From Streptomyces sp. CG1 (GTDB taxonomy: Bacteria > Actinomycetota > Actinomycetes > Streptomycetales > Streptomycetaceae), in contig NZ_CP163518.1 in NCBI RefSeq assembly GCF_041080625.1, positions 434,001 through 498,000 on the forward strand: DNA of 64,000 nucleotides, read 5' to 3'. Position 1 is the first letter of the stretch; every line of letters starts with the position of its first letter. This document shows, piece after piece, positions 1-64,000 of the stretch. Below the pieces are notes generated by a model. It worked only from the letters and a program-made list of their open reading frames with translations. It searched no databases and was not told where the DNA came from. Position numbers and translations under genes: made by a program.

Positions 1-867
1 TCCAGAAGCGCTACGTCGGCGAGGTGGCTCCAGGCCGGGTCGTGGCCGTCGACGGGGCCCAGCAGACCGGGGCTTCCTCGTCCGGCTCGACGACGGACAG
101 GAATTGCCAGCCGCTGCCCTAGTCGTGGCGAGCGGCCTGAAACGGGCTCGCCCACATCCCCAATGAACTGTGGCGTCTCGCCCCCGAAGGACCAGGTCCG
201 GCTGCCTTGGTCTCGCACACCAGCCACCACACCGACTGTCTCCCTATGACGGTCAGCGCGTCGCCGTGATCGGCGGCGGCCAGTCCGTACTGGAGAGCGC
301 CGCATTGCTGCACGAAGCCGGCGCCGAGGTCCAGGTGCTGGTCCGGGGACCGCACCTGCTGTGGGGGACGAAGCCGTATCCGGCCCGACCCTGGACACGA
401 GTGCGGAGGTTCCCCGCGGTCGCGCGCATGCTGCTGTTCCGCCGCGCGCTGGGCCATCGGGCGGATGGTGGCTGCGGGACCGGGTCGAGAGCACCGTGCC
501 GGCCCGTACATCCACCCGCGTCAGCCACGCTGAAGCGCACGGTCTCGGAGTACGCCTGGAACTCGCCGGGCCGGGCCGGGCGGAGACGACGCTCACCGCG
601 GATCACGTGCTCGCGGCCGGCGGCTATCGCCTCGACCTGGATGCGGTCCCGTTCCTGTCGCCCGCGGTGCGCGGCGCCCTGGCCTGCGTCCGCGGCTCGA
701 AGGCACCCCAGATGTCCGCATCGCTCGAGTCTTCGGTGCCGGGCCTGTATTTCACCGGTTCGCTCGCCGCTCCGATGTTCGGGCCGATGATGCGGTTCGT
801 GGCAGGGACACAGTTCGCCGCCAGGCGCATCACCCGGCACGCATCCCGGCTCTCTGTACCCCGCTGA
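1..867 (+). pseudogene. Decayed FAD/NAD(P)-binding oxidoreductase, left end cut by the window
   Basis: Pieces of one flavoprotein (flavin monooxygenase/thioredoxin-reductase-like) are spread over all three forward frames. A piece ending LVVASGL lies near 110-145. A Rossmann motif VAVIGGGQSVLESA followed by LLHEAGAEV lies near 262-330. The C-terminal part, from about 480 to the TGA at 865-867, reads HVLAAGGYRLDL and then GLYFTGSLAAPMFGP, the usual FAD-domain end of these enzymes. Joining them needs at least three frameshifts (near 140, 245 and 390-470), so no functional protein is expected. The second GxGxxG-type motif suggests NADPH binding in the ancestor. The real start is to the left of the window. 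Family assignment is good; exact substrate is unknown. Confidence 0.7.
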
Positions 868-951
868 GCCGGCGACACCGAGAGCCAGACAGGCCGTACC
901 GCTGGGCCAGCGAAGGGCGGGACCCCTCTCGCAGCGTTCATGAGCCGGGCA

Positions 952-2226
952 TTACGACGCCTGTCGTGCCGTGAGGTGGCGGCGTACGCCATAGGCCGCC
1001 GCTCCAAGGGCGAGTACCGCCGCTCCCCACGACACCGACGTCGCGGGCAGGGTGAAGGCCAGGATCAGGCAGCCGGCCAGCCCGACCGCGGGGATGATGT
1101 GCGGCGGCCGGTTCTCCTCCTCGGTCAGGGTCCAGGCGGCGGCGTTGGCCACGGCGTAGTAGGCGAGTACGCCGAAGGACGAGAAGCCGATCGCGCCGCG
1201 CACGTCCGTGGTGGCGGCCAGGATCACCACCACGGCGCCCACCAGCAGCTCCGCTCGATAGGGCACCTTGAACCGTGGATGCACGGCGGACAGAGCATGA
1301 GGCAGGTGACGGTCCCGGGACATGGCCAGTGTGGTCCGCGAGACGCCCAGGATCAGCGCGAGCAACGACCCGAGTGCCGCCACCGCCGCCCCGACCCGAA
1401 CCACCGGGACCAGCCCCAGCACCCCGGCCTGCCGTACCGCCTCGGCCAGCGGCGCGCTCTCCCGTGCCAGCCCGTCCGGGCCGAGCACGGCCAGCACGGA
1501 CACGGCGACCGCCGCGTACACGATCAGCGTGATCCCCAAGGCCAGGGGAATGGCCCGGGGAATCGTGCGGGCCGGGTCCCTCACTTCTTCGCCCAGGGTC
1601 GCGATCCGCGCGTACCCGGCGAAGGCGAAGAACAGAAGTCCGGCCGCCTGCAACACCCCGGTGACGGAGGCGTCCGACCCGATGTCCAGCCGACCGGCCT
1701 GAGCATTACTGGAGGTCAGGCAGGCCACCACCACGGCTGCCAGCACGGCCAGGACCACGGCCACGATCGCACGCGTCAGCCACGCGGCCTTCTGCACACC
1801 CACGTAGTTGATGACGGTCAGCGCCACCACGGCAGCCACCGCGACGGCGTGCGCCTGGCCCGGCCACGCGTACGACCCCACGGTGAGCGCCATCGCCGCG
1901 CACGAGGCGGTCTTGCCGACCACGAAGCCCCACCCGGCAAGGTAGCCCCAGAACTCGCCCAGCCGCTCACGGCCGTACACGTACGTCCCCCCGGACTGCG
2001 GGTAGCGTGCCGCCAGCCGGGCCGAGGAGGTGGCGTTGCAGTACGCCACCACAGCGGCGACGGCCAATCCCACAAGCAGTCCCGACCCCGCCGCCCGCGC
2101 GGCCGGCGCCAGGGCGGCGAAGACACCCGCGCCGATCATCGAGCCCAGCCCGATGACGACGGCATCGAAAACGCCCAGCCTCCGCTCCAGCACAGCGGCT
2201 CCGCCGCTCTGCGACGCCTGGCTCAC
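952..2226 (-). CDS. APC-superfamily amino acid/polyamine permease
   Basis: A 424-residue hydrophobic protein with about 12 predicted membrane helices. The N-terminal segment (residues about 14-45: LGVFDAVVIGLGSMIGAGVF) is the APC signature of helix 1 with the broken-helix GSMIGAGVF substrate motif. Residues about 76-86 (YPQSGGTYVYG) match the conserved loop of this superfamily. It should import an amino acid or amine with protons at the cytoplasmic membrane; the substrate cannot be read from sequence. It faces the pseudogene 1-867 tail to tail and stands alone. A promoter must lie in the 2227-2928 gap. The ATG at 2226 gives the full N-terminal helix and was kept. Confidence 0.85.
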   Translation of the reverse strand: MSQASQSGGAAVLERRLGVFDAVVIGLGSMIGAGVFAALAPAARAAGSGLLVGLAVAAVVAYCNATSSARLAARYPQSGGTYVYGRERLGEFWGYLAGWGFVVGKTASCAAMALTVGSYAWPGQAHAVAVAAVVALTVINYVGVQKAAWLTRAIVAVVLAVLAAVVVACLTSSNAQAGRLDIGSDASVTGVLQAAGLLFFAFAGYARIATLGEEVRDPARTIPRAIPLALGITLIVYAAVAVSVLAVLGPDGLARESAPLAEAVRQAGVLGLVPVVRVGAAVAALGSLLALILGVSRTTLAMSRDRHLPHALSAVHPRFKVPYRAELLVGAVVVILAATTDVRGAIGFSSFGVLAYYAVANAAAWTLTEEENRPPHIIPAVGLAGCLILAFTLPATSVSWGAAVLALGAAAYGVRRHLTARQAS

Positions 2227-2928
2227 TCCGCACCACCATCTGTCGACATCCGGAATCGCGAGACGATACCTGTCGGGGATGAACAGCAGGTCGCAGGCGT
2301 CGTGATCCTCGACTCCCGAAGATCCGATCGGAGTTGTCCTCGCTCCCGGGGACGGTCACGAACCGGACACGAGCCGGCCGGGCATGGTGCTGCCGCCCCG
2401 TCTGCTCCTGCTGACAGTGGCAGCGGTGTGCATACGCCTGTCGGCTTTCCGGCGCCAGTCCCTGGCCAGTGTTACGGCAGCTCCGCGTGCGCTACCGCCG
2501 TATGCGGCCCGGGTCTGTAACCACGATGCCTGAGTTGCGGCGTGGATCGGGTCCCGGCAGGCTGGATCTGGCAAGCGACCTTGATGACGTGAAGAGGCGA
2601 TCGGGTTGCAGGACCGTGCGCGCCCGGTCAGCCCTCCGAAACGCTGGTGCGGCTGACGCGTGCCGCCACATGAGCCGGTATCCCGGTGAGTCCAGTCGTG
2701 ATTCTGCAACGCCCGGCCCAGCCCAGGTATCAGCCGGACGGAAACCGGCTTCGCAGTCCCCGTCCCGCTCCGGAGCGGGACGGGGAGCGCTTCTTTGTGA
2801 CATGCGCTGCGGACTCCCCCCTCGATCCGTGGTGTTCGCTGACCGTGTTCTCCGCCGTGGCCCGTATGGGTGACGTGTATGACCGCCAGTTGCCACAGCC
2901 CGCCGCCGGCGACAAGGAGCCACAGAGC
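2227..2928. other. Long divergent intergenic region
   Basis: About 700 bases separate the divergent permease and PAP2-type genes. Short open frames here are on both strands with no ribosome site or family resemblance, and I do not call any. The only clear structure is a perfect 30-bp palindrome at 2757-2786. Promoters for both neighbours should be here but cannot be assigned with confidence. Confidence 0.5.
2757..2786. repeat. Perfect 30-bp inverted repeat without a loop
   Basis: The left arm TCCCCGTCCCGCTCC is followed immediately by its exact reverse complement. A T-rich stretch (CTTCTTTGTG) follows on the plus strand, so it could act as a terminator hairpin, but no plus-strand gene ends just before it. 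It could instead be an operator for either divergent neighbour, or a mobile-element end. Confidence 0.8.
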
Positions 2929-4206
2929 ATGGATGGAAAGCAGAAGGCACTCGCCATACTGGCCGGAACCGCCCTGGCAGCCGGACTCACCAGCCCCGCC
3001 TTCGGGGCCGGCGCCGCTCACTCACCGGCCCTGCCCACCGCGGCCACGGGGTCGGGGACGTCGGTCGTGGAATGGAACCGCGAGCTCGTCACCATCCTCA
3101 GCGATCCGAAGGCGCAGCCGTCCACCGTCCAGCCCACGCGCAGCTTCGCGCTCCTCCAGGCCGCCGAGTACGACGCGGTGGTGTCGATCACCCGGGTCGG
3201 CCCCGCCTACCTGTTCTCGGTGCCGGCGCCAAGAGGTGCTCGTGCCGATGCCGCAGCGGACCAGGCGGCCCACGATGTGCTGGTCGCCCTGTACCCGGCC
3301 AAGCGCGCAGGCGTGGACCAGCGGCTGAACACCCAGCTGTCCGCGATTGCGGGCGGCCCGGGCAAGCAGGCGGGCATTGGTGTGGGAACCGAGGTCGCCC
3401 GCCGACTCATCAGCCTTCGGTCCCACGACGGATCCTCAGCCAAGCCGCCGCAATTCCGCCCTGGCGGCAAGGCCGGTGACTACCGGCCCACCCCGCCCAA
3501 CTTCCCGACACCGGTGTTCACCAACTGGGGCTCGGTCAAGCCGTTCGTGATGACCAGCGGACGGCAGTTCCGCCCGGCAGCACCACCGGCCGTGAGCAGC
3601 GCCGCGTACGCCACCGCCTTGAACGAGGTCAAGAGCCTGGGAAGCAAGACCAGCGCCACCCGAACCCCCGATCAGACCGCAGCCGCGAAGTTCTGGGCGG
3701 CCGCGCCCGTCTGGAACATCTGGAACCAGATCGCGCAGAACCTCGTCACCTCGCAGAACGCGAGCCTGGAGAAGGCGGTGAAGGTCTTCGCCCGGCTCGA
3801 CCTGTCCCTCGCCGACACCGCGATCGCGCTGTACGACGCGAAGTACTCCTACCGCGTGTGGCGGCCCGTGACCGCCATACGGCTCGGCGGTACGCACTAC
3901 AACACGCACATCGTCGGCGATCCCAGCTGGACCCCCCTGCTGCCGACCGCACCGGACCCGTCCTATCCCAGCGCCCACGCCGCCCTCAGCCAAGCCGCGG
4001 CAACGACCCTCACCGGAATCTACGGTGCGCGGCATCATCTCGCGGTGACCTCGAAGGGCACCACCCGAACCTATGCCGGCTTCGAGGACGCGGCCACCGA
4101 AGCGTGGCTCAGCCGGATCTGGTCCGGCCAGCACACCTCCCTCGACAACCACGCGGGCCAGCAACTCGGCACCCAGGTAGCCGACTTCGTGGCAGGTCAC
4201 CTCTGA
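2929..4206 (+). CDS. Secreted vanadium-dependent haloperoxidase / PAP2-superfamily enzyme
   Basis: A 425-residue protein starting at the ATG at 2929, with ribosome site AAGGAG at 2914-2919. Residues 1 to about 27 form a Sec-type signal peptide (basic N-end, hydrophobic core, AFGA before the cut). All three PAP2/vanadium-haloperoxidase motifs are present in the C-terminal half: KX6RP at K305-P313, PSAH at 347-350 and SRX5HX3D at S395, R396, H402 and D406. Those residues hold phosphate or vanadate, and H402 is the expected nucleophile or vanadate ligand. It may be an extracytoplasmic haloperoxidase-like enzyme or phosphatase; sequence alone does not separate them. PSAH instead of PSGH is common in bacterial haloperoxidase-like members. 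It stands alone, followed by the broken multicopper oxidase. Confidence 0.88.
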   Translation: MDGKQKALAILAGTALAAGLTSPAFGAGAAHSPALPTAATGSGTSVVEWNRELVTILSDPKAQPSTVQPTRSFALLQAAEYDAVVSITRVGPAYLFSVPAPRGARADAAADQAAHDVLVALYPAKRAGVDQRLNTQLSAIAGGPGKQAGIGVGTEVARRLISLRSHDGSSAKPPQFRPGGKAGDYRPTPPNFPTPVFTNWGSVKPFVMTSGRQFRPAAPPAVSSAAYATALNEVKSLGSKTSATRTPDQTAAAKFWAAAPVWNIWNQIAQNLVTSQNASLEKAVKVFARLDLSLADTAIALYDAKYSYRVWRPVTAIRLGGTHYNTHIVGDPSWTPLLPTAPDPSYPSAHAALSQAAATTLTGIYGARHHLAVTSKGTTRTYAGFEDAATEAWLSRIWSGQHTSLDNHAGQQLGTQVADFVAGHL

Positions 4207-4361
4207 CCGTCCGCACCGGGCGACAGTCATGCGCAACACGGCGGCGGCCAGAAGTCGGTGGCAGCAGGCGCATCGGCACCACTGGCACGGCCACGCTGCA
4301 GAAGAGAACGCCTGCCCGGTCTGAATCAGTCAGGTCGGGAAGCGGCGAAGGGAGCGGAGCC

Positions 4362-4757
4362 GTGGCCGTCTCTCGTCGCGAGGCCCTCAGACTGGGTGGC
4401 GTGTCCGTGCTGGCCGGAGCGGGTGCCGGTGGGGTTGCCGGCTGTGCTGCGCGGGCGGCGATGAGCGAGGCCGCTGCCTCGGGCAGGGCGGACTACACGC
4501 TGCGGATCGCGACCGGGCAGGTCGAGCGCCTGTCGTTCACCCCCGGACCGGCCGGTTACCGCTTCTACCACACCCATGTGGCCGCACGTGGTGACCTGAC
4601 CCGCGGCACATACTCCGGTCAGGCCGACCCGGTCCACATCGAGCCGAAGACCAACCCAGACGCCTACGACCAGGAAGTGTTCCTGACGCTGAAGGAGTTC
4701 GAGCCCCCTAAAGCGGGTGTCGCAGGTTCGAATCCTGCCGGGGGCACAACGCATTAA
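4362..4757 (+). pseudogene. Truncated, internally deleted multicopper oxidase
   Basis: The GTG at 4362 follows AAGGGAG. The product begins with a Tat-like leader (SRREALRLGG, then a lipobox-like AGC). It then jumps from IATGQVER straight into SFTPGPAGYRFYHTHVA, which in intact three-domain multicopper oxidases lies roughly 70 residues further on, so the first cupredoxin domain is internally deleted. The copper-ligand HTH is kept. After EVFLTLKEFE (about 4703) the frame runs into the tRNA-Arg fragment and stops at 4755-4757. Roughly three quarters of the normal protein is missing. The break coincides with the att-like scar, which suggests recombination at that site removed the rest. Confidence 0.8.
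4707..4746 (+). other. 3' half of a tRNA-Arg(CCU) gene: attachment-site scar
   Basis: The segment starts at the anticodon CCT (4707-4709) and continues with AA, the 3' anticodon stem (4712-4716), a 5-nt variable loop, a perfect T-arm (GCAGG at 4722-4726, loop TTCGAAT, CCTGC at 4734-4738), the acceptor strand CGGGGGC and discriminator A (4746). Nothing resembling the 5' half precedes it; the multicopper oxidase coding sequence does. A 3' tRNA half beginning in the anticodon loop is the classic residue of tyrosine-recombinase integration (attR, or a decayed att site). By that logic the element would lie to the left and native flank to the right. Confidence 0.72.
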
Positions 4758-5186
4758 GCCGCTGACCTGAGTTTCCCCCAGAGAGGGGTCCCATTCGGCC
4801 TCGGACTCGTCGTCCGGGGCTGTTTACGTGAGCGGTGCGTGAGCGGACGGGGAGTTGATCTCCCGAACATCGCCCGACGGATCAGCATCATCCGGCATGG
4901 GCTCCGGGCGGGTCTTCTACTCACGCTCAGGCTCCGCTACGGAGCGGTGTGGAATTCAGCGTCGGCGCGACCAGCGGCGTCTTCAACACCTACCAGTACG
5001 GCTCTACGGCCAGCCGCAATATCGGAACCGGCTGACGCAGCCCCGGACCTGCTGGCCTGAGGAGGTGCACCGTGATGAGGTACCGGCGGGTGGCCGTGTC
5101 GGGCTTGGTCCGGCTGGGTGGCATGGCCGCCGCACCGGTTCCGGTTACCGGCAATTGCCGTAGATCCGCCCCTTAGATTCGAAGGC
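4758..5186 (+). other. Gap after the tRNA scar with a possible gene remnant
   Basis: No intact gene. The stretch 4949-5035 reads as a short C-terminal-looking peptide (EFSVGATSGVFNTYQYGS, stop at 5033-5035) without a start or ribosome site, perhaps the tail of a lost gene. No integrase, excisionase or tRNA 5' half is visible. Confidence 0.4.
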
Positions 5187-5891
5187 ATGAGTTCCATTGA
5201 TCACTCATCGGTAGACCGTCGCGGTTTCCTGGCCGGGGCCGCCGGGGCCGCCGCGTTCGTGGCGGGCGGCTTGTGGGCGCTCCCCTCGCAGGCGTATGCG
5301 GCCGGACCTTCGCTGCCGCGCCCCGGGCAGGAAATCCGGTGCGACAGCTCGGCGCGCGGGGTGGTCCTGCGCAGCCTTGCCGGATCGGGCACCGTCGACA
5401 TCGACTGCGCGATCCGGCTGCGTGTCGAGGACGATCCGGGCGATCACACCGGGCGGTCCCGGCGGCTGCGGATGCTGGAGCACCACATGCAGGGTCGCAG
5501 TGCGCAGTTCGGCCAGGTCGTCATCACCGAGGAAATCGACCCGCGCACGCTGCCGCCCAGCACCCTGCGCCTGGCCGATACCAAGGCGCCGCGCTATGAG
5601 CTGCGCCTGGTCTGCCCCCGCCTCACCGTCCAGGTCGAACGCCTGCCCGCGGGCGTCCTGGACCGGATCGGCCTGTCCCTGGGCTCCGTCCTCACTGCTG
5701 GTCGGCCGGTCACGCTCGTCACCACTGAACCTCTGGTCCTGGAGAACGACAGCCTGAACAGCTGGGAGTTGCACCGCCATTCTCTGGCATCGCGGCAAGA
5801 GGTGGGCCTGGCGCTCACCGGCCTCCCGAAGGCGAGGGTCGCCACCATCGAGCCCTTCACCGTGCTGGCCGAGCACTCCGAGCACTCCTGA
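5187..5891 (+). CDS. Tat-exported protein of unknown function
   Basis: A 234-residue protein from the ATG at 5187. Residues 10-14 are RRGFL, a twin-arginine motif, followed by an alanine/glycine-rich hydrophobic stretch and an AYA cleavage-like site near residue 38, so it is likely exported folded. The mature part has no cysteine pair or metal motif that I recognise; it is rich in beta-type alternation (GTVDIDCAIRLRV, RYELRLVCPRLTVQVERL). I do not know the family. It is monocistronic, with a hairpin at 5912-5929 after the stop. The ribosome site is weak (GAAGG at 5181-5185, close to the ATG), which lowers confidence in the exact start. Confidence 0.65.
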   Translation: MSSIDHSSVDRRGFLAGAAGAAAFVAGGLWALPSQAYAAGPSLPRPGQEIRCDSSARGVVLRSLAGSGTVDIDCAIRLRVEDDPGDHTGRSRRLRMLEHHMQGRSAQFGQVVITEEIDPRTLPPSTLRLADTKAPRYELRLVCPRLTVQVERLPAGVLDRIGLSLGSVLTAGRPVTLVTTEPLVLENDSLNSWELHRHSLASRQEVGLALTGLPKARVATIEPFTVLAEHSEHS

Positions 5892-5911
5892 AACGGGCAG
5901 GAACAGCAGCC

Positions 5912-5929
5912 CACGGCATGCCTGCCGTG
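5912..5929 (+). terminator. Hairpin after the Tat-exported protein gene
   Basis: CACGGC and GCCGTG form a perfect 6-bp stem with a 6-nt loop, 20 bases after the stop codon. There is no U-run, as is common in high-GC actinobacteria. Confidence 0.45.
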
Positions 5930-6196
5930 CCTCAGGCACCGGTCTGATCCAGTGCGGAGGGGGGTTTCAGCCATGCCGAGGGCGAGCAGAATGACGCCGC
6001 GTCAGTACCCCGTCGGCTTCCACTCGTCCACAGCAGACTCTCGTCCGCGACACGGCTCTGGCCATCAGCCGTCCAGCGAGACGGCTCGTTACGGTCTCAC
6101 CCGGTCCGGGAACCGCGGGGCGCAGTCAGTCGGTGCGATGGGGGTGGGAGCCGGTAGCGGGGTGGCGGAAACGCTCACCGACTGAAGGAGCCGTAT
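5930..6196. other. Intergenic region before the AhpD-like gene
   Basis: No supported gene. The GAAGGAG ribosome site of the next gene is at about 6183-6189. The promoter cannot be placed. Confidence 0.4.
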
Positions 6197-6748
6197 ATGC
6201 CCCACATCGAGCTCGGCAATGACCTGCCCGGGATCGTGTCGCTGTTCGCCTTTCGGCCCGAGACTGCTGGGCCGCTCAACGAGCTGGCCGAGGTCCTGCT
6301 GCGCGGCCCCAGCGCCCTGAGCCGGGGCGAACGGGAACTGATCGCCGCCCGGGTCTCCCACCTCAACAGCTGCCGCTTCTGCACCAACTCCCACGCCGCA
6401 TTCGCCGCCGCCCAGCTCGACGACGGCATGCCGCTGGTCGACCAGGTCCGCACCGACCCGGCCACAGCGCCCGTCTCCGACAAACTCAAGGCCCTGCTCA
6501 CCCTCGCCGACGCGGTCCAAGGCGGTGGCCTGCAGGTCACGGACCAGCACATCAAGACCGCACGCACCGCCGGGGCGACGGACACGGAGATCCACGACAC
6601 CGTCCTGATCGCGGCGGCGTTCTGCATGTACAACCGCTACGTCGACGGCCTTGCCACCACTGCCCCCGACCACCCTGCCGCATACACCGAGATGGCGGAT
6701 CACATCACCGCCCACGGCTACCGCAACGCGGTGCCCCTGAAGCCCTGA
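6197..6748 (+). CDS. Carboxymuconolactone decarboxylase/AhpD-family protein
   Basis: A 183-residue, mostly helical protein. The AhpD active-site pattern is present at residues about 58-68: SCRFCTNSHAA, that is CxxC followed three residues later by His, as in alkylhydroperoxidase D-like reductases and peroxidase-related CMD proteins. The preceding SRGERELIAARVSHLN is the conserved helix before it. The likely role is thiol-dependent peroxide reduction in the cytoplasm, but many CMD proteins have unknown substrates. A strong ribosome site (GAAGGAG) supports the ATG at 6197. It is apparently monocistronic; the next 470 bases hold only gene debris. Confidence 0.85.
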   Translation: MPHIELGNDLPGIVSLFAFRPETAGPLNELAEVLLRGPSALSRGERELIAARVSHLNSCRFCTNSHAAFAAAQLDDGMPLVDQVRTDPATAPVSDKLKALLTLADAVQGGGLQVTDQHIKTARTAGATDTEIHDTVLIAAAFCMYNRYVDGLATTAPDHPAAYTEMADHITAHGYRNAVPLKP

Positions 6749-6772
6749 CGGCACCCTCCGCTCCTCCGCCCC

Positions 6773-6925
6773 GCCATTGCCGCGCTCAATCGGCTCGGCT
6801 TGGACGTCGTCATCATCACGCGCGACAACGCCCGCACCGCACAGGCCATCGCAGCCCAGGTCGGCATGGCCAGTGGCGGCATCAACGACGCCGTCGCCGC
6901 CGGCGTCGGGCTCGCCGGCGTCGTC
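6773..6925 (+). pseudogene. Fragment of a CopA-type copper P-ATPase
   Basis: One open stretch reads AIAALNRLGLDVVIITRDNA, the P-domain segment usually ending in TGDN, then IAAQVGM, and then jumps to GGINDAVAAGVGLAG, which corresponds to the GDGINDAPAL hinge motif. The 40 or so residues normally between them are deleted, TGDN has become TRDN and GDGIND has become SGGIND. No start or downstream membrane helices remain. It is a relic of a heavy-metal ATPase. Confidence 0.72.
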
Positions 6926-7067
6926 AGCCCGGCGTCGTGGCCGGGAACGGCATTCGAGACACGGCTGTCCCCAAGATGCGCGGCATTGTCCGGCCCGGTT
7001 GCTCGATCCCCAGCGAAACAAGTCCCGCCAGCCATCCCTCCGCCACGCTCTGGAAGTGCCCCGACCC

Positions 7068-7101
7068 GGGCCGGTCGTCCCCGCTGCGAGCCGATCGGCC
7101 C
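7068..7101. promoter_or_regulatory. Pair of DosR-type boxes upstream of the M50 protease gene
   Basis: Two 14-bp palindromes fit the pattern GGGnC-N4-G(T/G)CCC: GGGCCGGTCGTCCC (7068-7081, full fit) and GAGCCGATCGGCCC (7088-7101, one mismatch). Centres are 20 bp apart and 130-155 bp before the ATG at 7224. In mycobacteria DosR/DevR binds GGGACTWWAGTCCC-like cores, often as pairs about two helical turns apart. Binding here is inferred. Confidence 0.5.
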
Positions 7102-7223
7102 CTCCCCGCAGGACGGCCACCGCCCGACGATGAAGGTGCCGCGGGCCCGCTCCGTGACGCGGAGAACGGCGCCGCCCGACGAGTGACGGGCGCGGCACCG
7201 CTCAGAGGGTGAGGCGAGGATTC

Positions 7224-8363
7224 ATGGACGAGACGCTGTCCCTCGGCCGGATCGGCGGGGTGCGGGTGGGACTGCACTGGAGTGTCCTGGTCATTGTCGC
7301 CCTGGTGACGGTCGCGCTCGCGCGCGGGCGGTTTCCCGATGCCCACCCGGGCCACCCCGCCATCGTATACTGGGCGCTCGCCCTGCTCGCTGCGGTCGTC
7401 TTCCTCTGCTCACTGCTGGCACACGAACTGGCGCATGCCGTGGTCGCCCGCCGCAACGGCGTTCAGGTGGACGGCATCACCTTGTGGATGCTGGGTGGCG
7501 CCGCCCGTCTGCACAGTGAGGCTCCGACGCCGGCCGCGGAGCTGCGTATCGCGGGCGTGGGTCCACTCACGAGTCTGGTGGCCGGTGGCGTACTGGCGGG
7601 CGTCGCCGCAGGGCTGGACGCGCTCCACGTGTCCGGGCTGGTGGTCGAGGCGTTCGTCTGGCTGGCCGCGATCAATGTTCTGCTGGCCGTGTTCAACGCG
7701 CTGCCCGCCGCGCCGCTGGACGGAGGGCGGCTTCTGCGGGCGTTCTTGTGGCATCGCACGGGCGATCGGCTGCGGGCCACTCGCGGGGCCTCGGCGGCGG
7801 GCCGTGTACTGGGCTGGTTCATGGTGGTGACCGGATTCGCTGCTGTGCTGTTCGGACGTGACCTGTCGGGTCTGTGGCCCGCGCTGATCGGCTGGTTCCT
7901 CATCGGCGCGGCCACCGCCGAGGCCCGCCAGGCCGAGATGCGCGGCGTGCTGGGTGGTGTCCCGGTCAGCCGGGTCATGACTGCGGATCCTGTCACCGTG
8001 CCGGAGACGGCGGCCCTCGCCGATTTCCTTGCGGAGGGGCCCTTCGGCCAGTACCGGCACTCCACGTTCCCGGTGCTGGCGGCGGACGGCTCGGTGGCTG
8101 GTGTGCTCACCCTGCGGCGCGTCAACGCGACGCCGGCCGAGGCTCGCGCGAGCACGAGGGTCCAGGAGGTGATGCGTCCCCTCACCGACGTCGTCACGGC
8201 CGAGCCCGGCGAACCCGTCCTCGACCTGCTCCCCCGCCTGGAGACGAGCCCTGTACGCCGGGCGCTGGTCCTCGACGAGGGCCGTCTGGTCGGCATCCTC
8301 ACCATCGCCGACATCACCCGTGCCCTGTCCTGGCCTGCCGTGTCGGCCCCGGCCCGGCACTGA
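7224..8363 (+). CDS. Site-2-protease (M50) with two CBS domains, Rip3-like
   Basis: A 379-residue membrane protein. The zinc motif HELAH is at residues 67-71 in a membrane helix, and the third ligand motif (NALPAAPLDGG, Asp about 166) is in a later helix; six or so membrane segments span residues 15-230. Residues about 245-375 carry two CBS repeats (VSRVMTADPVTVPE and VQEVMRPLTDVVTAE starts), which usually bind adenosine nucleotides. This M50B-CBS order matches mycobacterial Rip3 (Rv2625c), a member of the DosR regulon. It likely cuts membrane-bound anti-sigma or signalling proteins in response to nucleotide state. The ATG at 7224 was preferred to the GTG at 7209 because GAGGCGAGG precedes it. 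A box pair lies upstream. Confidence 0.9.
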   Translation: MDETLSLGRIGGVRVGLHWSVLVIVALVTVALARGRFPDAHPGHPAIVYWALALLAAVVFLCSLLAHELAHAVVARRNGVQVDGITLWMLGGAARLHSEAPTPAAELRIAGVGPLTSLVAGGVLAGVAAGLDALHVSGLVVEAFVWLAAINVLLAVFNALPAAPLDGGRLLRAFLWHRTGDRLRATRGASAAGRVLGWFMVVTGFAAVLFGRDLSGLWPALIGWFLIGAATAEARQAEMRGVLGGVPVSRVMTADPVTVPETAALADFLAEGPFGQYRHSTFPVLAADGSVAGVLTLRRVNATPAEARASTRVQEVMRPLTDVVTAEPGEPVLDLLPRLETSPVRRALVLDEGRLVGILTIADITRALSWPAVSAPARH

Positions 8364-8403
8364 CAGCCACCTGGTGTCGGCACCAACTCGGAGGAGGTGC
8401 GTG

Positions 8404-8840
8404 ATGACGAGTCCGGTGTCATCCACTGATTCGGCCGCTCCGGTTTCCCCGGGCGGCATCGAAGTGACTTACGCGGGAGGCCAGGCGTTCGCGGTCACGC
8501 CATGGTCACCGATCAGCCCGTCGAGGCGGGTGGTGGCGACCTCGGCCCCACGCCCGTCGAAGTCCTCGTCGTGTCGCTCGCCACGTGCGTCGCCCACTAC
8601 GCGGAGCGCTTCCTTGCCCGCCACCACCTCGAACGTGAACACCTGTGCGTCATGGCGGACTTCACGATGGCTGAAGACCGACCTGCCCGAGTCGCCTCTA
8701 TACGGCTGCGGGTTCTGTTGCCGCAGGAGTCGCGAGAGTTGAGCAGGGCCAGGCGTGAGGCTCTGCGCGCGGTGGTCGACCACTGCACTGTCCACAACAC
8801 GTTGCGGCAACCACCGTGGATTACGGTCGAGTTCGGCTGA
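8404..8840 (+). pseudogene. OsmC/Ohr-family protein, frameshifted near its N-terminus
   Basis: From the ATG at 8404 (site GGAGGAGG just before) the frame reads GGIEVTYAGGQAFAVTP and then loses homology. The rest of the OsmC fold continues in another frame from about 8500: MVTDQPVEAGGGDLGPTPVE, LVVSLATCVAHYAERF and a second cysteine in VVDHCTVHNTL. The two cysteines are the peroxidatic pair of OsmC proteins. One frameshift near 8495-8502 splits the gene. The part from 8502 could be translated alone (112 residues) but would lack the first strand and has no ribosome site. Either a recent loss or a sequence error. It lies directly after the M50 gene, so it was probably co-transcribed. Confidence 0.75.
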
Positions 8841-8865
8841 CGGCTGGTCCTGCCCGTCATGGCTT

Positions 8866-9552
8866 CTACCCGGTACGCGGGCGCATGTCGTTCAGTCGGT
8901 GGGTGAGCCGGTCCACCACGTCGACGACGCCGTCGAGCCGACGGGCCATCGCCAGGGCGATCCGAGCCTCGCTACGGCGTTCCAGGTGCCCGGTGAGGGT
9001 GACGACGCCTTCGTCGACCGAGACATCGATCGCATGCGGCGTCAGCCACAACGTACGCACCAGCACCTCGTCCATCACCTCCTGGCGGATCTCCTCATCA
9101 GGCCGCAGAAAGGCCCCGAGCAGGTCGCGCCGGGTGACGATGCCGACGAGCCGGTCCGCCTCGTCGACCACGGGCAGTCGTTCGACGTGCCGCGTCAGCA
9201 TGGTCCGCCCGGCCCGTACGACCGTGTCGTCGGCGTGCACGGTGACCGGTGGTTCCGTCATCAGCTGCCCGGCGGTGCGAGCCTCCGCCTTCGCCGCCTG
9301 CCGCCGGGCACTACGGGTCAACTGGGCCAGATCGGTCCGTCGCGGCGACTCGGTGGGTGTGCCGCCGGCCGCCTGGCGTTCCATCAGGTCCGTCTCGGAG
9401 ATGACGCCGACTACACGGCCGTCCTCCTCCACCACCGGCAACCCGCTGATGCCGTGATCCGCGAGGAGCCGTGCGACCTGCTTGAACGGGGTGTCGGCAC
9501 GGACGCTGATCACGTTCCGGGTCATCACGGAGCCCACGGTCTTCTCGCTCAT
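8866..9552 (-). CDS. CBS-CBS-BON protein
   Basis: A 228-residue soluble protein with two CBS repeats (residues about 7-60, beginning VGSVMTRNVISVRAD, and about 93-150, beginning LMTEPPVTVHADD, with LPVVDEADRLVGIVTRRDLL) and a C-terminal BON domain (about 155-220; AIDVSVDEGVVTLTGHLE). CBS pairs sense adenine nucleotides; BON domains are thought to bind membranes or hydrophobic ligands. This architecture occurs four times in the window. It follows two USP genes on the minus strand with a 58-bp gap, so it is likely the last gene of that operon. Its target is unknown. Confidence 0.88.
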   Translation of the reverse strand: MSEKTVGSVMTRNVISVRADTPFKQVARLLADHGISGLPVVEEDGRVVGVISETDLMERQAAGGTPTESPRRTDLAQLTRSARRQAAKAEARTAGQLMTEPPVTVHADDTVVRAGRTMLTRHVERLPVVDEADRLVGIVTRRDLLGAFLRPDEEIRQEVMDEVLVRTLWLTPHAIDVSVDEGVVTLTGHLERRSEARIALAMARRLDGVVDVVDRLTHRLNDMRPRTG

Positions 9553-9610
9553 GGCAGGTGCCTCCTCCCTCGGGTTCGGCCGAGCCGGAGTGGTGGATGC
9601 GCGTCGAGGA

Positions 9611-10483
9611 TCAGGCAGGCTCCGGTACGACGGCTACCGGGCACATGGCGTGGTGCAGTACTCCGTGGGCGACGCGGCCGAGTTGCAGGCCGAAGTGGCC
9701 ATGGCGGCGGCGTGCGCCGACCACCAGCAGATCGGTCTCGCGGGAAGCGGCAAGGAGGGCGTCGCGGGCGCGGGCCTCGATCGTTCGCCGGTGTACGCCC
9801 AAGCCTTCCGGTATGTCGCGCAGCGCCTCTTCCAAGGCTTCTGCGGCCTGTTGCTCGTACAGGTGCGCCGGTTCACCGGTGATCAGTGGATGGCCGGTGG
9901 TCGCGTGTGCGGGCCGGCGCCAGGCCCGTACGGCCTCCAGCGGGACACCACGCAGCAGAGCCTCCTCGGTGGCGAACCGTACGGCGGCCGAGCCCGCCGG
10001 TTTCTCACCGACTCCCAGGACGATGCGACCGTGCGCCCCCGGGTGGGCCTGGTTGTTGTGGCTGCCGCGCAGCACGATCACCGGGCAGTGCGCGTGAGCC
10101 GCCACCATGACGCTGACGGAACCCAGCAGCGCCTCCGTCACGCCGCTGCGGCCGCGGCAGCCCACGACCACCGCGAGGGCCGTCTGGCTCTCCCGCACGA
10201 GCGCGTACTCCGGCGCGTCGGGAAACAGACAGGTGGTGACCTTCACGGCCGGCTGCCGACGACGGGCCCGGCGCTCGGCGGTGTCGACGATGTCCTGCGC
10301 CATCGTCTCCTCCGACGGCTTGCTGACGTCATGTGCGAGAAGGCCGCCTTCGTAGCGCTCCCACAAAGACGCGTACACCAGCCGGAGTCCTGCCCCGCGC
10401 AGGGCGGCCTCGTCGGCCGCCCAGTCCCCCGCTCTCAGGCTCGGCTCGGAACCATCGACGCCGACGACGATCGGGAGCTCCAT
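9611..10483 (-). CDS. Tandem-domain universal stress protein
   Basis: About 290 residues with two USP folds. Domain 1 starts with PIVVGVDGSEPS and has an intact ATP-loop pattern G-x2-G-x9-GS (VGCRGRSGVTEALLGSVS). Domain 2 keeps the fold but its loop is degenerate (VGARRRHGHFGLQLGRV), lacking the second Gly and the Ser. Tandem USPs of this type (Rv1996, Rv2005c, Rv2623 in M. tuberculosis) bind ATP and slow growth in hypoxia. The ATG at 10483 (GGAGAG upstream) gives the standard N-terminus; an ATG at 10495 is also possible. It is the middle gene of a minus-strand USP-USP-CBS/BON unit. Confidence 0.9.
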   Translation of the reverse strand: MELPIVVGVDGSEPSLRAGDWAADEAALRGAGLRLVYASLWERYEGGLLAHDVSKPSEETMAQDIVDTAERRARRRQPAVKVTTCLFPDAPEYALVRESQTALAVVVGCRGRSGVTEALLGSVSVMVAAHAHCPVIVLRGSHNNQAHPGAHGRIVLGVGEKPAGSAAVRFATEEALLRGVPLEAVRAWRRPAHATTGHPLITGEPAHLYEQQAAEALEEALRDIPEGLGVHRRTIEARARDALLAASRETDLLVVGARRRHGHFGLQLGRVAHGVLHHAMCPVAVVPEPA

Positions 10484-10553
10484 GTTGCTCTCCATTCCTC
10501 AGAAGACCCGTACCGGCGACGCCTTCATGGGTCCTCCAGTGCACACAGCTGTG

Positions 10554-11459
10554 TCAGCCGTGCGCGACGACGGCGACCGGGGCGTTGATGTGGTGCAGGG
10601 CTGCATGGGTGACATGGCCGATATGAGCGCCGAAGGAACCGGTGCGGATGTGGCGGCCGACGACGGCCAGGGAGGCGTCGCGGGCGGCGTTGACGAGGAC
10701 CTGCGCGGCGCTGCCGCACCGGCTCGCCTCGACCACGTCGACGCCCGGGAACTTCTGCTGCCAGGGACGCAGCACCTCGGCCAGGGCGGCGGCGTGCTCC
10801 CGCTCCAGCGAGTCGTAGAGTTCGGCGTCGCCGGGGAAGCGGTAGAAGGAGGTGGGCGGCTCGGGCCAGGCGTGCACGGCCCGCAGAGGCGCTTCCCTGC
10901 GTACGGCGGCGTCGAAGGCGAACTCCAGCAACGTCTCGTCTGGGTGCTCGACGTCGAGGCCGAGCACCACGGGTCGGAAGGGCGTCGCGGCGGATGGCAC
11001 GCCCGCCGGATCCATCGTGTGCTCGTCGGCGGCCTGTTCCCCCGCTCGGATCAGCACCACCGGCCGTTCCGCGCGCGCCACGACGGCCAGGCTCACCGAG
11101 CCGACCAGGAACCCGCCCATGCCGCCGAAGCCCCGCGAGCCCAGCACCAGCAGCTCGGCGTAGCCCGCCGCCTCGCACAGGATGTCGGCCACGGTTCCCG
11201 TGAGCGTCTCAGCGATCACCTCGATGCCCGGGTGCCGGAGACGGATGCCTTCCGCGGACTCACTCGGCATCTGCTCGGTCCAGCGCTGATGGGTCTCAGG
11301 GCCCAGCAGCGGCGCCTGGGCGAGGTGCTTGGGCAGTGGCTCCCGGATGTGCACGATCTTCAGCGGAAGGCTGCGTAGCTGCGCTTCGCGCGCCGCCCAT
11401 TCGGCGGCGGCGCGGCTCTCGGGCGATCCGTCGAGCCCGACGGTGACGGTGCGGGACAT
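10554..11459 (-). CDS. Tandem-domain universal stress protein
   Basis: A 301-residue protein with the ATG at 11459 preceded by GGGAGGTGG. Domain 1 begins TVTVGLDGSPESRAAAEWAA and has a complete ATP loop (LGSRGFGGMGGFLVGSVS). Domain 2 begins PVVLGLDVEHPDETLLEFAF, with Asp and Gly kept but its loop degenerate (VVGRHIRTGSFGAHIG). The conserved end APVAVVAHG closes the second fold. It is divergent from the SulP gene across a 159-bp gap that carries a DosR-type box pair, and is the first gene of the minus-strand unit that continues with 9611-10483 and 8866-9552. Confidence 0.9.
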   Translation of the reverse strand: MSRTVTVGLDGSPESRAAAEWAAREAQLRSLPLKIVHIREPLPKHLAQAPLLGPETHQRWTEQMPSESAEGIRLRHPGIEVIAETLTGTVADILCEAAGYAELLVLGSRGFGGMGGFLVGSVSLAVVARAERPVVLIRAGEQAADEHTMDPAGVPSAATPFRPVVLGLDVEHPDETLLEFAFDAAVRREAPLRAVHAWPEPPTSFYRFPGDAELYDSLEREHAAALAEVLRPWQQKFPGVDVVEASRCGSAAQVLVNAARDASLAVVGRHIRTGSFGAHIGHVTHAALHHINAPVAVVAHG

Positions 11460-11520
11460 GGTCTCCACCTCCCGGTGAGGGTTCGATTCCAGCGTGATGA
11501 CGTGGTCATGGTTCAGGTCA

Positions 11521-11555
11521 TGGGCCAGACGTCCCTCAGCGGGACCGACCGGCCT
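11521..11555. promoter_or_regulatory. DosR-type box with a weak partner, between USP and SulP genes
   Basis: GGGCCAGACGTCCC at 11522-11535 fits GGGnC-N4-G(T/G)CCC fully. A poorer copy (GGGACCGACCGGCC, 11541-11554) has its centre 19 bp away. It could control the USP operon to the left (62 bp from its start), the SulP gene to the right, or both. Confidence 0.42.
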
Positions 11556-11618
11556 ACCGCCACGCAACAGCTTGCCGGAGCCGTACGACAGTGGATCCTG
11601 AGAGCGGAGGACGAGCGC

Positions 11619-13328
11619 ATGGCCGAGGGCTCGGGCAGACGGACGCCGGGGAGAGCCTTCCTGACGCCCCGGCTCGGCGCTCTGTTCGTCCGACGGCAGA
11701 GCCTGCTCAAGGGCGACCTGATCGCGGGGGTCACGGTGGCCGCGTACCTCGTGCCGCAGGTCATGGCGTACGCGGGCGTGGCCGGTCTGCCGCCGGTCGC
11801 CGGGCTGTGGGCGATCCTTCCGGCGCTCGCGCTGTACGCGCTGTTCGGCTCCTCACGTCTGCTGTCCGTAGGACCGGAGTCCACGACCGCCCTGATGACG
11901 GCGACGGTGGTCGGTCCGCTGGCCGGCGGCGCTCCCGATCACTACGCCTCGCTGGCGGCGGCTCTCGCCGTCACCGTGGGGCTGCTGTGCGTGGCGGCCC
12001 GGGCCCTCCGGCTGGGCTTTCTCGCGGATCTGCTTTCTCGCCCGGTCCTGATCGGCTATCTCGCGGGCGTAGCGCTGATCATGGCGGTGGACCAGCTGCC
12101 CCGGCTCACGGGTGTGCGGGCGAACAGCTCGGAGTTCCTGCCCCAACTGTGGTCGTTCTTCACGCATCTGTCGCAGCTGAACCCCTCGACTCTTGTCCTG
12201 TCCGCCGCCGCGCTGACGTTCCTCGTCGTCATGGCTCGCTTCGTCCCCAGACTTCCCGGGCTCCTGATCGCCGTAGTCCTCGGTACCGCGGTCGTTGTCG
12301 CCTTCGACCTCGACGACCGTTACGGCGTGGGGGTGATCGGCACGGTGCCGTCCGGTCTTCCGTCGCCGGCCCTCCCCGACCTGGCGGGGTTGCCGCGCCT
12401 GGTGCTGCCGGCCTTCGGCGTACTGCTCGTCGCGTACACCGATTTCATCCTCACCGCTCGGGCGTTCTCGGGCCCTGGCGGTGAGCGCCCGCTCGATGCC
12501 AACCGTGAGTTCCTGGCCCTGGGCGCGGCCAACCTGGGCGCCGGTGTGCTGCACGGTTTCCCCGTCAGCAGCAGCGCCAGCCGGACCGCGCTCGCCTCGT
12601 CCTCGGGTGCCCGCAGCCAGGCGTACTCGCTGGTCGCGGGAGCCGTGGTCCTAGCAGTTCTGCTGTTCCTCAGCCCGCTGCTGACCCGCACCCCCTCGGC
12701 TGTCCTCGGCGCGCTCGTCGTCTACGCCGCGGCCCGCATGATCGACCTCTCGGGCTTCCGCCGTCTCGCGTCGTTCCGGCGCCGCGAGCTGCTCCTCGCC
12801 CTGGGCTGCCTCGCGGGCGTGCTCGCCCTGGACATCCTCTATGGGGTGCTCGTCGCCGTCGGCCTGTCGGTGGCCGAGTTGCTGACCCGTGTGGCGCGTC
12901 CCCATGACGCGGTCGAGGGCCTGGTACCAGGGGTGGCGGGCATGCACGACGTCGACGACTACCCGCAGGCGCGTACGATTCCGGGCCTGCTGGTGTACCG
13001 CTACGACTCGCCCCTCTTCTTCGCCAATGCGGAGGACTTCCGGCGCCGAGCTCTGGCCGCGGTCGACGAACAGACCGAGCCGGTGCGCTGGTTCGTCCTG
13101 AACACCGAGGCCAACGTCGAAGTGGACATCACGGCCCTGGACGCCGTGGACGACCTGCGCCGGGAGCTCACGCGCCGCGGCATCGTGTTCGCTCTCGCCC
13201 GGGTCAAACAGGACCTGCTGGACGACCTGGAAGCGTACGGTCTAGCGGAGTCCGTCGGCGCCGAGCGCATCTTCCCGACCCTGCCGACGGCGGTGGAGGC
13301 GTACCGGGCGTGGTGCCGCGACCACTGA
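11619..13328 (+). CDS. SulP-family anion transporter with STAS domain
   Basis: A 569-residue protein starting at the ATG at 11619 after CGGAGGA. The SulP signature AYLVPQVMAYAGVAGLPPVA lies near residues 45-65, 10-14 membrane helices follow, and VSSSASRTALASSSGARSQA (about residue 315-335) is the second conserved SulP motif. The C-terminal 120 residues form a cytoplasmic STAS domain (VRWFVLNTEANVEVDITALD). Family members carry sulfate, bicarbonate or C4-dicarboxylates; without biochemical data the anion is unknown. Placement beside USP and CBS-BON genes and a DosR-type box suggests induction with the stress genes. An upstream in-frame GTG at 11475 was rejected for lack of a ribosome site. Confidence 0.9.
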   Translation: MAEGSGRRTPGRAFLTPRLGALFVRRQSLLKGDLIAGVTVAAYLVPQVMAYAGVAGLPPVAGLWAILPALALYALFGSSRLLSVGPESTTALMTATVVGPLAGGAPDHYASLAAALAVTVGLLCVAARALRLGFLADLLSRPVLIGYLAGVALIMAVDQLPRLTGVRANSSEFLPQLWSFFTHLSQLNPSTLVLSAAALTFLVVMARFVPRLPGLLIAVVLGTAVVVAFDLDDRYGVGVIGTVPSGLPSPALPDLAGLPRLVLPAFGVLLVAYTDFILTARAFSGPGGERPLDANREFLALGAANLGAGVLHGFPVSSSASRTALASSSGARSQAYSLVAGAVVLAVLLFLSPLLTRTPSAVLGALVVYAAARMIDLSGFRRLASFRRRELLLALGCLAGVLALDILYGVLVAVGLSVAELLTRVARPHDAVEGLVPGVAGMHDVDDYPQARTIPGLLVYRYDSPLFFANAEDFRRRALAAVDEQTEPVRWFVLNTEANVEVDITALDAVDDLRRELTRRGIVFALARVKQDLLDDLEAYGLAESVGAERIFPTLPTAVEAYRAWCRDH

Positions 13329-13351
13329 TGGCCGCCCGCGCCCGGGCAGCC

Positions 13352-13387
13352 GGGAACCGCACGGCCCACCGGGGGCCGGATGGCCCC
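13352..13387. promoter_or_regulatory. DosR-type box pair upstream of a CBS-BON gene
   Basis: GGGCCGGATGGCCC (13373-13386) fits the box pattern fully and is flanked by further complementary bases (G/C). A weaker partner lies at 13352-13367 (GGG then CCC arms, centre 20 bp away). The pair ends 67 bp before the ATG at 13455. Confidence 0.5.
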
Positions 13388-13454
13388 TGGCCACTCTTCC
13401 CACACCGGCACACGCTGGTAACGGCAGGACCGATACAGACCTCATGGAGTGATC

Positions 13455-14129
13455 ATGTACGGCACCTCGCACATCGTCAGCGATGTCATGACCCACACGG
13501 TCGCCGCCGTCGGGCGGCGGGCCCCCTTCAAGGAGATCGTGCAGCTGATGCAGGACTGGCGCGTCAGCGCGTTGCCCGTGATCGAGGGCGAGGGCCGGGT
13601 CGCCGGTGTGGTCTCCGAGGCCGATCTGCTGCCCAAGGAGGAGCTCCGGGACGACCCCGATACGGGCTACCTCCAGCTGCGTCAGCCCGTCGACGTGGCG
13701 AAGGCCGGCGCCCTCACCGCAGGAGACCTCATGTCCTCCCCCGCCGTCACGATCCGGGCCGGCGCCACCCTGGCGGAGGCCGCCCGCACCATGGCGCGCG
13801 AGGGGGTCAAGAGGCTGCCGGTGGTGGACGAGGCCGGTCTGCTGGCGGGCGTCGTCAGCCGTGCCGACCTGCTCAAGGTCTTCCTGCGCGACGACGAGGA
13901 CATCGCCGAGGAGGTCCGGCGCGAGATCGTGTCGTATCTCTTCCCGCTGTCGTCCTCGGCCGTCCAGATTGAGGTGCACGACGGAGTCGTCACGCTGACC
14001 GGCCGGATCCGCGACACCACGCTGGTCCCCGTGGCCGCGCGCCTGGTACGGGCCGTCGAGGGCGTGGTGGACGTACAGTTCGACCTGGCCCGCGACGTTC
14101 CTCGAGTGAGTGGAGCCGGTCGGCCCTAG
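13455..14129 (+). CDS. CBS-CBS-BON protein
   Basis: A 224-residue protein starting at the ATG at 13455, after GGAG at 13446-13449. Two CBS repeats (about residues 6-60, VSDVMTHTVAAVGRRAPFKE with LPVIEGEGRVAGVVSEADLL; about 87-145, LMSSPAVTIRAGATLAEAA with LPVVDEAGLLAGVVSRADLL) precede a BON domain (about 150-215, VQIEVHDGVVTLTGRIRD). It is close in layout to the proteins at 8866-9552 and 51110-51784, which points to local duplication. It lies directly before the DevR-like regulator in the same orientation with a 78-bp gap and may share its transcript. The adjacent box pair suggests regulator control. Confidence 0.88.
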   Translation: MYGTSHIVSDVMTHTVAAVGRRAPFKEIVQLMQDWRVSALPVIEGEGRVAGVVSEADLLPKEELRDDPDTGYLQLRQPVDVAKAGALTAGDLMSSPAVTIRAGATLAEAARTMAREGVKRLPVVDEAGLLAGVVSRADLLKVFLRDDEDIAEEVRREIVSYLFPLSSSAVQIEVHDGVVTLTGRIRDTTLVPVAARLVRAVEGVVDVQFDLARDVPRVSGAGRP

Positions 14130-14207
14130 TGTGCGCGGAGCCGACGAGTGACGATCATCCGCATGGGCAGCTCACGGTCTGCCGTCCCCGGGGAACGGGA
14201 GGTCACC

Positions 14208-14951
14208 ATGACCGCGCCACGCACCTTCACCCAGCAGGACCCGATCCGCGTGTTCCTGCTGGACGACCACGAGGTCGTACGACGCGGCCTGACCGACCTG
14301 CTGGACGCCGAACCGGACATCACCGTGGTCGGCGATGCGGACACCGCCGACCACGCCCTCACCCGCGGCCCGGCACTGCGCCCGGACGTCGCCGTACTCG
14401 ACGTGCGGCTGCCGGACGGGGACGGCATCTCGGTCTGCCGGGAGCTGCGCAGCCGGATGCCGGAACTGGCGTGTCTGATGCTGACCTCGTTCGACGACGA
14501 GGACGCCCTGCTCGACGCCATCATGGCGGGGGCGTCCGGGTACGTCCTGAAACAGATCAAGGGATCCGACCTGGTCTCGGCCGTGCGCACCGTCGCCTCG
14601 GGCCAGTCGATGCTCGACCCGGCGACCACGGCCCGCCTCATGCGCTCGCTGCGCGCCGACCCGGCCGGGGCACCGTCCCTTCCGCCGGAGCTGGCGGGCC
14701 TGTCGCCACGGGAACGGGACATCCTCTCCCTCGTCGGCGACGGCCTCACCAACCGGGAGATCGGCAAGAAGCTGTACCTGTCGGAGAAGACCGTCAAGAA
14801 CCACATCTCCCGGCTGCTGGCCAAACTCGGTGTGCAGCGCCGGGTCCAGGCGGCCGTCCTCGCCTCCCACCTTGAGCAGCACGAGCACCTTGAGCAGCAC
14901 GAGAGCCCTGACCAGCACGAGGCAGCAGATCACTCCGACTCCGCACACTGA
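14208..14951 (+). CDS. devR: DevR/DosR-type NarL-family response regulator
   Basis: A 247-residue protein, ATG at 14208 after GGGAGG. The receiver domain (about 12-130) has the acidic pair DD in FLLDDHEVVRRGL, the phospho-Asp D65 in AVLDVRLPDGDG, T93/S94 and K115. The C-terminal LuxR-type helix-turn-helix (about 165-215) reads LTNREIGKKLYLSEKTVKNH followed by SRLLAKLG, almost the mycobacterial DevR recognition helix with its DNA-contacting Lys, Lys and Asn. The GASGYV and LDPATTA segments also match DevR. No histidine kinase lies next to it or anywhere in the window. The C-terminus has an unusual His/Gln/Glu repeat tail (residues 221-240). A single box-like site (CGGTCTGCCGTCCC, 14175-14188) just before the ATG hints at self-control. 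It is the likely regulator of the box pairs in this window. Confidence 0.92.
   Translation: MTAPRTFTQQDPIRVFLLDDHEVVRRGLTDLLDAEPDITVVGDADTADHALTRGPALRPDVAVLDVRLPDGDGISVCRELRSRMPELACLMLTSFDDEDALLDAIMAGASGYVLKQIKGSDLVSAVRTVASGQSMLDPATTARLMRSLRADPAGAPSLPPELAGLSPRERDILSLVGDGLTNREIGKKLYLSEKTVKNHISRLLAKLGVQRRVQAAVLASHLEQHEHLEQHESPDQHEAADHSDSAH
14868..14921 (+). repeat. Three 18-bp direct repeats in the devR C-terminus
   Basis: The unit CACCTTGAGCAGCACGAG occurs exactly at 14868-14885 and 14886-14903, with a degenerate third copy at 14904-14921. It encodes HLEQHE repeats after the DNA-binding domain, and the copy number may vary between strains. Confidence 0.9.
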
Positions 14952-15821
14952 TCAGGCGGCGGTGAGAAGGTTCTTCACCTCGACGACGTCGGCAATAGTC
15001 TCCACCTCCGCCACCAGCCGAGCCGAGCTGGCCGGAGGCATCCGGCCTGTCAGCTCCACGATGCCGTCATGCACGGCCACCTCCACGGCCTCCCGGTCGC
15101 TCGGCGGGCAGCACGCCTCGACGGTGGCCTCGACCTCCGCCCGGATTCCGGCGTCGTCCCTGATGAGGGCCTGCAGCAGCGCATTACGGCGCACGACCCC
15201 GACCAGACGGCCCTCGCGGTCGGTGACCGGAAGCCGCTTCAGCCGGGACAGTGCGGCAAGCCAAGCGGCCTCGGCGACCGTCGCGCGCGGCAGGGCCGTG
15301 ATCGCGGGGCTCGTCATCAGGTCGGCCGCTGTCTCGCCGCGGACCTTGCCGTACATCCGTCGCTCGCGCAGCCTGCCGATGCGTGCCACCCGGTGGCCGG
15401 AGGCCTCGAAGGCGACCTTCGCCAGCAGATCGGACTCCGAGACGACGCCGACCACGTGGTCCTCGGCGTCCACAACCGGGGCTGAGCCGACCTGCTCGCG
15501 CGCCAGGAGTCGGGCGATGTCGCGGTACGGCAGGTCGTCGGGCACGGAGGCGGCGGGCACGTCCATCACGTCCCGCACCAAGGGGATCCCGGCTTTCGGC
15601 GGTGAAGGCCGCTGCGGGGGCGAGGCGGCCGACGGCGCCGGACGTTCGGTGGCGCCTGCCGGGGCCCGGCCTTCATCGCGTGCGTGATAGGCCGCGGCCG
15701 TGGCCACGGCGCCCAGGTAACGGATCAGCCTGTCCTCCCGTGCCGTCTCGCCGGGGCTCCAGGGACGGGAGGGCAGGTCCCGCCGGGCCGCGGCCTCCGC
15801 AGAGATGTTCTCGTGGTTCAC
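14952..15821 (-). CDS. CBS-CBS-BON protein with a long N-terminal extension
   Basis: A 289-residue protein. Residues 1 to about 78 are a charged, Pro/Ala-rich extension absent from the sister proteins. CBS repeats follow (about 82-140, VRDVMDVPAASVPDDLPYRD; about 165-222, LMTSPAITALPRATVAEAA with RLPVTDREGRLVGVVRRNAL), then a BON domain (about 235-285, EVAVHDGIVELTGRMPP). Its stop abuts the stop of the devR gene with no gap, so the two converge with no room for a terminator. Its start is divergent from the V-ATPase operon. Nucleotide sensing is inferred from the family. Confidence 0.85.
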   Translation of the reverse strand: MNHENISAEAAARRDLPSRPWSPGETAREDRLIRYLGAVATAAAYHARDEGRAPAGATERPAPSAASPPQRPSPPKAGIPLVRDVMDVPAASVPDDLPYRDIARLLAREQVGSAPVVDAEDHVVGVVSESDLLAKVAFEASGHRVARIGRLRERRMYGKVRGETAADLMTSPAITALPRATVAEAAWLAALSRLKRLPVTDREGRLVGVVRRNALLQALIRDDAGIRAEVEATVEACCPPSDREAVEVAVHDGIVELTGRMPPASSARLVAEVETIADVVEVKNLLTAA

Positions 15822-15885
15822 GGCGGCCTCCCTGCTCCGTCACCTTGCCTACCGTCCCAGTCTCGCTCTCCTGCCACCCCTGCCA

Positions 15886-15923
15886 AGAGCCGAACGGCCC
15901 TGGTGGAACGGCGTGACGGCCCT
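15886..15923. promoter_or_regulatory. Possible weak DosR-type box pair before the V-ATPase operon
   Basis: GAGCCGAACGGCCC (15887-15900, one mismatch) and CGGCGTGACGGCCC (15909-15922, two mismatches) have centres 22 bp apart, 65-100 bp before the first ATPase gene and close to the divergent CBS-BON start. Such degenerate matches are common in this base composition; the spacing and position are the only support. Confidence 0.3.
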
Positions 15924-15987
15924 ATCCGGTGCGCGGCGGGGCGGGAACGGTGAGACTGAAGGAGCAGCCGACCGCGGGAGGCCGCCG

Positions 15988-16431
15988 ATGAGTCTGCGGG
16001 ACTTCCTGGAGCGGTTCCGTCCGGCGGGAACACCGGGGGCGTCCGTCACCGGCGTGCCCGCCGACCGTACGGCGGAACGCGCCGCGGAACTGGAGCCCGC
16101 CCTCGCACAGCTGACGGACGTGCAGCGGGAGGCGGCGCGGATCCGGGCCGCGGCGGACGCGGCGGCCGAGGCCGTGCGGCAGGAAGCCGCTCGGGAGGCG
16201 GCACGCATCGTCGCGGCCGCTCAGGAACGTGCTCCCGAGATCCGCCGACAGGCCGCGGAGCCCGTTCTCCGCGAGGTGCGGAGGGAGGCGGACGCCCTGC
16301 GCGCCGCCGGGGACCGCGCCGCCGCGGCGGTCCGGGAGCGGGCAGGACGGCGCATGCCGGAACTGGTGGACCGTACGGTGGCGGACGCGCTGCGCCTGGC
16401 AGGTGGCCAAGGCGGAGGTCAAGCGTCATGA
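15988..16431 (+). CDS. V/A-type ATPase peripheral-stalk subunit G/H
   Basis: A 147-residue protein with the ATG at 15988 after GGGAGG. Residues about 30-130 are one long Ala/Arg/Glu-rich coiled coil (REAARIRAAADAAAEAVRQE and similar), as in AhaH/NtpF-type stalk subunits that pair with subunit E. It is the first gene of a nine-gene operon with start-stop overlaps, which supports the call even though the sequence is low complexity. The stop overlaps the next start by 4 bases (ATGA at 16428). Confidence 0.75.
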   Translation: MSLRDFLERFRPAGTPGASVTGVPADRTAERAAELEPALAQLTDVQREAARIRAAADAAAEAVRQEAAREAARIVAAAQERAPEIRRQAAEPVLREVRREADALRAAGDRAAAAVRERAGRRMPELVDRTVADALRLAGGQGGGQAS

Positions 16432-17343
16432 GTGCCGGCTGGGTCGCCGGTGCGGTGCGGGCCAAGGCTCTTGTCGGCCGGTGTCCGGGTGCCGGTGGAG
16501 CGAGGCAGATCGCGGCTTGTGGCACGCTCGACGACGCTCTGCGGTACTTGGCGGCGACCCCGTACTCGCGCTACTCGCGGACGGCGGTCGGTCTGCCCGG
16601 GGCCCAGCGGGCGGTGACCGCCACGCTGCTGTGGCATCTGCGGGTGCTGGCCGGATGGCTGCCCCTGGGCGGTGCCCGGCTGCTCGTTCCGCTGGCCGCC
16701 GGGTTCGAGATCGCCAACGTGGCCTCCCGGCTGTCCACGCTGGACGGTCGCCGCGTGGAAGCCCCGGAGCCGTACCGGCTCGGGGCGCTGGAGACCGCCT
16801 GGCGGAGCCTGGAGCTTGCCGGTACACCTGCGGAACTGAGGGCGGCGCTCGCCGCCTCGCCCTGGGGCGATCCGGGTGGTGACACGTCATGGGCTCTGGT
16901 CACGGGCATGCGGATGGCCGCCGCGCGGCGCACCGCCGTTGCCGTACCGCCCGCGCGCCGCTGGGCCCAGGCACGCGCGGTCCTGCTGACGGCCCGTGAA
17001 CTGTTCGTGCATCGGCGTTCCCTGCCGGAGCCCGCCCAGCGTGACGCGGCCCGGCTGCTCGGGGCGAGGGCGTCCGGCGCCGCGTCGTACCAGGAGTTCC
17101 GCGAGCACCTCCCCTCGGCTGCCCGTTGGGTCCTGGCGGACGTCGAGGAACCAGACGCACTGTGGAAAGCCGAGGCCCGCTGGTGGCGGACCGTGCAGGC
17201 CGACGGCGGGGCGATGCTGCGCGCCGGCCGGTACGGGTCCCGCGTGGTCGTGGGCGCGGTAGCGGTGTTGTCCGTGGACGCCTGGCGGGTGCGGGCGGCG
17301 CTGGAGTCGGCGGCGCGCGGCGGCCGACCGAGGGAGGTGTTCG

Positions 17344-17357
<14 letters not shown>
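16428..17357 (+). CDS. V/A-type ATPase subunit C (AC39/d-like)
   Basis: A 309-residue, Leu/Ala/Arg-rich helical protein with the features of the AC39 family: an N-terminal YLAATPYSRY segment, a membrane-apposed LPLGGARLLVPLAAGFEIAN region (residues about 78-97), and late WRVRAALESAARGG. Subunit C/d is the socket joining the central axle (D, F) to the c-ring. It is not strongly conserved, so the call leans on gene order (H-C-I-K-F-E-A-B-D). The start overlaps the upstream stop, and its stop overlaps the next gene by 14 bases. Confidence 0.78.
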
Positions 17358-19184
<1,827 letters not shown>

Positions 19185-19186
19185 CC

Positions 19187-19414
19187 ATGGGCACCGTGGC
19201 CGCCATCGGGACACGGACCAGCGTGTGCGGGCTGGCCCTGGCCGGGGTCGAGGTCCGCGTGGCGGAGGATCCGGAAGCCGTCCGCCGGGCCTGGCACGAG
19301 CTTCCCGGCACGGCCGCTCTCGTGATTCTCACGGCCGAAGCCGCCGAAGCGCTGGGGGCCGAGATCATGATGCCTGCCCCTTCCCGGCCGCTGACGGTGG
19401 TGATGCCCCGATGA
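19187..19414 (+). CDS. V/A-type ATPase subunit F
   Basis: A 75-residue protein. The N-terminal VAAIGTRTSVCGLALAGVEV is the typical subunit F strand-helix start, followed by ALVILTAEAAEAL. It is short for the family (about 100 residues), lacking the C-terminal helix that in other enzymes contacts the central axle. It is two bases after the K stop and overlaps the E start by 4 bases. Confidence 0.82.
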   Translation: MGTVAAIGTRTSVCGLALAGVEVRVAEDPEAVRRAWHELPGTAALVILTAEAAEALGAEIMMPAPSRPLTVVMPR

Positions 19415-19920
19415 CCGCGCCGGTGGACGCGTTGGACCCCGTACGCGTGGAGTTGCTGCGCGCGGCGCGGGCCTCGGCCGACTCCGTCCGGGACCGTGCG
19501 CGGGCCGAGGTGGACGAGACCTTGCGCGCCGCCCGAGCTACGGCTGAGCAGGTGCTGGCGCAGGCACGGGACCTCGGCGAGGGGGACGGCGCCGCCGCCG
19601 CGGAGCGGGAGCGGCTGCGAGCGGTGCGGGAAGCCTGGGCGGTGGAGCTCGCGGCCCGTGCCGAGGTCTACGCGGAACTGAGCACCAGGGTCCGCGCAGG
19701 CGTGCGCCGGGCGCTGGCAGAGGGTGCCGTACCGCGGGCCCGGCTCGCGGAGACGGCACGAGCCATGCTGGGCACGAAGGCACGTGTCTCGGCTGTCGCA
19801 GGGGGCGGGGTGACGGCCGAGGTGCCCGGACGCCGGGTCGATCTGTCGGCGGACGCCCTCGCCGACCGCGCCCTGGACCGGCTGGGCGTGCGGGCCGAGA
19901 CACTGTGGGGGCCACCGTGA
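19411..19920 (+). CDS. V/A-type ATPase peripheral-stalk subunit E
   Basis: A 169-residue protein from the ATG at 19411 (ATGA overlap with subunit F). The N-terminal half is coiled coil (residues about 15-95, rich in Arg, Glu, Ala). The C-terminal half (about 100-165) has the globular strand-helix pattern of subunit E that caps the A3B3 head. It pairs with the G/H subunit of the first gene. The call rests on length, coiled coil and operon position. Confidence 0.78.
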   Translation: MTAPVDALDPVRVELLRAARASADSVRDRARAEVDETLRAARATAEQVLAQARDLGEGDGAAAAERERLRAVREAWAVELAARAEVYAELSTRVRAGVRRALAEGAVPRARLAETARAMLGTKARVSAVAGGGVTAEVPGRRVDLSADALADRALDRLGVRAETLWGPP

Positions 19921-21686
19921 CCGCGGGCGGCACTCAGGGGGCAGACACCGAACCGGCGCTCTCACGAACGGACGGCGCGTCGCGCCCACGGATCCTTCGG
20001 GTCGCCGGCCCTCTCGTGGAGATCGCCTGCCCTGCCTCGGTCGCCATGCACGACCTGGTCATGCTGGGCGCCGCCAGGCTGCCGGGCGAGGTGGTCGCCA
20101 TCAAGGGCGATACGGCCACCGTTCAGGCGTATGAGTACACCGGCGGGCTCGCCCCCGGACATCCGGCGGAGCCCCAGGGCCGGCCGTTGTCGGTACGGCT
20201 TGCCCCGGATCTGCTGGGCGGCGTGTTCGACGGTCTGCTGCGGCCCTTGGCCGGTACCGGCGACCTTCTGACGAGCGGATCGAACGCGGCGCCGGACGGG
20301 CCCAGTTGGCCGTTCACGCCACAGATCGCCGAGGGCGCACTGGTCTCGGCCGGGGACCTTCTGGGGGAGATGGGAACGAGCGTGTCTCTCCGCCTCCTGG
20401 TGCCTCCGGACCTCTCGGGCACGGTGACCCGGATCGCGGCGGCGGGTGATCACTCCCCGGACGCCGTCCTCGCCGTGGTGGGCGGGCAGGAGGTGCGTAT
20501 GGCGCAGTCCTGGCCGGTACGCAGGCCACGGCCGGTCGCGGAGAGGTTGCCGGCGAACCTGCCGCTGCACACCGGGCAGCGCGCCGTCGATCTGCTCTTC
20601 CCGGTGGCCCGCGGCAGCACGGTCGCCGTGCCGGGCGGTTTCGGCACCGGGAAGACCATGCTGTTGCAGCAGATCGCCAAGTGGTGCGACGCCGACGTGA
20701 TCGTCTACGTCGGCTGCGGCGAGCGTGGTAATGAAATGGCGGACGTCATCGCGGAGTTGGCGGAACTGACCGACCCCCGCACCGGAGGACGCCTGGCCGA
20801 TCGCACGGTGACCATCGCGAACACCTCCAACATGCCGATGATGGCCCGCGAGGCGAGCGTGCACACGGGTGCGACGGTCGCCGAGTACTTCCGCGACATG
20901 GGCCTGGACGTCGTCCTGATCGCCGACTCGACCTCCCGTTGGGCGGAGGCACTGCGCGAGTTCGCCTCCCGGATGGGCGAACTCCCTGCCGAGGAGGGCT
21001 ATCCGGCGGGGCTCGCCTCCCAACTGGCCGCGTTCTACGAGCGAGCCGCCGCGGTGCGCACCCTGGGCGGTGCGACCGGCTCCGTCACGGTGATCGGTGC
21101 CGTGTCCCCGCCGGGCGGCGACCGCACCGAACCGGTCACCGCGCACACCGAACGCTTCGTACGGTGCCTGTGGAGCCTGGACCGCGACCTCGCCTACGCG
21201 CGGCACTACCCAGCCGTCTCATGGGCGGACTCCTTCTCTCGGGACGCCGCCGCGCTGACCGCCTCCCACGTCCGGGCCGGTGACCCCGAGTGGGCCGAGC
21301 GGCGTGGACGGGTGGCGCGGCTGCTCGCGGAGGCGGACCGGCTGGCCGATCTGGTGGAGTTGGTGGGCATCACGGCGCTGCCGCCCCGGGAACGGGTCAG
21401 CGTGCTCGCGGGGCGACTGCTGCGCGAGGCCGTGATCCAGCAGAACGCACTGTCATCGGCGGACGCCTACAGCGCCCCCGAGAAGACCACCGCGCTGGTG
21501 GAAGCCGCGCTGACGGTGATCGACCGCTGTCTGGAAGTGGTGGACTCCGGTGCTGCGGCGGACGCGGTCGAGGCAGTGGACTTCACGCCGCTCCTGCGCG
21601 CCCGTGAGACCGCGGGCCCCGCCGAGACCGCTCCGGTGGCAGCCGCACGGGACACCGTGCTGGATCGGCTCAAGGGAGTGGCATAG
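19917..21686 (+). CDS. V/A-type ATPase catalytic subunit A
   Basis: About 589 residues, GTG start at 19917 overlapping the E stop. The N-terminal beta-barrel (RVAGPLVEIACPASVAMHDL) and the bulge domain are present. The P-loop reads GGFGTGKT at residues 240-247 (K246 contacts phosphate), a variant of the usual GPFGSGKT. Walker B and the following stretch are VVLIADSTSRWAEALRE, and EMADVIAE-type loops are intact, so it should hydrolyse or make ATP. The full length is normal. A start at the GTG at 19905 is also open. Subunits A and B form the A3B3 head; in bacteria the enzyme can run either as pump or as synthase. Confidence 0.95.
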   Translation: MTAGGTQGADTEPALSRTDGASRPRILRVAGPLVEIACPASVAMHDLVMLGAARLPGEVVAIKGDTATVQAYEYTGGLAPGHPAEPQGRPLSVRLAPDLLGGVFDGLLRPLAGTGDLLTSGSNAAPDGPSWPFTPQIAEGALVSAGDLLGEMGTSVSLRLLVPPDLSGTVTRIAAAGDHSPDAVLAVVGGQEVRMAQSWPVRRPRPVAERLPANLPLHTGQRAVDLLFPVARGSTVAVPGGFGTGKTMLLQQIAKWCDADVIVYVGCGERGNEMADVIAELAELTDPRTGGRLADRTVTIANTSNMPMMAREASVHTGATVAEYFRDMGLDVVLIADSTSRWAEALREFASRMGELPAEEGYPAGLASQLAAFYERAAAVRTLGGATGSVTVIGAVSPPGGDRTEPVTAHTERFVRCLWSLDRDLAYARHYPAVSWADSFSRDAAALTASHVRAGDPEWAERRGRVARLLAEADRLADLVELVGITALPPRERVSVLAGRLLREAVIQQNALSSADAYSAPEKTTALVEAALTVIDRCLEVVDSGAAADAVEAVDFTPLLRARETAGPAETAPVAAARDTVLDRLKGVA

Positions 21687-21694
21687 GGATTGAC

Positions 21695-23098
21695 ATGAGC
21701 GGCACAGGGAACGCGATGGGCGTCGAGTACACGGGCGTGCGGGAGCTGCGCGGGCCGCTCGTGGTCGTCGAAGGCGTGCGCGGGGTGGGCTGGGACGAGT
21801 TCGCCACCATCGTGCTCGACTCCGGTGAACGACGGCACGGGCTGGTCCTCGAAGTGGACCGGGACCTCGCGGTGGTTCAGGTGCTTCAGGACACGGCCGG
21901 CATGGACCGGGCCGGCACACGGATCGCCTTCGCCGGGACGCCGTTGCGCATACCGGTGGGCCCCGGGTGGCTGGGGCGGGTGTGCAACGGGCGGGGCGAA
22001 CCGGCCGACGGCGGGCCGCCCGTGCTGGGCGGCGCCTACGCGCCGGTCGGCGGCGCGCCGATCAACCCGGTGCGCCGTGAGCCGCCGACCGAGCCGGTGC
22101 TGACCGGGGTGGGCGCCGTGGATGTCCTCACCACGCTGGTGCGGGGCCAGAAGCTGCCGGTGTTCTCGGCGGCCGGCCTGCCCCATCTGGAGCTGGCGGT
22201 GCAGATCGCGGCCCAGGCGACGTGCGGCGGTGAGCCGTTCGCCGTCGTGTTCGCCGGCATGGGGCTCACGCACGCCGACGCGGCGTTCGTCCGGGAGGGA
22301 CTGGCCGCCCGCTCCGCCGCACGGGAACTGGTCCTCCTCGTCAACACGGCCGACGACCCGGTGATCGAACGATTGCTTACCCCACGTCTCGCGCTGACCG
22401 TCGCCGAGCACCTCGCGTTCGTGGAGGGCCGGCACGTCCTGGCGGTGATGACCGACATGACGGCCTACGCGGAGGCGTTGCGCGAAGTGTCCGCCGCGCG
22501 GGGCGAGATACCGGCGCGCCGGGCCTACCCCGGCTACCTCTACAGCGACCTCGCGTCCCTCTACGAGCGCTGCGGCAGGATCAGGAGCCGCCCGGGATCG
22601 GTGACCGTCCTCCCGGTACTCACCATGCCCGCGGGCGACATCACCCACCCCGTGCCGGACCTCACGGGCTACATCACGGAGGGGCAGATCGTGCTCTCCG
22701 CCGAAGTCCACGCCACCGGCACGTATCCCCCGGTCGACCCACTGGCCTCGCTGTCCCGGCTGATGCGCAAGGGAACCGGACCAGGCCGCACCCGCGCCGA
22801 CCATCCGCCCGTGGCCGCGCAGTTGATCGCCGCGCTGGCCCGCTCCCGGCAGGTGCGCGAACTCGCCGATCTGATCGGACGCCCCGCGCTCAGCCCCACT
22901 GACCTGCGTTTCCTGGACCTGGAGGACGCTTTCCGCCATCGGTTCCTCGCCCAGGGCGCGGACGAGAACCGGTCGCTGGACGAGTCCCTGGACCGGGCCT
23001 GGGAGGTGCTGCTGACCCTGCCGGCCAGCCAGCTCGGCATGATCCCCGCCGACCTGCTCGACACCCATGCCCCACCCCGGCACGAGGAGGCGCCATGA
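21695..23098 (+). CDS. V/A-type ATPase regulatory subunit B
   Basis: A 467-residue protein, close to the family norm. The N-terminal barrel (YTGVRELRGPLVVVEGVRGV) is followed by the nucleotide-binding region, where the P-loop is replaced by PVFSAAGLPHLELAVQIA, as expected for the non-catalytic subunit. The RRAYPGYLYSDLASLYERCG motif near residues 268-288 is highly conserved in B subunits, and GSVTVLPVLTMPAGDITHPV follows. It begins 8 bases after the A stop and overlaps subunit D by 4 bases (ATGA). Confidence 0.95.
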   Translation: MSGTGNAMGVEYTGVRELRGPLVVVEGVRGVGWDEFATIVLDSGERRHGLVLEVDRDLAVVQVLQDTAGMDRAGTRIAFAGTPLRIPVGPGWLGRVCNGRGEPADGGPPVLGGAYAPVGGAPINPVRREPPTEPVLTGVGAVDVLTTLVRGQKLPVFSAAGLPHLELAVQIAAQATCGGEPFAVVFAGMGLTHADAAFVREGLAARSAARELVLLVNTADDPVIERLLTPRLALTVAEHLAFVEGRHVLAVMTDMTAYAEALREVSAARGEIPARRAYPGYLYSDLASLYERCGRIRSRPGSVTVLPVLTMPAGDITHPVPDLTGYITEGQIVLSAEVHATGTYPPVDPLASLSRLMRKGTGPGRTRADHPPVAAQLIAALARSRQVRELADLIGRPALSPTDLRFLDLEDAFRHRFLAQGADENRSLDESLDRAWEVLLTLPASQLGMIPADLLDTHAPPRHEEAP

Positions 23099-23715
23099 GC
23101 GAGCACGGGCGCCGCGTACCGGCGGGGCGTGCCGGCCGGCTGCGGCTTCGCCGCAGCCTCGCCACCGCGCTGCGCGGTTCGGACCTGCTGGACCGCAAGC
23201 TCCGGCTCCTGCTGGACCGGGAGGGCGCGGAGCGACGAGCGGCCGAGGAAGCGGGCCGCGTCTGGCGGGAACGGCTGGCCGAAGCCGAATCCTGGCTGGT
23301 GCGCGGGGTGATGCTCGGCGGTGAGCAAGCGCTGGCGGAGGCGGTTCCGGCGGACCAGGCCTCCGTCGAGGTCGAGTGGGACGCGCTGATGGGAGCGCGC
23401 CATCCCGCGGCCGTGGCCTGGACCGGCCCCGTCCGCTCACCGGCGGAACCGACGCCCTCCAACACGGCGCTCGAGCACGCCGAAACGGCCTACCGTGCCG
23501 CGGTCCGCGCCGCGGCGGACCATGCCGCCCACCGGTCAGCCGCCGAACTGCTCGCCGCCGAAGCGGCACGCACCCGGCAGCGGGTCCGCGCCCTGCGCCA
23601 CCACTGGATCCCGCGGCTGCGCGGTGACCTGGCGGCGGTGGAACTCGCCCTTGAGGAAGCCGAACACGAGGAAGCGGTACGACGCCGCTGGGCCGCGACG
23701 CATGGAGCCGCGTGA
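23095..23715 (+). CDS. V/A-type ATPase central-axle subunit D
   Basis: A 206-residue protein with N- and C-terminal long helices. The start RVPAGRAGRLRLRRSLATAL resembles the family pattern of an N-terminal helix with LL-K (LLDRKLRLLLD), and the C-terminal TRQRVRALRHHWIPRLRGDL matches the conserved TxxRVNALE-type motif and the IP-x-L kink. Subunit D turns inside the A3B3 head. It is the last gene of the operon; a strong two-way terminator hairpin follows at 23736-23759. Confidence 0.9.
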   Translation: MSEHGRRVPAGRAGRLRLRRSLATALRGSDLLDRKLRLLLDREGAERRAAEEAGRVWRERLAEAESWLVRGVMLGGEQALAEAVPADQASVEVEWDALMGARHPAAVAWTGPVRSPAEPTPSNTALEHAETAYRAAVRAAADHAAHRSAAELLAAEAARTRQRVRALRHHWIPRLRGDLAAVELALEEAEHEEAVRRRWAATHGAA

Positions 23716-23735
23716 GAGCCGCTGGGCACACGAGT

Positions 23736-23759
23736 GGCGGGCCCGTGGCCGGGCCCGCC
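23736..23759. terminator. Bidirectional terminator between the V-ATPase operon and hsp20
   Basis: GGCGGGCCCG and CGGGCCCGCC form a perfect 10-bp stem with a TGGC loop, midway between the converging stops at 23715 and 23778. Confidence 0.8.
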
Positions 23760-23777
23760 CCAAGCAGCCGGCTGCCG

Positions 23778-24200
23778 TCAGGTGCCGTGCGTGATCTCGA
23801 CGTGCTTGGCCGGTGTCTTCTCGGCGCCCATGCCCACACTCACCGTGAGCATGCCGTCGGTGTAGTCGGCCTTGACGTCGTCCTCGTCGGCACCGGGCGG
23901 CAGTGTCACGCTGCGGCTCATCACGCCGTACCGGATCTCGCTGTGGTTCTTCGACACGTCCCGCTCGGTGCGTTCGGCCTGGACCGTGAGTACCCCCTCG
24001 CTGATGACGACGTCGATGTTCTCGGGCGCCACGCCCGGAAGCTCCGCCCGCATCACATAACGGCCGTTCTCCGTGAAGTCCTCGATGCGCACCGTGTACA
24101 GCTCGCCCATGGTGGGCATCGCGAACCGGGCGGGAAGGCTCTCGAACCAGTCCGGGATATCCGGGAACGGGAACCTCTGCGCGCGTCTCAGTGTTGCCAT
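23778..24200 (-). CDS. hspX: Small heat-shock protein, Hsp20/alpha-crystallin family
   Basis: A 140-residue protein with an excellent ribosome site (AAGGAGGTG) before the ATG at 24200. Residues about 35-130 are an alpha-crystallin domain: YVMRAELPGVAPENIDVVIS, EGVLTVQAERTE, SVTLPPGADEDDVKADYTDG and MLTVSVGMG. Length and the RFAMPTMGELYTVRIEDFTE region match the actinobacterial HspX/Acr subgroup (Rv2031c), the hallmark DosR-induced chaperone. It holds unfolding proteins and stabilises ribosomes in dormancy. The symbol is by resemblance. A possible weak box pair lies 70-105 bp upstream. It converges on the V-ATPase operon. Confidence 0.93.
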   Translation of the reverse strand: MATLRRAQRFPFPDIPDWFESLPARFAMPTMGELYTVRIEDFTENGRYVMRAELPGVAPENIDVVISEGVLTVQAERTERDVSKNHSEIRYGVMSRSVTLPPGADEDDVKADYTDGMLTVSVGMGAEKTPAKHVEITHGT

Positions 24201-24268
24201 CGCCGCACCTCCTTGGTTGTCGTCGACTGCCGACACCTCCAGTGCAGCGCGCCTGGAGCTGTCGCACT

Positions 24269-24305
24269 GAGGCCGAACAGTCCATTCCGATGCCCCTTAC
24301 GTCCC
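24269..24305. promoter_or_regulatory. Possible weak DosR-type box pair between hsp20 and pncB
   Basis: AGGCCGAACAGTCC (24270-24283) and GCCCCTTACGTCCC (24292-24305) each keep one good arm, with centres 22 bp apart, in the gap between two divergent genes whose mycobacterial counterparts (hspX, pncB2) are DosR-induced. Confidence 0.33.
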
Positions 24306-24370
24306 TTTTGCCCATATCCGGTGCGATCAGACTGGTAGCGAGGGAACGACTACACACGGCGGCGATCACC

Positions 24371-25822
24371 ATGTCCGACGTCACCACGACCGATCTCTAC
24401 GAAGTGACCATGGCCCTGTCCTACCTTCGGGAGGACATGCGGGCCCCTGCCACCTTCAGCCTCTTCGTCCGCGACCTCCCGCCCGGCCGGGGCTTCCTCG
24501 TCGCCGCGGGTCTGCAGCCCGCCCTCGACTTCCTGGCCGACTACCGCGTGGAGCGGGAGGACGTCGAGGAGTTCGCGGCCGCGCTGCACCGCCCGGTCCG
24601 GGACCTCGAACCGCTCCTCGGCCTCGCCTTCCAAGGCGAGGTGCGTGCGGTGCCGGAGGGGCATGCGGTGTTCGCCCACGAGCCGCTGCTGGAGGTGACC
24701 GCCCCGCTGCCGCAGGCCCAGCTCGTCGAGACGTACCTGCTGAACCAGATCTGCCACCAGACGGCCGTGGCGTCCAAGGCGGCGCGCTGCGTCCTGGCCG
24801 CGGAGGGAAAGCCTGTCGTGGACTTCTCGCTGCGCCGCACGCACGGCCCGTGGGCAGGTCACCAGGCGGCCCGGCTGGGTGCCCTGGTGGGTTTCGCCGG
24901 CACCAGCAACGTCGCCGCCGCCACGGCCCTCGGCATCCCGGCGTCGGGCACCATGGCTCATTCGTACGTCGAGGCGTTTCCCGGCGAGGAAGAGGCTTTC
25001 CGCGCTTTCGCGCGCTCCCACCCCGGGCCGGTGACCTTCCTTGTCGACACCTACGACACCGAGGAAGGCCTGCGTACAGCCGCCCGGGTCCTGAGCGACC
25101 TCCGGCGCGGTCCGGGCTGCGCCATCCGCCTGGACAGCGGTGACCTCGAAGCGCTGGCACGCCGGGCACGCGCCGTTCTGGACGCCGCCGGTCTGGCCGA
25201 CGTGCGGATCGTGGCCAGCGGCGGGCTCGACGAGTACGGCGTCGCCCGGCTGGTCCGCGCCGGCGCCCCGATCGACGTGTACGCCGTGGGCACGCGGGTG
25301 GGCGTGGCGGCGGACGCCCCCTATCTGGACGCCGCGTACAAGCTCGTCGAGTACGACGGCCGCCCCGTGATGAAGCTGTCCTCGGCGAAGATCACAGCAC
25401 CGGGCCGTAAGCAGGTGTTCCGCCGCACCGGACGGCCCGACGTCATCGCGCTGTGCGGGGAGGAGGCGCCGGACTCCGCCCGGCCGCTGCTGCGCACCGT
25501 CATGCGAGGCGGCCGGCGGACCGGACCACCGGACCGGTGGCAGGGCGCCCGCGAGCGGTTCCGCGAGGACATGGCCGGTCTCCCCGAACCGGCCCGCCGC
25601 ATCCACGACCCCGATCCGGTCAGGCCGGTCCGGTCCCGGGCCCTCGCCGAGCTGACCGCCAGGGTGCGCGCCGGCATCGAAGCCCGACTGGACCCGGAAC
25701 ATACGGGCCCGGCGCCCTCCTGCGGCCAGCGTTGGCCGAGCGTGCGTAGTCAGCAGTCCCGTCGCGACGGGGGTCGCCAAGTCCGGCCTGGGGACCAATG
25801 GCCCCTGGCAGGTCGGCCGTAG
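24371..25822 (+). CDS. pncB: Nicotinate phosphoribosyltransferase
   Basis: A 483-residue protein (ATG at 24371) that makes nicotinate mononucleotide from nicotinate and PRPP in NAD salvage. Family motifs in order: TTDLYEVTMALSYL at the N-terminus, VVDFSLRRTHG (about 155-165), FAGTSNVAAATALGIPASGT with MAHSYVEAF (about 177-205), FLVDTYDTEEGLRTAARV (about 222-240), IRLDSGDLEAL, and VYAVGTRVGVAADAPYLDAA (phosphate loop). In M. tuberculosis pncB2 (Rv0573c) is DosR-controlled. The last 25 or so residues, after EARLDPEHTG, look like non-native read-through, and they cover a DosR-type box. No strong ribosome site is seen, but the N-terminus fixes the start. Confidence 0.93.
   Translation: MSDVTTTDLYEVTMALSYLREDMRAPATFSLFVRDLPPGRGFLVAAGLQPALDFLADYRVEREDVEEFAAALHRPVRDLEPLLGLAFQGEVRAVPEGHAVFAHEPLLEVTAPLPQAQLVETYLLNQICHQTAVASKAARCVLAAEGKPVVDFSLRRTHGPWAGHQAARLGALVGFAGTSNVAAATALGIPASGTMAHSYVEAFPGEEEAFRAFARSHPGPVTFLVDTYDTEEGLRTAARVLSDLRRGPGCAIRLDSGDLEALARRARAVLDAAGLADVRIVASGGLDEYGVARLVRAGAPIDVYAVGTRVGVAADAPYLDAAYKLVEYDGRPVMKLSSAKITAPGRKQVFRRTGRPDVIALCGEEAPDSARPLLRTVMRGGRRTGPPDRWQGARERFREDMAGLPEPARRIHDPDPVRPVRSRALAELTARVRAGIEARLDPEHTGPAPSCGQRWPSVRSQQSRRDGGRQVRPGDQWPLAGRP
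25770..25805. promoter_or_regulatory. DosR-type box pair inside the pncB 3' end
   Basis: GGGACCAATGGCCC (25791-25804) fits the pattern fully and is extended to 16 bp by flanking G and C. A partial partner (GGGTCGCCAAGTCC, 25771-25784) has its centre 20 bp away. The pair lies about 87 bp before the degenerate DUF1918 gene and 318 bp before the USP gene, so it probably once drove both. Confidence 0.52.
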
Positions 25823-25891
25823 TGCGGCCTGCAATGGAAGGGAGTCGACGGCGGCACTCCTCCGTGCCACCGCAGGGAGGAGGCGAGGGCG

Positions 25892-26140
25892 ATGTCCGCT
25901 CCCGCATCAACGAAGACGATCCACCCGGCTGTGCCGAGCACCGTCCCTACGGCGACCGGGGCCTCGATGCGCGCCAGCGCAGGGGGCGAGATCGTGGAAC
26001 GCGGCACCGCGGCCAGAGTCGCAGCCCGGCCCTACGACATGCGCTGGGCCGACGACGGACATGCGGCAGGCAGGTCTGCGGCAGCCCGGTCGGCCCACGA
26101 CGAGCCGATCACCGGAGGCGGTCATGTCCCGGCCCGGTGA
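25892..26140 (+). pseudogene. Probable remnant of a DUF1918 small protein
   Basis: The ATG at 25892 has a good ribosome site (GGGAGGAGGCGAGG) and an open frame of 82 residues. The middle reads GGEIVERGTAARVAARPYDM followed by RWADDGHA. The DUF1918 part of the intact gene at 51902 reads DGEIVGLHHEDGTPPYDVRW. The shared GEIV ... PYD-RW spacing suggests the same family, but the N-terminal MRAxxGD start and the VFPGPDA end are lost, and sequence after ADDGH is random-looking. It overlaps the USP start by 17 bases. DUF1918 protein Rv0569 is in the mycobacterial DosR regulon. A real small protein cannot be excluded. Confidence 0.5.
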
Positions 26141-27005
26141 CCACCGGCCGATCGTGGTGGGCGTCGATCCGGATCCCACCCACCGGATGGCGCTGGCCTG
26201 GGCGGCCGACGAAGCCGCTCGCCGTCGGCGGCCGTTGCGTGCGGTCCACGCCGAGGGCGTGCCGACCAGGGGCTATCGGGGACGGGAGATCCCGCCGTCC
26301 TGGGAGGAGTGGAACGCGGCACTGCACAAGGCGGGCCGACAAGCGCTCGAAGAGGCCGGGGAGTTCGTCGCAGCGAAGCACCCGCAGCTCCAGGTGGACG
26401 CTGTGCTGGCGGAGGGCGATCCCGTGTGGGTGCTGCGCGAGCAGAGCCGCGACGCAGCGGCCGTCGTGCTCGGCTCGCGGCACCTGAGCCGGGCGCAGGA
26501 GATCTTCGGCTCCGCGTCGATCGCCGTGCCCGTCATGGCCCGCGCGCACTGCCCTGTGGTCGTCGTGCCCGAGCCGGAGCACATCACCCAGGATCCCACG
26601 TACTTCGTCGTCGGCGTCGACGGCAGTGACCACTCCGCGGCCGCGGTCGACGTGGCATTCGAGGAGGCGGCCCTGCGCGGCGCCGAGCTGCGAGCCCTGT
26701 TCGTCTGGGAGGCCGGCCCGTTCAGGGTGTTCGACGAGCACGAGCCGCAGCAGGAGTGCCGTCGGCTGCTCTCCGAGATCGTGGCGGGTCGCCGCGCCCG
26801 CTACCCCGAGGTGGACCTGCGTCACGAACTGGTCGTCGGGCATCCCGTGCAGGTGCTGACCGAGGCCTCGGCCCACGCGCTGGGCTTGGTGGTGGGCACC
26901 CGGGGCCGCGGCGGATTCACCGGCATGCTGCTGGGCTCGGTCAGCCAAGGCGTGCTGCACCACGCGCGCTGCCCCGTGATCGCAGTGCCGTCTGCACCTG
27001 GGTAG
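26124..27005 (+). CDS. Tandem-domain universal stress protein
   Basis: A 293-residue protein, ATG at 26124 after CGGAGGCG. Domain 1 begins RPIVVGVDPDPTHRMALAWA; its ATP loop is altered (LGSRHLSRAQEIFGSAS, His for the second Gly). Domain 2 begins YFVVGVDGSDHSAAAVDVAF and has a complete loop ([20 protein letters not shown]). This is the reverse of the other tandem USPs here, where the first domain keeps the loop. The conserved end HHARCPVIAVP closes the fold. A terminator hairpin overlaps the stop codon. Confidence 0.9.
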   Translation: MSRPGDHRPIVVGVDPDPTHRMALAWAADEAARRRRPLRAVHAEGVPTRGYRGREIPPSWEEWNAALHKAGRQALEEAGEFVAAKHPQLQVDAVLAEGDPVWVLREQSRDAAAVVLGSRHLSRAQEIFGSASIAVPVMARAHCPVVVVPEPEHITQDPTYFVVGVDGSDHSAAAVDVAFEEAALRGAELRALFVWEAGPFRVFDEHEPQQECRRLLSEIVAGRRARYPEVDLRHELVVGHPVQVLTEASAHALGLVVGTRGRGGFTGMLLGSVSQGVLHHARCPVIAVPSAPG

Positions 27006-27024
27006 GCCACACGGCCGGCCTACC
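27001..27024 (+). terminator. Hairpin terminator overlapping the USP stop codon
   Basis: GGTAGGCC and GGCCTACC form a perfect 8-bp stem with an 8-nt loop; the stop TAG (27003-27005) lies in the stem. A short T-run (CTTTTG) follows. Confidence 0.65.
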
Positions 27025-27096
27025 GCACTTTTGCGGCGAGGCCGCCGGGGCCTTCGCAGACCCTGACGGAGGCAATGGGCGCGCACGGCGCGCGGG

Positions 27097-27133
27097 AAGT
27101 CCACTCGGCCCCGCATCAGGCCCGGTCGGCCCC
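27097..27133. promoter_or_regulatory. DosR-type box pair upstream of the Acg-like nitroreductase
   Basis: GGCCCGGTCGGCCC (27119-27132, one mismatch) and AGTCCACTCGGCCC (27098-27111, two mismatches) have centres 21 bp apart, about 130-160 bp before the GTG at 27260. The gene they precede is an Acg homologue, a classic DosR target in mycobacteria. Confidence 0.42.
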
Positions 27134-27259
27134 TGCCCCGCCGCGGCGCCCGGGGTACAGGGTTGAGGCATCGGACGGAGGCGCTCGGTCTGTCGTCCGC
27201 GGCGCGGGCGTCGGCCTCTCTGGCCTGGACCGGCACACCCGCGGCGAAGGGAAGCCACC

Positions 27260-28249
27260 GTGTCTGCAGAACCCTTTGACGAACACACCATCACGGCCCT
27301 CGTGGCGGATGCCACGGCGGCGCCCTCGCTGCACAACGCACAGCCCTGGAGGTTCCGTTACCTTCGCGGCCTCGGCGTCCTGCGCCTGTACGCCGACCTG
27401 GAACGCACCCTGCCGCGCACCGACCCGGAGAAACGAGGTCTGCACATAGGGTGCGGCGCCGCGTTGCTCAACCTCCGGGTGGCCGCCGCCGCGGCGGGAC
27501 TGGCGCCGGAGGTCCGGCTGCTCCCGGACCCGGCCGACGCGGCGTTCCTCGCCGAGGTGCGTCTGTGCGGCACCGCTCACCCCGACCAGGCGCTCGCCCG
27601 GTTGCGGCCGTCGATCGAGCGCCGGCACTCCAGCCGCCACCCGTTCCGCGACGAGGGGATCCCTGCCGCCGTGCGGGAGCGCCTGCACGACGCGGCCCGC
27701 GCCGAGGGCGCGCACCTGCTGTTCCCGGGAGCCTGGCACGTGCAGTCGATCCTGGAGCTGGTGCGGGACGCCGAGGGATCGGAGGCGCTGGACACGGGGA
27801 TACGTGGTGAGACGGAGCAGTGGGCGCACACGGAACCGTCGGGGACCGAAGGGGCGACGGACGGCATCCCCGCCGAGGCGTTCGGCCCCGCCCCACGTGG
27901 TGGCGGCACCCTCGTACGTGACTTCGCCGCCGGACGCCCGATGCCGGACCGCCCCTGGGCGTCGTTCGAGAAGAACCCGAACATCGCCCTGCTGGGCACG
28001 ACCTATGACGGGCCTGCGGACTGGCTGTGTGCGGGGCAGGCACTGGGGCGGGTCCTGCTCCTGGCCACCACGGACGGGCTGGTCGCCTCGATGATCTCGC
28101 AGCCTCTGGAATGGCCCGACCTCCGGTGGGCGGCTCGTGACCCCGTCTCGGCCATGGCTCATGTGCAGATGGTGCTCCGGCTCGGCTACGGCCCCGAGGG
28201 CCACCCGAGCCCGCGCCGACCGGTCGACGACCTGCTCGACATCGTCTGA
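27260..28249 (+). CDS. acg: Acg-family nitroreductase-like FMN protein
   Basis: A 329-residue protein, GTG start at 27260 after GAAGGGAAG. The N-terminal half reads APSLHNAQPWRFRY, the nitroreductase-fold flavin-binding start seen in Acg (Rv2032) and relatives, with ERRHSSRHPFRDEGIP (about 115-130) as a second conserved stretch. The C-terminal half (DWLCAGQALGRVLLLATTDG followed by LVASM) is the second, swapped nitroreductase lobe. In mycobacteria Acg is DosR-induced and is thought to bind or store FMN rather than reduce nitro compounds. It is followed by the CBS and P-ATPase genes in the same orientation (61-bp gap), likely one operon. The symbol is by resemblance. Confidence 0.85.
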   Translation: MSAEPFDEHTITALVADATAAPSLHNAQPWRFRYLRGLGVLRLYADLERTLPRTDPEKRGLHIGCGAALLNLRVAAAAAGLAPEVRLLPDPADAAFLAEVRLCGTAHPDQALARLRPSIERRHSSRHPFRDEGIPAAVRERLHDAARAEGAHLLFPGAWHVQSILELVRDAEGSEALDTGIRGETEQWAHTEPSGTEGATDGIPAEAFGPAPRGGGTLVRDFAAGRPMPDRPWASFEKNPNIALLGTTYDGPADWLCAGQALGRVLLLATTDGLVASMISQPLEWPDLRWAARDPVSAMAHVQMVLRLGYGPEGHPSPRRPVDDLLDIV

Positions 28250-28310
28250 GGCTGTCCCTGGCGTCCCGGCGAAGCCCCAGGGTCCGGACCCGACGGCGAG
28301 GAGTATTCGC

Positions 28311-28769
28311 ATGAAGGTCTCCGAGGTGATGACCGCCCCGCCAGTGTGCGTCACGCCCCACGTTTCGCTGGTGGAGGTGGCCCGGCGAATGACCGAGTAC
28401 GCCGTGGGTTCCGTCCTCGTCATGGAGGATGATGCACTCCGCGGCATCGTCACCGACCGCGATGTCGCCCTGCGCGGCTTGGGCGGCAGCCTGGCCCCGG
28501 ACGCACCGGTGAACGCGGTGATGTCGGCCGAGGTCGTCACGGTCGAGGCCGACGAGGACCTCCAAGTCGCGTACCTGGCGTTCCGCCGTACCGGGGTGCG
28601 TCGCCTTCCGGTGCTCGACGGGGGCCGGGTGGTCGGGATGCTGACGGTCGACGACCTGTTCCTGGACGTCTTCCGGCGGCTGGGTGACCTGCTGGGAGCG
28701 GTCGCCTGGAGCGTGCTCCATGAGCCACCCGGGCCGTCGTCGGCATGCGGAGGTCCGCATGTGCCCTGA
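28311..28769 (+). CDS. Two-CBS-domain protein, HRP1-like
   Basis: A 152-residue protein, ATG at 28311 after GCGAGGAG. It consists almost entirely of two CBS repeats: VSEVMTAPPVCVTPHVSLVE with VGSVLVMEDDALRGIVTDRD (residues 3-55), and VNAVMSAEVVTVEADEDLQV with RRLPVLDGGRVVGMLTVDDL (about 66-120). Size and sequence style match hypoxic response protein 1 (Rv2626c), another DosR-regulon protein. It is probably a nucleotide-binding dimer with unknown output. Its end overlaps the start of the P-type ATPase by 11 bases, which suggests coupled translation. The last 20 or so residues are low-complexity. Confidence 0.88.
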   Translation: MKVSEVMTAPPVCVTPHVSLVEVARRMTEYAVGSVLVMEDDALRGIVTDRDVALRGLGGSLAPDAPVNAVMSAEVVTVEADEDLQVAYLAFRRTGVRRLPVLDGGRVVGMLTVDDLFLDVFRRLGDLLGAVAWSVLHEPPGPSSACGGPHVP

Positions 28770-31611
28770 ACCGGCCCGCTGGGCAACGGCCACGCTGCGC
28801 GAGGGCGACCCGTCGGCGGACGCCGCAGTACCGGCCACCGGGCCGTCGCGGGACCGGCCCGGTGGCCTCGCTCCGTCCGTCTCCTCGCTGGCCGTGCCGG
28901 AAGTCTTCACCGCCCTGGACAGCTCCCCGCGCGGTCTCACCCCGGCCGAGGCCGCCGCACGGCAAGCCCGGTACGGCCCCAACGAACTGCCCGGCGTGAG
29001 CCGCGGGCACGTGTGGCGGCGGCTGGTCGCACAGTTCACCGACCTCTTCGCGGTGGTGCTGCTCGTCTCCTCGGCGATCACCTTCCTCGCATACGTCCTG
29101 GAACGGCCCCGGGACCCCGCCACCCTTCAGCTGGCGCTGGCCATCCTCGGCGTGGTCCTGCTGAACGCCGGCATTGGTTTCGCCCAGGAGTACTCCGCCG
29201 AGCGGACCGCGGAGTCCTTGCAGGCGATGGTGCCGCACACCTGCCGGGTGCTCCGGGACGGTGAACCACGGGAACTGCCCGCGCGCGATCTCGTTCCCGG
29301 TGACCTCGTGCTCCTGGAGGCCGGAGACGCGGTGTCGGCCGACTGCCGGCTGGTCGAGGCGCACGAGGTCGCCGTCAACAACGCGGCGCTCACGGGCGAG
29401 AGTGACGCCGTCGCGCGGGTGGCCGGGCCGGTGCAACCGGGGCCGCTGCTGGAGGCGCGCAACTTTGTGTTCATGGGCACGGACGTGGTCGCGGGCACGG
29501 GCAAGGCCGTCGCAGCCGCCACCGGAGCGGCCACCGAGTTCGGGCGGATCTTCCGGCTCACCGCGGCGGCACCCCGGCAGAAGACCCCGCTGCAGCGGCA
29601 GGTCGCGGCCATGGCCCGCCGGGTGGCGGGGGTCGCGCTGGCGACCGGGGCGGCCCTGTTCGCGGTACGGGCGCCCAGTGGGCAGCCGTTCGTGGACACG
29701 TTCGTGTTCTCGCTCGGGGTCATGGTGGCGCTCGTGCCGGAGGGACTGCCGGCCACGCTGTCCGTCTCCCTGGCGATCGGCGTCCGCCGCATGGCTCGCC
29801 GGCACGCCCTCGTCAAGCAACTGCTCGCGGTGGAGGCGCTCGGCTCGACCAGCGTGGTGTGCACCGACAAGACGGGCACGCTCACGCAGGCCGAGATGAC
29901 CGTCGTACAGCTGTGGGCGAATGGCGTTCCCCACGCCGTGTCCGGGGTGGGGTACGCGCCCGTCGGGGAGGTCGCCGACGCCGGACCGGTGCGGGAGCTG
30001 CTGCGGACGGCGGCTCTGTGCAGCAACGCCCGGCTGGTGCGCCCGGACGGGCGGGCCGGCTGGCGGGTGCTCGGCGACACCACCGAGGGTGCCCTGCTGG
30101 TGGCCGCCATGAAGGCGGGCCTGAATCCGGCGGTGGAGGAGGCGCGTATGCCGCGGGTGGCGGAGTACCCCTTCGACTCCGCGCGCAAGCTGATGAGTAC
30201 CGTGCACCACGACGAGGAGGGCTACCTCGCGTGCGTCAAGGGAGCGCCCCTGGAGCTTCTCGCTCTCTGCGACGCCATCGACCAGGAGGGCACGAGTACG
30301 CCGCTCACGGACGGATCTCGCACCCAGGTGGTCGCTGCCGCGGACGGCATGGCCGGGCAGGGCCTGCGCGTGCTGGCGGTCGCCCGGCGGCGGGCCGCCG
30401 GCCCACACCCGCCGCTTGGCGAAGTCGAGTCGGGGCTGACTCTCCTGGGACTGGCCGGGATGTACGACCCGCCCCGGCCAGAGGTCCGGGACGCGGTGGA
30501 CGCGTGCCGGCGGGCCGGGATCCGTATCGTCATGGTCACCGGGGACCACCCCCTGACCGCCGAGGCTGTCGCCCGCCGCGTCGGCATCGTGCGGGAAGCG
30601 ATTCCCTCGGTGGTGACGGGCGCGCAGCTGGACGGGCTGGACGACGTCGGCCTGGACGCGCTGCTGGCGGGCTCCGCCGAGCTGTTGCTGTGCCGGGTCA
30701 GTCCCGAGCACAAAATGCGGGTGGTCACGGCGTTGCAGCTGCGAGGCGAGGTCGTCGCGGTCACCGGGGACGGCGCCAACGACGCCCCCGCCCTCAAGCA
30801 CGCGGACATCGGCGTCGCCATGGGCGCCTCCGGCACCGACGTCGCCCGCGAGGCGGCCGTCATGGTACTGCTCGACGACTCCTTCGCCTCCATCACCACC
30901 GCGGTGGGACTCGGCCGCTCGGTCTACCGGAACATCCGCAAGTTCCTGATCTATCTCTTCAGCCACAACATCGCCGAACTCGCGCCGATCCTCGCGGCGA
31001 CCTTCGCCGGGTTCCCCCTGGTGCCGATCACGGCCGTACAGGTCCTCGCCATCGACCTCGGCTCGGACGTGCTGCCCGCGCTGGCGCTGGGCGCCGAGCC
31101 GATGGAGCGCGACGTCATGGACAGCCCGCCCCGGCCGCGCCGGGAGCGGTTGTTCTCGACGGCCGTCATGGGCCGCATCCTCTTCCTCGGCGGCATCCAG
31201 GCACTTGGCGTGTGCGCCGTCTTCTTCTGGCACATCCACGCCTCCGGCATCCCGTACACCGACTTCACCAAGGCCGATCCGGTGTACCGGGAGGCGATCA
31301 CGATGGTCCAGGCGGGCATCGTCGTCAGCCAGTTCTTCAACGCGCTCGCGGTGCGTACCGACCGGCAGAGCGTCTTCCGGGCCGGGCTGCTGAGCAATCC
31401 CTGGCTGATCGCTGCGGGCTGCTTCGGCATCGGGCTGATGGCTGCCATCAGCTACGCGCCGCCGCTCCAGACGGTCTTCGGCACCGCGCCGCTGGCCCCC
31501 GCCGACTGGGCGGTTCTGACCGCGTTCGGGGCGCTGTTGCTGGCCGCGGAGGAAACACGGAAGTGGGTGCTACGGCGCCGGAGGGCGCCCTCGAAGGGAC
31601 GAACACCATGA
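28759..31611 (+). CDS. ctpF: P2-type cation-transporting ATPase (CtpF-like)
   Basis: About 950 residues, ATG at 28759 after GGAGG. All P-ATPase motifs are intact: the N-terminal cation-ATPase domain (LTPAEAAARQARYGPNELPG), TGES in NNAALTGESDAV, PEGLP in helix 4 (ALVPEGLPATLSVSLAIGVR), phospho-Asp D370 in CTDKTGTLT, and the hinge GDGANDAPALKHADIGVAMG. The PEGLP motif marks the Ca2+/Na+/K+-type P2 group. The C-terminal helices (HNIAELAPILAA, IDLGSDVLPALALGAEP) complete ten membrane segments. M. tuberculosis CtpF (Rv1997) has this type and is DosR-induced; calcium export is the best guess. The stop overlaps the first TrkA gene (ATGA). Confidence 0.92.
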   Translation: MCPEPARWATATLREGDPSADAAVPATGPSRDRPGGLAPSVSSLAVPEVFTALDSSPRGLTPAEAAARQARYGPNELPGVSRGHVWRRLVAQFTDLFAVVLLVSSAITFLAYVLERPRDPATLQLALAILGVVLLNAGIGFAQEYSAERTAESLQAMVPHTCRVLRDGEPRELPARDLVPGDLVLLEAGDAVSADCRLVEAHEVAVNNAALTGESDAVARVAGPVQPGPLLEARNFVFMGTDVVAGTGKAVAAATGAATEFGRIFRLTAAAPRQKTPLQRQVAAMARRVAGVALATGAALFAVRAPSGQPFVDTFVFSLGVMVALVPEGLPATLSVSLAIGVRRMARRHALVKQLLAVEALGSTSVVCTDKTGTLTQAEMTVVQLWANGVPHAVSGVGYAPVGEVADAGPVRELLRTAALCSNARLVRPDGRAGWRVLGDTTEGALLVAAMKAGLNPAVEEARMPRVAEYPFDSARKLMSTVHHDEEGYLACVKGAPLELLALCDAIDQEGTSTPLTDGSRTQVVAAADGMAGQGLRVLAVARRRAAGPHPPLGEVESGLTLLGLAGMYDPPRPEVRDAVDACRRAGIRIVMVTGDHPLTAEAVARRVGIVREAIPSVVTGAQLDGLDDVGLDALLAGSAELLLCRVSPEHKMRVVTALQLRGEVVAVTGDGANDAPALKHADIGVAMGASGTDVAREAAVMVLLDDSFASITTAVGLGRSVYRNIRKFLIYLFSHNIAELAPILAATFAGFPLVPITAVQVLAIDLGSDVLPALALGAEPMERDVMDSPPRPRRERLFSTAVMGRILFLGGIQALGVCAVFFWHIHASGIPYTDFTKADPVYREAITMVQAGIVVSQFFNALAVRTDRQSVFRAGLLSNPWLIAAGCFGIGLMAAISYAPPLQTVFGTAPLAPADWAVLTAFGALLLAAEETRKWVLRRRRAPSKGRTP

Positions 31612-32267
31612 GAGTGATCATCGCGGGCTGCGGCCGGGTTGGTTCCACCCTCGCCACGCAGCTGGTCACCGAGGGCCATGACGTACGGCTCGTCGACCGT
31701 CAGCCGAAGGCGCGCAGACTGCTGCCACCGAGTTTCCCCGGTGCCTTCCACGTGGGCAACGGCTTCAGCCGCTCCGTGCTGGAGACGGCCGGGATCGCCC
31801 ACGCGGACGCCTTCGTCGCGGTTACCTCCGGGGACAACAGCAACATCGTCAGCGCGCGGACCGCCAAGGAGACGTACCGGGTCCCGATCGTCCTGGCCCG
31901 CATCCACGACCCCCGCCGCGCCGACATCTACCAGGATCTGGGCATCCCGACGATCTCCAGCGTGCGGTGGGCCGTCAACCGCATCCACCAGATGCTGCTG
32001 CACCGGCACCTGACCCCGGAACTCTCGTTCGGCAGCGGCGAGACCCTCGTGGTCCGCTCCCAGGTGCCGGCCTATCTCACCGGACGGCAGCTGACCGAAT
32101 TCGACGTCGACGGGGAGATCCGCGTCGTGGAGATCACCCGCGCCGGCCGCTCGCTGCTCCCCGCCCACGGTGTCCTGGCCGAACCCGGTGACCTGGTCAC
32201 CTTCGCGGTCGCCGCGACCGCGCTGAACCGGCTGCGCGGCTTCCTCGACAAGGAGCTGGGCACATGA
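31608..32267 (+). CDS. TrkA-type potassium-uptake regulator (first copy)
   Basis: A 219-residue protein. The NAD-binding Rossmann motif is VIIAGCGRVGSTLATQL (residues 3-19) with an acidic residue at the end of strand 2 (VRLVDRQ). A TrkA-N fold is followed by a TrkA-C (RCK_C) domain from about residue 135 (LVVRSQVPAYLTGRQLTEFD ... LAEPGDLVTFAV). Such proteins gate Trk/Ktr potassium channels in response to NAD(H) or ATP. No Trk membrane subunit lies in the window. ATGA overlaps join it to the ATPase before and the second copy after, so the trio is one operon. Confidence 0.9.
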   Translation: MRVIIAGCGRVGSTLATQLVTEGHDVRLVDRQPKARRLLPPSFPGAFHVGNGFSRSVLETAGIAHADAFVAVTSGDNSNIVSARTAKETYRVPIVLARIHDPRRADIYQDLGIPTISSVRWAVNRIHQMLLHRHLTPELSFGSGETLVVRSQVPAYLTGRQLTEFDVDGEIRVVEITRAGRSLLPAHGVLAEPGDLVTFAVAATALNRLRGFLDKELGT

Positions 32268-32920
32268 AGGTCCTGATCGCGGGCGCGGGTCGCCTCGGCA
32301 CCCAGATCGCCCAGGTACTCGCCGCAGCACGCAACGATGTCACCCTCGTCGAGCACGACGAGAACCGCATCGCTGAGATCGAGAGCCTGCCCTCTGTGCA
32401 CCTGGTGGCCGGGGACGCGTGCGAGCCCGTACTGCTGGAGCGCGCGGGCGCGCTGACCTGCGACCTCGTCATCGCCGCCACCGGCCGGGACGAGGACAAC
32501 CTCGTCATCAGCCTGCTCGCGAAGGGCCAGTTCGGCGTGGCGCGCGTGGCCGCGCGGGTCAACGAGGCGGAGAACGCCTGGCTCTTCGACGGGCGGTGGG
32601 GAGTGGACGTGGCGGTGCCCGCGGCCACCCCGCTGATCTCCCTGATCGAGGAGGCCACCGGCGCCACGGACACGGTGGCGCTGCTGCGGCTGAGCAAGGC
32701 GGGCGTCGAGGTCATCGAGACCGCGATCACCGAGGACTCCCGGGCGGCGGGTCGCGCGCTGGGCGAGATCACGCTGCCGGCCGGCACCGTCGTCGCCACC
32801 GTCGTCCGCGACGGGCGTCCCACGGTGCCGAGCCCCGACGTGCAGCTCCTGCCGGGCGACGAACTCCTGCTCGTCTCGCACGAAGCCACCGAGCAGGAGA
32901 TCCACGCGGCCTTCCAGTGA
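32264..32920 (+). CDS. TrkA-type potassium-uptake regulator (second copy)
   Basis: A 218-residue protein with VLIAGAGRLGTQIAQVLAAA (residues 3-22) as the dinucleotide-binding loop, VTLVEHDENRI (Glu binding ribose) and VHLVAGDACEPVLLERAG as the TrkA-N body, then a TrkA-C domain (about 135-215, ending LLPGDELLLVSHE). Paired trkA genes, like ceoB/ceoC of actinobacteria, are thought to form a hetero-octameric ring on one channel. It converges on a USP gene with a 33-bp gap. Confidence 0.9.
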   Translation: MKVLIAGAGRLGTQIAQVLAAARNDVTLVEHDENRIAEIESLPSVHLVAGDACEPVLLERAGALTCDLVIAATGRDEDNLVISLLAKGQFGVARVAARVNEAENAWLFDGRWGVDVAVPAATPLISLIEEATGATDTVALLRLSKAGVEVIETAITEDSRAAGRALGEITLPAGTVVATVVRDGRPTVPSPDVQLLPGDELLLVSHEATEQEIHAAFQ

Positions 32921-32953
32921 TCCCGCCCGGTGGCTCGGACCTCGGCTGAAGGC

Positions 32954-33397
32954 TCAGGACGGCTCGCCGCGCACGATCACCACCGGACAGTTCGCGTGCT
33001 GAGACACATGCTGGCTGACGGAACCGAGCAGGGCGCGGGCGAACCCGCCCCTCCCCCGGCTGCCCACCACCAGGACCTCGGCGCCTTCGGCTGCCCGCAA
33101 CAGGACGTCGGCGGCGTTGCCGTGCACCACATGCGTCCGGACGGTGTCCGTCGCGTCCTCGCCGAGTACGTCGGTCAGTTCCCGTCTCATCTTCTGCCGG
33201 GTCTCGTCCTCGTCGACGTCCATGTCCACAGCGGGCGCCGACCAGCCGTACAGGCCCGGCAGCTCCCACACCGCGACCGCGTCCACCCTGGCGCCGACGA
33301 GGCCCGCGTAGCGCACGGCCCAGCGCAGGGCCGCGTACGAGGACGGCGACCCGTCGACGCCGACCACGACCCTCGGCCCGGAGACATCCTTGTCCAT
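32954..33397 (-). CDS. Single-domain universal stress protein
   Basis: A 147-residue protein, ATG at 33397 with GGAGAGGTGGG upstream. It has one USP fold: VVVGVDGSPSSYAALRWAV at the start and a complete ATP loop VGSRGRGGFARALLGSVSQH at about residues 112-131, ending HANCPVVIVRGEPS. It is the only single-domain USP here and should form dimers that bind ATP. Longer in-frame starts (to 33475) exist but lack similarity and were rejected. Confidence 0.9.
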   Translation of the reverse strand: MDKDVSGPRVVVGVDGSPSSYAALRWAVRYAGLVGARVDAVAVWELPGLYGWSAPAVDMDVDEDETRQKMRRELTDVLGEDATDTVRTHVVHGNAADVLLRAAEGAEVLVVGSRGRGGFARALLGSVSQHVSQHANCPVVIVRGEPS

Positions 33398-33520
33398 CCG
33401 TCCCACCTCTCCTACGGCTGTCATGCCGCCCGAGCGCTCGCGCCTTCGTCCCCACGCTGCGCGAGGCATGGCCACACCGCCAGAGTTACGCCTCCGGGCG
33501 CATGACGTACGGCGCTGGGA

Positions 33521-34189
33521 TCAGTTTCGACAGCGCGGCCTCCAGTCGGGCTCGACGCGTTCCCACTCGCGGGTCCACTGGGCCTTGCGGCGGCGTTCGA
33601 AGTACCGTCCGACGGCCCGCCGCGCGGTGTACGCGCCCGCGACGCCCGCGAGTGTGGTCCCGCAGCCCACCGCCACGCCGGCGATCGCTGCGAGATCGCG
33701 CCCTTCCGGAGGTGCGGCGATGGTGCCGTGAGCGTCCAGCCAGACGGTCGCAGTGGCCCCCTGGTGGAGCCAGGCCCGCACCGGCGCGACACCCGTGCGT
33801 ACGCCGTTGTGGTCGCTCCACCGCACAAGCGCGTGGAAACCCGACTGTGCGCCGGGACGGTCGCCGCCTGACCGTGCGTCCGTCAGCAGGTGCGCGACAA
33901 CGGGCTGCAACCGCGCCGACTGTGTCTGTCGTACATGCGGGTAGTGGCTGTAGATCGCCTGTCCGGCTCCCCACACTGCGAGCGGCAGAGCCAGCACGGC
34001 AAGGGCCGTCAGCAAGACGCGAAACCTGCGCTCCAGCCTGTCCACCGGCCGTTCCAGGGGGCTCGGCCGCTGTCGGGCCCGAGCGAGCACCGCTGGCTGG
34101 GTGAGCCGGAGGAAGGCCGGTGGGGAGGGTCCGGTGTCCGCATGGCACGACCCTCCGCTCTCGATTCGCCGGTTCCCTACGACTGTCAC
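33521..34189 (-). CDS. Rv1733c-like membrane protein
   Basis: A 222-residue protein with two membrane helices: about residues 55-76 (FRVLLTALAVLALPLAVWGA) and about 165-188 (LAAIAGVAVGCGTTLAGVAGA). Between them lies a roughly 90-residue extracytoplasmic loop containing a beta-type segment (APVRAWLHQGATATVWLDAH), and a basic tail ends in WTREWERVEPDWRPR. The layout and the final W-x-x-VEPxW are typical of the actinobacterial Rv1733c family, a DosR-regulon antigen in M. tuberculosis of unknown function. The GTG at 34189 is the furthest in-frame start with a plausible leader; the ribosome site is weak. A box pair starts 28 bp upstream. Confidence 0.82.
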   Translation of the reverse strand: MTVVGNRRIESGGSCHADTGPSPPAFLRLTQPAVLARARQRPSPLERPVDRLERRFRVLLTALAVLALPLAVWGAGQAIYSHYPHVRQTQSARLQPVVAHLLTDARSGGDRPGAQSGFHALVRWSDHNGVRTGVAPVRAWLHQGATATVWLDAHGTIAAPPEGRDLAAIAGVAVGCGTTLAGVAGAYTARRAVGRYFERRRKAQWTREWERVEPDWRPRCRN

Positions 34190-34216
34190 CGTCCAGCACC
34201 GCGGATCCGACCGGTA

Positions 34217-34252
34217 TGCGCCCCACGGTCCTCACTAGTGCCGTTCGGCCCC
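34217..34252. promoter_or_regulatory. DosR-type box pair before the Rv1733c-like gene
   Basis: GTGCCGTTCGGCCC (34238-34251, one mismatch) and GCGCCCCACGGTCC (34218-34231, two mismatches) have centres 20 bp apart, 28-63 bp upstream of the GTG on the minus strand, about where an activator would sit next to a promoter. Confidence 0.42.
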
Positions 34253-34331
34253 AAGAGCCCAGGAGACAGGGCGGTCGAGGATGTGATGGCACGGAGGTGC
34301 CGGCGACCGCTTCGACGCGTGCCTCTCGTTC

Positions 34332-34544
34332 TCAGCCGAACAGACTCCGCACGCGAATGGTCTCGACTCGCCGCCACGTCCCGCCGGGCAGCAGCATCCA
34401 ATCGCCGGCCGTGCCTTGGGCATGCCTGTGGGCGGAGCCGGCTGTCGGCCGCGTTGCCCGGAGCCGCGCCGACCTCGGCGAGGGCAGCCGGGCACCGCAG
34501 CGGGTGCGCTCGGCTCGCGGGTTGACTCGGGTGGGCTTGCTCAT
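34332..34544 (-). CDS. Small basic protein of unknown function
   Basis: A 70-residue frame from the ATG at 34544, with a strong ribosome site (GGAGGGACG) seven bases upstream. It is Arg-rich (SKPTRVNPRAERTRCGARLP) and ends with an ordered-looking stretch (GDWMLLPGGTWRRVETIRVR). It lies directly downstream of the USP gene at 34571-35446 in the same orientation (26-bp gap) and could be co-expressed with it. I do not recognise the family. The ribosome site and the operon position are the reasons to call it. Confidence 0.45.
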   Translation of the reverse strand: MSKPTRVNPRAERTRCGARLPSPRSARLRATRPTAGSAHRHAQGTAGDWMLLPGGTWRRVETIRVRSLFG

Positions 34545-34570
34545 CGTCCCTCCGTCCACAGGGGACGCGC

Positions 34571-35446
34571 TCACTGCCGCTGGGGTACGACCGCGACCGG
34601 GCACTGGCCATGGTGCAGCACGGCGTGGCTCACGCAACCGAGCTGGAACCCGAAGCGGCCCGTCCTGCGACGTGCGCCGACGATCACGAGGTCGGCGGCT
34701 GCGGACCGGTCCGCAAGGATCTTTCCGGCGGAGCCTTCAAGCGTCGTCCGGCGCGTTCGGACGTGCGGATAGTCGGCGGTCACGGCCTTGAGCTGCGCGT
34801 CGAGAAGGGCGCAGGCCCGCTCCTCGTGTGCATCCGCCGCTCCTCCGGTTCGTACCCGCTCGCCGCTCCGCTCGTAGGCGGGCCTGCGCCAGGCTCGCAC
34901 CACGTCCAGGACACAACCGCGGATCTCGGCCTCGCGGAAGGCGAACCGCACGGCCTCCGCGCTCGCGTCGGCTTCCCCGAGGCCGAGCAGGATCCGCTCG
35001 TGCGTGCCCGCGAGCCCGGCCCGATCACCCCGGACCACGACCACCGGGCAGGACGCGCGGCCCGCCACGGCCAGACTGACCGATCCGAGAAGCATTCCCT
35101 TGAGCTCACCACGGCCGCGCGACCCCGTCACCAGGGCGAAGGCATCGTCGCCCTCGCGTACGAGAGCGTCCGCGGCGTCCTCCGGAATGATGTCGGCGGT
35201 CACCTTCACATCGAGGTTGCGGCGCTCGGCACGTTCAGCCGCGGAGGCCACGATGTGCTCCGCCAGCACCTGCTCGGAGGAGCGCCCCTGGCTCACCGAC
35301 GGGAGGGCGTCCTCATAGCGCGCCCAGAGGGAGGCGTGGACCAGCCTCAGCGGCAGACCGTGGCGTGCCGCCTCGTCCAGGGCCCAGTCGACCGCGAGGA
35401 GACTCGAGTCCGACCCGTCGACGCCCACCACCATGGGACGTGTCAT
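34571..35446 (-). CDS. Tandem-domain universal stress protein
   Basis: About 291 residues, ATG at 35446. Domain 1: PMVVGVDGSDSSLLAVDWAL and an intact ATP loop TGSRGRGELKGMLLGSVS. Domain 2 starts ERILLGLGEADASAEAVRFA and has a degenerate loop VGARRRTGRFGFQLGCVS. The stretch RHGLPLRLVHASLWARYE is nearly identical to the USP at 52946, so these two are recent paralogues. It lies downstream of the hydrogenase operon on the same strand but has its own box pair (35534-35570), so it is probably transcribed separately. Confidence 0.9.
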   Translation of the reverse strand: MTRPMVVGVDGSDSSLLAVDWALDEAARHGLPLRLVHASLWARYEDALPSVSQGRSSEQVLAEHIVASAAERAERRNLDVKVTADIIPEDAADALVREGDDAFALVTGSRGRGELKGMLLGSVSLAVAGRASCPVVVVRGDRAGLAGTHERILLGLGEADASAEAVRFAFREAEIRGCVLDVVRAWRRPAYERSGERVRTGGAADAHEERACALLDAQLKAVTADYPHVRTRRTTLEGSAGKILADRSAAADLVIVGARRRTGRFGFQLGCVSHAVLHHGQCPVAVVPQRQ

Positions 35447-35533
35447 CTCGCCCACCACCTTTCACAAGGCTGCCACTTCGTGCAGCTCATGGGGGGTGAA
35501 CTTCACCGTGACACTCCCCGCTTGAAGCCACGA

Positions 35534-35570
35534 GGGGCGCTTCGGCCCGCGCCGGAGGACCTTCGGCCCC
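35534..35570. promoter_or_regulatory. Strong DosR-type box pair upstream of a USP gene
   Basis: GGGCGCTTCGGCCC (35535-35548) and AGGACCTTCGGCCC (35556-35569) each have one mismatch to GGGnC-N4-G(T/G)CCC and share the inner CTTCGGCCC. Centres are 21 bp apart and lie about 90-125 bp upstream of the ATG at 35446. It is among the best pairs in the window because both boxes are good. Confidence 0.55.
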
Positions 35571-35589
35571 CTATGGAGAACCGGCGCCA

Positions 35590-36060
35590 TCAGCTCCGTT
35601 CGTACGCCTGTCGCACACAGGCGGCAACCCGGTCGGTCAGCTCGGGGAGGGCCGACCGCACCGCTTCGCTCAGTCCTGCGCCCAGTGCGACGTCGGCCAC
35701 CTCGACGGCATGCACCACCAGCTTCTGCGGCAGCTGGTCGAGGGCTTCCGCCAGGGCGAGACACTCCGCCAGCCCGAAGGCATGTGTGCTCGCCGTCCCC
35801 GCTGGGTGTCCGGCCACCTCCTCCGATGTCAGGGTGTGCAGCTCACCCGGCTGGCCCGACCGTGCACGGAGGGCTTCCACCACGACCACGGTGTCCGCAC
35901 CGCGCCACAGGTCGAGCATGCGTGCGGGTTCACCGTCACTGACCGTCAGGACGGTGTCGTCCGGAACACGCCCCCGCAACGCCTCCACCGCTGCCGGGCC
36001 GGCCCCGTCGTCACCACGCAGCGGATTGCCCACCCCGATCACCACCACCCGGCCGCTCAT
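35590..36060 (-). CDS. [NiFe]-hydrogenase maturation endopeptidase
   Basis: A 156-residue protein of the HybD/HycI/HoxW family. The start VVVIGVGNPLRGDDGAGPAA carries the family signature with the nickel-contacting acidic residue in the GDDG loop; a second acidic site (DTVVVVEALRA) and a His (THAFGLAECLALAE) fill the remaining positions. It trims the C-terminus of the large subunit after nickel insertion. Its start overlaps the large-subunit stop by 4 bases, which fits a dedicated protease. It is the last gene of the hydrogenase operon. No hyp accessory genes lie in the window, so nickel/iron assembly must be supplied elsewhere. Confidence 0.9.
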   Translation of the reverse strand: MSGRVVVIGVGNPLRGDDGAGPAAVEALRGRVPDDTVLTVSDGEPARMLDLWRGADTVVVVEALRARSGQPGELHTLTSEEVAGHPAGTASTHAFGLAECLALAEALDQLPQKLVVHAVEVADVALGAGLSEAVRSALPELTDRVAACVRQAYERS

Positions 36061-37403
36061 GCCCGCTCCACGGTCAGGTCGAGGAAGTGCGCGGAACAGG
36101 AGATACAGGGATCGTGATTACGGATGGCTCGTTCGCACAGGAGAGTGAGTTCCTCGTCGTCGGCGTCGGGCCCGTCCCTGTCCAGGCGTGCCTGGACCGC
36201 CCTGCGTACGTCTTCCTCGATGGCCGTCTGGTTCTGGGCCGTGGGCGGGATGATGCGGGCCCCGGTGAGCGTGCCGTCCTCCGTCAGGGCATAGCGGTGA
36301 TACAGCAGCCCCCGGGGTGCCTCCGTGGCCCCGGCGCCGACCGCCCTGCGCGGCGGTACCTCAGCAGCCGGCCGGGGAGGCTGTTCGTATCCGTCGATGA
36401 TCCGCAGGGCTTCTTCGACGGCATGGAGCACCTCCACGGCGCGTACGACGATGCTGCGGAAGGGGTTGTCGCACATCCCGCCGAGGGCGGGGTCGCCCAG
36501 TCCCGCGTCCCGCGCCGCCTCAGCTGCCACTGGATGCAGCCACTGCCCGTTGATCGCATAGCGGGCCAGCGGACCGGTCAGGAAGCGACGATCGTCGAGA
36601 GTGGCGGTCAGGGCCGTGGAGTGCGCTACCTGTAGTTCCCGGACGTGCTGTTCGAAATCGGAGAGGGCGAACTCGCGCAGCGCCCGGGGTCCGCCCTGGG
36701 CGGCGATGACCGCCGGTGTTCCGGAGTCGATGGCGTAGTGGCCAGGGTCGCGGAGTGCGAGCAGGTCGTGGTCGCACACGGCGTCGGGGAAGTCGAACGC
36801 GGCCACCCAGCGCACGGTCTCCAGCGCGTCCTCCCGGGCCTGCCGCAGCCGCTGCGCCAGCGGACGCAGTTCCTGCGGCGCCGGCGTCCGGTAGAAGCCG
36901 CCGATCCGGACGTTGACCGGGTGGATGGGGCGACCGCCGAGCTGTTCGAGGATCGCGTTACCGGACTGCTTGAGCCTCAGGCCGCGCTCCACGGCGGCGC
37001 GTTGGTCGCGGGCGAGTCCCACCACGTCCGCGTGGCCGAGGAAGTCCGGCGCGTGCAGCAGATAGATGTGCAGGGTGTGGCTCTCGATCCATTCGCCGCA
37101 GTACAGCAGGCGCCGCAGGTCCGCGAGCGGGCCGTCCACCGTGACACCGCAGGCGTTCTCGATCGCCTGGCAGGCGCTCATCTGGTAGGCGACCGGACAG
37201 ATACCGCAGATGCGGGACGTGATGTCGGGGGGTTCGGTATGGCTCCGGCCTCTCAGGAGCGCCTCGAAGAAGCGTGGCGGTTCGTAGATGCGGAGCCGCG
37301 TCTCGGCGACGGTCCCCCCGTCGACACGTAGGTGAAGGGCGGCCTCGCCTTCCACCCTGGCCAGCGCGTCGAGTCGCAGGACGCGGGTTCCGCGATGGTT
37401 CAT
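36057..37403 (-). CDS. hyhL: [NiFe]-hydrogenase large (alpha) subunit, cytoplasmic group 3b type
   Basis: A 448-residue protein, ATG at 37403. Two cysteine motifs bind the nickel-iron centre: RICGIC at 64-69 and DPCISC at 431-436, followed by SAH (H439). In the first motif the residue three after the second Cys is Tyr73 (PVAYQMSA), where many hydrogenases have His. Only nine residues (FLDLTVERA) follow H439, a very short C-terminal peptide for the maturation protease. [10 protein letters not shown] at the N-terminus is the usual start. With the beta, gamma and delta subunits encoded upstream, it forms a soluble NAD(P)-linked hydrogenase that can dispose of or recover reductant. Confidence 0.92.
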
Positions 37404-38278
37404 GCGGGCCTTTCCGGATGGGTTTCCGTCGTGTTCGGCGGCCTCTCCTGCTCCTCGGCCGCGAGGTCGGGTACGGGGGCATGTTCCGGTGACGCGGCGT
37501 TGAAGGTGCGGAAGACACGCTGGATGTCCTGCTCGCTCATCCCGTCGTGGCGCAACTGGGCGAGCATGGAGCGCAGGTTGGGCTGGCTCGACGGTCCGAA
37601 GCAGCCGTAACACCCGCGTCCGTAAGCGGGGCAGATGGCACCGCACCCCGCGTGCGTGACGGGGCCCAGACAGGGGATGCCGTGAGCCACGGTGATACAG
37701 GTGGTGCCGCGCCTCTTGCACTCGAAGCAGACACTGTGGCCGGGGATCCGGGGTTTACGCCCAGTCAGGTAAGCGGTGATGACTTCGAGGAGCTGACGGC
37801 GGTCGATGGGACAGCCGCGCAGTTCGAGGTCGACCGGGACATGGGCCGAGATCGCTGTGGAAGTCTCCAGCGTGGAGATGTACTCCGGGCGGGCGTAGAC
37901 CGCGGCGATGAACTCGTCGACGTCGGCGAAGTTGCGCAGCGCCTGGATGCCGCCCGCGGTGGCGCAGGCTCCGATGGTCACGAGGTACCGGGAGATGCGG
38001 CGGACGTGCTGGATCCGCTCGGCGTCCTCGGCGGTGGTGATCGATCCTTCGACCAGCGAGAGGTCGTACGGCCCCCGTCCGTCCAGCCGCGCACGCTCCC
38101 CGCCGGCGCCTTCGGCCGAGGTCATCTCCAGGAAGTGCTCGATCCGTACGCGGTCGGTGAGGCCGAGGAGTTCATCCTCGCAGTCGAGCAGGGTCAACTG
38201 GCACCCGTCGCAGGAGGCGAACTTCCACACGGCGAGCGTCGGCCGTGGGTCGGTGGCCGATCCCAGTTCGGTGGTCAT
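37400..38278 (-). CDS. hyhS: [NiFe]-hydrogenase small (delta) subunit
   Basis: A 292-residue protein without a Tat signal, so cytoplasmic. [13 protein letters not shown] (C23, C26) is the proximal-cluster motif, [20 protein letters not shown] has the third cysteine, and [17 protein letters not shown] the fourth. The C-terminal half has further cysteines for two more clusters ([31 protein letters not shown] then CYGCFG). The sulfhydrogenase delta family of group 3b has this pattern. It overlaps the large-subunit start by 4 bases. The last 35 residues are a disordered Pro/Glu tail. Confidence 0.92.
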
Positions 38279-38279
38279 G

Positions 38280-39098
38280 TCACAGCTCCCTCACGAGGAG
38301 CAGCGGTGCCACACGGTCGTAGCTGACGACCGGACCGTCGCGGCACAGCAGGAGCGGGCCGAGCTGGCAGTGGCCGCAGTGCCCGGTGGCACAGCGCATG
38401 TTGCGCTCCAAGGACACCTGCACGCGCCGCGCGACCAGCCCCCGGACCAACAGGTCGCGTGCGGTGTGCCGGATCATCACCTCGGGCCCGCACACGAGCG
38501 CGCAGGTCCGTTCGGGCCGCAGATCGAGACGGTCGAGGAGCGAGGTGACGACGCCCACCGCACCGCGCCAGGCCGGCCCGGGACGGTCGACGGTCACCTC
38601 CACCCGCGCCGGGCCGCGCCAGCTCTCGATCTCGTCCCGGTAGACCATGTCCGCGGGGGTGCGGGTGCCCACCAGGACCGTAAGCGAGCCGTAGTCGGCC
38701 GGCCGGTCCAGGACCTCGTGCACGACCGGCCGGAGCGGGGCCAGCCCGATGCCACCGGCGATCACCAGCACATCGTGGCCGACTGCCGCCCGAAGGTCCC
38801 AACCTGTTCCGTACGGTCCGCTGAGCCCCACGGTGTCCCCCTGGCGCAGCCTGCAGAGAGCGGTGGAGACCGCACCCACGGCGCGCACGGTGTGCACGAG
38901 CGCGCCATGGCGTCCGCGCAGGCCACTGGCCGAGACGGGGATCTCGCCGACCCCGAACGCGTAGATCATCGCGAACTGCCCCGGCGCGAAGGAGGGGAGT
39001 TGCTCCCCGACCGGCACGAGTTCGATGGACCAGGTGTCCGCGGTCTCGGCCCAGGTGTCGGCGACGCGGTACGGCAGTGGGGGTGCAACGGTTGTCAT
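38280..39098 (-). CDS. hyhG: Hydrogenase gamma subunit: FAD/NAD(P)H oxidoreductase
   Basis: A 272-residue ferredoxin-reductase-like protein. The FAD domain occupies residues about 8-100 ([20 protein letters not shown]), then the nucleotide-binding domain ([39 protein letters not shown]). At the C-terminus a 2Fe-2S site reads [13 protein letters not shown] with a last Cys in LLLCRDGP. This matches the gamma subunit of group-3b hydrogenases and dihydroorotate dehydrogenase electron-transfer subunits; the context favours the former. It passes electrons between NAD(P)H and the clusters of the beta and delta subunits. ATG at 39098, overlapping the beta stop by 4 bases. Confidence 0.92.
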
Positions 39099-40306
39099 GG
39101 CGGGCCGTCTCCGTGAGGCAGGTCCGGGTCCGGTGAGTCGTCCGGTGAGCCGGTGGTGGCCGCCCAGTCGTGCAGGGCGGCGGCTTCCTCGGTGATGTCG
39201 ATGCCGACCGGGCACCAGACGATGCAACGGCCGCAGCCCACACAGCCGGACGAGCCGAACTGGTCGTACCAGGTGCCGAGTTTGTGGGTCATCCACTGCC
39301 GGTAGCGACTGCGCGAGGAGGAGCGGACCGGGCCGCCGTGCAGCTGGGAGAAGTCCAGATCGAAGCACGAGTCCCACAGCCGCCACCGCTCCGCGTGGTC
39401 GCCGGTGAGGTCGGTGACGTCCTCGGTGGTGGTGCAGAAGCAGGTGGGGCAGACCATGGTGCAGTTACCGCAGGTCAGGCACCGTCCGGCAACGTCGTCC
39501 CAGCGGGGCGCGTCGAGCGTTCCGGCCATCAGTTCCCTGAGGTCGGCTTCGGGCATGGTCCGTCCCATGTGGTCCGCGGCAGCGGTAACGCCTGCGCGAG
39601 CCGCCTCACGGGTTCGAGGGTCGGCCGGGCGGCCTGGCAGCTCGGCCAGGATCTCGGCGCCCTCCTGGCTGCCGCCGCGGATCCAGAAGCGGTGCCCGTC
39701 GTCATCGACCACTTCGGTCATCACCAGGTCGTAGCCGGGGCCGGCAGCGGGTCCGGCGTTCATCGAGACGCAGAAGCAGGTGGCGCCGGGTTCCGTGCAT
39801 TCGACCGCGATCAACAGGGCCCCGGAGCGTCGTCCGGCGTAGACGGGGTCGCGGTGCGCCCCACCGGTCAGGACCCGGTCCTGGATGGCGATGGCCCGCA
39901 GATCGCAGGGACGCACGCCCAGGAAGGCGTACCGGGGAGGAGGCGCATGGTCGGCCTCGAAAACCAACTGGCCCTTCGCCCGGTCGGCGCTCCACTCCCG
40001 CACCCGCGACGGATGCAGGAAGGACTTCCAGGACTGGGGACCCGCCGAGTTGGCGAAGGCCGCGCCGTCGGACCGCTCGCGCAGCCGGTACCGCCCGGCC
40101 TCCAGCTCCACGCCCCATCCGTACGGCAGCTCGTCGGCCGACCCCAGTTCCGCCAGCACGATGGCACCGTCCCGGACCGTGGGCCCGATCACGGTGAACC
40201 CGCGTCCGATCAGCACGTCCACGAGCGCGGCCATGCCGTCCTTGCCCATCACGAGCCCGTCGGTCCCGGCGGGCGCGGAGGCGTTCACATCGGCGTCGGT
40301 GCTCAT
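39095..40306 (-). CDS. hyhB: Hydrogenase beta subunit: 4Fe-4S electron-transfer protein
   Basis: A 403-residue protein, ATG at 40306. The C-terminal third has two 4Fe-4S motifs: [16 protein letters not shown] (about 295-310) and [15 protein letters not shown] (about 365-380). The N-terminal part ([31 protein letters not shown]) is the family domain shared with sulfhydrogenase beta and anaerobic sulfite reductase A. It is the first clearly hydrogenase-specific gene of the operon and lies 102 bp after the MBL-like gene, with a 19-bp direct repeat in between. Confidence 0.9.
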
Positions 40307-40334
40307 GACCGCAGCATTTCCCGTACGGCGGGAC

Positions 40335-40374
40335 GTCGATAGAGCCATGCGGGTAGTCGACAGAGCCATGCGGG
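40335..40374. repeat. 19-bp direct repeat before the hydrogenase beta gene
   Basis: GTCGATAGAGCCATGCGGG (40335-40353) recurs as GTCGACAGAGCCATGCGGG (40356-40374), one mismatch and a 21-bp period. On the minus strand each copy contains an ATG. It lies 30-70 bp upstream of the beta-subunit start, so it may be a regulator site or a recent slip duplication. Confidence 0.75.
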
Positions 40375-40408
40375 CACGGGTCTGGTCCGTTCGTCCCGTC
40401 GTCCTCGT

Positions 40409-41038
40409 TCAGCACGCCCACCGCTGTGGGGAAACCAGGTAGGTACGGCCCTCGCGTCCCCATTCCCCGTACTCGGGGATCAGACCGGCGTCCATCACCC
40501 GCAGACAGGGACGGCCGATGTGCGCGTAGACCAGGCGCCTGATCCGGTGCCGTACCGCCTCCGGGCCGATGTCCCGCACGGGGGCGTGCCCGCCCACTCC
40601 TCCGCGGAAGCGGATGGGGCGGTCCCAGCCCGAGGCTTCCGCGAACATCAGGTCCGCGTCCGCCGCCCAGTCCGGGAAGGCCCAGAACTCAGGAGCCCAC
40701 ACCACCGCCGCCGCCCCTGCCTCGATCCGGTAACCGCAGGTCGGATGCGAGGTGTGCGCGACCGGATACGCGCGGACGCGCAGCTCGCCGAGGTCCACGT
40801 CCGCCATGCGGGGCACCAGCCCGCGGTCCGCCGCGAGGTGACGCAGGGCGGAGCGGAGTTCGGCGTGCTCGTCGGTGACCAGCCAGGCGTCCACCCGGCC
40901 CTCGGGCGGCTCCGCGCCGGGACCGCCGTCGAACACGACGCGATGGCGGCCGTGGACGACCAGCAGGCCGGCCGGTGCGAAGCACGGCGACGCCATGGCG
41001 CCCACGCCCAGCAGCCTGAGTCGTAGCCGCGGCGCCAT
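40409..41038 (-). CDS. Degenerate metallo-beta-lactamase-fold protein, first gene of the hydrogenase cluster
   Basis: A 209-residue protein, ATG at 41038 with GGGAGG upstream. The start [20 protein letters not shown] and [13 protein letters not shown] look like the first strands of an MBL-fold hydrolase. The canonical HxHxDH is not present; the likely position reads [12 protein letters not shown], and other His residues ([26 protein letters not shown]) are scattered. It may be a non-catalytic or altered member. It is transcribed toward the hydrogenase genes with only a 102-bp gap and is divergent from the acyl-CoA synthetase. Function unknown; a maturation or regulatory role is a guess from context. 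Confidence 0.6.
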
Positions 41039-41097
41039 ACCCGTCACCTCCCAGGGATCCCCCGGTCATCGTCCCAGCCGCGCGGTGGCCGCGTACC

Positions 41098-41134
41098 TGA
41101 GCCGTCCGGCCGCGTACGAAGGCCGTTCGACCCA
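41098..41134. promoter_or_regulatory. Possible weak box pair between the hydrogenase and acyl-CoA synthetase operons
   Basis: GAGCCGTCCGGCCG (41099-41112) and AGGCCGTTCGACCC (41120-41133), two mismatches each, have centres 21 bp apart in the 156-bp gap between divergent operons. Each is weak alone. Confidence 0.27.
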
Positions 41135-41194
41135 GTGCGGCTGGGGCAGCAGGGGCGGATGGTCGAAGAAGGCCCGGAGGAAGGAGGGCCCGGC

Positions 41195-43042
41195 ATGCCG
41201 TGGGAGACCATCCGGAAGGACACCCGGCCTCGGATCGCCCCCCATCTGGGCGACTACGACAAGGAGTGCGCGGGCTTCTCGTGGTCGGAAGCGCGGGCCA
41301 GGCTCCAGGGACTGCCCGGCGGGCGCGGGCTGAACATCGCGCACGAGGCCGTGGACCGGCACGTGGCATCGGCCCGCGCGACGGCGGTCGCGCTGCGCTG
41401 TGTCAGGCGGGACGACTCGGTCACCTCGGTGACGTACGAGGAGCTGGCCCGTGCCACGGCACGGTTCGCCAACGTGCTCCGTGCCCTCGGTATCGGGCAC
41501 GGCGATCGGGTGGTGACGCTGCTGGGCCGGTGCCCCGAGCTGTACACCGTGGTCCTGGGCACGCTGAAGAACACCAGCGTCCTGTGCCCACTGTTCTCCG
41601 CGTTCGGACCGGACCCGGTGGCCCAGCGGGTGACGCTGAGCGACGCGCAGGTCATGGTCACCACGGCAGACCTGTACCGCAGGAAGGTCGCCGGGCGACG
41701 CGGCGGGCTCGCCGCCCTGCGCCACGTACTGATCGTCGGCGAGGGTGCGGACGAACTGCCCGGCACCCTGTCCTTCGCCGCGCTGATGGCCGACGCGGCC
41801 GACACCTTCACCATCCCGCCGACCTCGCCCCACGACATGGCGCTGCTGCACTTCACGAGCGGCACGACAGGCATCCCCAAGGGCGCGGTTCATGTGCACG
41901 AGGCGGCCGTGGCGCACTACATGTCCGGGCTGTACGCCCTCGACCTCCACCAGGACGACGTGTTCTGGTGCACCGCCGATCCGGGCTGGGTCACCGGCAT
42001 GTCCTACGGGATCCTCGCACCGCTCATGCACGGCGTGACGCTCGTGGTGGACGAGGGCGACTACGACGCCCGCCGCTGGTACCGGATCCTCGCCGAGCAG
42101 CGGGTGAGCGTCTGGTACACCGCGCCGACGGCCCTGCGCATGCTGATGCGGACGACGCCGCGGACCGGGCCGTACGATCTGCCCCGTTCCTTCGACCTGA
42201 GCGCGCTGCGGTTCATCGCGTCGGTGGGCGAGCCACTCAACCCGGAGGCCGTGGTGTGGGGGCGGGACGTGCTCGGGCTTCCGGTGCACGACAACTGGTG
42301 GCAGACGGAGACGGGCGCCATCATGATCGCCAACTTCGCCGGCTGCGAGATCCGTCCCGGCTCGATGGGGCGTCCGCTGCCCGGTGTGGAGGCGGCCGTG
42401 CTGCGGCGCGGGGAGGACGGCCGAGCCGAGGTCGTCGCTGGGCACGTCACCGTACTGGAAAAGCCGGGCGCAGAGGGCGAGTTGGCGCTGCGGCCCGGCT
42501 GGCCGTCCATGTTCCGCGGCTATCTGCACGACGAGCCACGCTCCGCGGCGGCCTTCGCGGGCGGCTGGTACCTCACTGGCGACCTGGTACGGCGCGACGC
42601 GGACGGCTGGTACTGGTTCGTGGGGCGGGCCGACGACGTCATCAAGTCGGCGGGACACCTCATCGGGCCGTTCGAGGTCGAGAGCGCGCTGATCGAGCAT
42701 CCGGCGGTCGCCGAGTCCGGGGTGATTGGCCGGCCGGATCCGGTCGCCGGGCACATCGTCAAGGCGTTCGTCACGCTGCGGCCGGGCTTCGAGGCGACCC
42801 CCGAGACCAGGCGGGAACTGCTGGCTTTCGCAAGGCGCCGGCTCGGTCCCGCCGTGGCACCCCGTGAGATCGACTTCGACCAGCATCTGCCGCACACCCG
42901 CAGCGGCAAGGTCATGCGCCGCCTGCTGCGGGCTCGTGAACTCGGTCTGCCCGAGGGCGACATCTCCACCCTGGAGGACTCCGCCCCGGAAGACTCCGCC
43001 TCGAAGATTTCCGCCACGGAGAAGACGGAGCAGTCCGTATGA
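41195..43042 (+). CDS. acsA: Acetyl-CoA synthetase-like AMP-forming ligase
   Basis: A 615-residue protein, ATG at 41195 after AAGGAGGG. The AMP-forming family motifs are complete: P-loop [20 protein letters not shown] (about 225-245), [19 protein letters not shown] (about 366-384; WWQTETG points to acetate or propionate), [20 protein letters not shown] and [20 protein letters not shown] (hinge), and [13 protein letters not shown] with the acetylatable Lys near 588. It activates acetate or a short acid to the CoA ester. It is the first gene of an operon with pyruvate-dehydrogenase-type subunits (ATGA overlap at 43039). A Ser/Glu-rich tail follows the catalytic Lys. Confidence 0.9.
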
Positions 43043-44064
43043 GCACCACCCGTACCCGGTGTGCGTCACGGCCCGCGACCCGGCCGAACCGTCAAGCGGC
43101 GCACCGTATGGCTCTGCTGAAGTCGATGCTGCGCGTCCGCCGGTTCGAGGAACGCTGCGTGGAGATGTACAGCGCAGCCCGCATCCGGGGTTTCATGCAC
43201 CTCTACATCGGCGAGGAAGCCGTCGCGGTCGGCGTCAACGAGGCACTCACGGCCGACGACGCGGTTGTGTCGACGTACCGCGAACACGGACACGCCCTCG
43301 CCCGCGGGGTTCCGGCCGAGGCGATCATGGCGGAGATGTTCGGCAAGGTCACCGGCTGCAGCCGTGGCCGCGGCGGTTCCATGCACCTCTTCGACGTCGG
43401 CCGTCGTTTCTACGGCGGCAACGCGATCGTCGGTGGCGGGCTCCCCCTCGCGGCCGGCCTCGCGCTCGCCGACCGGATGACCGGCCAGGGCCGTGTCACC
43501 TGCTGTTTCTTCGGCGACGGTGCCTTCGCCGAGGGCGAGTTCCACGAGACGGCCAACCTCGCCGCGCTCTGGGGACTGCCCCTGCTGCTGGTCTGCGAGA
43601 ACAACCTGTACGCCATGGGCACCGCGCTGGCGCGTCATCAGGCCCAGACCGACCTCGCGCTGCGTGCCGCCGGGTACGGCATGGTCTCCTGGGCCGTCGA
43701 CGGCATGGACGTCTTCGCCGTAGAGGACGCCGCCCGCCGGGCCGCCGAAGGGGTACGGGCCGGGACCGGACCGCACTTCCTGGAGATGCGCACGTACCGC
43801 TTCCGCGCCCACTCCATGTACGACTCCGACCGTTACCGCGACAAGGCCGAGATCGAGCAGTGGAAGGAGCGCGACCCGGTAGAGGGGCTCGCCCGGCGGC
43901 TGCGCGAGGCGAAGGAGCTGACCGACAAGGCCCGTAGCGTCCTGGAGGACCGCCTGGCCGCCGAGATCGACGGCGCCGTCGCAGCCGCCGAGCAGGCGGC
44001 GGAAGAACCCGTCGAGGATCTGCTGAAGTACGTCACGAGCCCGGTGGAGGCGAGCCCGCCATGA
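43039..44064 (+). CDS. pdhA: Pyruvate/2-oxoacid dehydrogenase E1 alpha subunit
   Basis: A 341-residue protein. [20 protein letters not shown] and [19 protein letters not shown] begin the thiamin-diphosphate fold. The cofactor motif GDG...N spans [20 protein letters not shown] with the Asn in [10 protein letters not shown] (about residues 185-195). The phosphorylation-loop region [19 protein letters not shown] is typical of alpha subunits. With the beta subunit it decarboxylates a 2-oxoacid, most likely pyruvate or acetoin judging from the alpha/beta split form with its own E2. Actinobacteria usually use the single-chain AceE, so this is an additional, accessory complex. ATGA overlaps tie it to both neighbours. 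Confidence 0.9.
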
Positions 44065-45149
44065 CCGCGACCCACACCCGTACCTCCACGCCCACGGCTC
44101 CCTCGGACCGGAAGACGACGTATCGGGAGGCGATGCGCGAGGCCCTGCGCGAGGCGCTGGGCACCGACGAGCGAGTGTTCCTGATGGGCGAGGACGTGGG
44201 CCGGTACGGCGGCTGCTTCGGTGTCAGCCTCGGTCTGCTGGAGGAGTTCGGACCCGAGCGGATCCGCGACGCCCCGCTGTCGGAGTCCGCGTTCGTCGGC
44301 GCCGGCATCGGCGCGGCCCTGGCAGGCATGCGGCCGATCGTCGAGATCATGACGGTCAACTTCAGCCTGCTGGCCCTGGACCAGATCCTCAACAACGCAG
44401 CGACGCTGCTGCACATGTCGGGCGGCCAGCTGCCGGTGCCGATAGTGATCCGGATGACCACCGGGGCGGGACGGCAGCTCGCCGCCCAGCACTCGCACAG
44501 CCTGGAGGGCTGGTATGCGCACATCCCCGGCCTGCGGGTGCTGGCCCCGGCGACCCTCACCGACGCCCGGTACATGCTGGCCCCTGCGCTGGCCGACCCC
44601 GACCCCGTACTGATCTTCGAGCACGGCAGCCTGTACAATGCCTCCGGTGAACTGCCGGCCGACGCCGGCCCGGTCGACATCGACCACGCTGCCGTTCGCC
44701 GCGCAGGGACGGATGTCTCCCTGATCACCTACGGCGGCTCCCTGCCCAAGGCTCTGGCCGCCGCCGACGACCTCGCGGGTGGCGGCATCAGCGCGGAGGT
44801 CGTCGACCTGCGTACCCTCCGCCCCTTGGACGACGCCACCATCGGCGGCTCGGTCGCGCGCACCCACCGCGCCGTCGTCGTGGACGAGGGCTGGCGCACC
44901 GGCAGCCTCGCCGCGGAGATCTCCGCCCGCCTGACCGAACAGCACTTCTACGACCTCGACGCCCCCGTCGAGCGGGTGTGCAGCGCCGAAGTTCCCATTC
45001 CGTACGCGCGCAGACTGGAGGAGGCCGCACTCCCCCAGGTCCACGGGATCGTCGCTGCCGCACGCCGAACGGTCGGCGATCCCGTGCCGGCGTCCGGTGC
45101 CGACGAGACGAAGCGGCAGCCGGTCAACCGGGAGGGCGGGCCGAGATGA
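44061..45149 (+). CDS. pdhB: Pyruvate/2-oxoacid dehydrogenase E1 beta subunit
   Basis: A 362-residue transketolase-like protein: [20 protein letters not shown] then [17 protein letters not shown], then [20 protein letters not shown] (cofactor-pocket Glu region), [20 protein letters not shown] and [20 protein letters not shown] (C-terminal ligand-binding domain). It pairs with the alpha subunit encoded just upstream (4-bp overlap) to form the alpha2beta2 E1. The last 20 residues are charged and not conserved. The stop overlaps the E2 start. Confidence 0.92.
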
Positions 45150-46696
45150 CCGAGTTCACCATGCCCTCGCTCGGCGCGGACATGGACGAGGGCGTACTGC
45201 AGGAGTGGCTCGTGGGCCCAGGGGACCGGGTGCACAAGGGCGACGTCGTGGCCGTCGTGGAGACCGACAAGGCGGCCATCGAGGTCGAGTGCTTCGAGTC
45301 GGGCACGGTCGCACGGCTGCTCGTCCGGCCGGGCACCCGGGTGCCGGTGGGCGCACCACTAGCGGTCATCGAGGGCGAGGGAGCGAGCGGCGCGCGGGCA
45401 GGCGCTCGTGGGGAGCCGACGACGACCGGGGCTGAGGCGGTCTCGCCCATGGTCGCCGCATCCGTCAAGAGGCCCCGCTCGCAGAACCCGCCGATGCGCG
45501 CGAAGGCCGATCGGGAACGGGCCGCGCGGGACGAACGCCCGAAACCTCGGCGGAAGGCTGCCGGGGAGCCCAAGTCCGTCCCGGAGATCCGATCGGAACC
45601 CCGGAAGGAACCCGCGCACACGGCGGCCGGCCCGATTCCCCCGCAGCCCGGTGTGTCCGCCGAAACAGACTCGGCTCTCGGGACCGGACCGCTCGTGCGG
45701 CATCTCGCGTTGCAGCGAGGCGTCGACCTGATGACACTGCACGGCACCGGGCGCGGCGGACGGATCACCCGTGCCGACGTCGAGCACGCCCAGCCAGGCC
45801 CGGTCCCCAGGGTGCGGGCCACCCCGTACGCCCGGCGGCTCGCCCATGACCTGGACGTCGACCTGACGGAGCTGCGCGGCACGGGAGACGGCGGAGCCGT
45901 GCGGGCGGCGGATGTGCACGCGGCCGTGTGCACACGGGCCGTACGACACCAACCCGGGCGGCCGACCGCACATCAGCGCGACGATGAGCGCACGCAGGTG
46001 GCCGTGGCGGGCGACACCCGGCCGGAGCAACGTACGGACACCATGCGCCGCGCCATCGCCGACCTCATGAGCCGCTCCAAACGGGAGATCCCGCACTACT
46101 ACCTGTCCACGACCATCGACCTCGCGGGAGCCGTGGACTGGCTGCGCCGGCTCAACCGCGGCCGTCCGCCCACCGACCGCCTGGTGCCCGCGGCTCTGCT
46201 GCTGAAGGCCGCCGCCGTGGCGGCGCGCGAGGTGCCGGCCCTGAACGGCTTCTGGCAGAACGGCGGTTTCGTCCCCGGCGCGGCGATCAACCTGGGCGTC
46301 GCGGTGTCGCTCCGGCAGGGCGGACTGCTCGCGCCCGTGATCGACCGCGCCGACGCCCTGTCGCCCGAGGCCCTCATGGCCCGCCTCAAGGATCTGGTGC
46401 AGCGGGCTCGTCGGGGACGGCTGCGAGGCAGCGAGTTGTCCGGCGCCACCCTGACCGTCACCAACCTGGGCGACCAGGGCGTGGAGAGCGTGTTCGGCGT
46501 CATCCATCCGCCCCAGGTGGCCATGGTCGGCTTCGGCGCGGTCGTCGAACGGCCTTGGGCGACCGGCGGCATGCTCGGTGTGCGTCCCGTGGTGACCGCG
46601 ACCCTGGCCGCCGACCACCGGGCCACGGACGGTGCGGTCGGTGCCCGTTACCTCACGGCGGTCGACCAACTTCTGCAGAAACCGGAGGAGTTGTGA
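45146..46696 (+). CDS. pdhC: Dihydrolipoyl acyltransferase E2 with two subunit-binding domains
   Basis: A 516-residue protein. The lipoyl domain is residues 1-78 with the lipoylated K42 in [13 protein letters not shown] long charged linker (80-178) is followed by two peripheral-subunit-binding domains, at about 182-215 ([15 protein letters not shown] ... [13 protein letters not shown]) and 225-260 ([15 protein letters not shown] ... [13 protein letters not shown]). Most E2 proteins have one. The catalytic domain (about 285-515) ends with the active-site pattern [10 protein letters not shown] (His and Asp). It moves the acyl group from E1 to CoA. No E3 gene is in the window, so a shared lipoamide dehydrogenase must serve. 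The doubled binding domain may let E1 and E3 bind together. Confidence 0.9.
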
Positions 46697-46701
46697 GCCG
46701 G

Positions 46702-46977
46702 ATGAAACCATTGGACCACGCGGAGGCCATGGCCGTGATCAGGGAGTCGATCACCCAGATCGTGCCCGATGCGGACTTCACTCAGGTCGAGCCGGACGAC
46801 AAGTTCCGTGACGTGCTCGAACTCGATTCTCTCGATTTCCTCAGCCTGGTGCAGCTGCTGTCCGAGCGCACGGGCATCCGGATCGACGAGGAGGACTACC
46901 CGGAACTGACCACGCTGTCCGACGCCACGCGGTTCCTGGTCGACAGATCGAAGGAGAGCGCCGGCTCAGCCCCGTGA
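46702..46977 (+). CDS. Acyl carrier protein
   Basis: A 91-residue acidic protein. The phosphopantetheine site is DSL in LELDSLDFLSLVQLLSERTG (Ser near residue 45), followed by the third and fourth helices (IRIDEEDYPELTTLSDATRF). GGAGGAG at 46684-46690 serves either the GTG at 46693 (overlapping the E2 stop) or the ATG at 46702; the latter has better spacing. A carrier protein ending an acyl-CoA synthetase/PDH operon is unusual. It is too far from any fatty-acid synthase or polyketide gene in this window to be explained by one, so it may accept acyl groups made by the operon. Confidence 0.88.
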   Translation: MKPLDHAEAMAVIRESITQIVPDADFTQVEPDDKFRDVLELDSLDFLSLVQLLSERTGIRIDEEDYPELTTLSDATRFLVDRSKESAGSAP

Positions 46978-47021
46978 GCCGCCGCGGAGGGGGGCCGTAC
47001 CGAACGAGAGGAGGAGCGGCC

Positions 47022-47710
47022 ATGTCACTGTCCGAGGCCCCCGACACCGTGAGACCGGAGATTGTTTTCGACCGCCAGGCGGAGTGGGACGCACTCTTCG
47101 TCTGCGACCCGAAACCCGCCATCGCTGCGCGGACTGGCGGATCTCCATCTCCCGGTCCCCCCGCTCGACTTCCGGCAGACCGCACGCTTCCGGGGCATCC
47201 GGGATCCCGCCCTGGCCGTGCCGCCGCACGCCGTGGTCGGCGGCACGTCGACCTACCGCCGCGCGTACGTGTCGGACGACGCACCCCGCGGACCGGACGA
47301 CTTCGACATGTGGGTGTGCCGGGCCGTGCTCAATCCCCGCGCACCCTTGTTCCACGAGCCCCGCCACCTGCTGCGCGGTATGCCACTCCGCCCTCGACAC
47401 CGCGCGCTCGTCGGCACGGCTGCGGCACATCGGTCTCCAGCCGCGCTTCGCACAGATCAGCCGTGGCTGGGCCTTCGGCTTCGCCGGCCCGGCGGTCTTC
47501 GGTGCGCGTCCCGTGGCCGGGTCCCTTGGCTCGCCGCCTGCTCCCGCACGGCCGGGCGGCACCGAGGCCGTCGTCAGACGTCATGGCGGCGCTTCTCCGG
47601 AGCCTCTGCTGTCCGTGGGCCTGGCCCGTTGCGACGAGGTGATGGATCAACACCACCTCCAGCGGATCCGATGTGCTGCTCGTCGTCCTCGACCGGCTGT
47701 ACGGGGTTGA
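47022..47710 (+). pseudogene. Frameshifted gene of unknown family after the carrier protein
   Basis: The ATG at 47022 follows GAGAGGAGG, so a gene clearly starts here, but coding-like sequence moves between all three frames: MSLSEAPDTVRPEIVFDRQA (from 47022), LADLHLPVPPLDFRQTARFR ... GPDDFDMWVCRAVLNPRAPL (about 47140-47380, another frame), and SARLRHIGLQPRFAQISRGW ... LLSVGLARCDEVM (about 47410-47645, third frame). At least two frameshifts are needed. I do not recognise the family. Its position after the acyl carrier gene suggests it once belonged to the same operon. Confidence 0.55.
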
Positions 47711-47779
47711 GTCAGAGACTTAGAGCGCCTTGAGGCAGTCACGATCACATACCAAGCGGCCTCTCAAAGGTGACGAGCC

Positions 47780-48895
47780 ATGACACAGTCAGGTCCCGGG
47801 CCCCGGAGGGCCAGCGTGGCGCCGGGTGCCGCGGCCCGGCCAGGCTGGGTCTGGTGGCTGTGCACGGGGCTCATCCTGGTGGCCGCCGGCGTGGTTGCGC
47901 TCTCCCGGCGTCACGAGCTCGGGGAGGCGTACCACCTGATCGCCCGGGTGCACCTGCCCGGCCTGGTGGTCGCCGTGGCACTCGAAACGCTGTCCGTCCT
48001 GTGCTTCGCCGCCGTACCGCACTGGCTGCTGCAGACGGGCGGTTCCCGGTGGAGCATGCGCAGAATGGCATGCACCACCATGGCCGGCAATGCGATGGCG
48101 GGCGCCCTGCCGGGTGGTGCGGCATTCTCGGCCGCCTGGATGTTCCGGTACTTGTCCCGCCGAGGCGCGGGACATGCCCGCGCGGCCGCTGTTCTGGTGA
48201 CCGCGGGCGCACTGTCAGCCCTCAGCCTCTTCCTGCTGCTGGTGACGGGTGTGCTCCTGGCAGGCCCGAGCGGCCCCGACGTCTTCGTTCGTCCCGTGGT
48301 CGGTGCCCTGGTGGTGGCCCTCGCGGTCGGTCTGGTGATCCTCGGCCTGTCCCGCTTCTCCGGCATCCGCCGTGTGCTGCGACGTGCCTGGACATACACG
48401 GGGCGACGCTCCAGGCGAGTCTTGAACGCCGAGGACGCTCTGGTCCGGCTGACGGAGCAAGTCCGCGAAGTGCAGCCCCGGTTGCTTCCCTGGCTGCGAC
48501 CGTTCGCCTTCGCCGTTCTCAACTGGGTGCTCGATGCGGCATGCCTGGCCGCCGGGATGTGGGCGCTCGGTATCGGCGTGCCCTGGCACGGCCTGCTCTT
48601 CGCCTACGCGCTGACACAGGTCGCGAGCACCTTGCGCCTGACTCCTGGAAACCTGGTCATCACCGAAGCGACCCTGTCCGTGCTGCTCGCCGTCTACGGC
48701 CTGCAGCCCGGACAGGCGATCGCCGCCACGTTCTTCTACCGCATCATCAGCTACTGGGCCTTGCAGCCAGTCGGCTGGACATGCTGGATAGGCCTCACAC
48801 TTGAGGTCTCCCTCGGGGACCGGAGGGGCAGACCGCGGGCGCGGCGGCTGCACGGAGGCGCTGCCGTGTTCACTCGCCGCGCAGGACGACCTTAA
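47780..48895 (+). CDS. YbhN/LPG-synthase-TM family membrane protein
   Basis: A 371-residue protein with eight or so membrane helices, ATG at 47780 after AAGGTGA. Sequence such as AGNAMAGALPGGAAFSAAWM (about 95-114), LTQVASTLRLTPGNLVITEA (about 275-295) and FFYRIISYWALQPVGW matches the lysylphosphatidylglycerol-synthase membrane domain (UPF0104/YbhN), often a lipid flippase. No catalytic aminoacyl-transferase domain follows, so synthesis of lysyl-PG is not implied. Its 3' end overlaps the converging alcohol dehydrogenase gene by 26 bases. Confidence 0.82.
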   Translation: MTQSGPGPRRASVAPGAAARPGWVWWLCTGLILVAAGVVALSRRHELGEAYHLIARVHLPGLVVAVALETLSVLCFAAVPHWLLQTGGSRWSMRRMACTTMAGNAMAGALPGGAAFSAAWMFRYLSRRGAGHARAAAVLVTAGALSALSLFLLLVTGVLLAGPSGPDVFVRPVVGALVVALAVGLVILGLSRFSGIRRVLRRAWTYTGRRSRRVLNAEDALVRLTEQVREVQPRLLPWLRPFAFAVLNWVLDAACLAAGMWALGIGVPWHGLLFAYALTQVASTLRLTPGNLVITEATLSVLLAVYGLQPGQAIAATFFYRIISYWALQPVGWTCWIGLTLEVSLGDRRGRPRARRLHGGAAVFTRRAGRP

Positions 48896-49898
48896 GGGCC
48901 CCCGAGGCGGTGCCGCCTGCGAAGACCTCGTAGGCGTCTTCCACGCTGTCGAGGCCGAAGGTGTGGGTGACCAACGGGGAGACGGGCAGGCGCTCGAACC
49001 TCATGAGCTCCAGCAGCCATGGTGTGGAGGACGTGTCCACCTGACCCGTGCTGATGGTCAGGTTCTTGCGCCACAGCGATTCGAGATGCAGCGTCACCGG
49101 CCCGCCGTGCGCGCCGATGTTGGCGATGTGCCCTCCGGCGCGGACGGCGCGCGTGCACAGGACGAAGCCGTCCGGATCGCCCGATGCCTCGATGGCCACG
49201 TCGGCGCCCGGCCCCTCGGCCAGCTCCGCGATCATCGCTCCCGGCGATTCGGCGGCGTCGGCTCCCACACGGACCGCGTTCTCCAGCCGGGCTCCGGCCA
49301 GATCCACCACGATGACGCGGCGGGGCGAGTAGAGCCGGGCGACGATCACCGTGGCAAGACCGACAGGTCCCGCGCCCACCACGACGACGGTGTCTCCAGG
49401 GCTCACGTGTCCGTTGCGTACCCCGACTTCGTAGGCGGTCGGGAGCAGCTCGGCGAGCAGCACCGCGTCCTTGAGCGGAAGGTCGGACGGGCGTCGGGTG
49501 GTGGAGTGGTCGGCGAAGGGCACCCGCACGAATTCAGCCTGGGTCCCGTTGATCAGACTCCCCAGAATCCATCCGCCGCCTCCGCCGCACTGTCCGTACA
49601 TGGCGTCACGGCACGCCCTGCAGTCACCGCACGCGGAGACGGACGACACGATCACCTGATCCCCTGGGCGCAGATGACGCACTTCGTCACCGACCTCCAC
49701 GACCTCGCCGACCGCCTCGTGGCCAAGGACGGTCCCCGGCTTCACCTCCGGGAGGTCTCCCCGCAGGATGCGCAGATCGCTGCCGCAGATGGTCGTGGCC
49801 CCGACGCGCACGATCGCATCGGTGGCCTCCTCGATCCCAGGGTCCGGGACGGTGTCCCAGGAGATCTGTGCCGGGCCGTGATAGACAAGCGCTCGCAC
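48870..49898 (-). CDS. Zinc-dependent alcohol dehydrogenase
   Basis: A 342-residue MDR-family enzyme, GTG start. Catalytic zinc residues: Cys in TTICGSDLRILRG (residue about 38) and GHE in GTVLGHEAVGEVVEVGD (about 60). The structural zinc cluster CGDCRACRDAMYGQC lies at about 90-104. The NAD-binding loop is VVVVGAGPVGLATVIVA (about 168-184), and the acidic residue VVDLAGARL suggests NAD over NADP. Substrate is not readable; the IANIGAHGGPVTL region resembles threonine/glutathione-independent alcohol dehydrogenases. Genes for USP and alcohol dehydrogenase lie side by side in the similar S. coelicolor stress region, as far as I recall. It is divergent from a USP gene across 230 bp. Confidence 0.9.
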   Translation of the reverse strand: MRALVYHGPAQISWDTVPDPGIEEATDAIVRVGATTICGSDLRILRGDLPEVKPGTVLGHEAVGEVVEVGDEVRHLRPGDQVIVSSVSACGDCRACRDAMYGQCGGGGGWILGSLINGTQAEFVRVPFADHSTTRRPSDLPLKDAVLLAELLPTAYEVGVRNGHVSPGDTVVVVGAGPVGLATVIVARLYSPRRVIVVDLAGARLENAVRVGADAAESPGAMIAELAEGPGADVAIEASGDPDGFVLCTRAVRAGGHIANIGAHGGPVTLHLESLWRKNLTISTGQVDTSSTPWLLELMRFERLPVSPLVTHTFGLDSVEDAYEVFAGGTASGALKVVLRGE

Positions 49899-50128
49899 GG
49901 GTCATCACTCCCTCGCTCCCCCACCTTCACGGTCACCCCCGTACGGCTCCCCGGCAAGCTGCCAGGTCGGCGTCGGCCAGACTTTCAGGCTGGCAGTCGC
50001 GGCTACGAGCCGAGTCGTTGCATGGCGGCAGCTTCCGTCTCGTACGAAGCTGGGCATGACGGTGAACGAGTCCGACCGAATGCTGGTCCGGGCATCGCCT
50101 GCATCCCGCACGAGAGGAGACCGGGGCG

Positions 50129-50947
50129 GTGACGATACCCCTGGTGGTCGGCGTCGACGGCTCCGACGCGAGCCTGCAGGCGGTCGACTGGGCCGCCATG
50201 GAGGCTGTCCGGCACGGGGTGCCGCTCCACCTCCTGCACGCGGCGGGCGGGAAGCACGAACCCTCTCGGGTGATGAGTACTGCCACCGCACGTGCCAGGA
50301 AGGGCTCTCCCGCGGTACGGCTCTCCACCGAGGTGTCGCACGAGGACGCAGCCACGGCCCTGGTCGGCATCGGGCGCAACGCCTTCGCGCTCGTGCTGGG
50401 GTCCCGCGGACTCGGGGACCTCGCCGGCTTGCTCCTGGGCTCGGTGAGTCTCGCGGTGGCGGCACGGGCCGACTGCCCGGTCGTGGTGGTCCGCGGCGCG
50501 GCCGAGCACCGCGAAGCCCGGTTCGGAAGCATCGTCGTGGGTGTGAAGGAGGAGAAGAGCAGCGGTACGGCCATGCAATTCGCGTTCCGCGAGGCTCAGG
50601 CGCGGCGCTGCCGACTAGTGGCAGTACACGCCTGGAGCGCTCCGTCGGGTGCGTGTACGACGGCTCAAGCCCCGTCGTGGCCGCTGGAGGCCCACCAGCG
50701 GCCCCCCGCGCAGGTAGTCGACGACGCACTGCGCGCCTCGACCGAACAGTATGGCGACGTCCAGGTGAGCCGACAGGTGATCGAGGGGCCGGCTCGCCAG
50801 GCCCTGCTGGAAGCCGCGTCCGGGGCGGATCTGCTGATAGTGGGCGCCCGTAGGCGGCTCGGGCACCCGGGTCTGCAACTGGGCCTGATCAATCATGCGG
50901 TACTGCATCACGCGCCGTGCCCGGTCGCTGTCGTACCTCAGATGTGA
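50129..50947 (+). CDS. Tandem-domain universal stress protein
   Basis: A 272-residue protein, GTG start at 50129 after GAGAGGAG. Domain 1: IPLVVGVDGSDASLQAVDWA and an intact ATP loop [18 protein letters not shown]. Domain 2: GSIVVGVKEEKSSGTAMQFA with a degenerate loop VGARRRLGHPGLQLGLIN. The stretch between the first strand and the loop of domain 1 is about 20 residues shorter than in its paralogues. I could not find a convincing box pair in its upstream gap. It converges on the CBS-BON gene at 51110. Confidence 0.9.
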   Translation: MTIPLVVGVDGSDASLQAVDWAAMEAVRHGVPLHLLHAAGGKHEPSRVMSTATARARKGSPAVRLSTEVSHEDAATALVGIGRNAFALVLGSRGLGDLAGLLLGSVSLAVAARADCPVVVVRGAAEHREARFGSIVVGVKEEKSSGTAMQFAFREAQARRCRLVAVHAWSAPSGACTTAQAPSWPLEAHQRPPAQVVDDALRASTEQYGDVQVSRQVIEGPARQALLEAASGADLLIVGARRRLGHPGLQLGLINHAVLHHAPCPVAVVPQM

Positions 50948-51085
50948 CGGCCACCTTGGAGCCGGAGGCCGGTCAAGCAGGGAACCGAACGCGAACGCGA
51001 TATGCAGGGCACGGGTGCGCCCCTGCCGATTCCGCGTCAGTCCACAGGACGGCCGACGTGAACCGATGCCCCTCCGTGAACCTGT

Positions 51086-51108
51086 CTGGCGGCCGTGTCG
51101 ACCGCCAG
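51086..51108 (-). terminator. Hairpin after the CBS-BON gene (minus strand)
   Basis: CTGGCGG and CCGCCAG form a perfect 7-bp stem with a 9-nt loop directly after the stop at 51110. The rest of the 162-bp convergent gap has only an imperfect hairpin near 51003-51028. Confidence 0.6.
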
Positions 51109-51109
51109 G

Positions 51110-51784
51110 TCAGTTGTCGCCGGAGGGACTCCGGGCGTCATCCGTGCGCCAGTCGATGTGGCCGGCGACCGAGACGACGCCGTCGACGCGACGGCACAGC
51201 TGTTCGATGACGGGGATCAGACTCCTGTACTCCACGATGCCGCCGAGAGTGACTCGTCCGTCGCTCACCTCGACCGTCACGTCCCTCGGATCGAGCCCCA
51301 TAGTGCGCCGCAGCACGTCCCCGGTGATCTCCTCACGGATGGCTTCGTCGCGGCGCAGGAAGATCCGCAGCAGATCGCCACGGCTGACGATGCCCAGGAG
51401 CCGGTCCGCCTCGTCCACCACGGGCAGCCGCTTGACGTGCTGGCTCTCCATCAGGCGGGCGGCCTCGACCACACTCCACTCCGGACGCGCGCATACGGCG
51501 GGAGCCGACATGAGTTCCTCGGCACGGGAGCCCTCCGCCTTGGCCCGCTCCCACGCCTCCAGGTTCGGAACGGGAGTCCTGCCCGACGGGTCGGCCTGAT
51601 CGGCGCTCTTGCGCAGCAGATCGGCCTCGGACACCACCCCCATAGGGCGGTCCAGCTCGTCCACGACGGGCACGGCGGTGACGTCGTTCTCCGCCAGGAG
51701 CCTGACGAGCTCCTTGAACGGCGTGTCGCGCCGTGCCCGGACGACGTCACGGGTCATGAGCTCCTCGACCGTTCGGTGGTGCAT
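51110..51784 (-). CDS. CBS-CBS-BON protein
   Basis: A 224-residue protein, ATG at 51784 after GGGAGGCACC. CBS repeats: TVEELMTRDVVRARRDTPFK with VPVVDELDRPMGVVSEADLL (about 4-58), and LMSAPAVCARPEWSVVEAAR with RLPVVDEADRLLGIVSRGDL (about 91-145). The BON domain spans about 150-210 (VTVEVSDGRVTLGGIVEYR). It is nearest to the 8866 protein, sharing the inserted acidic linker between the CBS repeats. It is divergent from the PPOX fusion gene across 117 bp. Confidence 0.88.
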   Translation of the reverse strand: MHHRTVEELMTRDVVRARRDTPFKELVRLLAENDVTAVPVVDELDRPMGVVSEADLLRKSADQADPSGRTPVPNLEAWERAKAEGSRAEELMSAPAVCARPEWSVVEAARLMESQHVKRLPVVDEADRLLGIVSRGDLLRIFLRRDEAIREEITGDVLRRTMGLDPRDVTVEVSDGRVTLGGIVEYRSLIPVIEQLCRRVDGVVSVAGHIDWRTDDARSPSGDN

Positions 51785-51901
51785 GGTGCCTCCCGGATGC
51801 GGGCCTCCCACCTCGCGGATTCAGGGCTCACGCCCCCATGCGGCGGTACGTCCCGCGTGGCAGGTTGGATACAGCACCATTCTGAGGAGAGGGCGGCGAT
51901 C

Positions 51902-52822
51902 ATGCGAGCTCACCTCGGCGACCAGCTCGTCATCGAAAGTCCGACGACCGGCGCCGCCAGGCGCGACGGCGAGATCGTCGGCCTGCACCACGAGGACGGA
52001 ACACCTCCCTACGACGTGCGCTGGTCGGACACGGACGAGGTCACCCTCGTGTTCCCCGGGCCCGACGCACACGTCCGCCACCTTGAGCCCAAAGAGCCCC
52101 GGACCACGAGCGAGTCACAGCCGGACGCGGGCGAGGAGCAGATCGTGTCCGCAGTCGCCCCGCCGACCGGGGAGGCCAACCCCGGCGACGTAGGCCGGCG
52201 TGTGGCCGTCGAGCGCCGCAGACGGGGGCTCAGCAGGGAGGAAACAGCCGGCCGCGCCCGGATGTCGCCCGGCTACCTCGCATACCTGGAGGAACGGCCT
52301 GCGGACCCGACCCTGGCGACTCTCATCAGACTGGCTGACGCACTGGGCACTTCGGTCACCGACCTGCGCGGCGGCGGCATCGACCTCCCGCCCGGCCAGG
52401 GACACGCGCTGCTCCACCCTCGGCTGCGGGATCTCAGCCCGGAGGAATGCCGCGCCCTGCTCTCGACACACGGCGTGGGGCGCGTCGCGGTGTCGGACTC
52501 CGACGGCCGACCGGCGGTCGTCCCGGTCAATTACGAGGTCGTCGACGACGCGATCGCCTTCCGGACCGCGCCCGGCTCCGTGACCGCAGCGGCCGCGGGC
52601 AAGGAGGTCGCCTTCGAGGTCGACCATGTGGACGAGGCCTTGAGCGAGGGCTGGAGCGTGCTCGCCGTCGGCCCCGCGAGCGTCGTGACGGAACCCGACG
52701 CGGTACGCAGGCTCACCCGACATGCCCATACCGCGCCGTGGGCGGGTGGTGAGCGCGAGATGTGGGTGTCGATCCGGTCCACGAACCTCACGGGCCGTCG
52801 GATCACTCCGGCCGGACAGTAG
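51902..52822 (+). CDS. DUF1918-XRE-PPOX fusion protein
   Basis: A 306-residue protein, ATG at 51902 after GAGGAGAGGG. Three parts in one frame: a DUF1918 SH3-like domain (residues 1-62, DGEIVGLHHEDGTPPYDVRW, VFPGPDAHVRHLE), an XRE helix-turn-helix (about 98-150, GRRVAVERRRRGLSREETAG, YLAYLEERPADPTLATLIRL), and a PPOX split-barrel (about 178-300, ECRALLSTHGVGRVAVSDSD, AVVPVNYEVVDDAIAFRT) that binds flavin, F420 or heme. A DNA-binding domain joined to a flavin-type barrel suggests a redox- or ligand-sensing regulator. DUF1918 and PPOX proteins are separate DosR-regulon members in M. tuberculosis (Rv0569; Rv0080/Rv3129 type). Confidence 0.85.
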   Translation: MRAHLGDQLVIESPTTGAARRDGEIVGLHHEDGTPPYDVRWSDTDEVTLVFPGPDAHVRHLEPKEPRTTSESQPDAGEEQIVSAVAPPTGEANPGDVGRRVAVERRRRGLSREETAGRARMSPGYLAYLEERPADPTLATLIRLADALGTSVTDLRGGGIDLPPGQGHALLHPRLRDLSPEECRALLSTHGVGRVAVSDSDGRPAVVPVNYEVVDDAIAFRTAPGSVTAAAAGKEVAFEVDHVDEALSEGWSVLAVGPASVVTEPDAVRRLTRHAHTAPWAGGEREMWVSIRSTNLTGRRITPAGQ

Positions 52823-52945
52823 GCGGCCCCGGACGGCAAAGCGCCGACCGATCTCTCTGGGGCGCGCGGTCGGCATGTCGCAGCGGTTCGCGGACCGTGC
52901 GACGGTATTCGCAGGGGGTCTCTCTGCAGCCCGACGGAGGAGGCG

Positions 52946-53830
52946 GTGGCGAGGATGGAACTCCCGCTGGTCGTGGGCGTCGACGGATCGGACTCCAGTC
53001 TGCTGGCGGTCGACTGGGCGGTGGACGAGGCGGCCCGTCACGGGCTGCCGCTGCGCCTGGTCCATGCCTCCCTGTGGGAGCGCTATGAGGCGCTCCAGCC
53101 TTCCTTCGGCACCGGCCGCACCGCCGAGGAGGTCATGGCGCAGCACATCATCGCCTCCTGTGTGGAACGTGCCCAGCTGCGCAACCCCGAGGTCAAGGCG
53201 TCGGGCGAGATACTGGCCGATGACGCCGTCTCCGCGCTGCTGCGGGCGGGACCCGAGGCGTTCGCCTTGGTCACCGGCGTTCGTGGACGTGGTGAGATCG
53301 CCGGACTGCTGCTGGGTTCCGTCAGCCTCGCGGTGGCGGCCCGCGCCGTGTGCCCGGTCGTCGTGGTCCGTGGCGCGGAGCGCAACCGCCAGGGGGCGCT
53401 CGGCCGGGTCGTGGTGGGGATCGGGGATCCGAGCGGCAGCGCGGGCGTCGTACGGTTCGCCGTGCGCGAGGCCGAGGCACGTGGGTGTGACCTGAGCGCC
53501 GTACGGGCCTGGCGCACCCCGGCCGGCGAGCCCGTGGACCACATGCTGATCGCCGATGACGCCGCCCGGCTGCGCGAGGAGCGGGCCTCGGCCTGGCTCG
53601 ACGAGGCACTGCGCGACGCCGTACGGGAGCACCCCCAGGTCCATGTCCTTCGCCGGGTGGTCGAGGGCCCCGCCCACCGGGTCCTGCTGGACACGACGGC
53701 CGAGGCCGACCTGATCGTCGTCGGTGCTCTTCGCCGGCACGGTCGCTTCGGTCTGCAGCTCGGCAGAGTCGCCCATGCCCTGCTTCACCACTCGGAATGC
53801 CCGGTCGCCGTCGTTCCCCAGCCGGTCTGA
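52946..53830 (+). CDS. Tandem-domain universal stress protein
   Basis: About 294 residues, GTG at 52946 directly after GGAGGAGG (an ATG at 52955 is possible). Domain 1: LPLVVGVDGSDSSLLAVDWA and an intact loop [18 protein letters not shown]. Domain 2 loop is degenerate (VGALRRHGRFGLQLGRVA). It is a close paralogue of the USP at 34571-35446. It lies 57 bp before a GH65 phosphorylase in the same orientation. In M. tuberculosis a tandem USP (Rv2005c) is next to a GH65-domain gene (Rv2006), both DosR-induced, so this pairing appears conserved. Confidence 0.9.
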   Translation: MARMELPLVVGVDGSDSSLLAVDWAVDEAARHGLPLRLVHASLWERYEALQPSFGTGRTAEEVMAQHIIASCVERAQLRNPEVKASGEILADDAVSALLRAGPEAFALVTGVRGRGEIAGLLLGSVSLAVAARAVCPVVVVRGAERNRQGALGRVVVGIGDPSGSAGVVRFAVREAEARGCDLSAVRAWRTPAGEPVDHMLIADDAARLREERASAWLDEALRDAVREHPQVHVLRRVVEGPAHRVLLDTTAEADLIVVGALRRHGRFGLQLGRVAHALLHHSECPVAVVPQPV

Positions 53831-53887
53831 GGCCGGCTGTACGGGCCTGAGCCTCCACGGCCTCCGGAGCAGAGGGACGGGTGGCGG

Positions 53888-56290
53888 ATGTCGGAGTGGA
53901 CTTGGGAGTGGACGGGCTACGACCCCGCTGCCGAGCGGCTGCGTGAATCGCTCTGCACGCTCGGCAACGGCTACTTCGCCACGCGGGGCGCGCTGCCGGA
54001 GTGCCGGGCCGGCCTGATGCACTACCCCGGCACCTACGCCGCCGGGTGTTACAACCGCCTGGAGTCGACCGTGGCAGGTCGGAATGTGGTGAACGAGGAC
54101 CTGGTCAACCTGCCGAACTGGCTGCTGCTCCGCTTCCGTCTGCGCCGCGCAGAGGGCGACTGGGGCCCGTGGTTCTCCCCCCACACGCACACCCTCCTGG
54201 ACCACCGGCACACCCTGGATCTGCGCCGCGCCACGCTCACCCGGACCTTCCGCCACGGCAACGACGTGACGGGCGTACTCGGCGTCGAGCAGACCTGTCT
54301 GGTGCACATGGGGGATCCCCACCTGGCTGCGCTGCGGACGCTCTTCACGGCCGAGGACTGGGCGGGGGAGATCGAGATCGAGAGCTGCCTGGACGGCGAA
54401 GTGATCAACGGCAACGTGCACCGTTACCGCGCCCTCAACCGCCACCACGTAACGCATGTGCGAACCGGGACGCATGAGACACACACGGTCTGGCTCAGCT
54501 GCCGGACCAGCACATCCGACACCACTGTCGCCCTGGCCGCCCGGACGACTGTCGTCGCCGACCGGGCTCCGGCCTCCTCGGAACTTCGTCCGGCCCGCCA
54601 CCGTGCCGTCCACCGCCTGGTCGTCCCGATCGCGCCCGGCCGACCCGTCGCCGTGGAGAAGACCATCGCACTGCACACCTCACGGGACACGGCGATCAGC
54701 GACCCGCTCGGCGCAGCGATCGACCGCGTGTCCACAGCGGCGGACTTCCCGAGCCTGCTGGACTCCCACGCCTCCGCATGGGAACGGCTGTGGCGACGCA
54801 CCGACATCCAGGTGCCGGGCGAGGCCGGCCGTATCCTGCGCTTCCACCTCTTCCACGTTCTGCAGACGCTGTCCCCGCACACCGCGGACCTCGACGTGGG
54901 CGTGCCCGCACGGGGGCTGCACGGCGAGGCGTACCGGGGTCATGTCTTCTGGGACGAGCTCTTCGTCCTGCCGTATCTCAATCTGCACTTCCCGAACGTC
55001 TCCCGAGCGCTGCTCGACTACCGCTACCGGCGTCTCCCGCGTGCTTGCAGAGCGGCGAGAGCAGCCGGCCGGACCGGGGCGATGTATCCGTGGCAGAGCG
55101 GCAGCGATGGCCGCGAGGAGTCCCAGGAGTGGCATCTCAATCCCGCCTCGGGCCGCTGGCTGCCGGATCGCTCCCGCCTCCAACACCATGTGGGCTCGGC
55201 GATCGCCTACAACGTGTGGCGGTACTGCGAAGCCACCGGCGACACGGAGTACCTGCACACCAAGGGCGCGGAGATGCTGCTCCAGATATCCCGCTTCTGG
55301 GCGGACCTCGCCGACTTCGACCCCGGCCTGGGCCGCTACCGGATCCGCGGTGTCGTGGGTCCCGACGAGTACCACGACGGCTATCCCGGCGGCGATCGTC
55401 CCGGGCTGGACGACAACGCATACACGAACGTCGCCGCCGCCTGGGTCCTTACCCGCACCCTGGAACTCCTGCGGCGCCTTCCTGCTTGGCGCCGTGAAGA
55501 ACTGCTCCAACGAACCGGTCTGAACGCCGCCGAACTGCCCGAGTGGGAGGAGATCTCCCGTCGGTTGCGGGTACCGTTCCACCAGGGCGTCATCAGCCAG
55601 TTCGAGGGCTATGACGACCTCGCCGAACTCGACTGGACCGCCTACCGGAAGCGCTACGGCAGCATCCGCCGCCTGGACCGGATCCTCGAGGCCGAGGGCG
55701 ACACGGTCAACCGCTACAAGGCGTCCAAGCAGGCCGATGTCCTGATGCTCGGCTACCTGTTCTCCCCCGCTGAGCTGCGGGATCTGTTCCAGCGTCTCGG
55801 GTACGACCTGGACGACGACGTGTGGCGCAGGACCGTGGACTACTACCTGCGACGTACCAGTCACGGCTCCACCCTCAGCGAGCTCGTGCACGGCCTGGTC
55901 CTCGCCAGAGCAAGACGGGCGGAGGCATGGCAGTACGTTCGTGAGGCCCTGGAGGCCGATATCGCCGACATCCAGGGCGGCACGACCGGCGAGGGCATCC
56001 ACCTGGGGGCCATGGCCGGGACCCTCGACCTCGTCCAGCGCGGGCTGACGGGACTGGAGACACGCGAGGACGCCCTGTGGCTGGACCCGGTCCCTCTTCC
56101 GGCGCTCTCCGAGTACGGCTTCACACTGCACTATCGCGGTCACTGGGGCATCGGCATGCGGCGCCGGAGCGGGCAGCTGGACATCGCCGTACCCGACTCG
56201 GAGGAATCGCCGATCCGTGTCGTGCTGGCCGACCGCGCGGTGACCATCGCTCCAGGGGAGACCTGCACGCTGACGCTACCGGAGACCTGA
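53888..56290 (+). CDS. Glycoside hydrolase family 65 disaccharide phosphorylase
   Basis: An 800-residue protein with the full GH65 architecture: an N-terminal beta-sandwich (ESLCTLGNGYFATRGALPEC start), an (alpha/alpha)6 barrel with GHVFWDELFVLPYLNLHFPN and the catalytic Glu in GVVGPDEYHDGYPGG (about residue 500), the phosphate-site motifs KASKQADVLMLGYLF and TSHGSTLSELVHGLVLARA, GTTGEGIHLGAMAGTLDLVQ, and a small C-terminal sheet. It splits an alpha-disaccharide with phosphate (trehalose, maltose or kojibiose are the known substrates), saving one ATP per sugar. Rv2006 of M. tuberculosis has this domain fused to a trehalose-phosphatase; here it stands alone. Cotranscription with the preceding USP is likely. 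Confidence 0.92.
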   Translation: MSEWTWEWTGYDPAAERLRESLCTLGNGYFATRGALPECRAGLMHYPGTYAAGCYNRLESTVAGRNVVNEDLVNLPNWLLLRFRLRRAEGDWGPWFSPHTHTLLDHRHTLDLRRATLTRTFRHGNDVTGVLGVEQTCLVHMGDPHLAALRTLFTAEDWAGEIEIESCLDGEVINGNVHRYRALNRHHVTHVRTGTHETHTVWLSCRTSTSDTTVALAARTTVVADRAPASSELRPARHRAVHRLVVPIAPGRPVAVEKTIALHTSRDTAISDPLGAAIDRVSTAADFPSLLDSHASAWERLWRRTDIQVPGEAGRILRFHLFHVLQTLSPHTADLDVGVPARGLHGEAYRGHVFWDELFVLPYLNLHFPNVSRALLDYRYRRLPRACRAARAAGRTGAMYPWQSGSDGREESQEWHLNPASGRWLPDRSRLQHHVGSAIAYNVWRYCEATGDTEYLHTKGAEMLLQISRFWADLADFDPGLGRYRIRGVVGPDEYHDGYPGGDRPGLDDNAYTNVAAAWVLTRTLELLRRLPAWRREELLQRTGLNAAELPEWEEISRRLRVPFHQGVISQFEGYDDLAELDWTAYRKRYGSIRRLDRILEAEGDTVNRYKASKQADVLMLGYLFSPAELRDLFQRLGYDLDDDVWRRTVDYYLRRTSHGSTLSELVHGLVLARARRAEAWQYVREALEADIADIQGGTTGEGIHLGAMAGTLDLVQRGLTGLETREDALWLDPVPLPALSEYGFTLHYRGHWGIGMRRRSGQLDIAVPDSEESPIRVVLADRAVTIAPGETCTLTLPET

Positions 56291-56320
56291 CACGACGACG
56301 AGCGTCCCGCCCGCCCTCGA

Positions 56321-56336
56321 CGGGCCCAACGGTCCT
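56321..56336. promoter_or_regulatory. Single DosR-type box before the small membrane protein
   Basis: The core GGGCCCAACGGTCC (56322-56335) has one mismatch to the box pattern, about 125 bp before the small membrane protein gene. No partner box is seen at 20-22 bp. A weak hairpin from the GH65 end overlaps it. Confidence 0.33.
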
Positions 56337-56459
56337 GCTTCTTGGCTCAGTCGGCTCAAGACGGGCTCCACGGAGCGGGGGACCGTCAGAGACAGTCAGG
56401 AAACCCCGAGCACGTCCGGCGGTCCTGCCTCTGGCGCGTCGAGGAAGTGAGCGGTCGTG

Positions 56460-56645
56460 ATGTTCTGGTATGACCATGATCCCGGCTGGTGGGGATGGCT
56501 CGGTATGTCCATCGGCGTGATCGCCTTCTTGGCTCTACTCATCACCTTGGGAATCCTTCTCTACCGCTCCCTGGCACGGCTGCGGGGAGATCGACGCGGA
56601 GGAGTTTCAGCACCGCCCGGCACTCCTCGCGGAAGGCACCGGTGA
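56460..56645 (+). CDS. Small one-helix membrane protein that has lost its SHOCT domain
   Basis: A 61-residue protein (ATG 56460, or the GTG at 56457): MFWYDHDPGWWGWLGMSIGV followed by a helix IAFLALLITLGILLYRSLAR. Such proteins normally continue into a SHOCT motif. A SHOCT-like stretch, GEIDAEEFQHRPALLAEGTG, is present at about 56586-56645 but in another frame, and the linker between helix and SHOCT is missing. So a deletion with frame change removed the C-terminal domain. The truncated product may still be made. The aromatic periplasmic start is typical of the family. Confidence 0.7.
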   Translation: MFWYDHDPGWWGWLGMSIGVIAFLALLITLGILLYRSLARLRGDRRGGVSAPPGTPRGRHR

Positions 56646-57227
56646 CGCCTCTCGGCCCCGCGCTCCGCAGCCGCCGTCGCCAGCGGCCGGCTCTCCTGAC
56701 CGGTGCTCACGTCGAAGGCCCGACGAACAGGTGGCGGCGGTCACTCCTTGCCGCGGACCACCGCGACGGAGCAGTGCGCGTGGTGCAGCAGGGCCTGGCT
56801 GACCGAGCCGAGGAGCAGGCCGGTGAAGCCGCCGCGGCCGCGTGCACCGGCCACGACCAGCTGCGCGTCGTAGCTCGCTTCGATCAGCGCCGGGCGGATC
56901 CGAGAGCGCACCAGGCGCCGCACTCCAGCAACCTCGCTGCCGGTGACACCGCTGCCGCAGGCTATTTCCGCAACACCGCCGCGGCCGAGGCCCGGGCCGC
57001 CGCCGCCTTCCAGGCGGCGCGGAACCGGCTGCGCTGAGCGCCCCGCCCTGACTCGACCCCATGCCGGCCGGGTGGCCTCGTGACCGAGTTGCGTGCCGGT
57101 GCGACGGGGTGGTCCGAGCAGCGCGATCCGGGGACGAACGGCCCTGCCGTCGAATCCGTCGCGAGGCGCAAGCTGGATGTCGGATACGGACAGCTGATCT
57201 CACCGCCGGGGAGGACGGGCATCGGGC
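56646..57227. other. Debris region with a universal-stress fragment
   Basis: Apart from the USP fragment at 56741-56923 there is only a short plus-strand peptide end ([20 protein letters not shown], stop near 57037) that may be the tail of a lost gene. No intact gene is supported. Confidence 0.45.
56741..56923 (-). pseudogene. C-terminal fragment of a universal stress protein
   Basis: The 60 residues read [20 protein letters not shown] then [20 protein letters not shown] and end [11 protein letters not shown]. This is the complete C-terminal third of a USP with an intact ATP loop. The first strand and most of the fold are missing upstream. It is the eighth USP sequence in the window. Confidence 0.8.
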
Positions 57228-57566
57228 ATGAGCGCCAGGGACACGGGCGTGGTCGAGGAGACGCGGGTGCTGGTCGTCGAGGACGACCGGGGCATTGCGG
57301 AGTCCCTGGTGCGCGGTCTGCGGCAGGTCGGCTACGCGGTCGAGGGCGTACGGACGGGGCGGGCGTCGCTGTCGGCGCCCAGTCCCGATGTCGTGCTGCT
57401 CGATCTGGGGCTGCCCGACATCGACGGTGTCGAGGTGTGCCGCAGGCTGCGGGCGCGGTCGGACGTCGCGATCACCGCGCGGGGCGAGGAGGCGGACCGG
57501 GTGGTGGCCTTGGACGAGGGCGCCGACGACTATCTGGTCAAGCCGTTCGGGCTGGCTGAGACGTGA
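57228..57566 (+). pseudogene. Truncated OmpR-type response regulator (receiver domain only)
   Basis: A 112-residue frame: TRVLVVEDDRGIAESLVRGL, the phospho-Asp in VVLLDLGLPDIDGVEVCRRL, then VAITARGEEADRVVALDEGA and DDYLVKPFGLAET followed by a stop. Three or four residues are missing before TARG (normally a hydrophobic strand), the winged-helix output domain is absent, and no sensor kinase follows. It is a relic, although a stand-alone receiver cannot be ruled out. Confidence 0.75.
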
Positions 57567-57645
57567 GCGAGTTCCTGGTTGCCACCGTCACAGCCTGAAA
57601 GTGCACGCAGCCGATCCGGCCGCCGAATCAACAGGAGCCGCTGCC

Positions 57646-58011
57646 ATGGCACTTTCACCTGACGCCTTCGACCAGACCCTCCCCCTGTCCGGTTCACCCG
57701 GCGCTCGCGATCGCGGACTGCGGCGGACCCGCCGTCTCAACCGGTGGCTCGCCGTCACCGCCGTGGCCGCGACGGCCGCCCTCGGCGGCCTCTACACCCA
57801 TCTGTTTCCCGGGAGTTCACCCTCGCCCGCGACGTCGCCCCCATCCGGGCAGAGCCCGCCGACGTCGTCCACCACGGCCAAGGGAGACGACGAGGAGGGC
57901 GCTTCGGACGACGGAAAGGCGGCGGCCGTCACCAAGCCCGCACCGCAGGCCCCGGCCCAGCCGCCCACCTCCACCCGGCAGAAGCCACACACCACCACGG
58001 GGGCGTCATGA
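57646..58011 (+). CDS. Small membrane-anchored protein with a C-terminal TGAS motif
   Basis: A 121-residue protein, ATG at 57646 after AGGAG. Residues about 30-52 (RLNRWLAVTAVAATAALGGL) form one membrane helix; the rest is a Ser/Thr/Pro-rich, disordered outside segment ending HTTTGAS. ApbE attaches FMN to Thr or Ser in motifs of the form (S/T)GA(T/S), and ApbE is encoded by the very next gene (ATGA overlap). The C-terminal TTTGAS could therefore be a flavin-acceptor tail, but a full FMN-bind domain is missing, so this is a hypothesis. Without that reading the function is unknown. Confidence 0.7.
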   Translation: MALSPDAFDQTLPLSGSPGARDRGLRRTRRLNRWLAVTAVAATAALGGLYTHLFPGSSPSPATSPPSGQSPPTSSTTAKGDDEEGASDDGKAAAVTKPAPQAPAQPPTSTRQKPHTTTGAS

Positions 58012-58966
58012 CCACGCACATCCCGCAGCCGGCCCTCGCCAAGGTCAGATTCCCGGCCCTCGGGACCACGGCCGCACTGCTCGTCACCGAGCTCGGTGCC
58101 CTGCCCGCCGTGGAAGCGATCCTGCGCGCCGAACTGGCCGCCATAGACCGCACCTGCAGCCGCTTCCGCGCCGACTCCGAGCTGCCCCGGGTAAACCTCA
58201 CCGCGGGTACCGCGACGACGGTCAGCGAAAGCTTCGCCGAAGCCCTCTACGTCGCACTGCGGGCCGCACAGCTCACCGACGGCGCGGTAGACCCGACGGT
58301 CGGCCACGCCATGGTCGCGCTCGGCTACGACCGCACCTTCTCCATGCGCCCCGACGACGTCCGCCCCCTGCCACCGCCCCGACCCGCCCCCGGATGGCGC
58401 AGTATCGCCTTCGACCCGGACACCCGACGGCTGCGCCTGCCCCCCCCACACCTCGACCTGGGCGCGACCGCCAAGGCCCTCGCCGCCGACCGAGCCGCCC
58501 GCAACGCCGCCGCAGCCGCGGGCTGCGGCGTCCTCGTCAGTCTCGGCGGCGATCTGGCGACGGCCGGACCTGCCCCGAGGACGGCTGGCGGATCGCGCTG
58601 GCCGACGACCACGCCCAGCCCGCCACGGACCACGGCCCCGCCGTCGCGATCATCGACTGCGCACTGGCGACCTCCGGCATCCGCGTGCGCACCTGGCGAC
58701 GCGCAGGGCGCACCCTGCACCACATCGTCGACCCTGCCACCGGAGAACCTGCCGCCCCCGTCTGGCGCACAGTCACCGCCGCCGCGGCCACGTGCGTGGA
58801 CGCCAACACCGCCAGTACGGCGGCGATCGTGCTGGGCGACCGAGCCGTCGACTGGCTGCGCGGCACCGGACTGCCCGCCCGGCTGGTCGGCCTCGACGGC
58901 CACGTCGTACGTCTCGGCGGCTGGCCGCCCGACTCCGACGCTCCCGCTCGAGGAGGCCCGCGATGA
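58008..58966 (+). pseudogene. apbE: FAD:protein FMN transferase (ApbE), with one frameshift
   Basis: The start overlaps the previous stop (ATGA). The first frame covers FPALGTTAALLVTELGALPA, AIDRTCSRFRADSELPRVN, TDGAVDPTVGHAMVALGYDR (Mg/FAD site) and PPHLDLGATAKALAADRAAR, then VSLGGDLATAGP. From about 58570 the protein continues in another frame: EDGWRIALADDHAQPATDHG, LHHIVDPATGEPAAPVWRTV and AAATCVDANTASTAAIVLGD, to the stop at 58964-58966. A single missing base in the run CCTGCCCCGAGG explains the shift. The rest is intact, so this may be a sequencing error; if real, the flavin transferase is dead. ApbE links FMN to exported or membrane proteins. Confidence 0.85.
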
Positions 58967-59649
58967 CAACCCTGTCCCTCACGGGCAGCCCCCTCTGGTA
59001 CGCCAGCCGCGCGAGCGGCACCCTCGCCCTGGTCCTGCTCACCGCCACCGTGGCACTCGGCATCGCCGCCGGCGGGCGCGCCCCACCCCGCGGCATCGGA
59101 CGGTTCGAGATCGGCCTGCTGCACCGCAACCTGTCCCTGCTCACACTGGCGTTCCTCACCATGCACGTGGTGACGGCCGTACTCGACCCGTTCGTCCACC
59201 TGGAGTGGGCGGTGGCCGTGGTGCCGTTCGGTGCGTCTTACCGACCGCTCTGGCTCGGCCTGGGCACGGCCGCACTCGACCTGCTGCTCGCGGTGATCGT
59301 CACCAGCGCCCTGCGACAGCGCCTGGGCGTGCGCCGCTGGAAGGCTGTGCACTGGCTCGCGTACGCGGCCTGGCCACTCGCCCTCTTCCACGGCGTCGGC
59401 ACCGGCACCGGCACCCGACTGCCGCTCCAGCTGTGGCTTCACGCCGGATGCCTCGGCGTGGTGCTGGCCGCCGTGTGGTGGCGGCTGGCCAAGGCCGGCC
59501 CGATGCACGTCACCAGGCGCCTGCTGGCCGCCACGGCCGCGATCGCCGTGCCGGTCGTACTCGGCGCGTTCCTCGCCACCGGCCCGTTGCAACCGGGCTG
59601 GGCCCAGCGCGCGACCGCCACGACGATCGTCCTGGGAGGTGGACGGTGA
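58963..59649 (+). CDS. Ferric-reductase-like membrane protein with paired heme ligands
   Basis: A 228-residue protein with six membrane helices, ATG at 58963 after GAGGAGG. The histidines are H54 and H68 in one helix (LLHRNLSLLTLAFLTMHVV, 13 residues between) and H130 and H143 in another (VHWLAYAAWPLALFHGVG, 12 between), the bis-heme b arrangement of ferric reductases and NADPH oxidases. No FAD/NADPH domain is attached. Electrons could come from the NuoF-like protein and ferredoxin encoded next, and leave on the outer face toward a flavin carrier (ApbE substrate). ATGA overlap with apbE and the next gene. Confidence 0.85.
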   Translation: MTTLSLTGSPLWYASRASGTLALVLLTATVALGIAAGGRAPPRGIGRFEIGLLHRNLSLLTLAFLTMHVVTAVLDPFVHLEWAVAVVPFGASYRPLWLGLGTAALDLLLAVIVTSALRQRLGVRRWKAVHWLAYAAWPLALFHGVGTGTGTRLPLQLWLHAGCLGVVLAAVWWRLAKAGPMHVTRRLLAATAAIAVPVVLGAFLATGPLQPGWAQRATATTIVLGGGR

Positions 59650-60981
59650 ACACCTCGGCCACGATGCCCCTCGCCCTCCCCCACCCCGCAGCAGCTCCCG
59701 GCGAAGCCCGGCTGCTGGCGGACTGGTACACCACCGGGCGACCGGCCACCCTGAACGACCACCTGACGCGCTACGGGCCACCCCCCTGTCGCTGCCGCGC
59801 TCGGCAGCCGTACGTCACTGCCGCTGGTGGAGGCCGTCGAGGCGGCCGGGCTCACGGGGCGCGGCGGCGCGGGCTTCCCCACCGCCCGCAAGCTGCGCGC
59901 CGTGGCAGAACGCCATGGCCGCGCCGTGGTCGTCGTCAACGCCATGGAGAGCGAACTGGCCAGCCGCAAGGACCAGTTCCTGCTCACCGTCGCACCCCAC
60001 CTCGTGCTCGACGGTGCCGTGCTGGCCGCGGTCGCAGTGGGCACGGACACCGTTCACGTGTGCCTCCCGCGCGACCGCTCCACCCAGTACCGGCAGCTCA
60101 GCACCACCCTGGACGAGCGTAACCGGGCCCGCCCCGACCCCCTGCGACTGCGGCTGAACGCCCTTCCCCACGCCTACGTCTCCAGCGAGTCGACCTCTCT
60201 GGTGCGCTGGCTCAACGGAGGCCCGGCGCGCCCACAGGGCAGCCCGCCACGCACCCACGAACGCGGAGTCGACCGACGCCCCACGCTCGTGAACAACGTC
60301 GAGACTCACGCCCAACTCGCCCTCATCGCCCGCTACGGCCCCGGCTGGTACTGGCAGGCGGGCACCCCGGACAAGCCCGGCACCACGCTCGTCACCGCCT
60401 CCGGCGCCGTCGCCGCGCCAGGTGTGCTGGAGGCAGCGCTCGGCACACCGGTCACCACGCTCCTCGAACGCGCCGGAGGACCCACCGAACCCCTGCGGGC
60501 GGTCCTGCTCGGCGGCTCCGCCGGCACCTGGCTCCCGGCGGCACATCTGGACACGTCCCTCGTCCGGCGCGACCTCGCCCCGCTGGGTGCCGCACCCGGC
60601 GCCGGGGTCCTCATCGCGCTGCCCCGAGCTGCCTGCGGGCTGAGCGAGACGGCTCGAATGCTTGCCTACCTGGCCGCCCACAGCGCCCGCCAGTGCGGCC
60701 CTTGCCACTTCGGGCTGCCCGCCGTGGCCGAGGACTTCCCCGCCCCGGCCGCCGGACGCGCCGATCCGGGCCTGCTGTCCCGCCTGCGCAACCGCACCGG
60801 TCTGCTACCCGACCGCGGCGCCTGCCGCCACCTCGATGGAGCCGCCCGCCTCGCCGCCTACGTCCTGCGCGCCTTCACCGACGACGTCGACCACCACCTC
60901 ACCCACGGCCCCTGCCCCGCAGTCCACCAGTCGCCCCGCATCCCCGTACCAGCCGCAACACCCCCGGAGACATGGCGATGA
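59646..60981 (+). pseudogene. NuoF/RnfC-like NADH-dehydrogenase flavoprotein, frameshifted
   Basis: GTG start at 59646 (overlap with the previous stop). The N-terminal part (AAPGEARLLADWYTTGRPAT) is in one frame up to about 59785. From about 59800 the enzyme continues in another: LTGRGGAGFPTARKLRAVAE (NADH/FMN site of the 51-kDa subunit), VVVVNAMESELASRKDQFLL, PTLVNNVETHAQLALIARYG, LLGGSAGTWLPAAHL, and a cysteine region QCGPCHFGLPAVAED ... GACRHLDGAARL with three visible Cys. One or two indels near 59780-59800, beside CCACCCCCCTG, break the frame. It should take electrons from NAD(P)H. Its 3' end overlaps the ferredoxin start. Confidence 0.82.
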
Positions 60982-61190
60982 CCAGCACTCGAAGCCTGCG
61001 CATCAACCGCATCACCTGCACCGGGCAGGGCCTGTGCGCCGAACTCCTGCCCGAACTGATCGACCTCGACGAATGGGGCTACCCCATCCTGAAAGACCGA
61101 GCGGTACCCGACCAGCTGCGTACCCACGCCCGCCGAGCCGTCGCCGCCTGCCCCCGCCTGGCCCTCCACACCGACCGGCGCCAACCATGA
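60978..61190 (+). CDS. Small iron-sulfur ferredoxin (3Fe-4S type)
   Basis: A 70-residue protein. The cysteines are C14 and C20 (ITCTGQGLCAELLPELIDL) and one in AVAACPRLAL; the usual CxxCxxC is reduced, as in actinobacterial 3Fe-4S ferredoxins that serve cytochromes P450 and related reductases. The middle LDEWGYPIL also fits that family. It overlaps the NuoF-like stop (ATGA) and closes the redox operon. It probably carries electrons between the flavoprotein and the membrane heme protein. Confidence 0.85.
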   Translation: MTSTRSLRINRITCTGQGLCAELLPELIDLDEWGYPILKDRAVPDQLRTHARRAVAACPRLALHTDRRQP

Positions 61191-61227
61191 CCAGCACGTA
61201 CAAGCACCGTCCGCCTGGCCCTGAAGT

Positions 61228-61243
61228 AGGGCCGGACGTCCCC
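61228..61243. promoter_or_regulatory. DosR-type box before the P1B-hemerythrin ATPase
   Basis: GGGCCGGACGTCCC (61229-61242) fits the box pattern fully, 82 bp before the ATG at 61324. A second, shorter near-palindrome GGGGACCGGCCCC lies at 61278-61290 and is not in the standard spacing. Confidence 0.45.
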
Positions 61244-61323
61244 TCGCGCCGGACCCCAGTAGGGCGCTGTGCTGGATGGGGACCGGCCCCACGATCGCCG
61301 CGTCGGACGGACCGAGGTATCTC

Positions 61324-63653
61324 ATGACCCACCGCACGTTCACACCACAGCTGCGCCGCCTGACCGCAGCGGTCGTGTCGTCACGGCTCGAACCCGCACT
61401 CCTGGCCGTCACCGCAGCGGCCCTGACAGCCGGCGGCATCGCCTGGCTCACGGGGGCCGGCAACCTCGCCGATCTCTTCTGGGCCCTGGGCACCCTGTCC
61501 GCCGTCATCCCCGCCGTGGGGTGGGTGCTCGCCGCACTGCGGCACGGCCACGCGGGAGTTGATCTCATCGCCGTCCTCGCGCTCGGCGGCACCCTGGCCG
61601 TCCACGAATACCTGGCCGGCGCGCTGATCGCCCTGATGCTTGCCACCGGCCGCACCCTGGAATCCGCTGCGCAGCGCCGCGCCTCCCACGACCTGCGGGC
61701 CCTGCTGGAGCACGCACCGCGCTCCGCGCGCCGCCACACCGACGCCGGGGTGACCACGGTGCCGCTTGCCGAGGTCGCCGTCGGTGACCTGCTCGTCGTC
61801 GGCCCCGGCGAGGTCGTCCCCGTCGACGGCCGCGTGGAGAGCACCGCCGCAGTCCTCGACGAGTCGGTGCTCACTGGCGAGGCCCTCCAGGTCGAGCGAG
61901 CCCGGGACGAACCGGTGCGCAGCGGCGTGGTCAACGCCGGAGGCGCCTTCGAACTGCGCGCCACCGCCACCGAGCAGGACAGCACCTACGCCGGGATCGT
62001 ACGGCTGGCCCAGCAGGCCGGCGCCGAGTCCGCGCCCGTCGTACGGCTGGCCGACCGCTACGCCGCGTGGTTCCTGCCCCTGTCTCTCGCGGTGGCGGGA
62101 CTGGCCTGGCTGATCAGCGGGAACGCCGTACGTGCAGTCGCCGTCCTGGTGGTCGCCACCCCCTGCCCCTTGCTGCTGGCCGCCCCTGTCGCAATCGTCT
62201 CCGGCCTCTCCCGGGCCTCCCGTCTCGGCGTCGTCATCCGCGACGGCCGTGCGCTGGAGAACCTCGGCCGCGCCCGCACCCTCCTGCTGGACAAGACCGG
62301 CACCCTCACCCGAGGACGCCCCCGCGTCCTCGACGTGATCGACGCGCCCGACATCAAGCCCACCGAAGTCCTCCGCCTGGCAGCCTCGCTCGACCAGTAC
62401 TCGCCGCACGTCCTCGCCCAGGCCATCGTCGACACCGCCAGGGAACGCGGACTGACGCTCTCGGTCCCGACGGACGTCACCGAGGAACCCGGCCGGGGCG
62501 CCACCGGAAATGTGGACGGGCACCGGATCTCCGTAGGCCGCATAGGCGCGGCGACCGCCCGGCCTGGCTGGGCGAAGGCGGTCGACAACCGCGCCCTCCT
62601 CGACGGCGCGGCCGTCGCCTGGCTCACCGTCGACGACACCTCGCCGGCGCCGTCCTACTGCGCGACCCCCTCCGCCACGACGCCCCGCGCACCCTGCGCC
62701 ACCTGCGGGCAGCAGGCATCGAACGGCTGCTCATGCTCACCGGCGACCGCACCGCACCCGCCCACGAAGTCGCCGCCGTCCTCGGCCTGGACGACGTACG
62801 TGCCGAACTCGCCCCGGCCGACAAGGTCGCCACCGTACGCGAGGAACGTGACCGTGCGGTCACCGTGATGGTCGGCGACGGCGTGAACGACGCGCCCGCC
62901 CTGGCCGCCGCCGACATCGGCGTCGCCATGGGCGCCCGCGGCTCCACCGCCTCCTCCGAAGCCGCCGACATCGTCCTGACCACCGACCGCGTGGACCGCC
63001 TCGCCGACGCCGTCACCATTGCCCAACGCGCCCGGCGCATCGCCGTCCAAAGCGCCCTCGGCGGCATGCTGTTGTCCCTGGCGGCCATGGCCGCAGCCGC
63101 CGCCGGCTTGCTCCCGCCCGCCGCTGGCGCGCTGCTCCAGGAAGGCATCGACGTGGCCGTCATCCTCAACGCCCTGCGCGCCCTGCGCGTCGACCAGGCC
63201 GCACGACCGGCCCTCACCCCCGCGGCCGAAGCTCTCATTCACCGCTTCGCCGCCGAGCACGACGACCTTCAGGATGTCCTCGAATCCGTCCGTGATGCCG
63301 CCGACCGTCTCTCCGACAGCCCTGGCCCCCAGGCACTCGCGGCCGTCGAGGAGACCGACCGGCTGCTGACCGAGCGGCTGCTGCCGCACGAGTACGCCGA
63401 GGAACACGAGCTCTACCCCGCCCTCGCACCCACACTCGGCGGTCCCGAGGCCACAGCCACCATGAGCCGCGCCCACACCGAGATCGAACGCCTCTCCCGC
63501 CGCATCGCCACCCACCTGCAACTGGCCCACGCCGACGGCGGCCTGTCCCCCGGGCAACTCGACGACCTGCGCTCCTGCCTCTACGGTCTGAACACCGTGC
63601 TGCGTCTGCACTTCACCCAGGAAGAGGAGAACTACTTCTCCCTCGCTCCGTGA
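61324..63653 (+). pseudogene. P1B-type metal ATPase fused to a hemerythrin domain, with one frameshift
   Basis: ATG at 61324 after GAGGT. The first frame covers six membrane segments, LTGEALQ, the transport motif TPCPL (Cys281, not CPC) and phospho-Asp D323 in LLDKTGTLTRG. At about 62640 a frame change occurs; the other frame continues with LLMLTGDRTAPAHEVAAVLG, GDGVNDAPALAAADIGVAMG and two helices. A C-terminal hemerythrin-like domain (about 63230-63653) follows: LIHRFAAEHDDL, LLPHEYAEEHELYP, SRAHTEIERL and LRLHFTQEEENYF, which supply the His/Glu di-iron ligands. TPC plus hemerythrin marks the P1B-5 group (nickel/iron export). No N-terminal metal domain. A one-base indel near CGACACCTCGCC may be a sequence error. 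Confidence 0.85.
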
Positions 63654-64000
63654 ACGACGGTAAGAGAAGAAAGATTTCGATCCCACTCCTGGCCCGTGCC
63701 CTTGTCGTACGCACGGCCGAAGCCGTCGATGCAGGGCATGACGTCGGCGTGCCCGTCGAGGGAAATGCGGTTCGCCCTGGCGCGGCGATCACTCTCGCCC
63801 GTCGCAGCCTCCCTGTGCTGCGGCGCAGGCTCGCCGTCGGGGCTGGCGGACGACCTGACTGGACGTCCTCGTTCACGCCCATTTCCCACGCCGAGCACCC
63901 CTGGGTGACCCATGCGTTACGGCGCACGGCGTCCACGATGCCGTCCCAGCCGGGCTTTCCGACTCCCTCTGCCACGCGGACGTCCACCCGGCGCAAATCC
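63654..64000 (-). other. Unresolved right edge, probably a decayed gene on the minus strand
   Basis: Reading leftward from the edge on the minus strand gives RRVDVRVAEGVGKPGWDGIV then NAWVTQGCSAWEMGVNED, an ordered-looking peptide that resembles the start of a domain seen in large NTPase/nuclease-like proteins (GWDGIV ... WEMG spacing). Another frame gives ISLDGHADVMPCIDGFGRAY. The two do not join in one frame. No start site is in the window. I cannot name the gene. Confidence 0.35.

Follow-up and report, generated by a model that had tools for sequence, protein, structure and literature searches.

Paired OsdR-type boxes two helical turns apart as putative operators of a low-oxygen and stress regulon in Streptomyces sp. 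CG1

The 64-kb stretch of the Streptomyces sp. CG1 genome analysed here (the window) contains many genes for low oxygen and stress in one large block, with paired palindromic boxes at their start regions, which raises the question of what these boxes are and which regulator reads them. An initial annotation had described the palindromes as DosR-like pairs, with pairing and position as the evidence, and had proposed the product of the gene at 14208-14951 as their reader. Its observation of paired boxes is confirmed, and its interpretation as DosR-like regulation is supported by sequence comparison. The boxes are very probably operators of an OsdR/DevR/DosR regulon, and we treat them below as putative operators of this kind.

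Boxes were scored with a matrix, independent of the window, derived from 25 OsdR sites published for S. coelicolor; these sites are predicted, and OsdR bound several of them in gel-shift assays (PMC5069765). With this matrix the window holds 11 sites of at least 12 bits (17 per 100 kb), against 14 (2.3 per 100 kb) in 600 kb of control sequence taken from this genome and a mean of 1.2 in 200 shuffles (maximum 6). Seven pairs at 19-22 bp were found, only six of them distinct because one primary box is counted in two registers, compared to a shuffle mean of 0.06 (maximum 2) and three pairs in the control, the window being about 20 times denser. The control comprises 30 stretches, one of which (L023) contains a third DosR-like regulator. 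Both scored sites and pairs exceed shuffled and control DNA.

All the palindromes listed initially are present (Table 1), including the singles at 56321 and 61228. Among the ten pairs of that list, six are good (7067, 11521, 15886, 27097, 35534, and 41098), three have a poor partner (13353, 34217, and 25770), and the one at 24269 is below threshold here, although it recurs in orthologues. Of the three pairs described as weak, only 24269 is low, whereas 15886 is among the best and 41098 is good, and pairs recur upstream of homologues at all three. The weak site 25770/25790 falls within the phosphoribosyltransferase gene, at its predicted 3' end, and the universal stress protein gene that follows is far away. 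The list had also missed 57130 (the best in the window), 14112, 40383/40437, and two sites inside predicted coding sequence, 9922 and 53495. Strong sites stand single at 14112, 57130, and 61228, the first being a candidate for putative autoregulation of osdR1.

Table 1. Boxes, box pairs, and associated genes in the window (scores in bits, in the order of the box starts).
Feature	Position (box starts)	Strand	Score	Context
OsdR box pair, 20 bp	7067-7102 (7067/7087)		13.9/11.8	Upstream of M50 protease-CBS gene, ATG 7224
OsdR box pair, 20 bp	11521-11556 (11521/11541)		11.4/8.5	Divergent gap: universal stress protein (-), start 11459; SulP permease (+), start 11619; starts inferred
Strong box with poor partner 19 bp upstream	13353-13387 (13353/13372)		2.2/12.3	Before CBS-BON gene 13449-14129
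Single OsdR box	14112-14127		13.2	81 bp upstream of osdR1
osdR1, OsdR/DevR/DosR-family response regulator	14208-14951	+		Response_reg and GerE domains; DevR match; key residues kept
OsdR box pair, 22 bp	15886-15923 (15886/15908)		16.1/8.4	Divergent gap: CBS gene (-), start 15821; V/A-type ATPase operon (+), ATG 15988
V/A-type ATPase operon	15988-23715	+		Subunits I, K/c, F, A, B, D identified; C weak; remainder inferred
Weak box pair, 22 bp	24269-24306 (24269/24291)		6.1/4.8	Below threshold in window; divergent gap: Hsp20 (-), start 24200; nicotinate phosphoribosyltransferase (+), start 24371
Weak box	25790-25805		9.5	Claimed partner 25770 below 0
OsdR box pair, 21 bp	27097-27133 (27097/27118)		4.8/14.9	Downstream: nitroreductase-family gene (start 27260), CBS gene, P-type ATPase
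Strong box, chance-level partner 20 bp off	34237-34252 (34217/34237)		1.4/15.8	
OsdR box pair, 21 bp	35534-35570 (35534/35555)		9.1/10.1	Precedes universal stress protein gene 34571-35446 (-)
Single box	40383-40398		10.0	Upstream of [NiFe]-hydrogenase-like operon 36057-40306 (-)
Second site near hydrogenase-like operon	40437		12.1	54 bp from 40383, in predicted coding sequence
Box pair, 21 bp	41098-41134 (41098/41119)		5.5/10.1	Downstream: acyl-CoA synthetase (ATG 41195), pyruvate dehydrogenase-type genes
Single box	56321-56336		11.2	Downstream of GH65 gene
Single box, top score in window	57130-57145		18.2	Upstream of stand-alone receiver-domain gene 57228-57566
Single box	61228-61243		16.5	Upstream of heavy-metal-type P-type ATPase gene 61276-62868

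Judged by its sequence, the osdR1 product is a DosR/DevR/OsdR-type regulator. Against solved structures it matches M. tuberculosis DevR (3c3w) with 249 bits, followed by VraR with 141 bits. It also matches 93 NCBIfam models; among the 25 listed none is named DosR, DevR, or OsdR and none reaches its own cut-off, the best being MadR (190.7 of 300). Aligned to M. tuberculosis DevR, it keeps D54, T82, K104, K179, K182, and N183. We take K104 to be a switch residue, while K179 and N183 presumably contact DNA. D54 is described as the phosphoacceptor and T82 as a switch residue in two papers (PMC3029386, PMC4973870), and K182 is described elsewhere as a DNA-contacting residue.

The initial choice of this protein as reader of the boxes holds as to family, but two further DosR-like regulators in the genome could share the sites. 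OsdR2, a second copy 89% identical to OsdR1 and encoded 344 kb away, has the same recognition helix (EKTVKNHISR), and the third regulator carries EKTIKN. The latter is not a pseudogene, since its frame is open over 235 aa and two internal TGA codons indicated at first were not borne out. We give appreciable, though minority, weight to the possibility that the boxes are real sites bound mainly by OsdR2 or the third regulator, or by all three. The shared recognition helix speaks for it, as does the OsdR2 neighbourhood (785-806 kb), whose 4 sites of at least 12 bits in 21 kb equal the box density of the window; on the other side, osdR1 is itself preceded by a box and belongs to an island rich in boxes (393-498 kb), and this alternative touches which copy acts, not the nature of the boxes. 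Among the three paralogues, OsdR1 is our candidate for binding the window boxes.

The layout of the boxes was followed in 80 listed osdR loci out of 568 confirmed relatives, some loci sharing a genome. They contain 179 non-redundant pairs at 16-60 bp, 89 of which are spaced at 20-23 bp (19, 32, 24, and 14 at 20, 21, 22, and 23 bp, respectively) and a single one at 16-19 bp, while the remaining 89 are scattered across 24-60 bp at ~2.4 per distance. Small bumps are seen in this distribution at 31-33 and 53-56 bp. None of 60 permuted matrices gave such a peak, the fraction of pairs at 20-23 bp being 0.494 with the true matrix versus a mean of 0.088 and a maximum of 0.197 with the permuted ones; the binomial value of 1.8e-44 assumes independent pairs, which these are not fully. 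As to position, 82 of 113 pairs at 20-23 bp are intergenic, compared to 14.8% of the bases (heuristic gene calls), and the shuffles described above gave almost none; the outcome named beforehand as a refutation, pairs equally common in coding or shuffled sequence, thus did not occur. OsdR-matrix sites also concentrate around the osdR genes themselves. In 65 of the 80 loci, but in only 14 of 1470 control segments, the 400 bp preceding the osdR match hold a site of at least 12 bits.

The box is not fixed by family membership alone, since PolR of Microlunatus phosphovorus, reported to be 76% identical to DevR, is said to bind another consensus (PMC6754071), GTTCACnnnnnGTTCaC. For 20 non-Streptomyces loci from other families, hand-picked among the matches listed with room on the contig, we used a fixed generic palindrome with weights set by hand after DosR boxes; it occurs near the DosR-like genes in 18 of the 20 loci, 12 of 18 pairs being at 20-23 bp. 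A motif obtained by expectation-maximisation on these loci was dropped, having drifted to a 3-bp coding pattern. The 11.1-Mb genome encodes 102 matches to the osdR1 product at E<=0.001, and another NarL/LuxR-type regulator with a similar palindrome could own the boxes. This is improbable, given that the matrix derives from OsdR sites, several of them gel-shift bound, that its sites gather around osdR genes, and that the generic palindrome recurs near DosR-like genes of other families.

Recurrence upstream of homologous genes varies from unit to unit. Loci of the nitroreductase and stress protein genes were oriented by shared 4-residue words, and for the M50, phosphoribosyltransferase, synthetase, and V/A-ATPase loci the match start was assumed at base 1501, which fails for a few (contig-end cuts or partial matches, e.g., L278 and L280). 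Of 30 universal stress protein loci, 14 (own included) show a 20-22 bp pair whose first box lies between -110 and -122 (control, 4/1320 segments), and 16 have no pair at 19-23 bp. Before the C subunit of the V/A-ATPase, a zone of 515-609 bp holds a site scoring at least 9 in 15 of 20 operon loci (control, 66/780) and a pair at 19-23 bp in six (control, 4/780), the other 14 being without. Pairs at 19-23 bp are also found in eight of 16 loci of acyl-CoA synthetase orthologues, own included, where their distance from the gene varies (absent in eight), and in seven of 30 nitroreductase loci, own included (absent in 23). For the nicotinate phosphoribosyltransferase, a 22-bp pair lies within ~15 bp of the same place in two of the three closest orthologues (9.7/6.0 and 13.8/5.6), and 18 of 24 loci have none at 19-23 bp. 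Among 12 M50 protease-CBS loci, a pair at 20-22 bp appears in our own and the three nearest orthologues (73-83% identity), at no uniform distance from the gene, and in none of the eight at 56-60% identity. The loci without pairs are partly explained by paralogues among them.

Could these be chance palindromes, paired by eye in DNA of 71.6% GC? The literal core GGGNCNNNNGNCCC is indeed not enriched (8 in the window vs 10.0 expected), and genome-wide neither a looser palindrome (335 sites vs 390 for the reversed control) nor a strict pair pattern (9 vs 43 reversed, none of those 9 in the window) is in excess. The signal emerges once sites are weighted by the matrix and their pairing and positions are considered, and the independent matrix, the shuffles, the permuted matrices, the 600 kb control, and the recurrence at homologues contradict chance, which we consider very unlikely. 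Equally hard to credit are intergenic hairpins (terminators or repeat elements), GC-rich and often intergenic as the palindromes are, because the 333 sites of at least 12 bits in the 80 listed loci fall in promoter-type rather than terminator-type gaps (220 to 9, with 104 in predicted coding sequence), and box and spacer sequences vary by promoter and species while the spacing stays constant, unlike a copied repeat. The 104 coding sites do count against the operator reading, as do the strong single sites, the poor partners, and the homologue loci without pairs.

For the putative OsdR operators the likeliest mechanism is that two OsdR dimers would sit side by side on one face of the DNA, by analogy with DevR. 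Two kinases with DevS/DosT-type GAF domains are encoded in the genome, one of them 41 kb upstream of osdR1, and no histidine kinase domain was found among the window proteins scanned for domains. GAF-A of both aligns to DevS/DosT and retains an HPPM stretch in the region of the putative heme-binding histidine. Such a kinase probably senses O2, NO, or redox state via heme and would phosphorylate OsdR at the conserved aspartate, and OsdR dimers would then bind the palindromes. With boxes 20-23 bp apart, or two turns, both dimers would be adjacent on the same face, the good box recruiting the first and contacts outside the DNA-binding domain presumably bringing the second to the poorer one. The proximal dimer may assist RNA polymerase, and in divergent gaps one pair could serve both genes. 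Tandem sites and cooperative binding are described for M. tuberculosis DevR (PMC3029386, PMC4973870).

A wider proposal, to which we assign an even chance, is that the two-turn pair (20-23 bp, rarely 16-19) represents the operator that DosR-type regulators ancestrally use throughout the class Actinomycetes, holding two dimers on one DNA face, and that in a subset of Streptomyces this operator came to control a second rotary ATPase. OsdR would then activate the V/A-type operon at low oxygen or in response to NO, together with genes for hydrogenase, pyruvate dehydrogenase, and NAD salvage, as part of a programme that conserves energy. The spacing rule makes a weak, GC-rich consensus that matches everywhere more usable as a predictor, and it predicts Streptomyces targets beyond the published table, above all the V/A-type ATPase operon. 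The paired layout also offers a testable account of how one regulator uses poor boxes, and Streptomyces would be a harmless host for the study of DevR-style cooperativity.

The published Streptomyces counterpart of the DosR-like system first proposed here is OsdKR (DevSR) of S. coelicolor (PMC5069765), with the same regulator family, the palindrome consensus AGGGCCGATCGGCCCT, a site before osdR, and stress, nitroreductase, and oxygen-related genes clustered around it. Unlike there, 41 kb separate the kinase gene from the regulator gene, and two OsdR copies plus a third relative are present. Table 1 of that paper states no rule for how its sites are spaced, and the main text uses neither "spacing" nor "tandem" nor "two binding sites." The V/A-ATPase, pyruvate dehydrogenase, and phosphoribosyltransferase units, which have boxes here, are missing from the table. 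Neither the 20-23 bp rule in Streptomyces nor boxes at the V/A-type ATPase operon were found in the OsdR literature compared. With M. tuberculosis DosR/DevR the regulator shares the six residues named above, and the boxes share the close packing of primary and secondary sites and their use by divergent promoters, as described in PMC3029386 and PMC7018068; the box here is however GGGCC-rich, and the gene content is shared only in part. The OsdR/DosR system is already known, and what the window adds is the regular pair layout and some probable target genes.

Sites were scored with a symmetrised matrix derived from 25 entries in the available part of the table of predicted OsdR sites, several of them gel-shift tested, that accompanies the consensus AGGGCCGATCGGCCCT (Urem et al., PMC5069765). 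With this published-site matrix the window contains 20 sites of at least 10 bits and 11 of at least 12 bits, compared to 44 and 14 in control DNA of that genome totalling 600 kb. Shuffling the window by dinucleotides 200 times gave on average 4.65 (maximum 11) and 1.20 (maximum 6) sites, and 200 column-permuted matrices 6.1 and 1.9, the observed counts being reached by 1/200 and 0/200 of these matrices, respectively. The box island extends beyond the window, since comparable densities were found at 393–434 kb (six sites of at least 12 bits in 41 kb), around osdR2, a second copy of the regulator gene (four in 21 kb), and in 80 osdR loci taken from among 568 confirmed relatives, some of these loci sharing a genome (333 in 1.59 Mb). 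Simple pattern searches spoke against a naive reading: the window has no surplus of the literal core (8 seen vs 10.0 expected), a looser palindrome shows no excess genome-wide (335 occurrences vs 390 when reversed), and nine matches to a strict pair pattern compare with 43 for the reversed control in the genome, none of the nine in the window and four either at 393 kb or directly in front of osdR2.

At thresholds of at least 10 bits for the primary box and at least 4 bits for its partner, the window has seven pairs (six distinct) at start-to-start distances of 19–22 bp and two at the remaining distances within 16–60 bp, while shuffled windows average 0.06 pairs at 19–22 bp (maximum 2) and control DNA has three in 600 kb. 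The observation of paired palindromes made by the initial annotation is correct. In the 80 loci (primary at least 12 bits, partner at least 5 bits, clustering at 80% identity) we counted 19, 32, 24, and 14 pairs at 20, 21, 22, and 23 bp, a single one at 16–19 bp, and 89 over the whole of 24–60 bp. Repeated with rank-matched thresholds, 88/178 pairs fell at 20–23 bp, the mean fraction for 60 permuted matrices being 0.088 and the uniform expectation 4/45. The rule is also seen outside this family: among 20 loci, drawn from eight further families, scoring with one generic GGG[AC]C palindrome of fixed weights gave 42 primaries in 18 loci and 18 pairs at 16–60 bp, 12 of them at 20–23 bp (eight at 22) and the others at 18, 39, 44 (two), 50, and 51 bp. 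Operators of 20 bp packed end to end would fit the scarcity of pairs below 20 bp, and binding on one face of the DNA would fit their narrow range. The 80 loci also have slightly over-represented pairs at 31–33 and 53–56 bp, and some (e.g., L058 and L081) carry triple arrays in 20–22 bp steps, hinting at helical phasing over a longer range.

Regarding position, of the 333 sites of at least 12 bits in the 80 loci, promoter-type gaps hold 220, terminator-type gaps nine, and predicted coding sequence 104. Pairs at 20–23 bp are intergenic in 82 of 113 cases, with an intergenic share of bases of 14.8%. The initial annotation had named equal frequency of the pairs in coding or shuffled DNA as speaking against its proposal; they are rarer in both. 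In 65/80 loci the 400 bp preceding the osdR match contain a site of at least 12 bits (control, 14/1470 segments), mostly 60–120 bp before the match. Genes of the window were mapped from base composition and long open frames, with inferred start codons; assuming plausible starts, the proximal box edge is 61–69 bp from the start of seven genes (SulP, the stress protein at 11459, the V/A-ATPase operon, a CBS gene, the phosphoribosyltransferase, Hsp20, and a synthetase), and farther for osdR (81 bp), the stress protein at 35446 (88 bp), M50 (122 bp), and the nitroreductase (127 bp). In three divergent gaps a single pair stands nearly symmetrically between the two genes.

Pairs at 19–23 bp recur upstream of homologues, in sets defined by an E-value cut that include paralogues and always the window's own copy: 14/30 for the stress protein at 34571–35446 (first box at −110 to −122), 7/30 for the nitroreductase, 4/12 for the M50 protease, 8/16 for the synthetase, 6/20 for V/A-ATPase loci, and 6/24 for the phosphoribosyltransferase, whose own pair in the window is below threshold. 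Controls gave 4/1320 segments of 450 bp and 4/780 of 750 bp. The place of the box is constant for the stress protein, osdR, and V/A-ATPase; at the M50 and synthetase genes it lies at variable distances.

The V/A-type ATPase operon is, judging from its promoter sequences, a probable new OsdR target. The pair at 15886–15923, with boxes of 16.1 and 8.4 bits, leaves 65 bp to the ATG (15988) of its first gene. Among 246 genus genomes sampled, 20, this one included, have the C subunit, and 15 of these 20 loci show a site of at least 9 bits 515–609 bp upstream of it (14 scoring at least 14 bits and one 10.0; control, 66/780 segments); one locus at 51% identity has a perfect consensus box. V-type ATPase is absent from the available part of the PMC5069765 site table, and a limited look at the literature found no paper with OsdR and V-type ATPase together.

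Features of the box-bearing regions (window positions unless C1, the contig, is given)
Feature	Position	Remarks
V/A-type ATPase operon	15988-23715	Subunits I, c, F, A, B, D recognised; C weak
[NiFe]-hydrogenase-like operon	36057-40306	NAD-binding and Fe-S subunits; box at 40383 adjoins
Stand-alone receiver-domain gene	57130-57566, box included	Best box of the window stands in front
DevS/DosT-type kinase 1	C1:405674-407464 (L010:11674-13464)	GAF-A domain with HPPM stretch
DevS/DosT-type kinase 2	C1:786734-788563	GAF-A domain with HPPM stretch
osdR2	C1:791806	Copy 89% identical to the window regulator
Second box-rich island (L016)	C1:786734-792510	osdR2, with the second kinase about 3 kb off
Third DosR-like regulator (L003)	C1:5510173	About 58% identical, apparently intact

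Besides these operons, Pfam scans of the window recognised universal stress proteins, CBS and CBS-BON proteins, OsmC, Hsp20, a nitroreductase-family protein, nicotinate phosphoribosyltransferase, P-type ATPases, and pyruvate dehydrogenase-type genes. The stand-alone receiver might drain phosphate from the same system or modulate it. The DosR-type reading of the initial annotation was right: besides the enrichment of published-type OsdR sites, the protein encoded at 14208–14951 matches M. tuberculosis DevR (3c3w) with 249 bits (141 for VraR, the next solved relative) and conserves DevR residues 8, 9, 54, 82, 104, 179, 182, and 183. Its nearest named relatives among the matches listed are from Streptomyces, up to 92% identical, from which the host, whose 11.1 Mb genome carries the window at C1:434001-498000, was taken to be a Streptomyces. 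The recognition helix of the third regulator differs slightly (EKTIKN). The HPPM stretch of the two kinases is presumably part of the heme pocket, and a 15.2-bit box precedes the longest frame of kinase 1 by 82 bp.

As far as the accessible parts of the papers go, closely packed DevR sites of M. tuberculosis overlap the −35 element and a divergent promoter pair has two common sites (PMC3029386), tandem sites are bound cooperatively with a requirement for T82 (PMC4973870), and primary and secondary sites are described (PMC7018068); box spacing was not found in what was available of PMC12919924. NO signalling via DevS/DevR is reported for S. coelicolor (PMC10552308), and PolR of Microlunatus, said to bind another consensus, speaks against a fixed box across the DosR/DevR family (PMC6754071). 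While S. coelicolor has osdR and osdK in one operon, here 41 kb separate the kinase 1 gene from osdR1. The system of the window is of a known kind, to which this work adds a quantitative spacing rule with controls, holding in other families too, and recurrence at individual promoters, weak ones included, with predicted sites that the initial annotation had missed.
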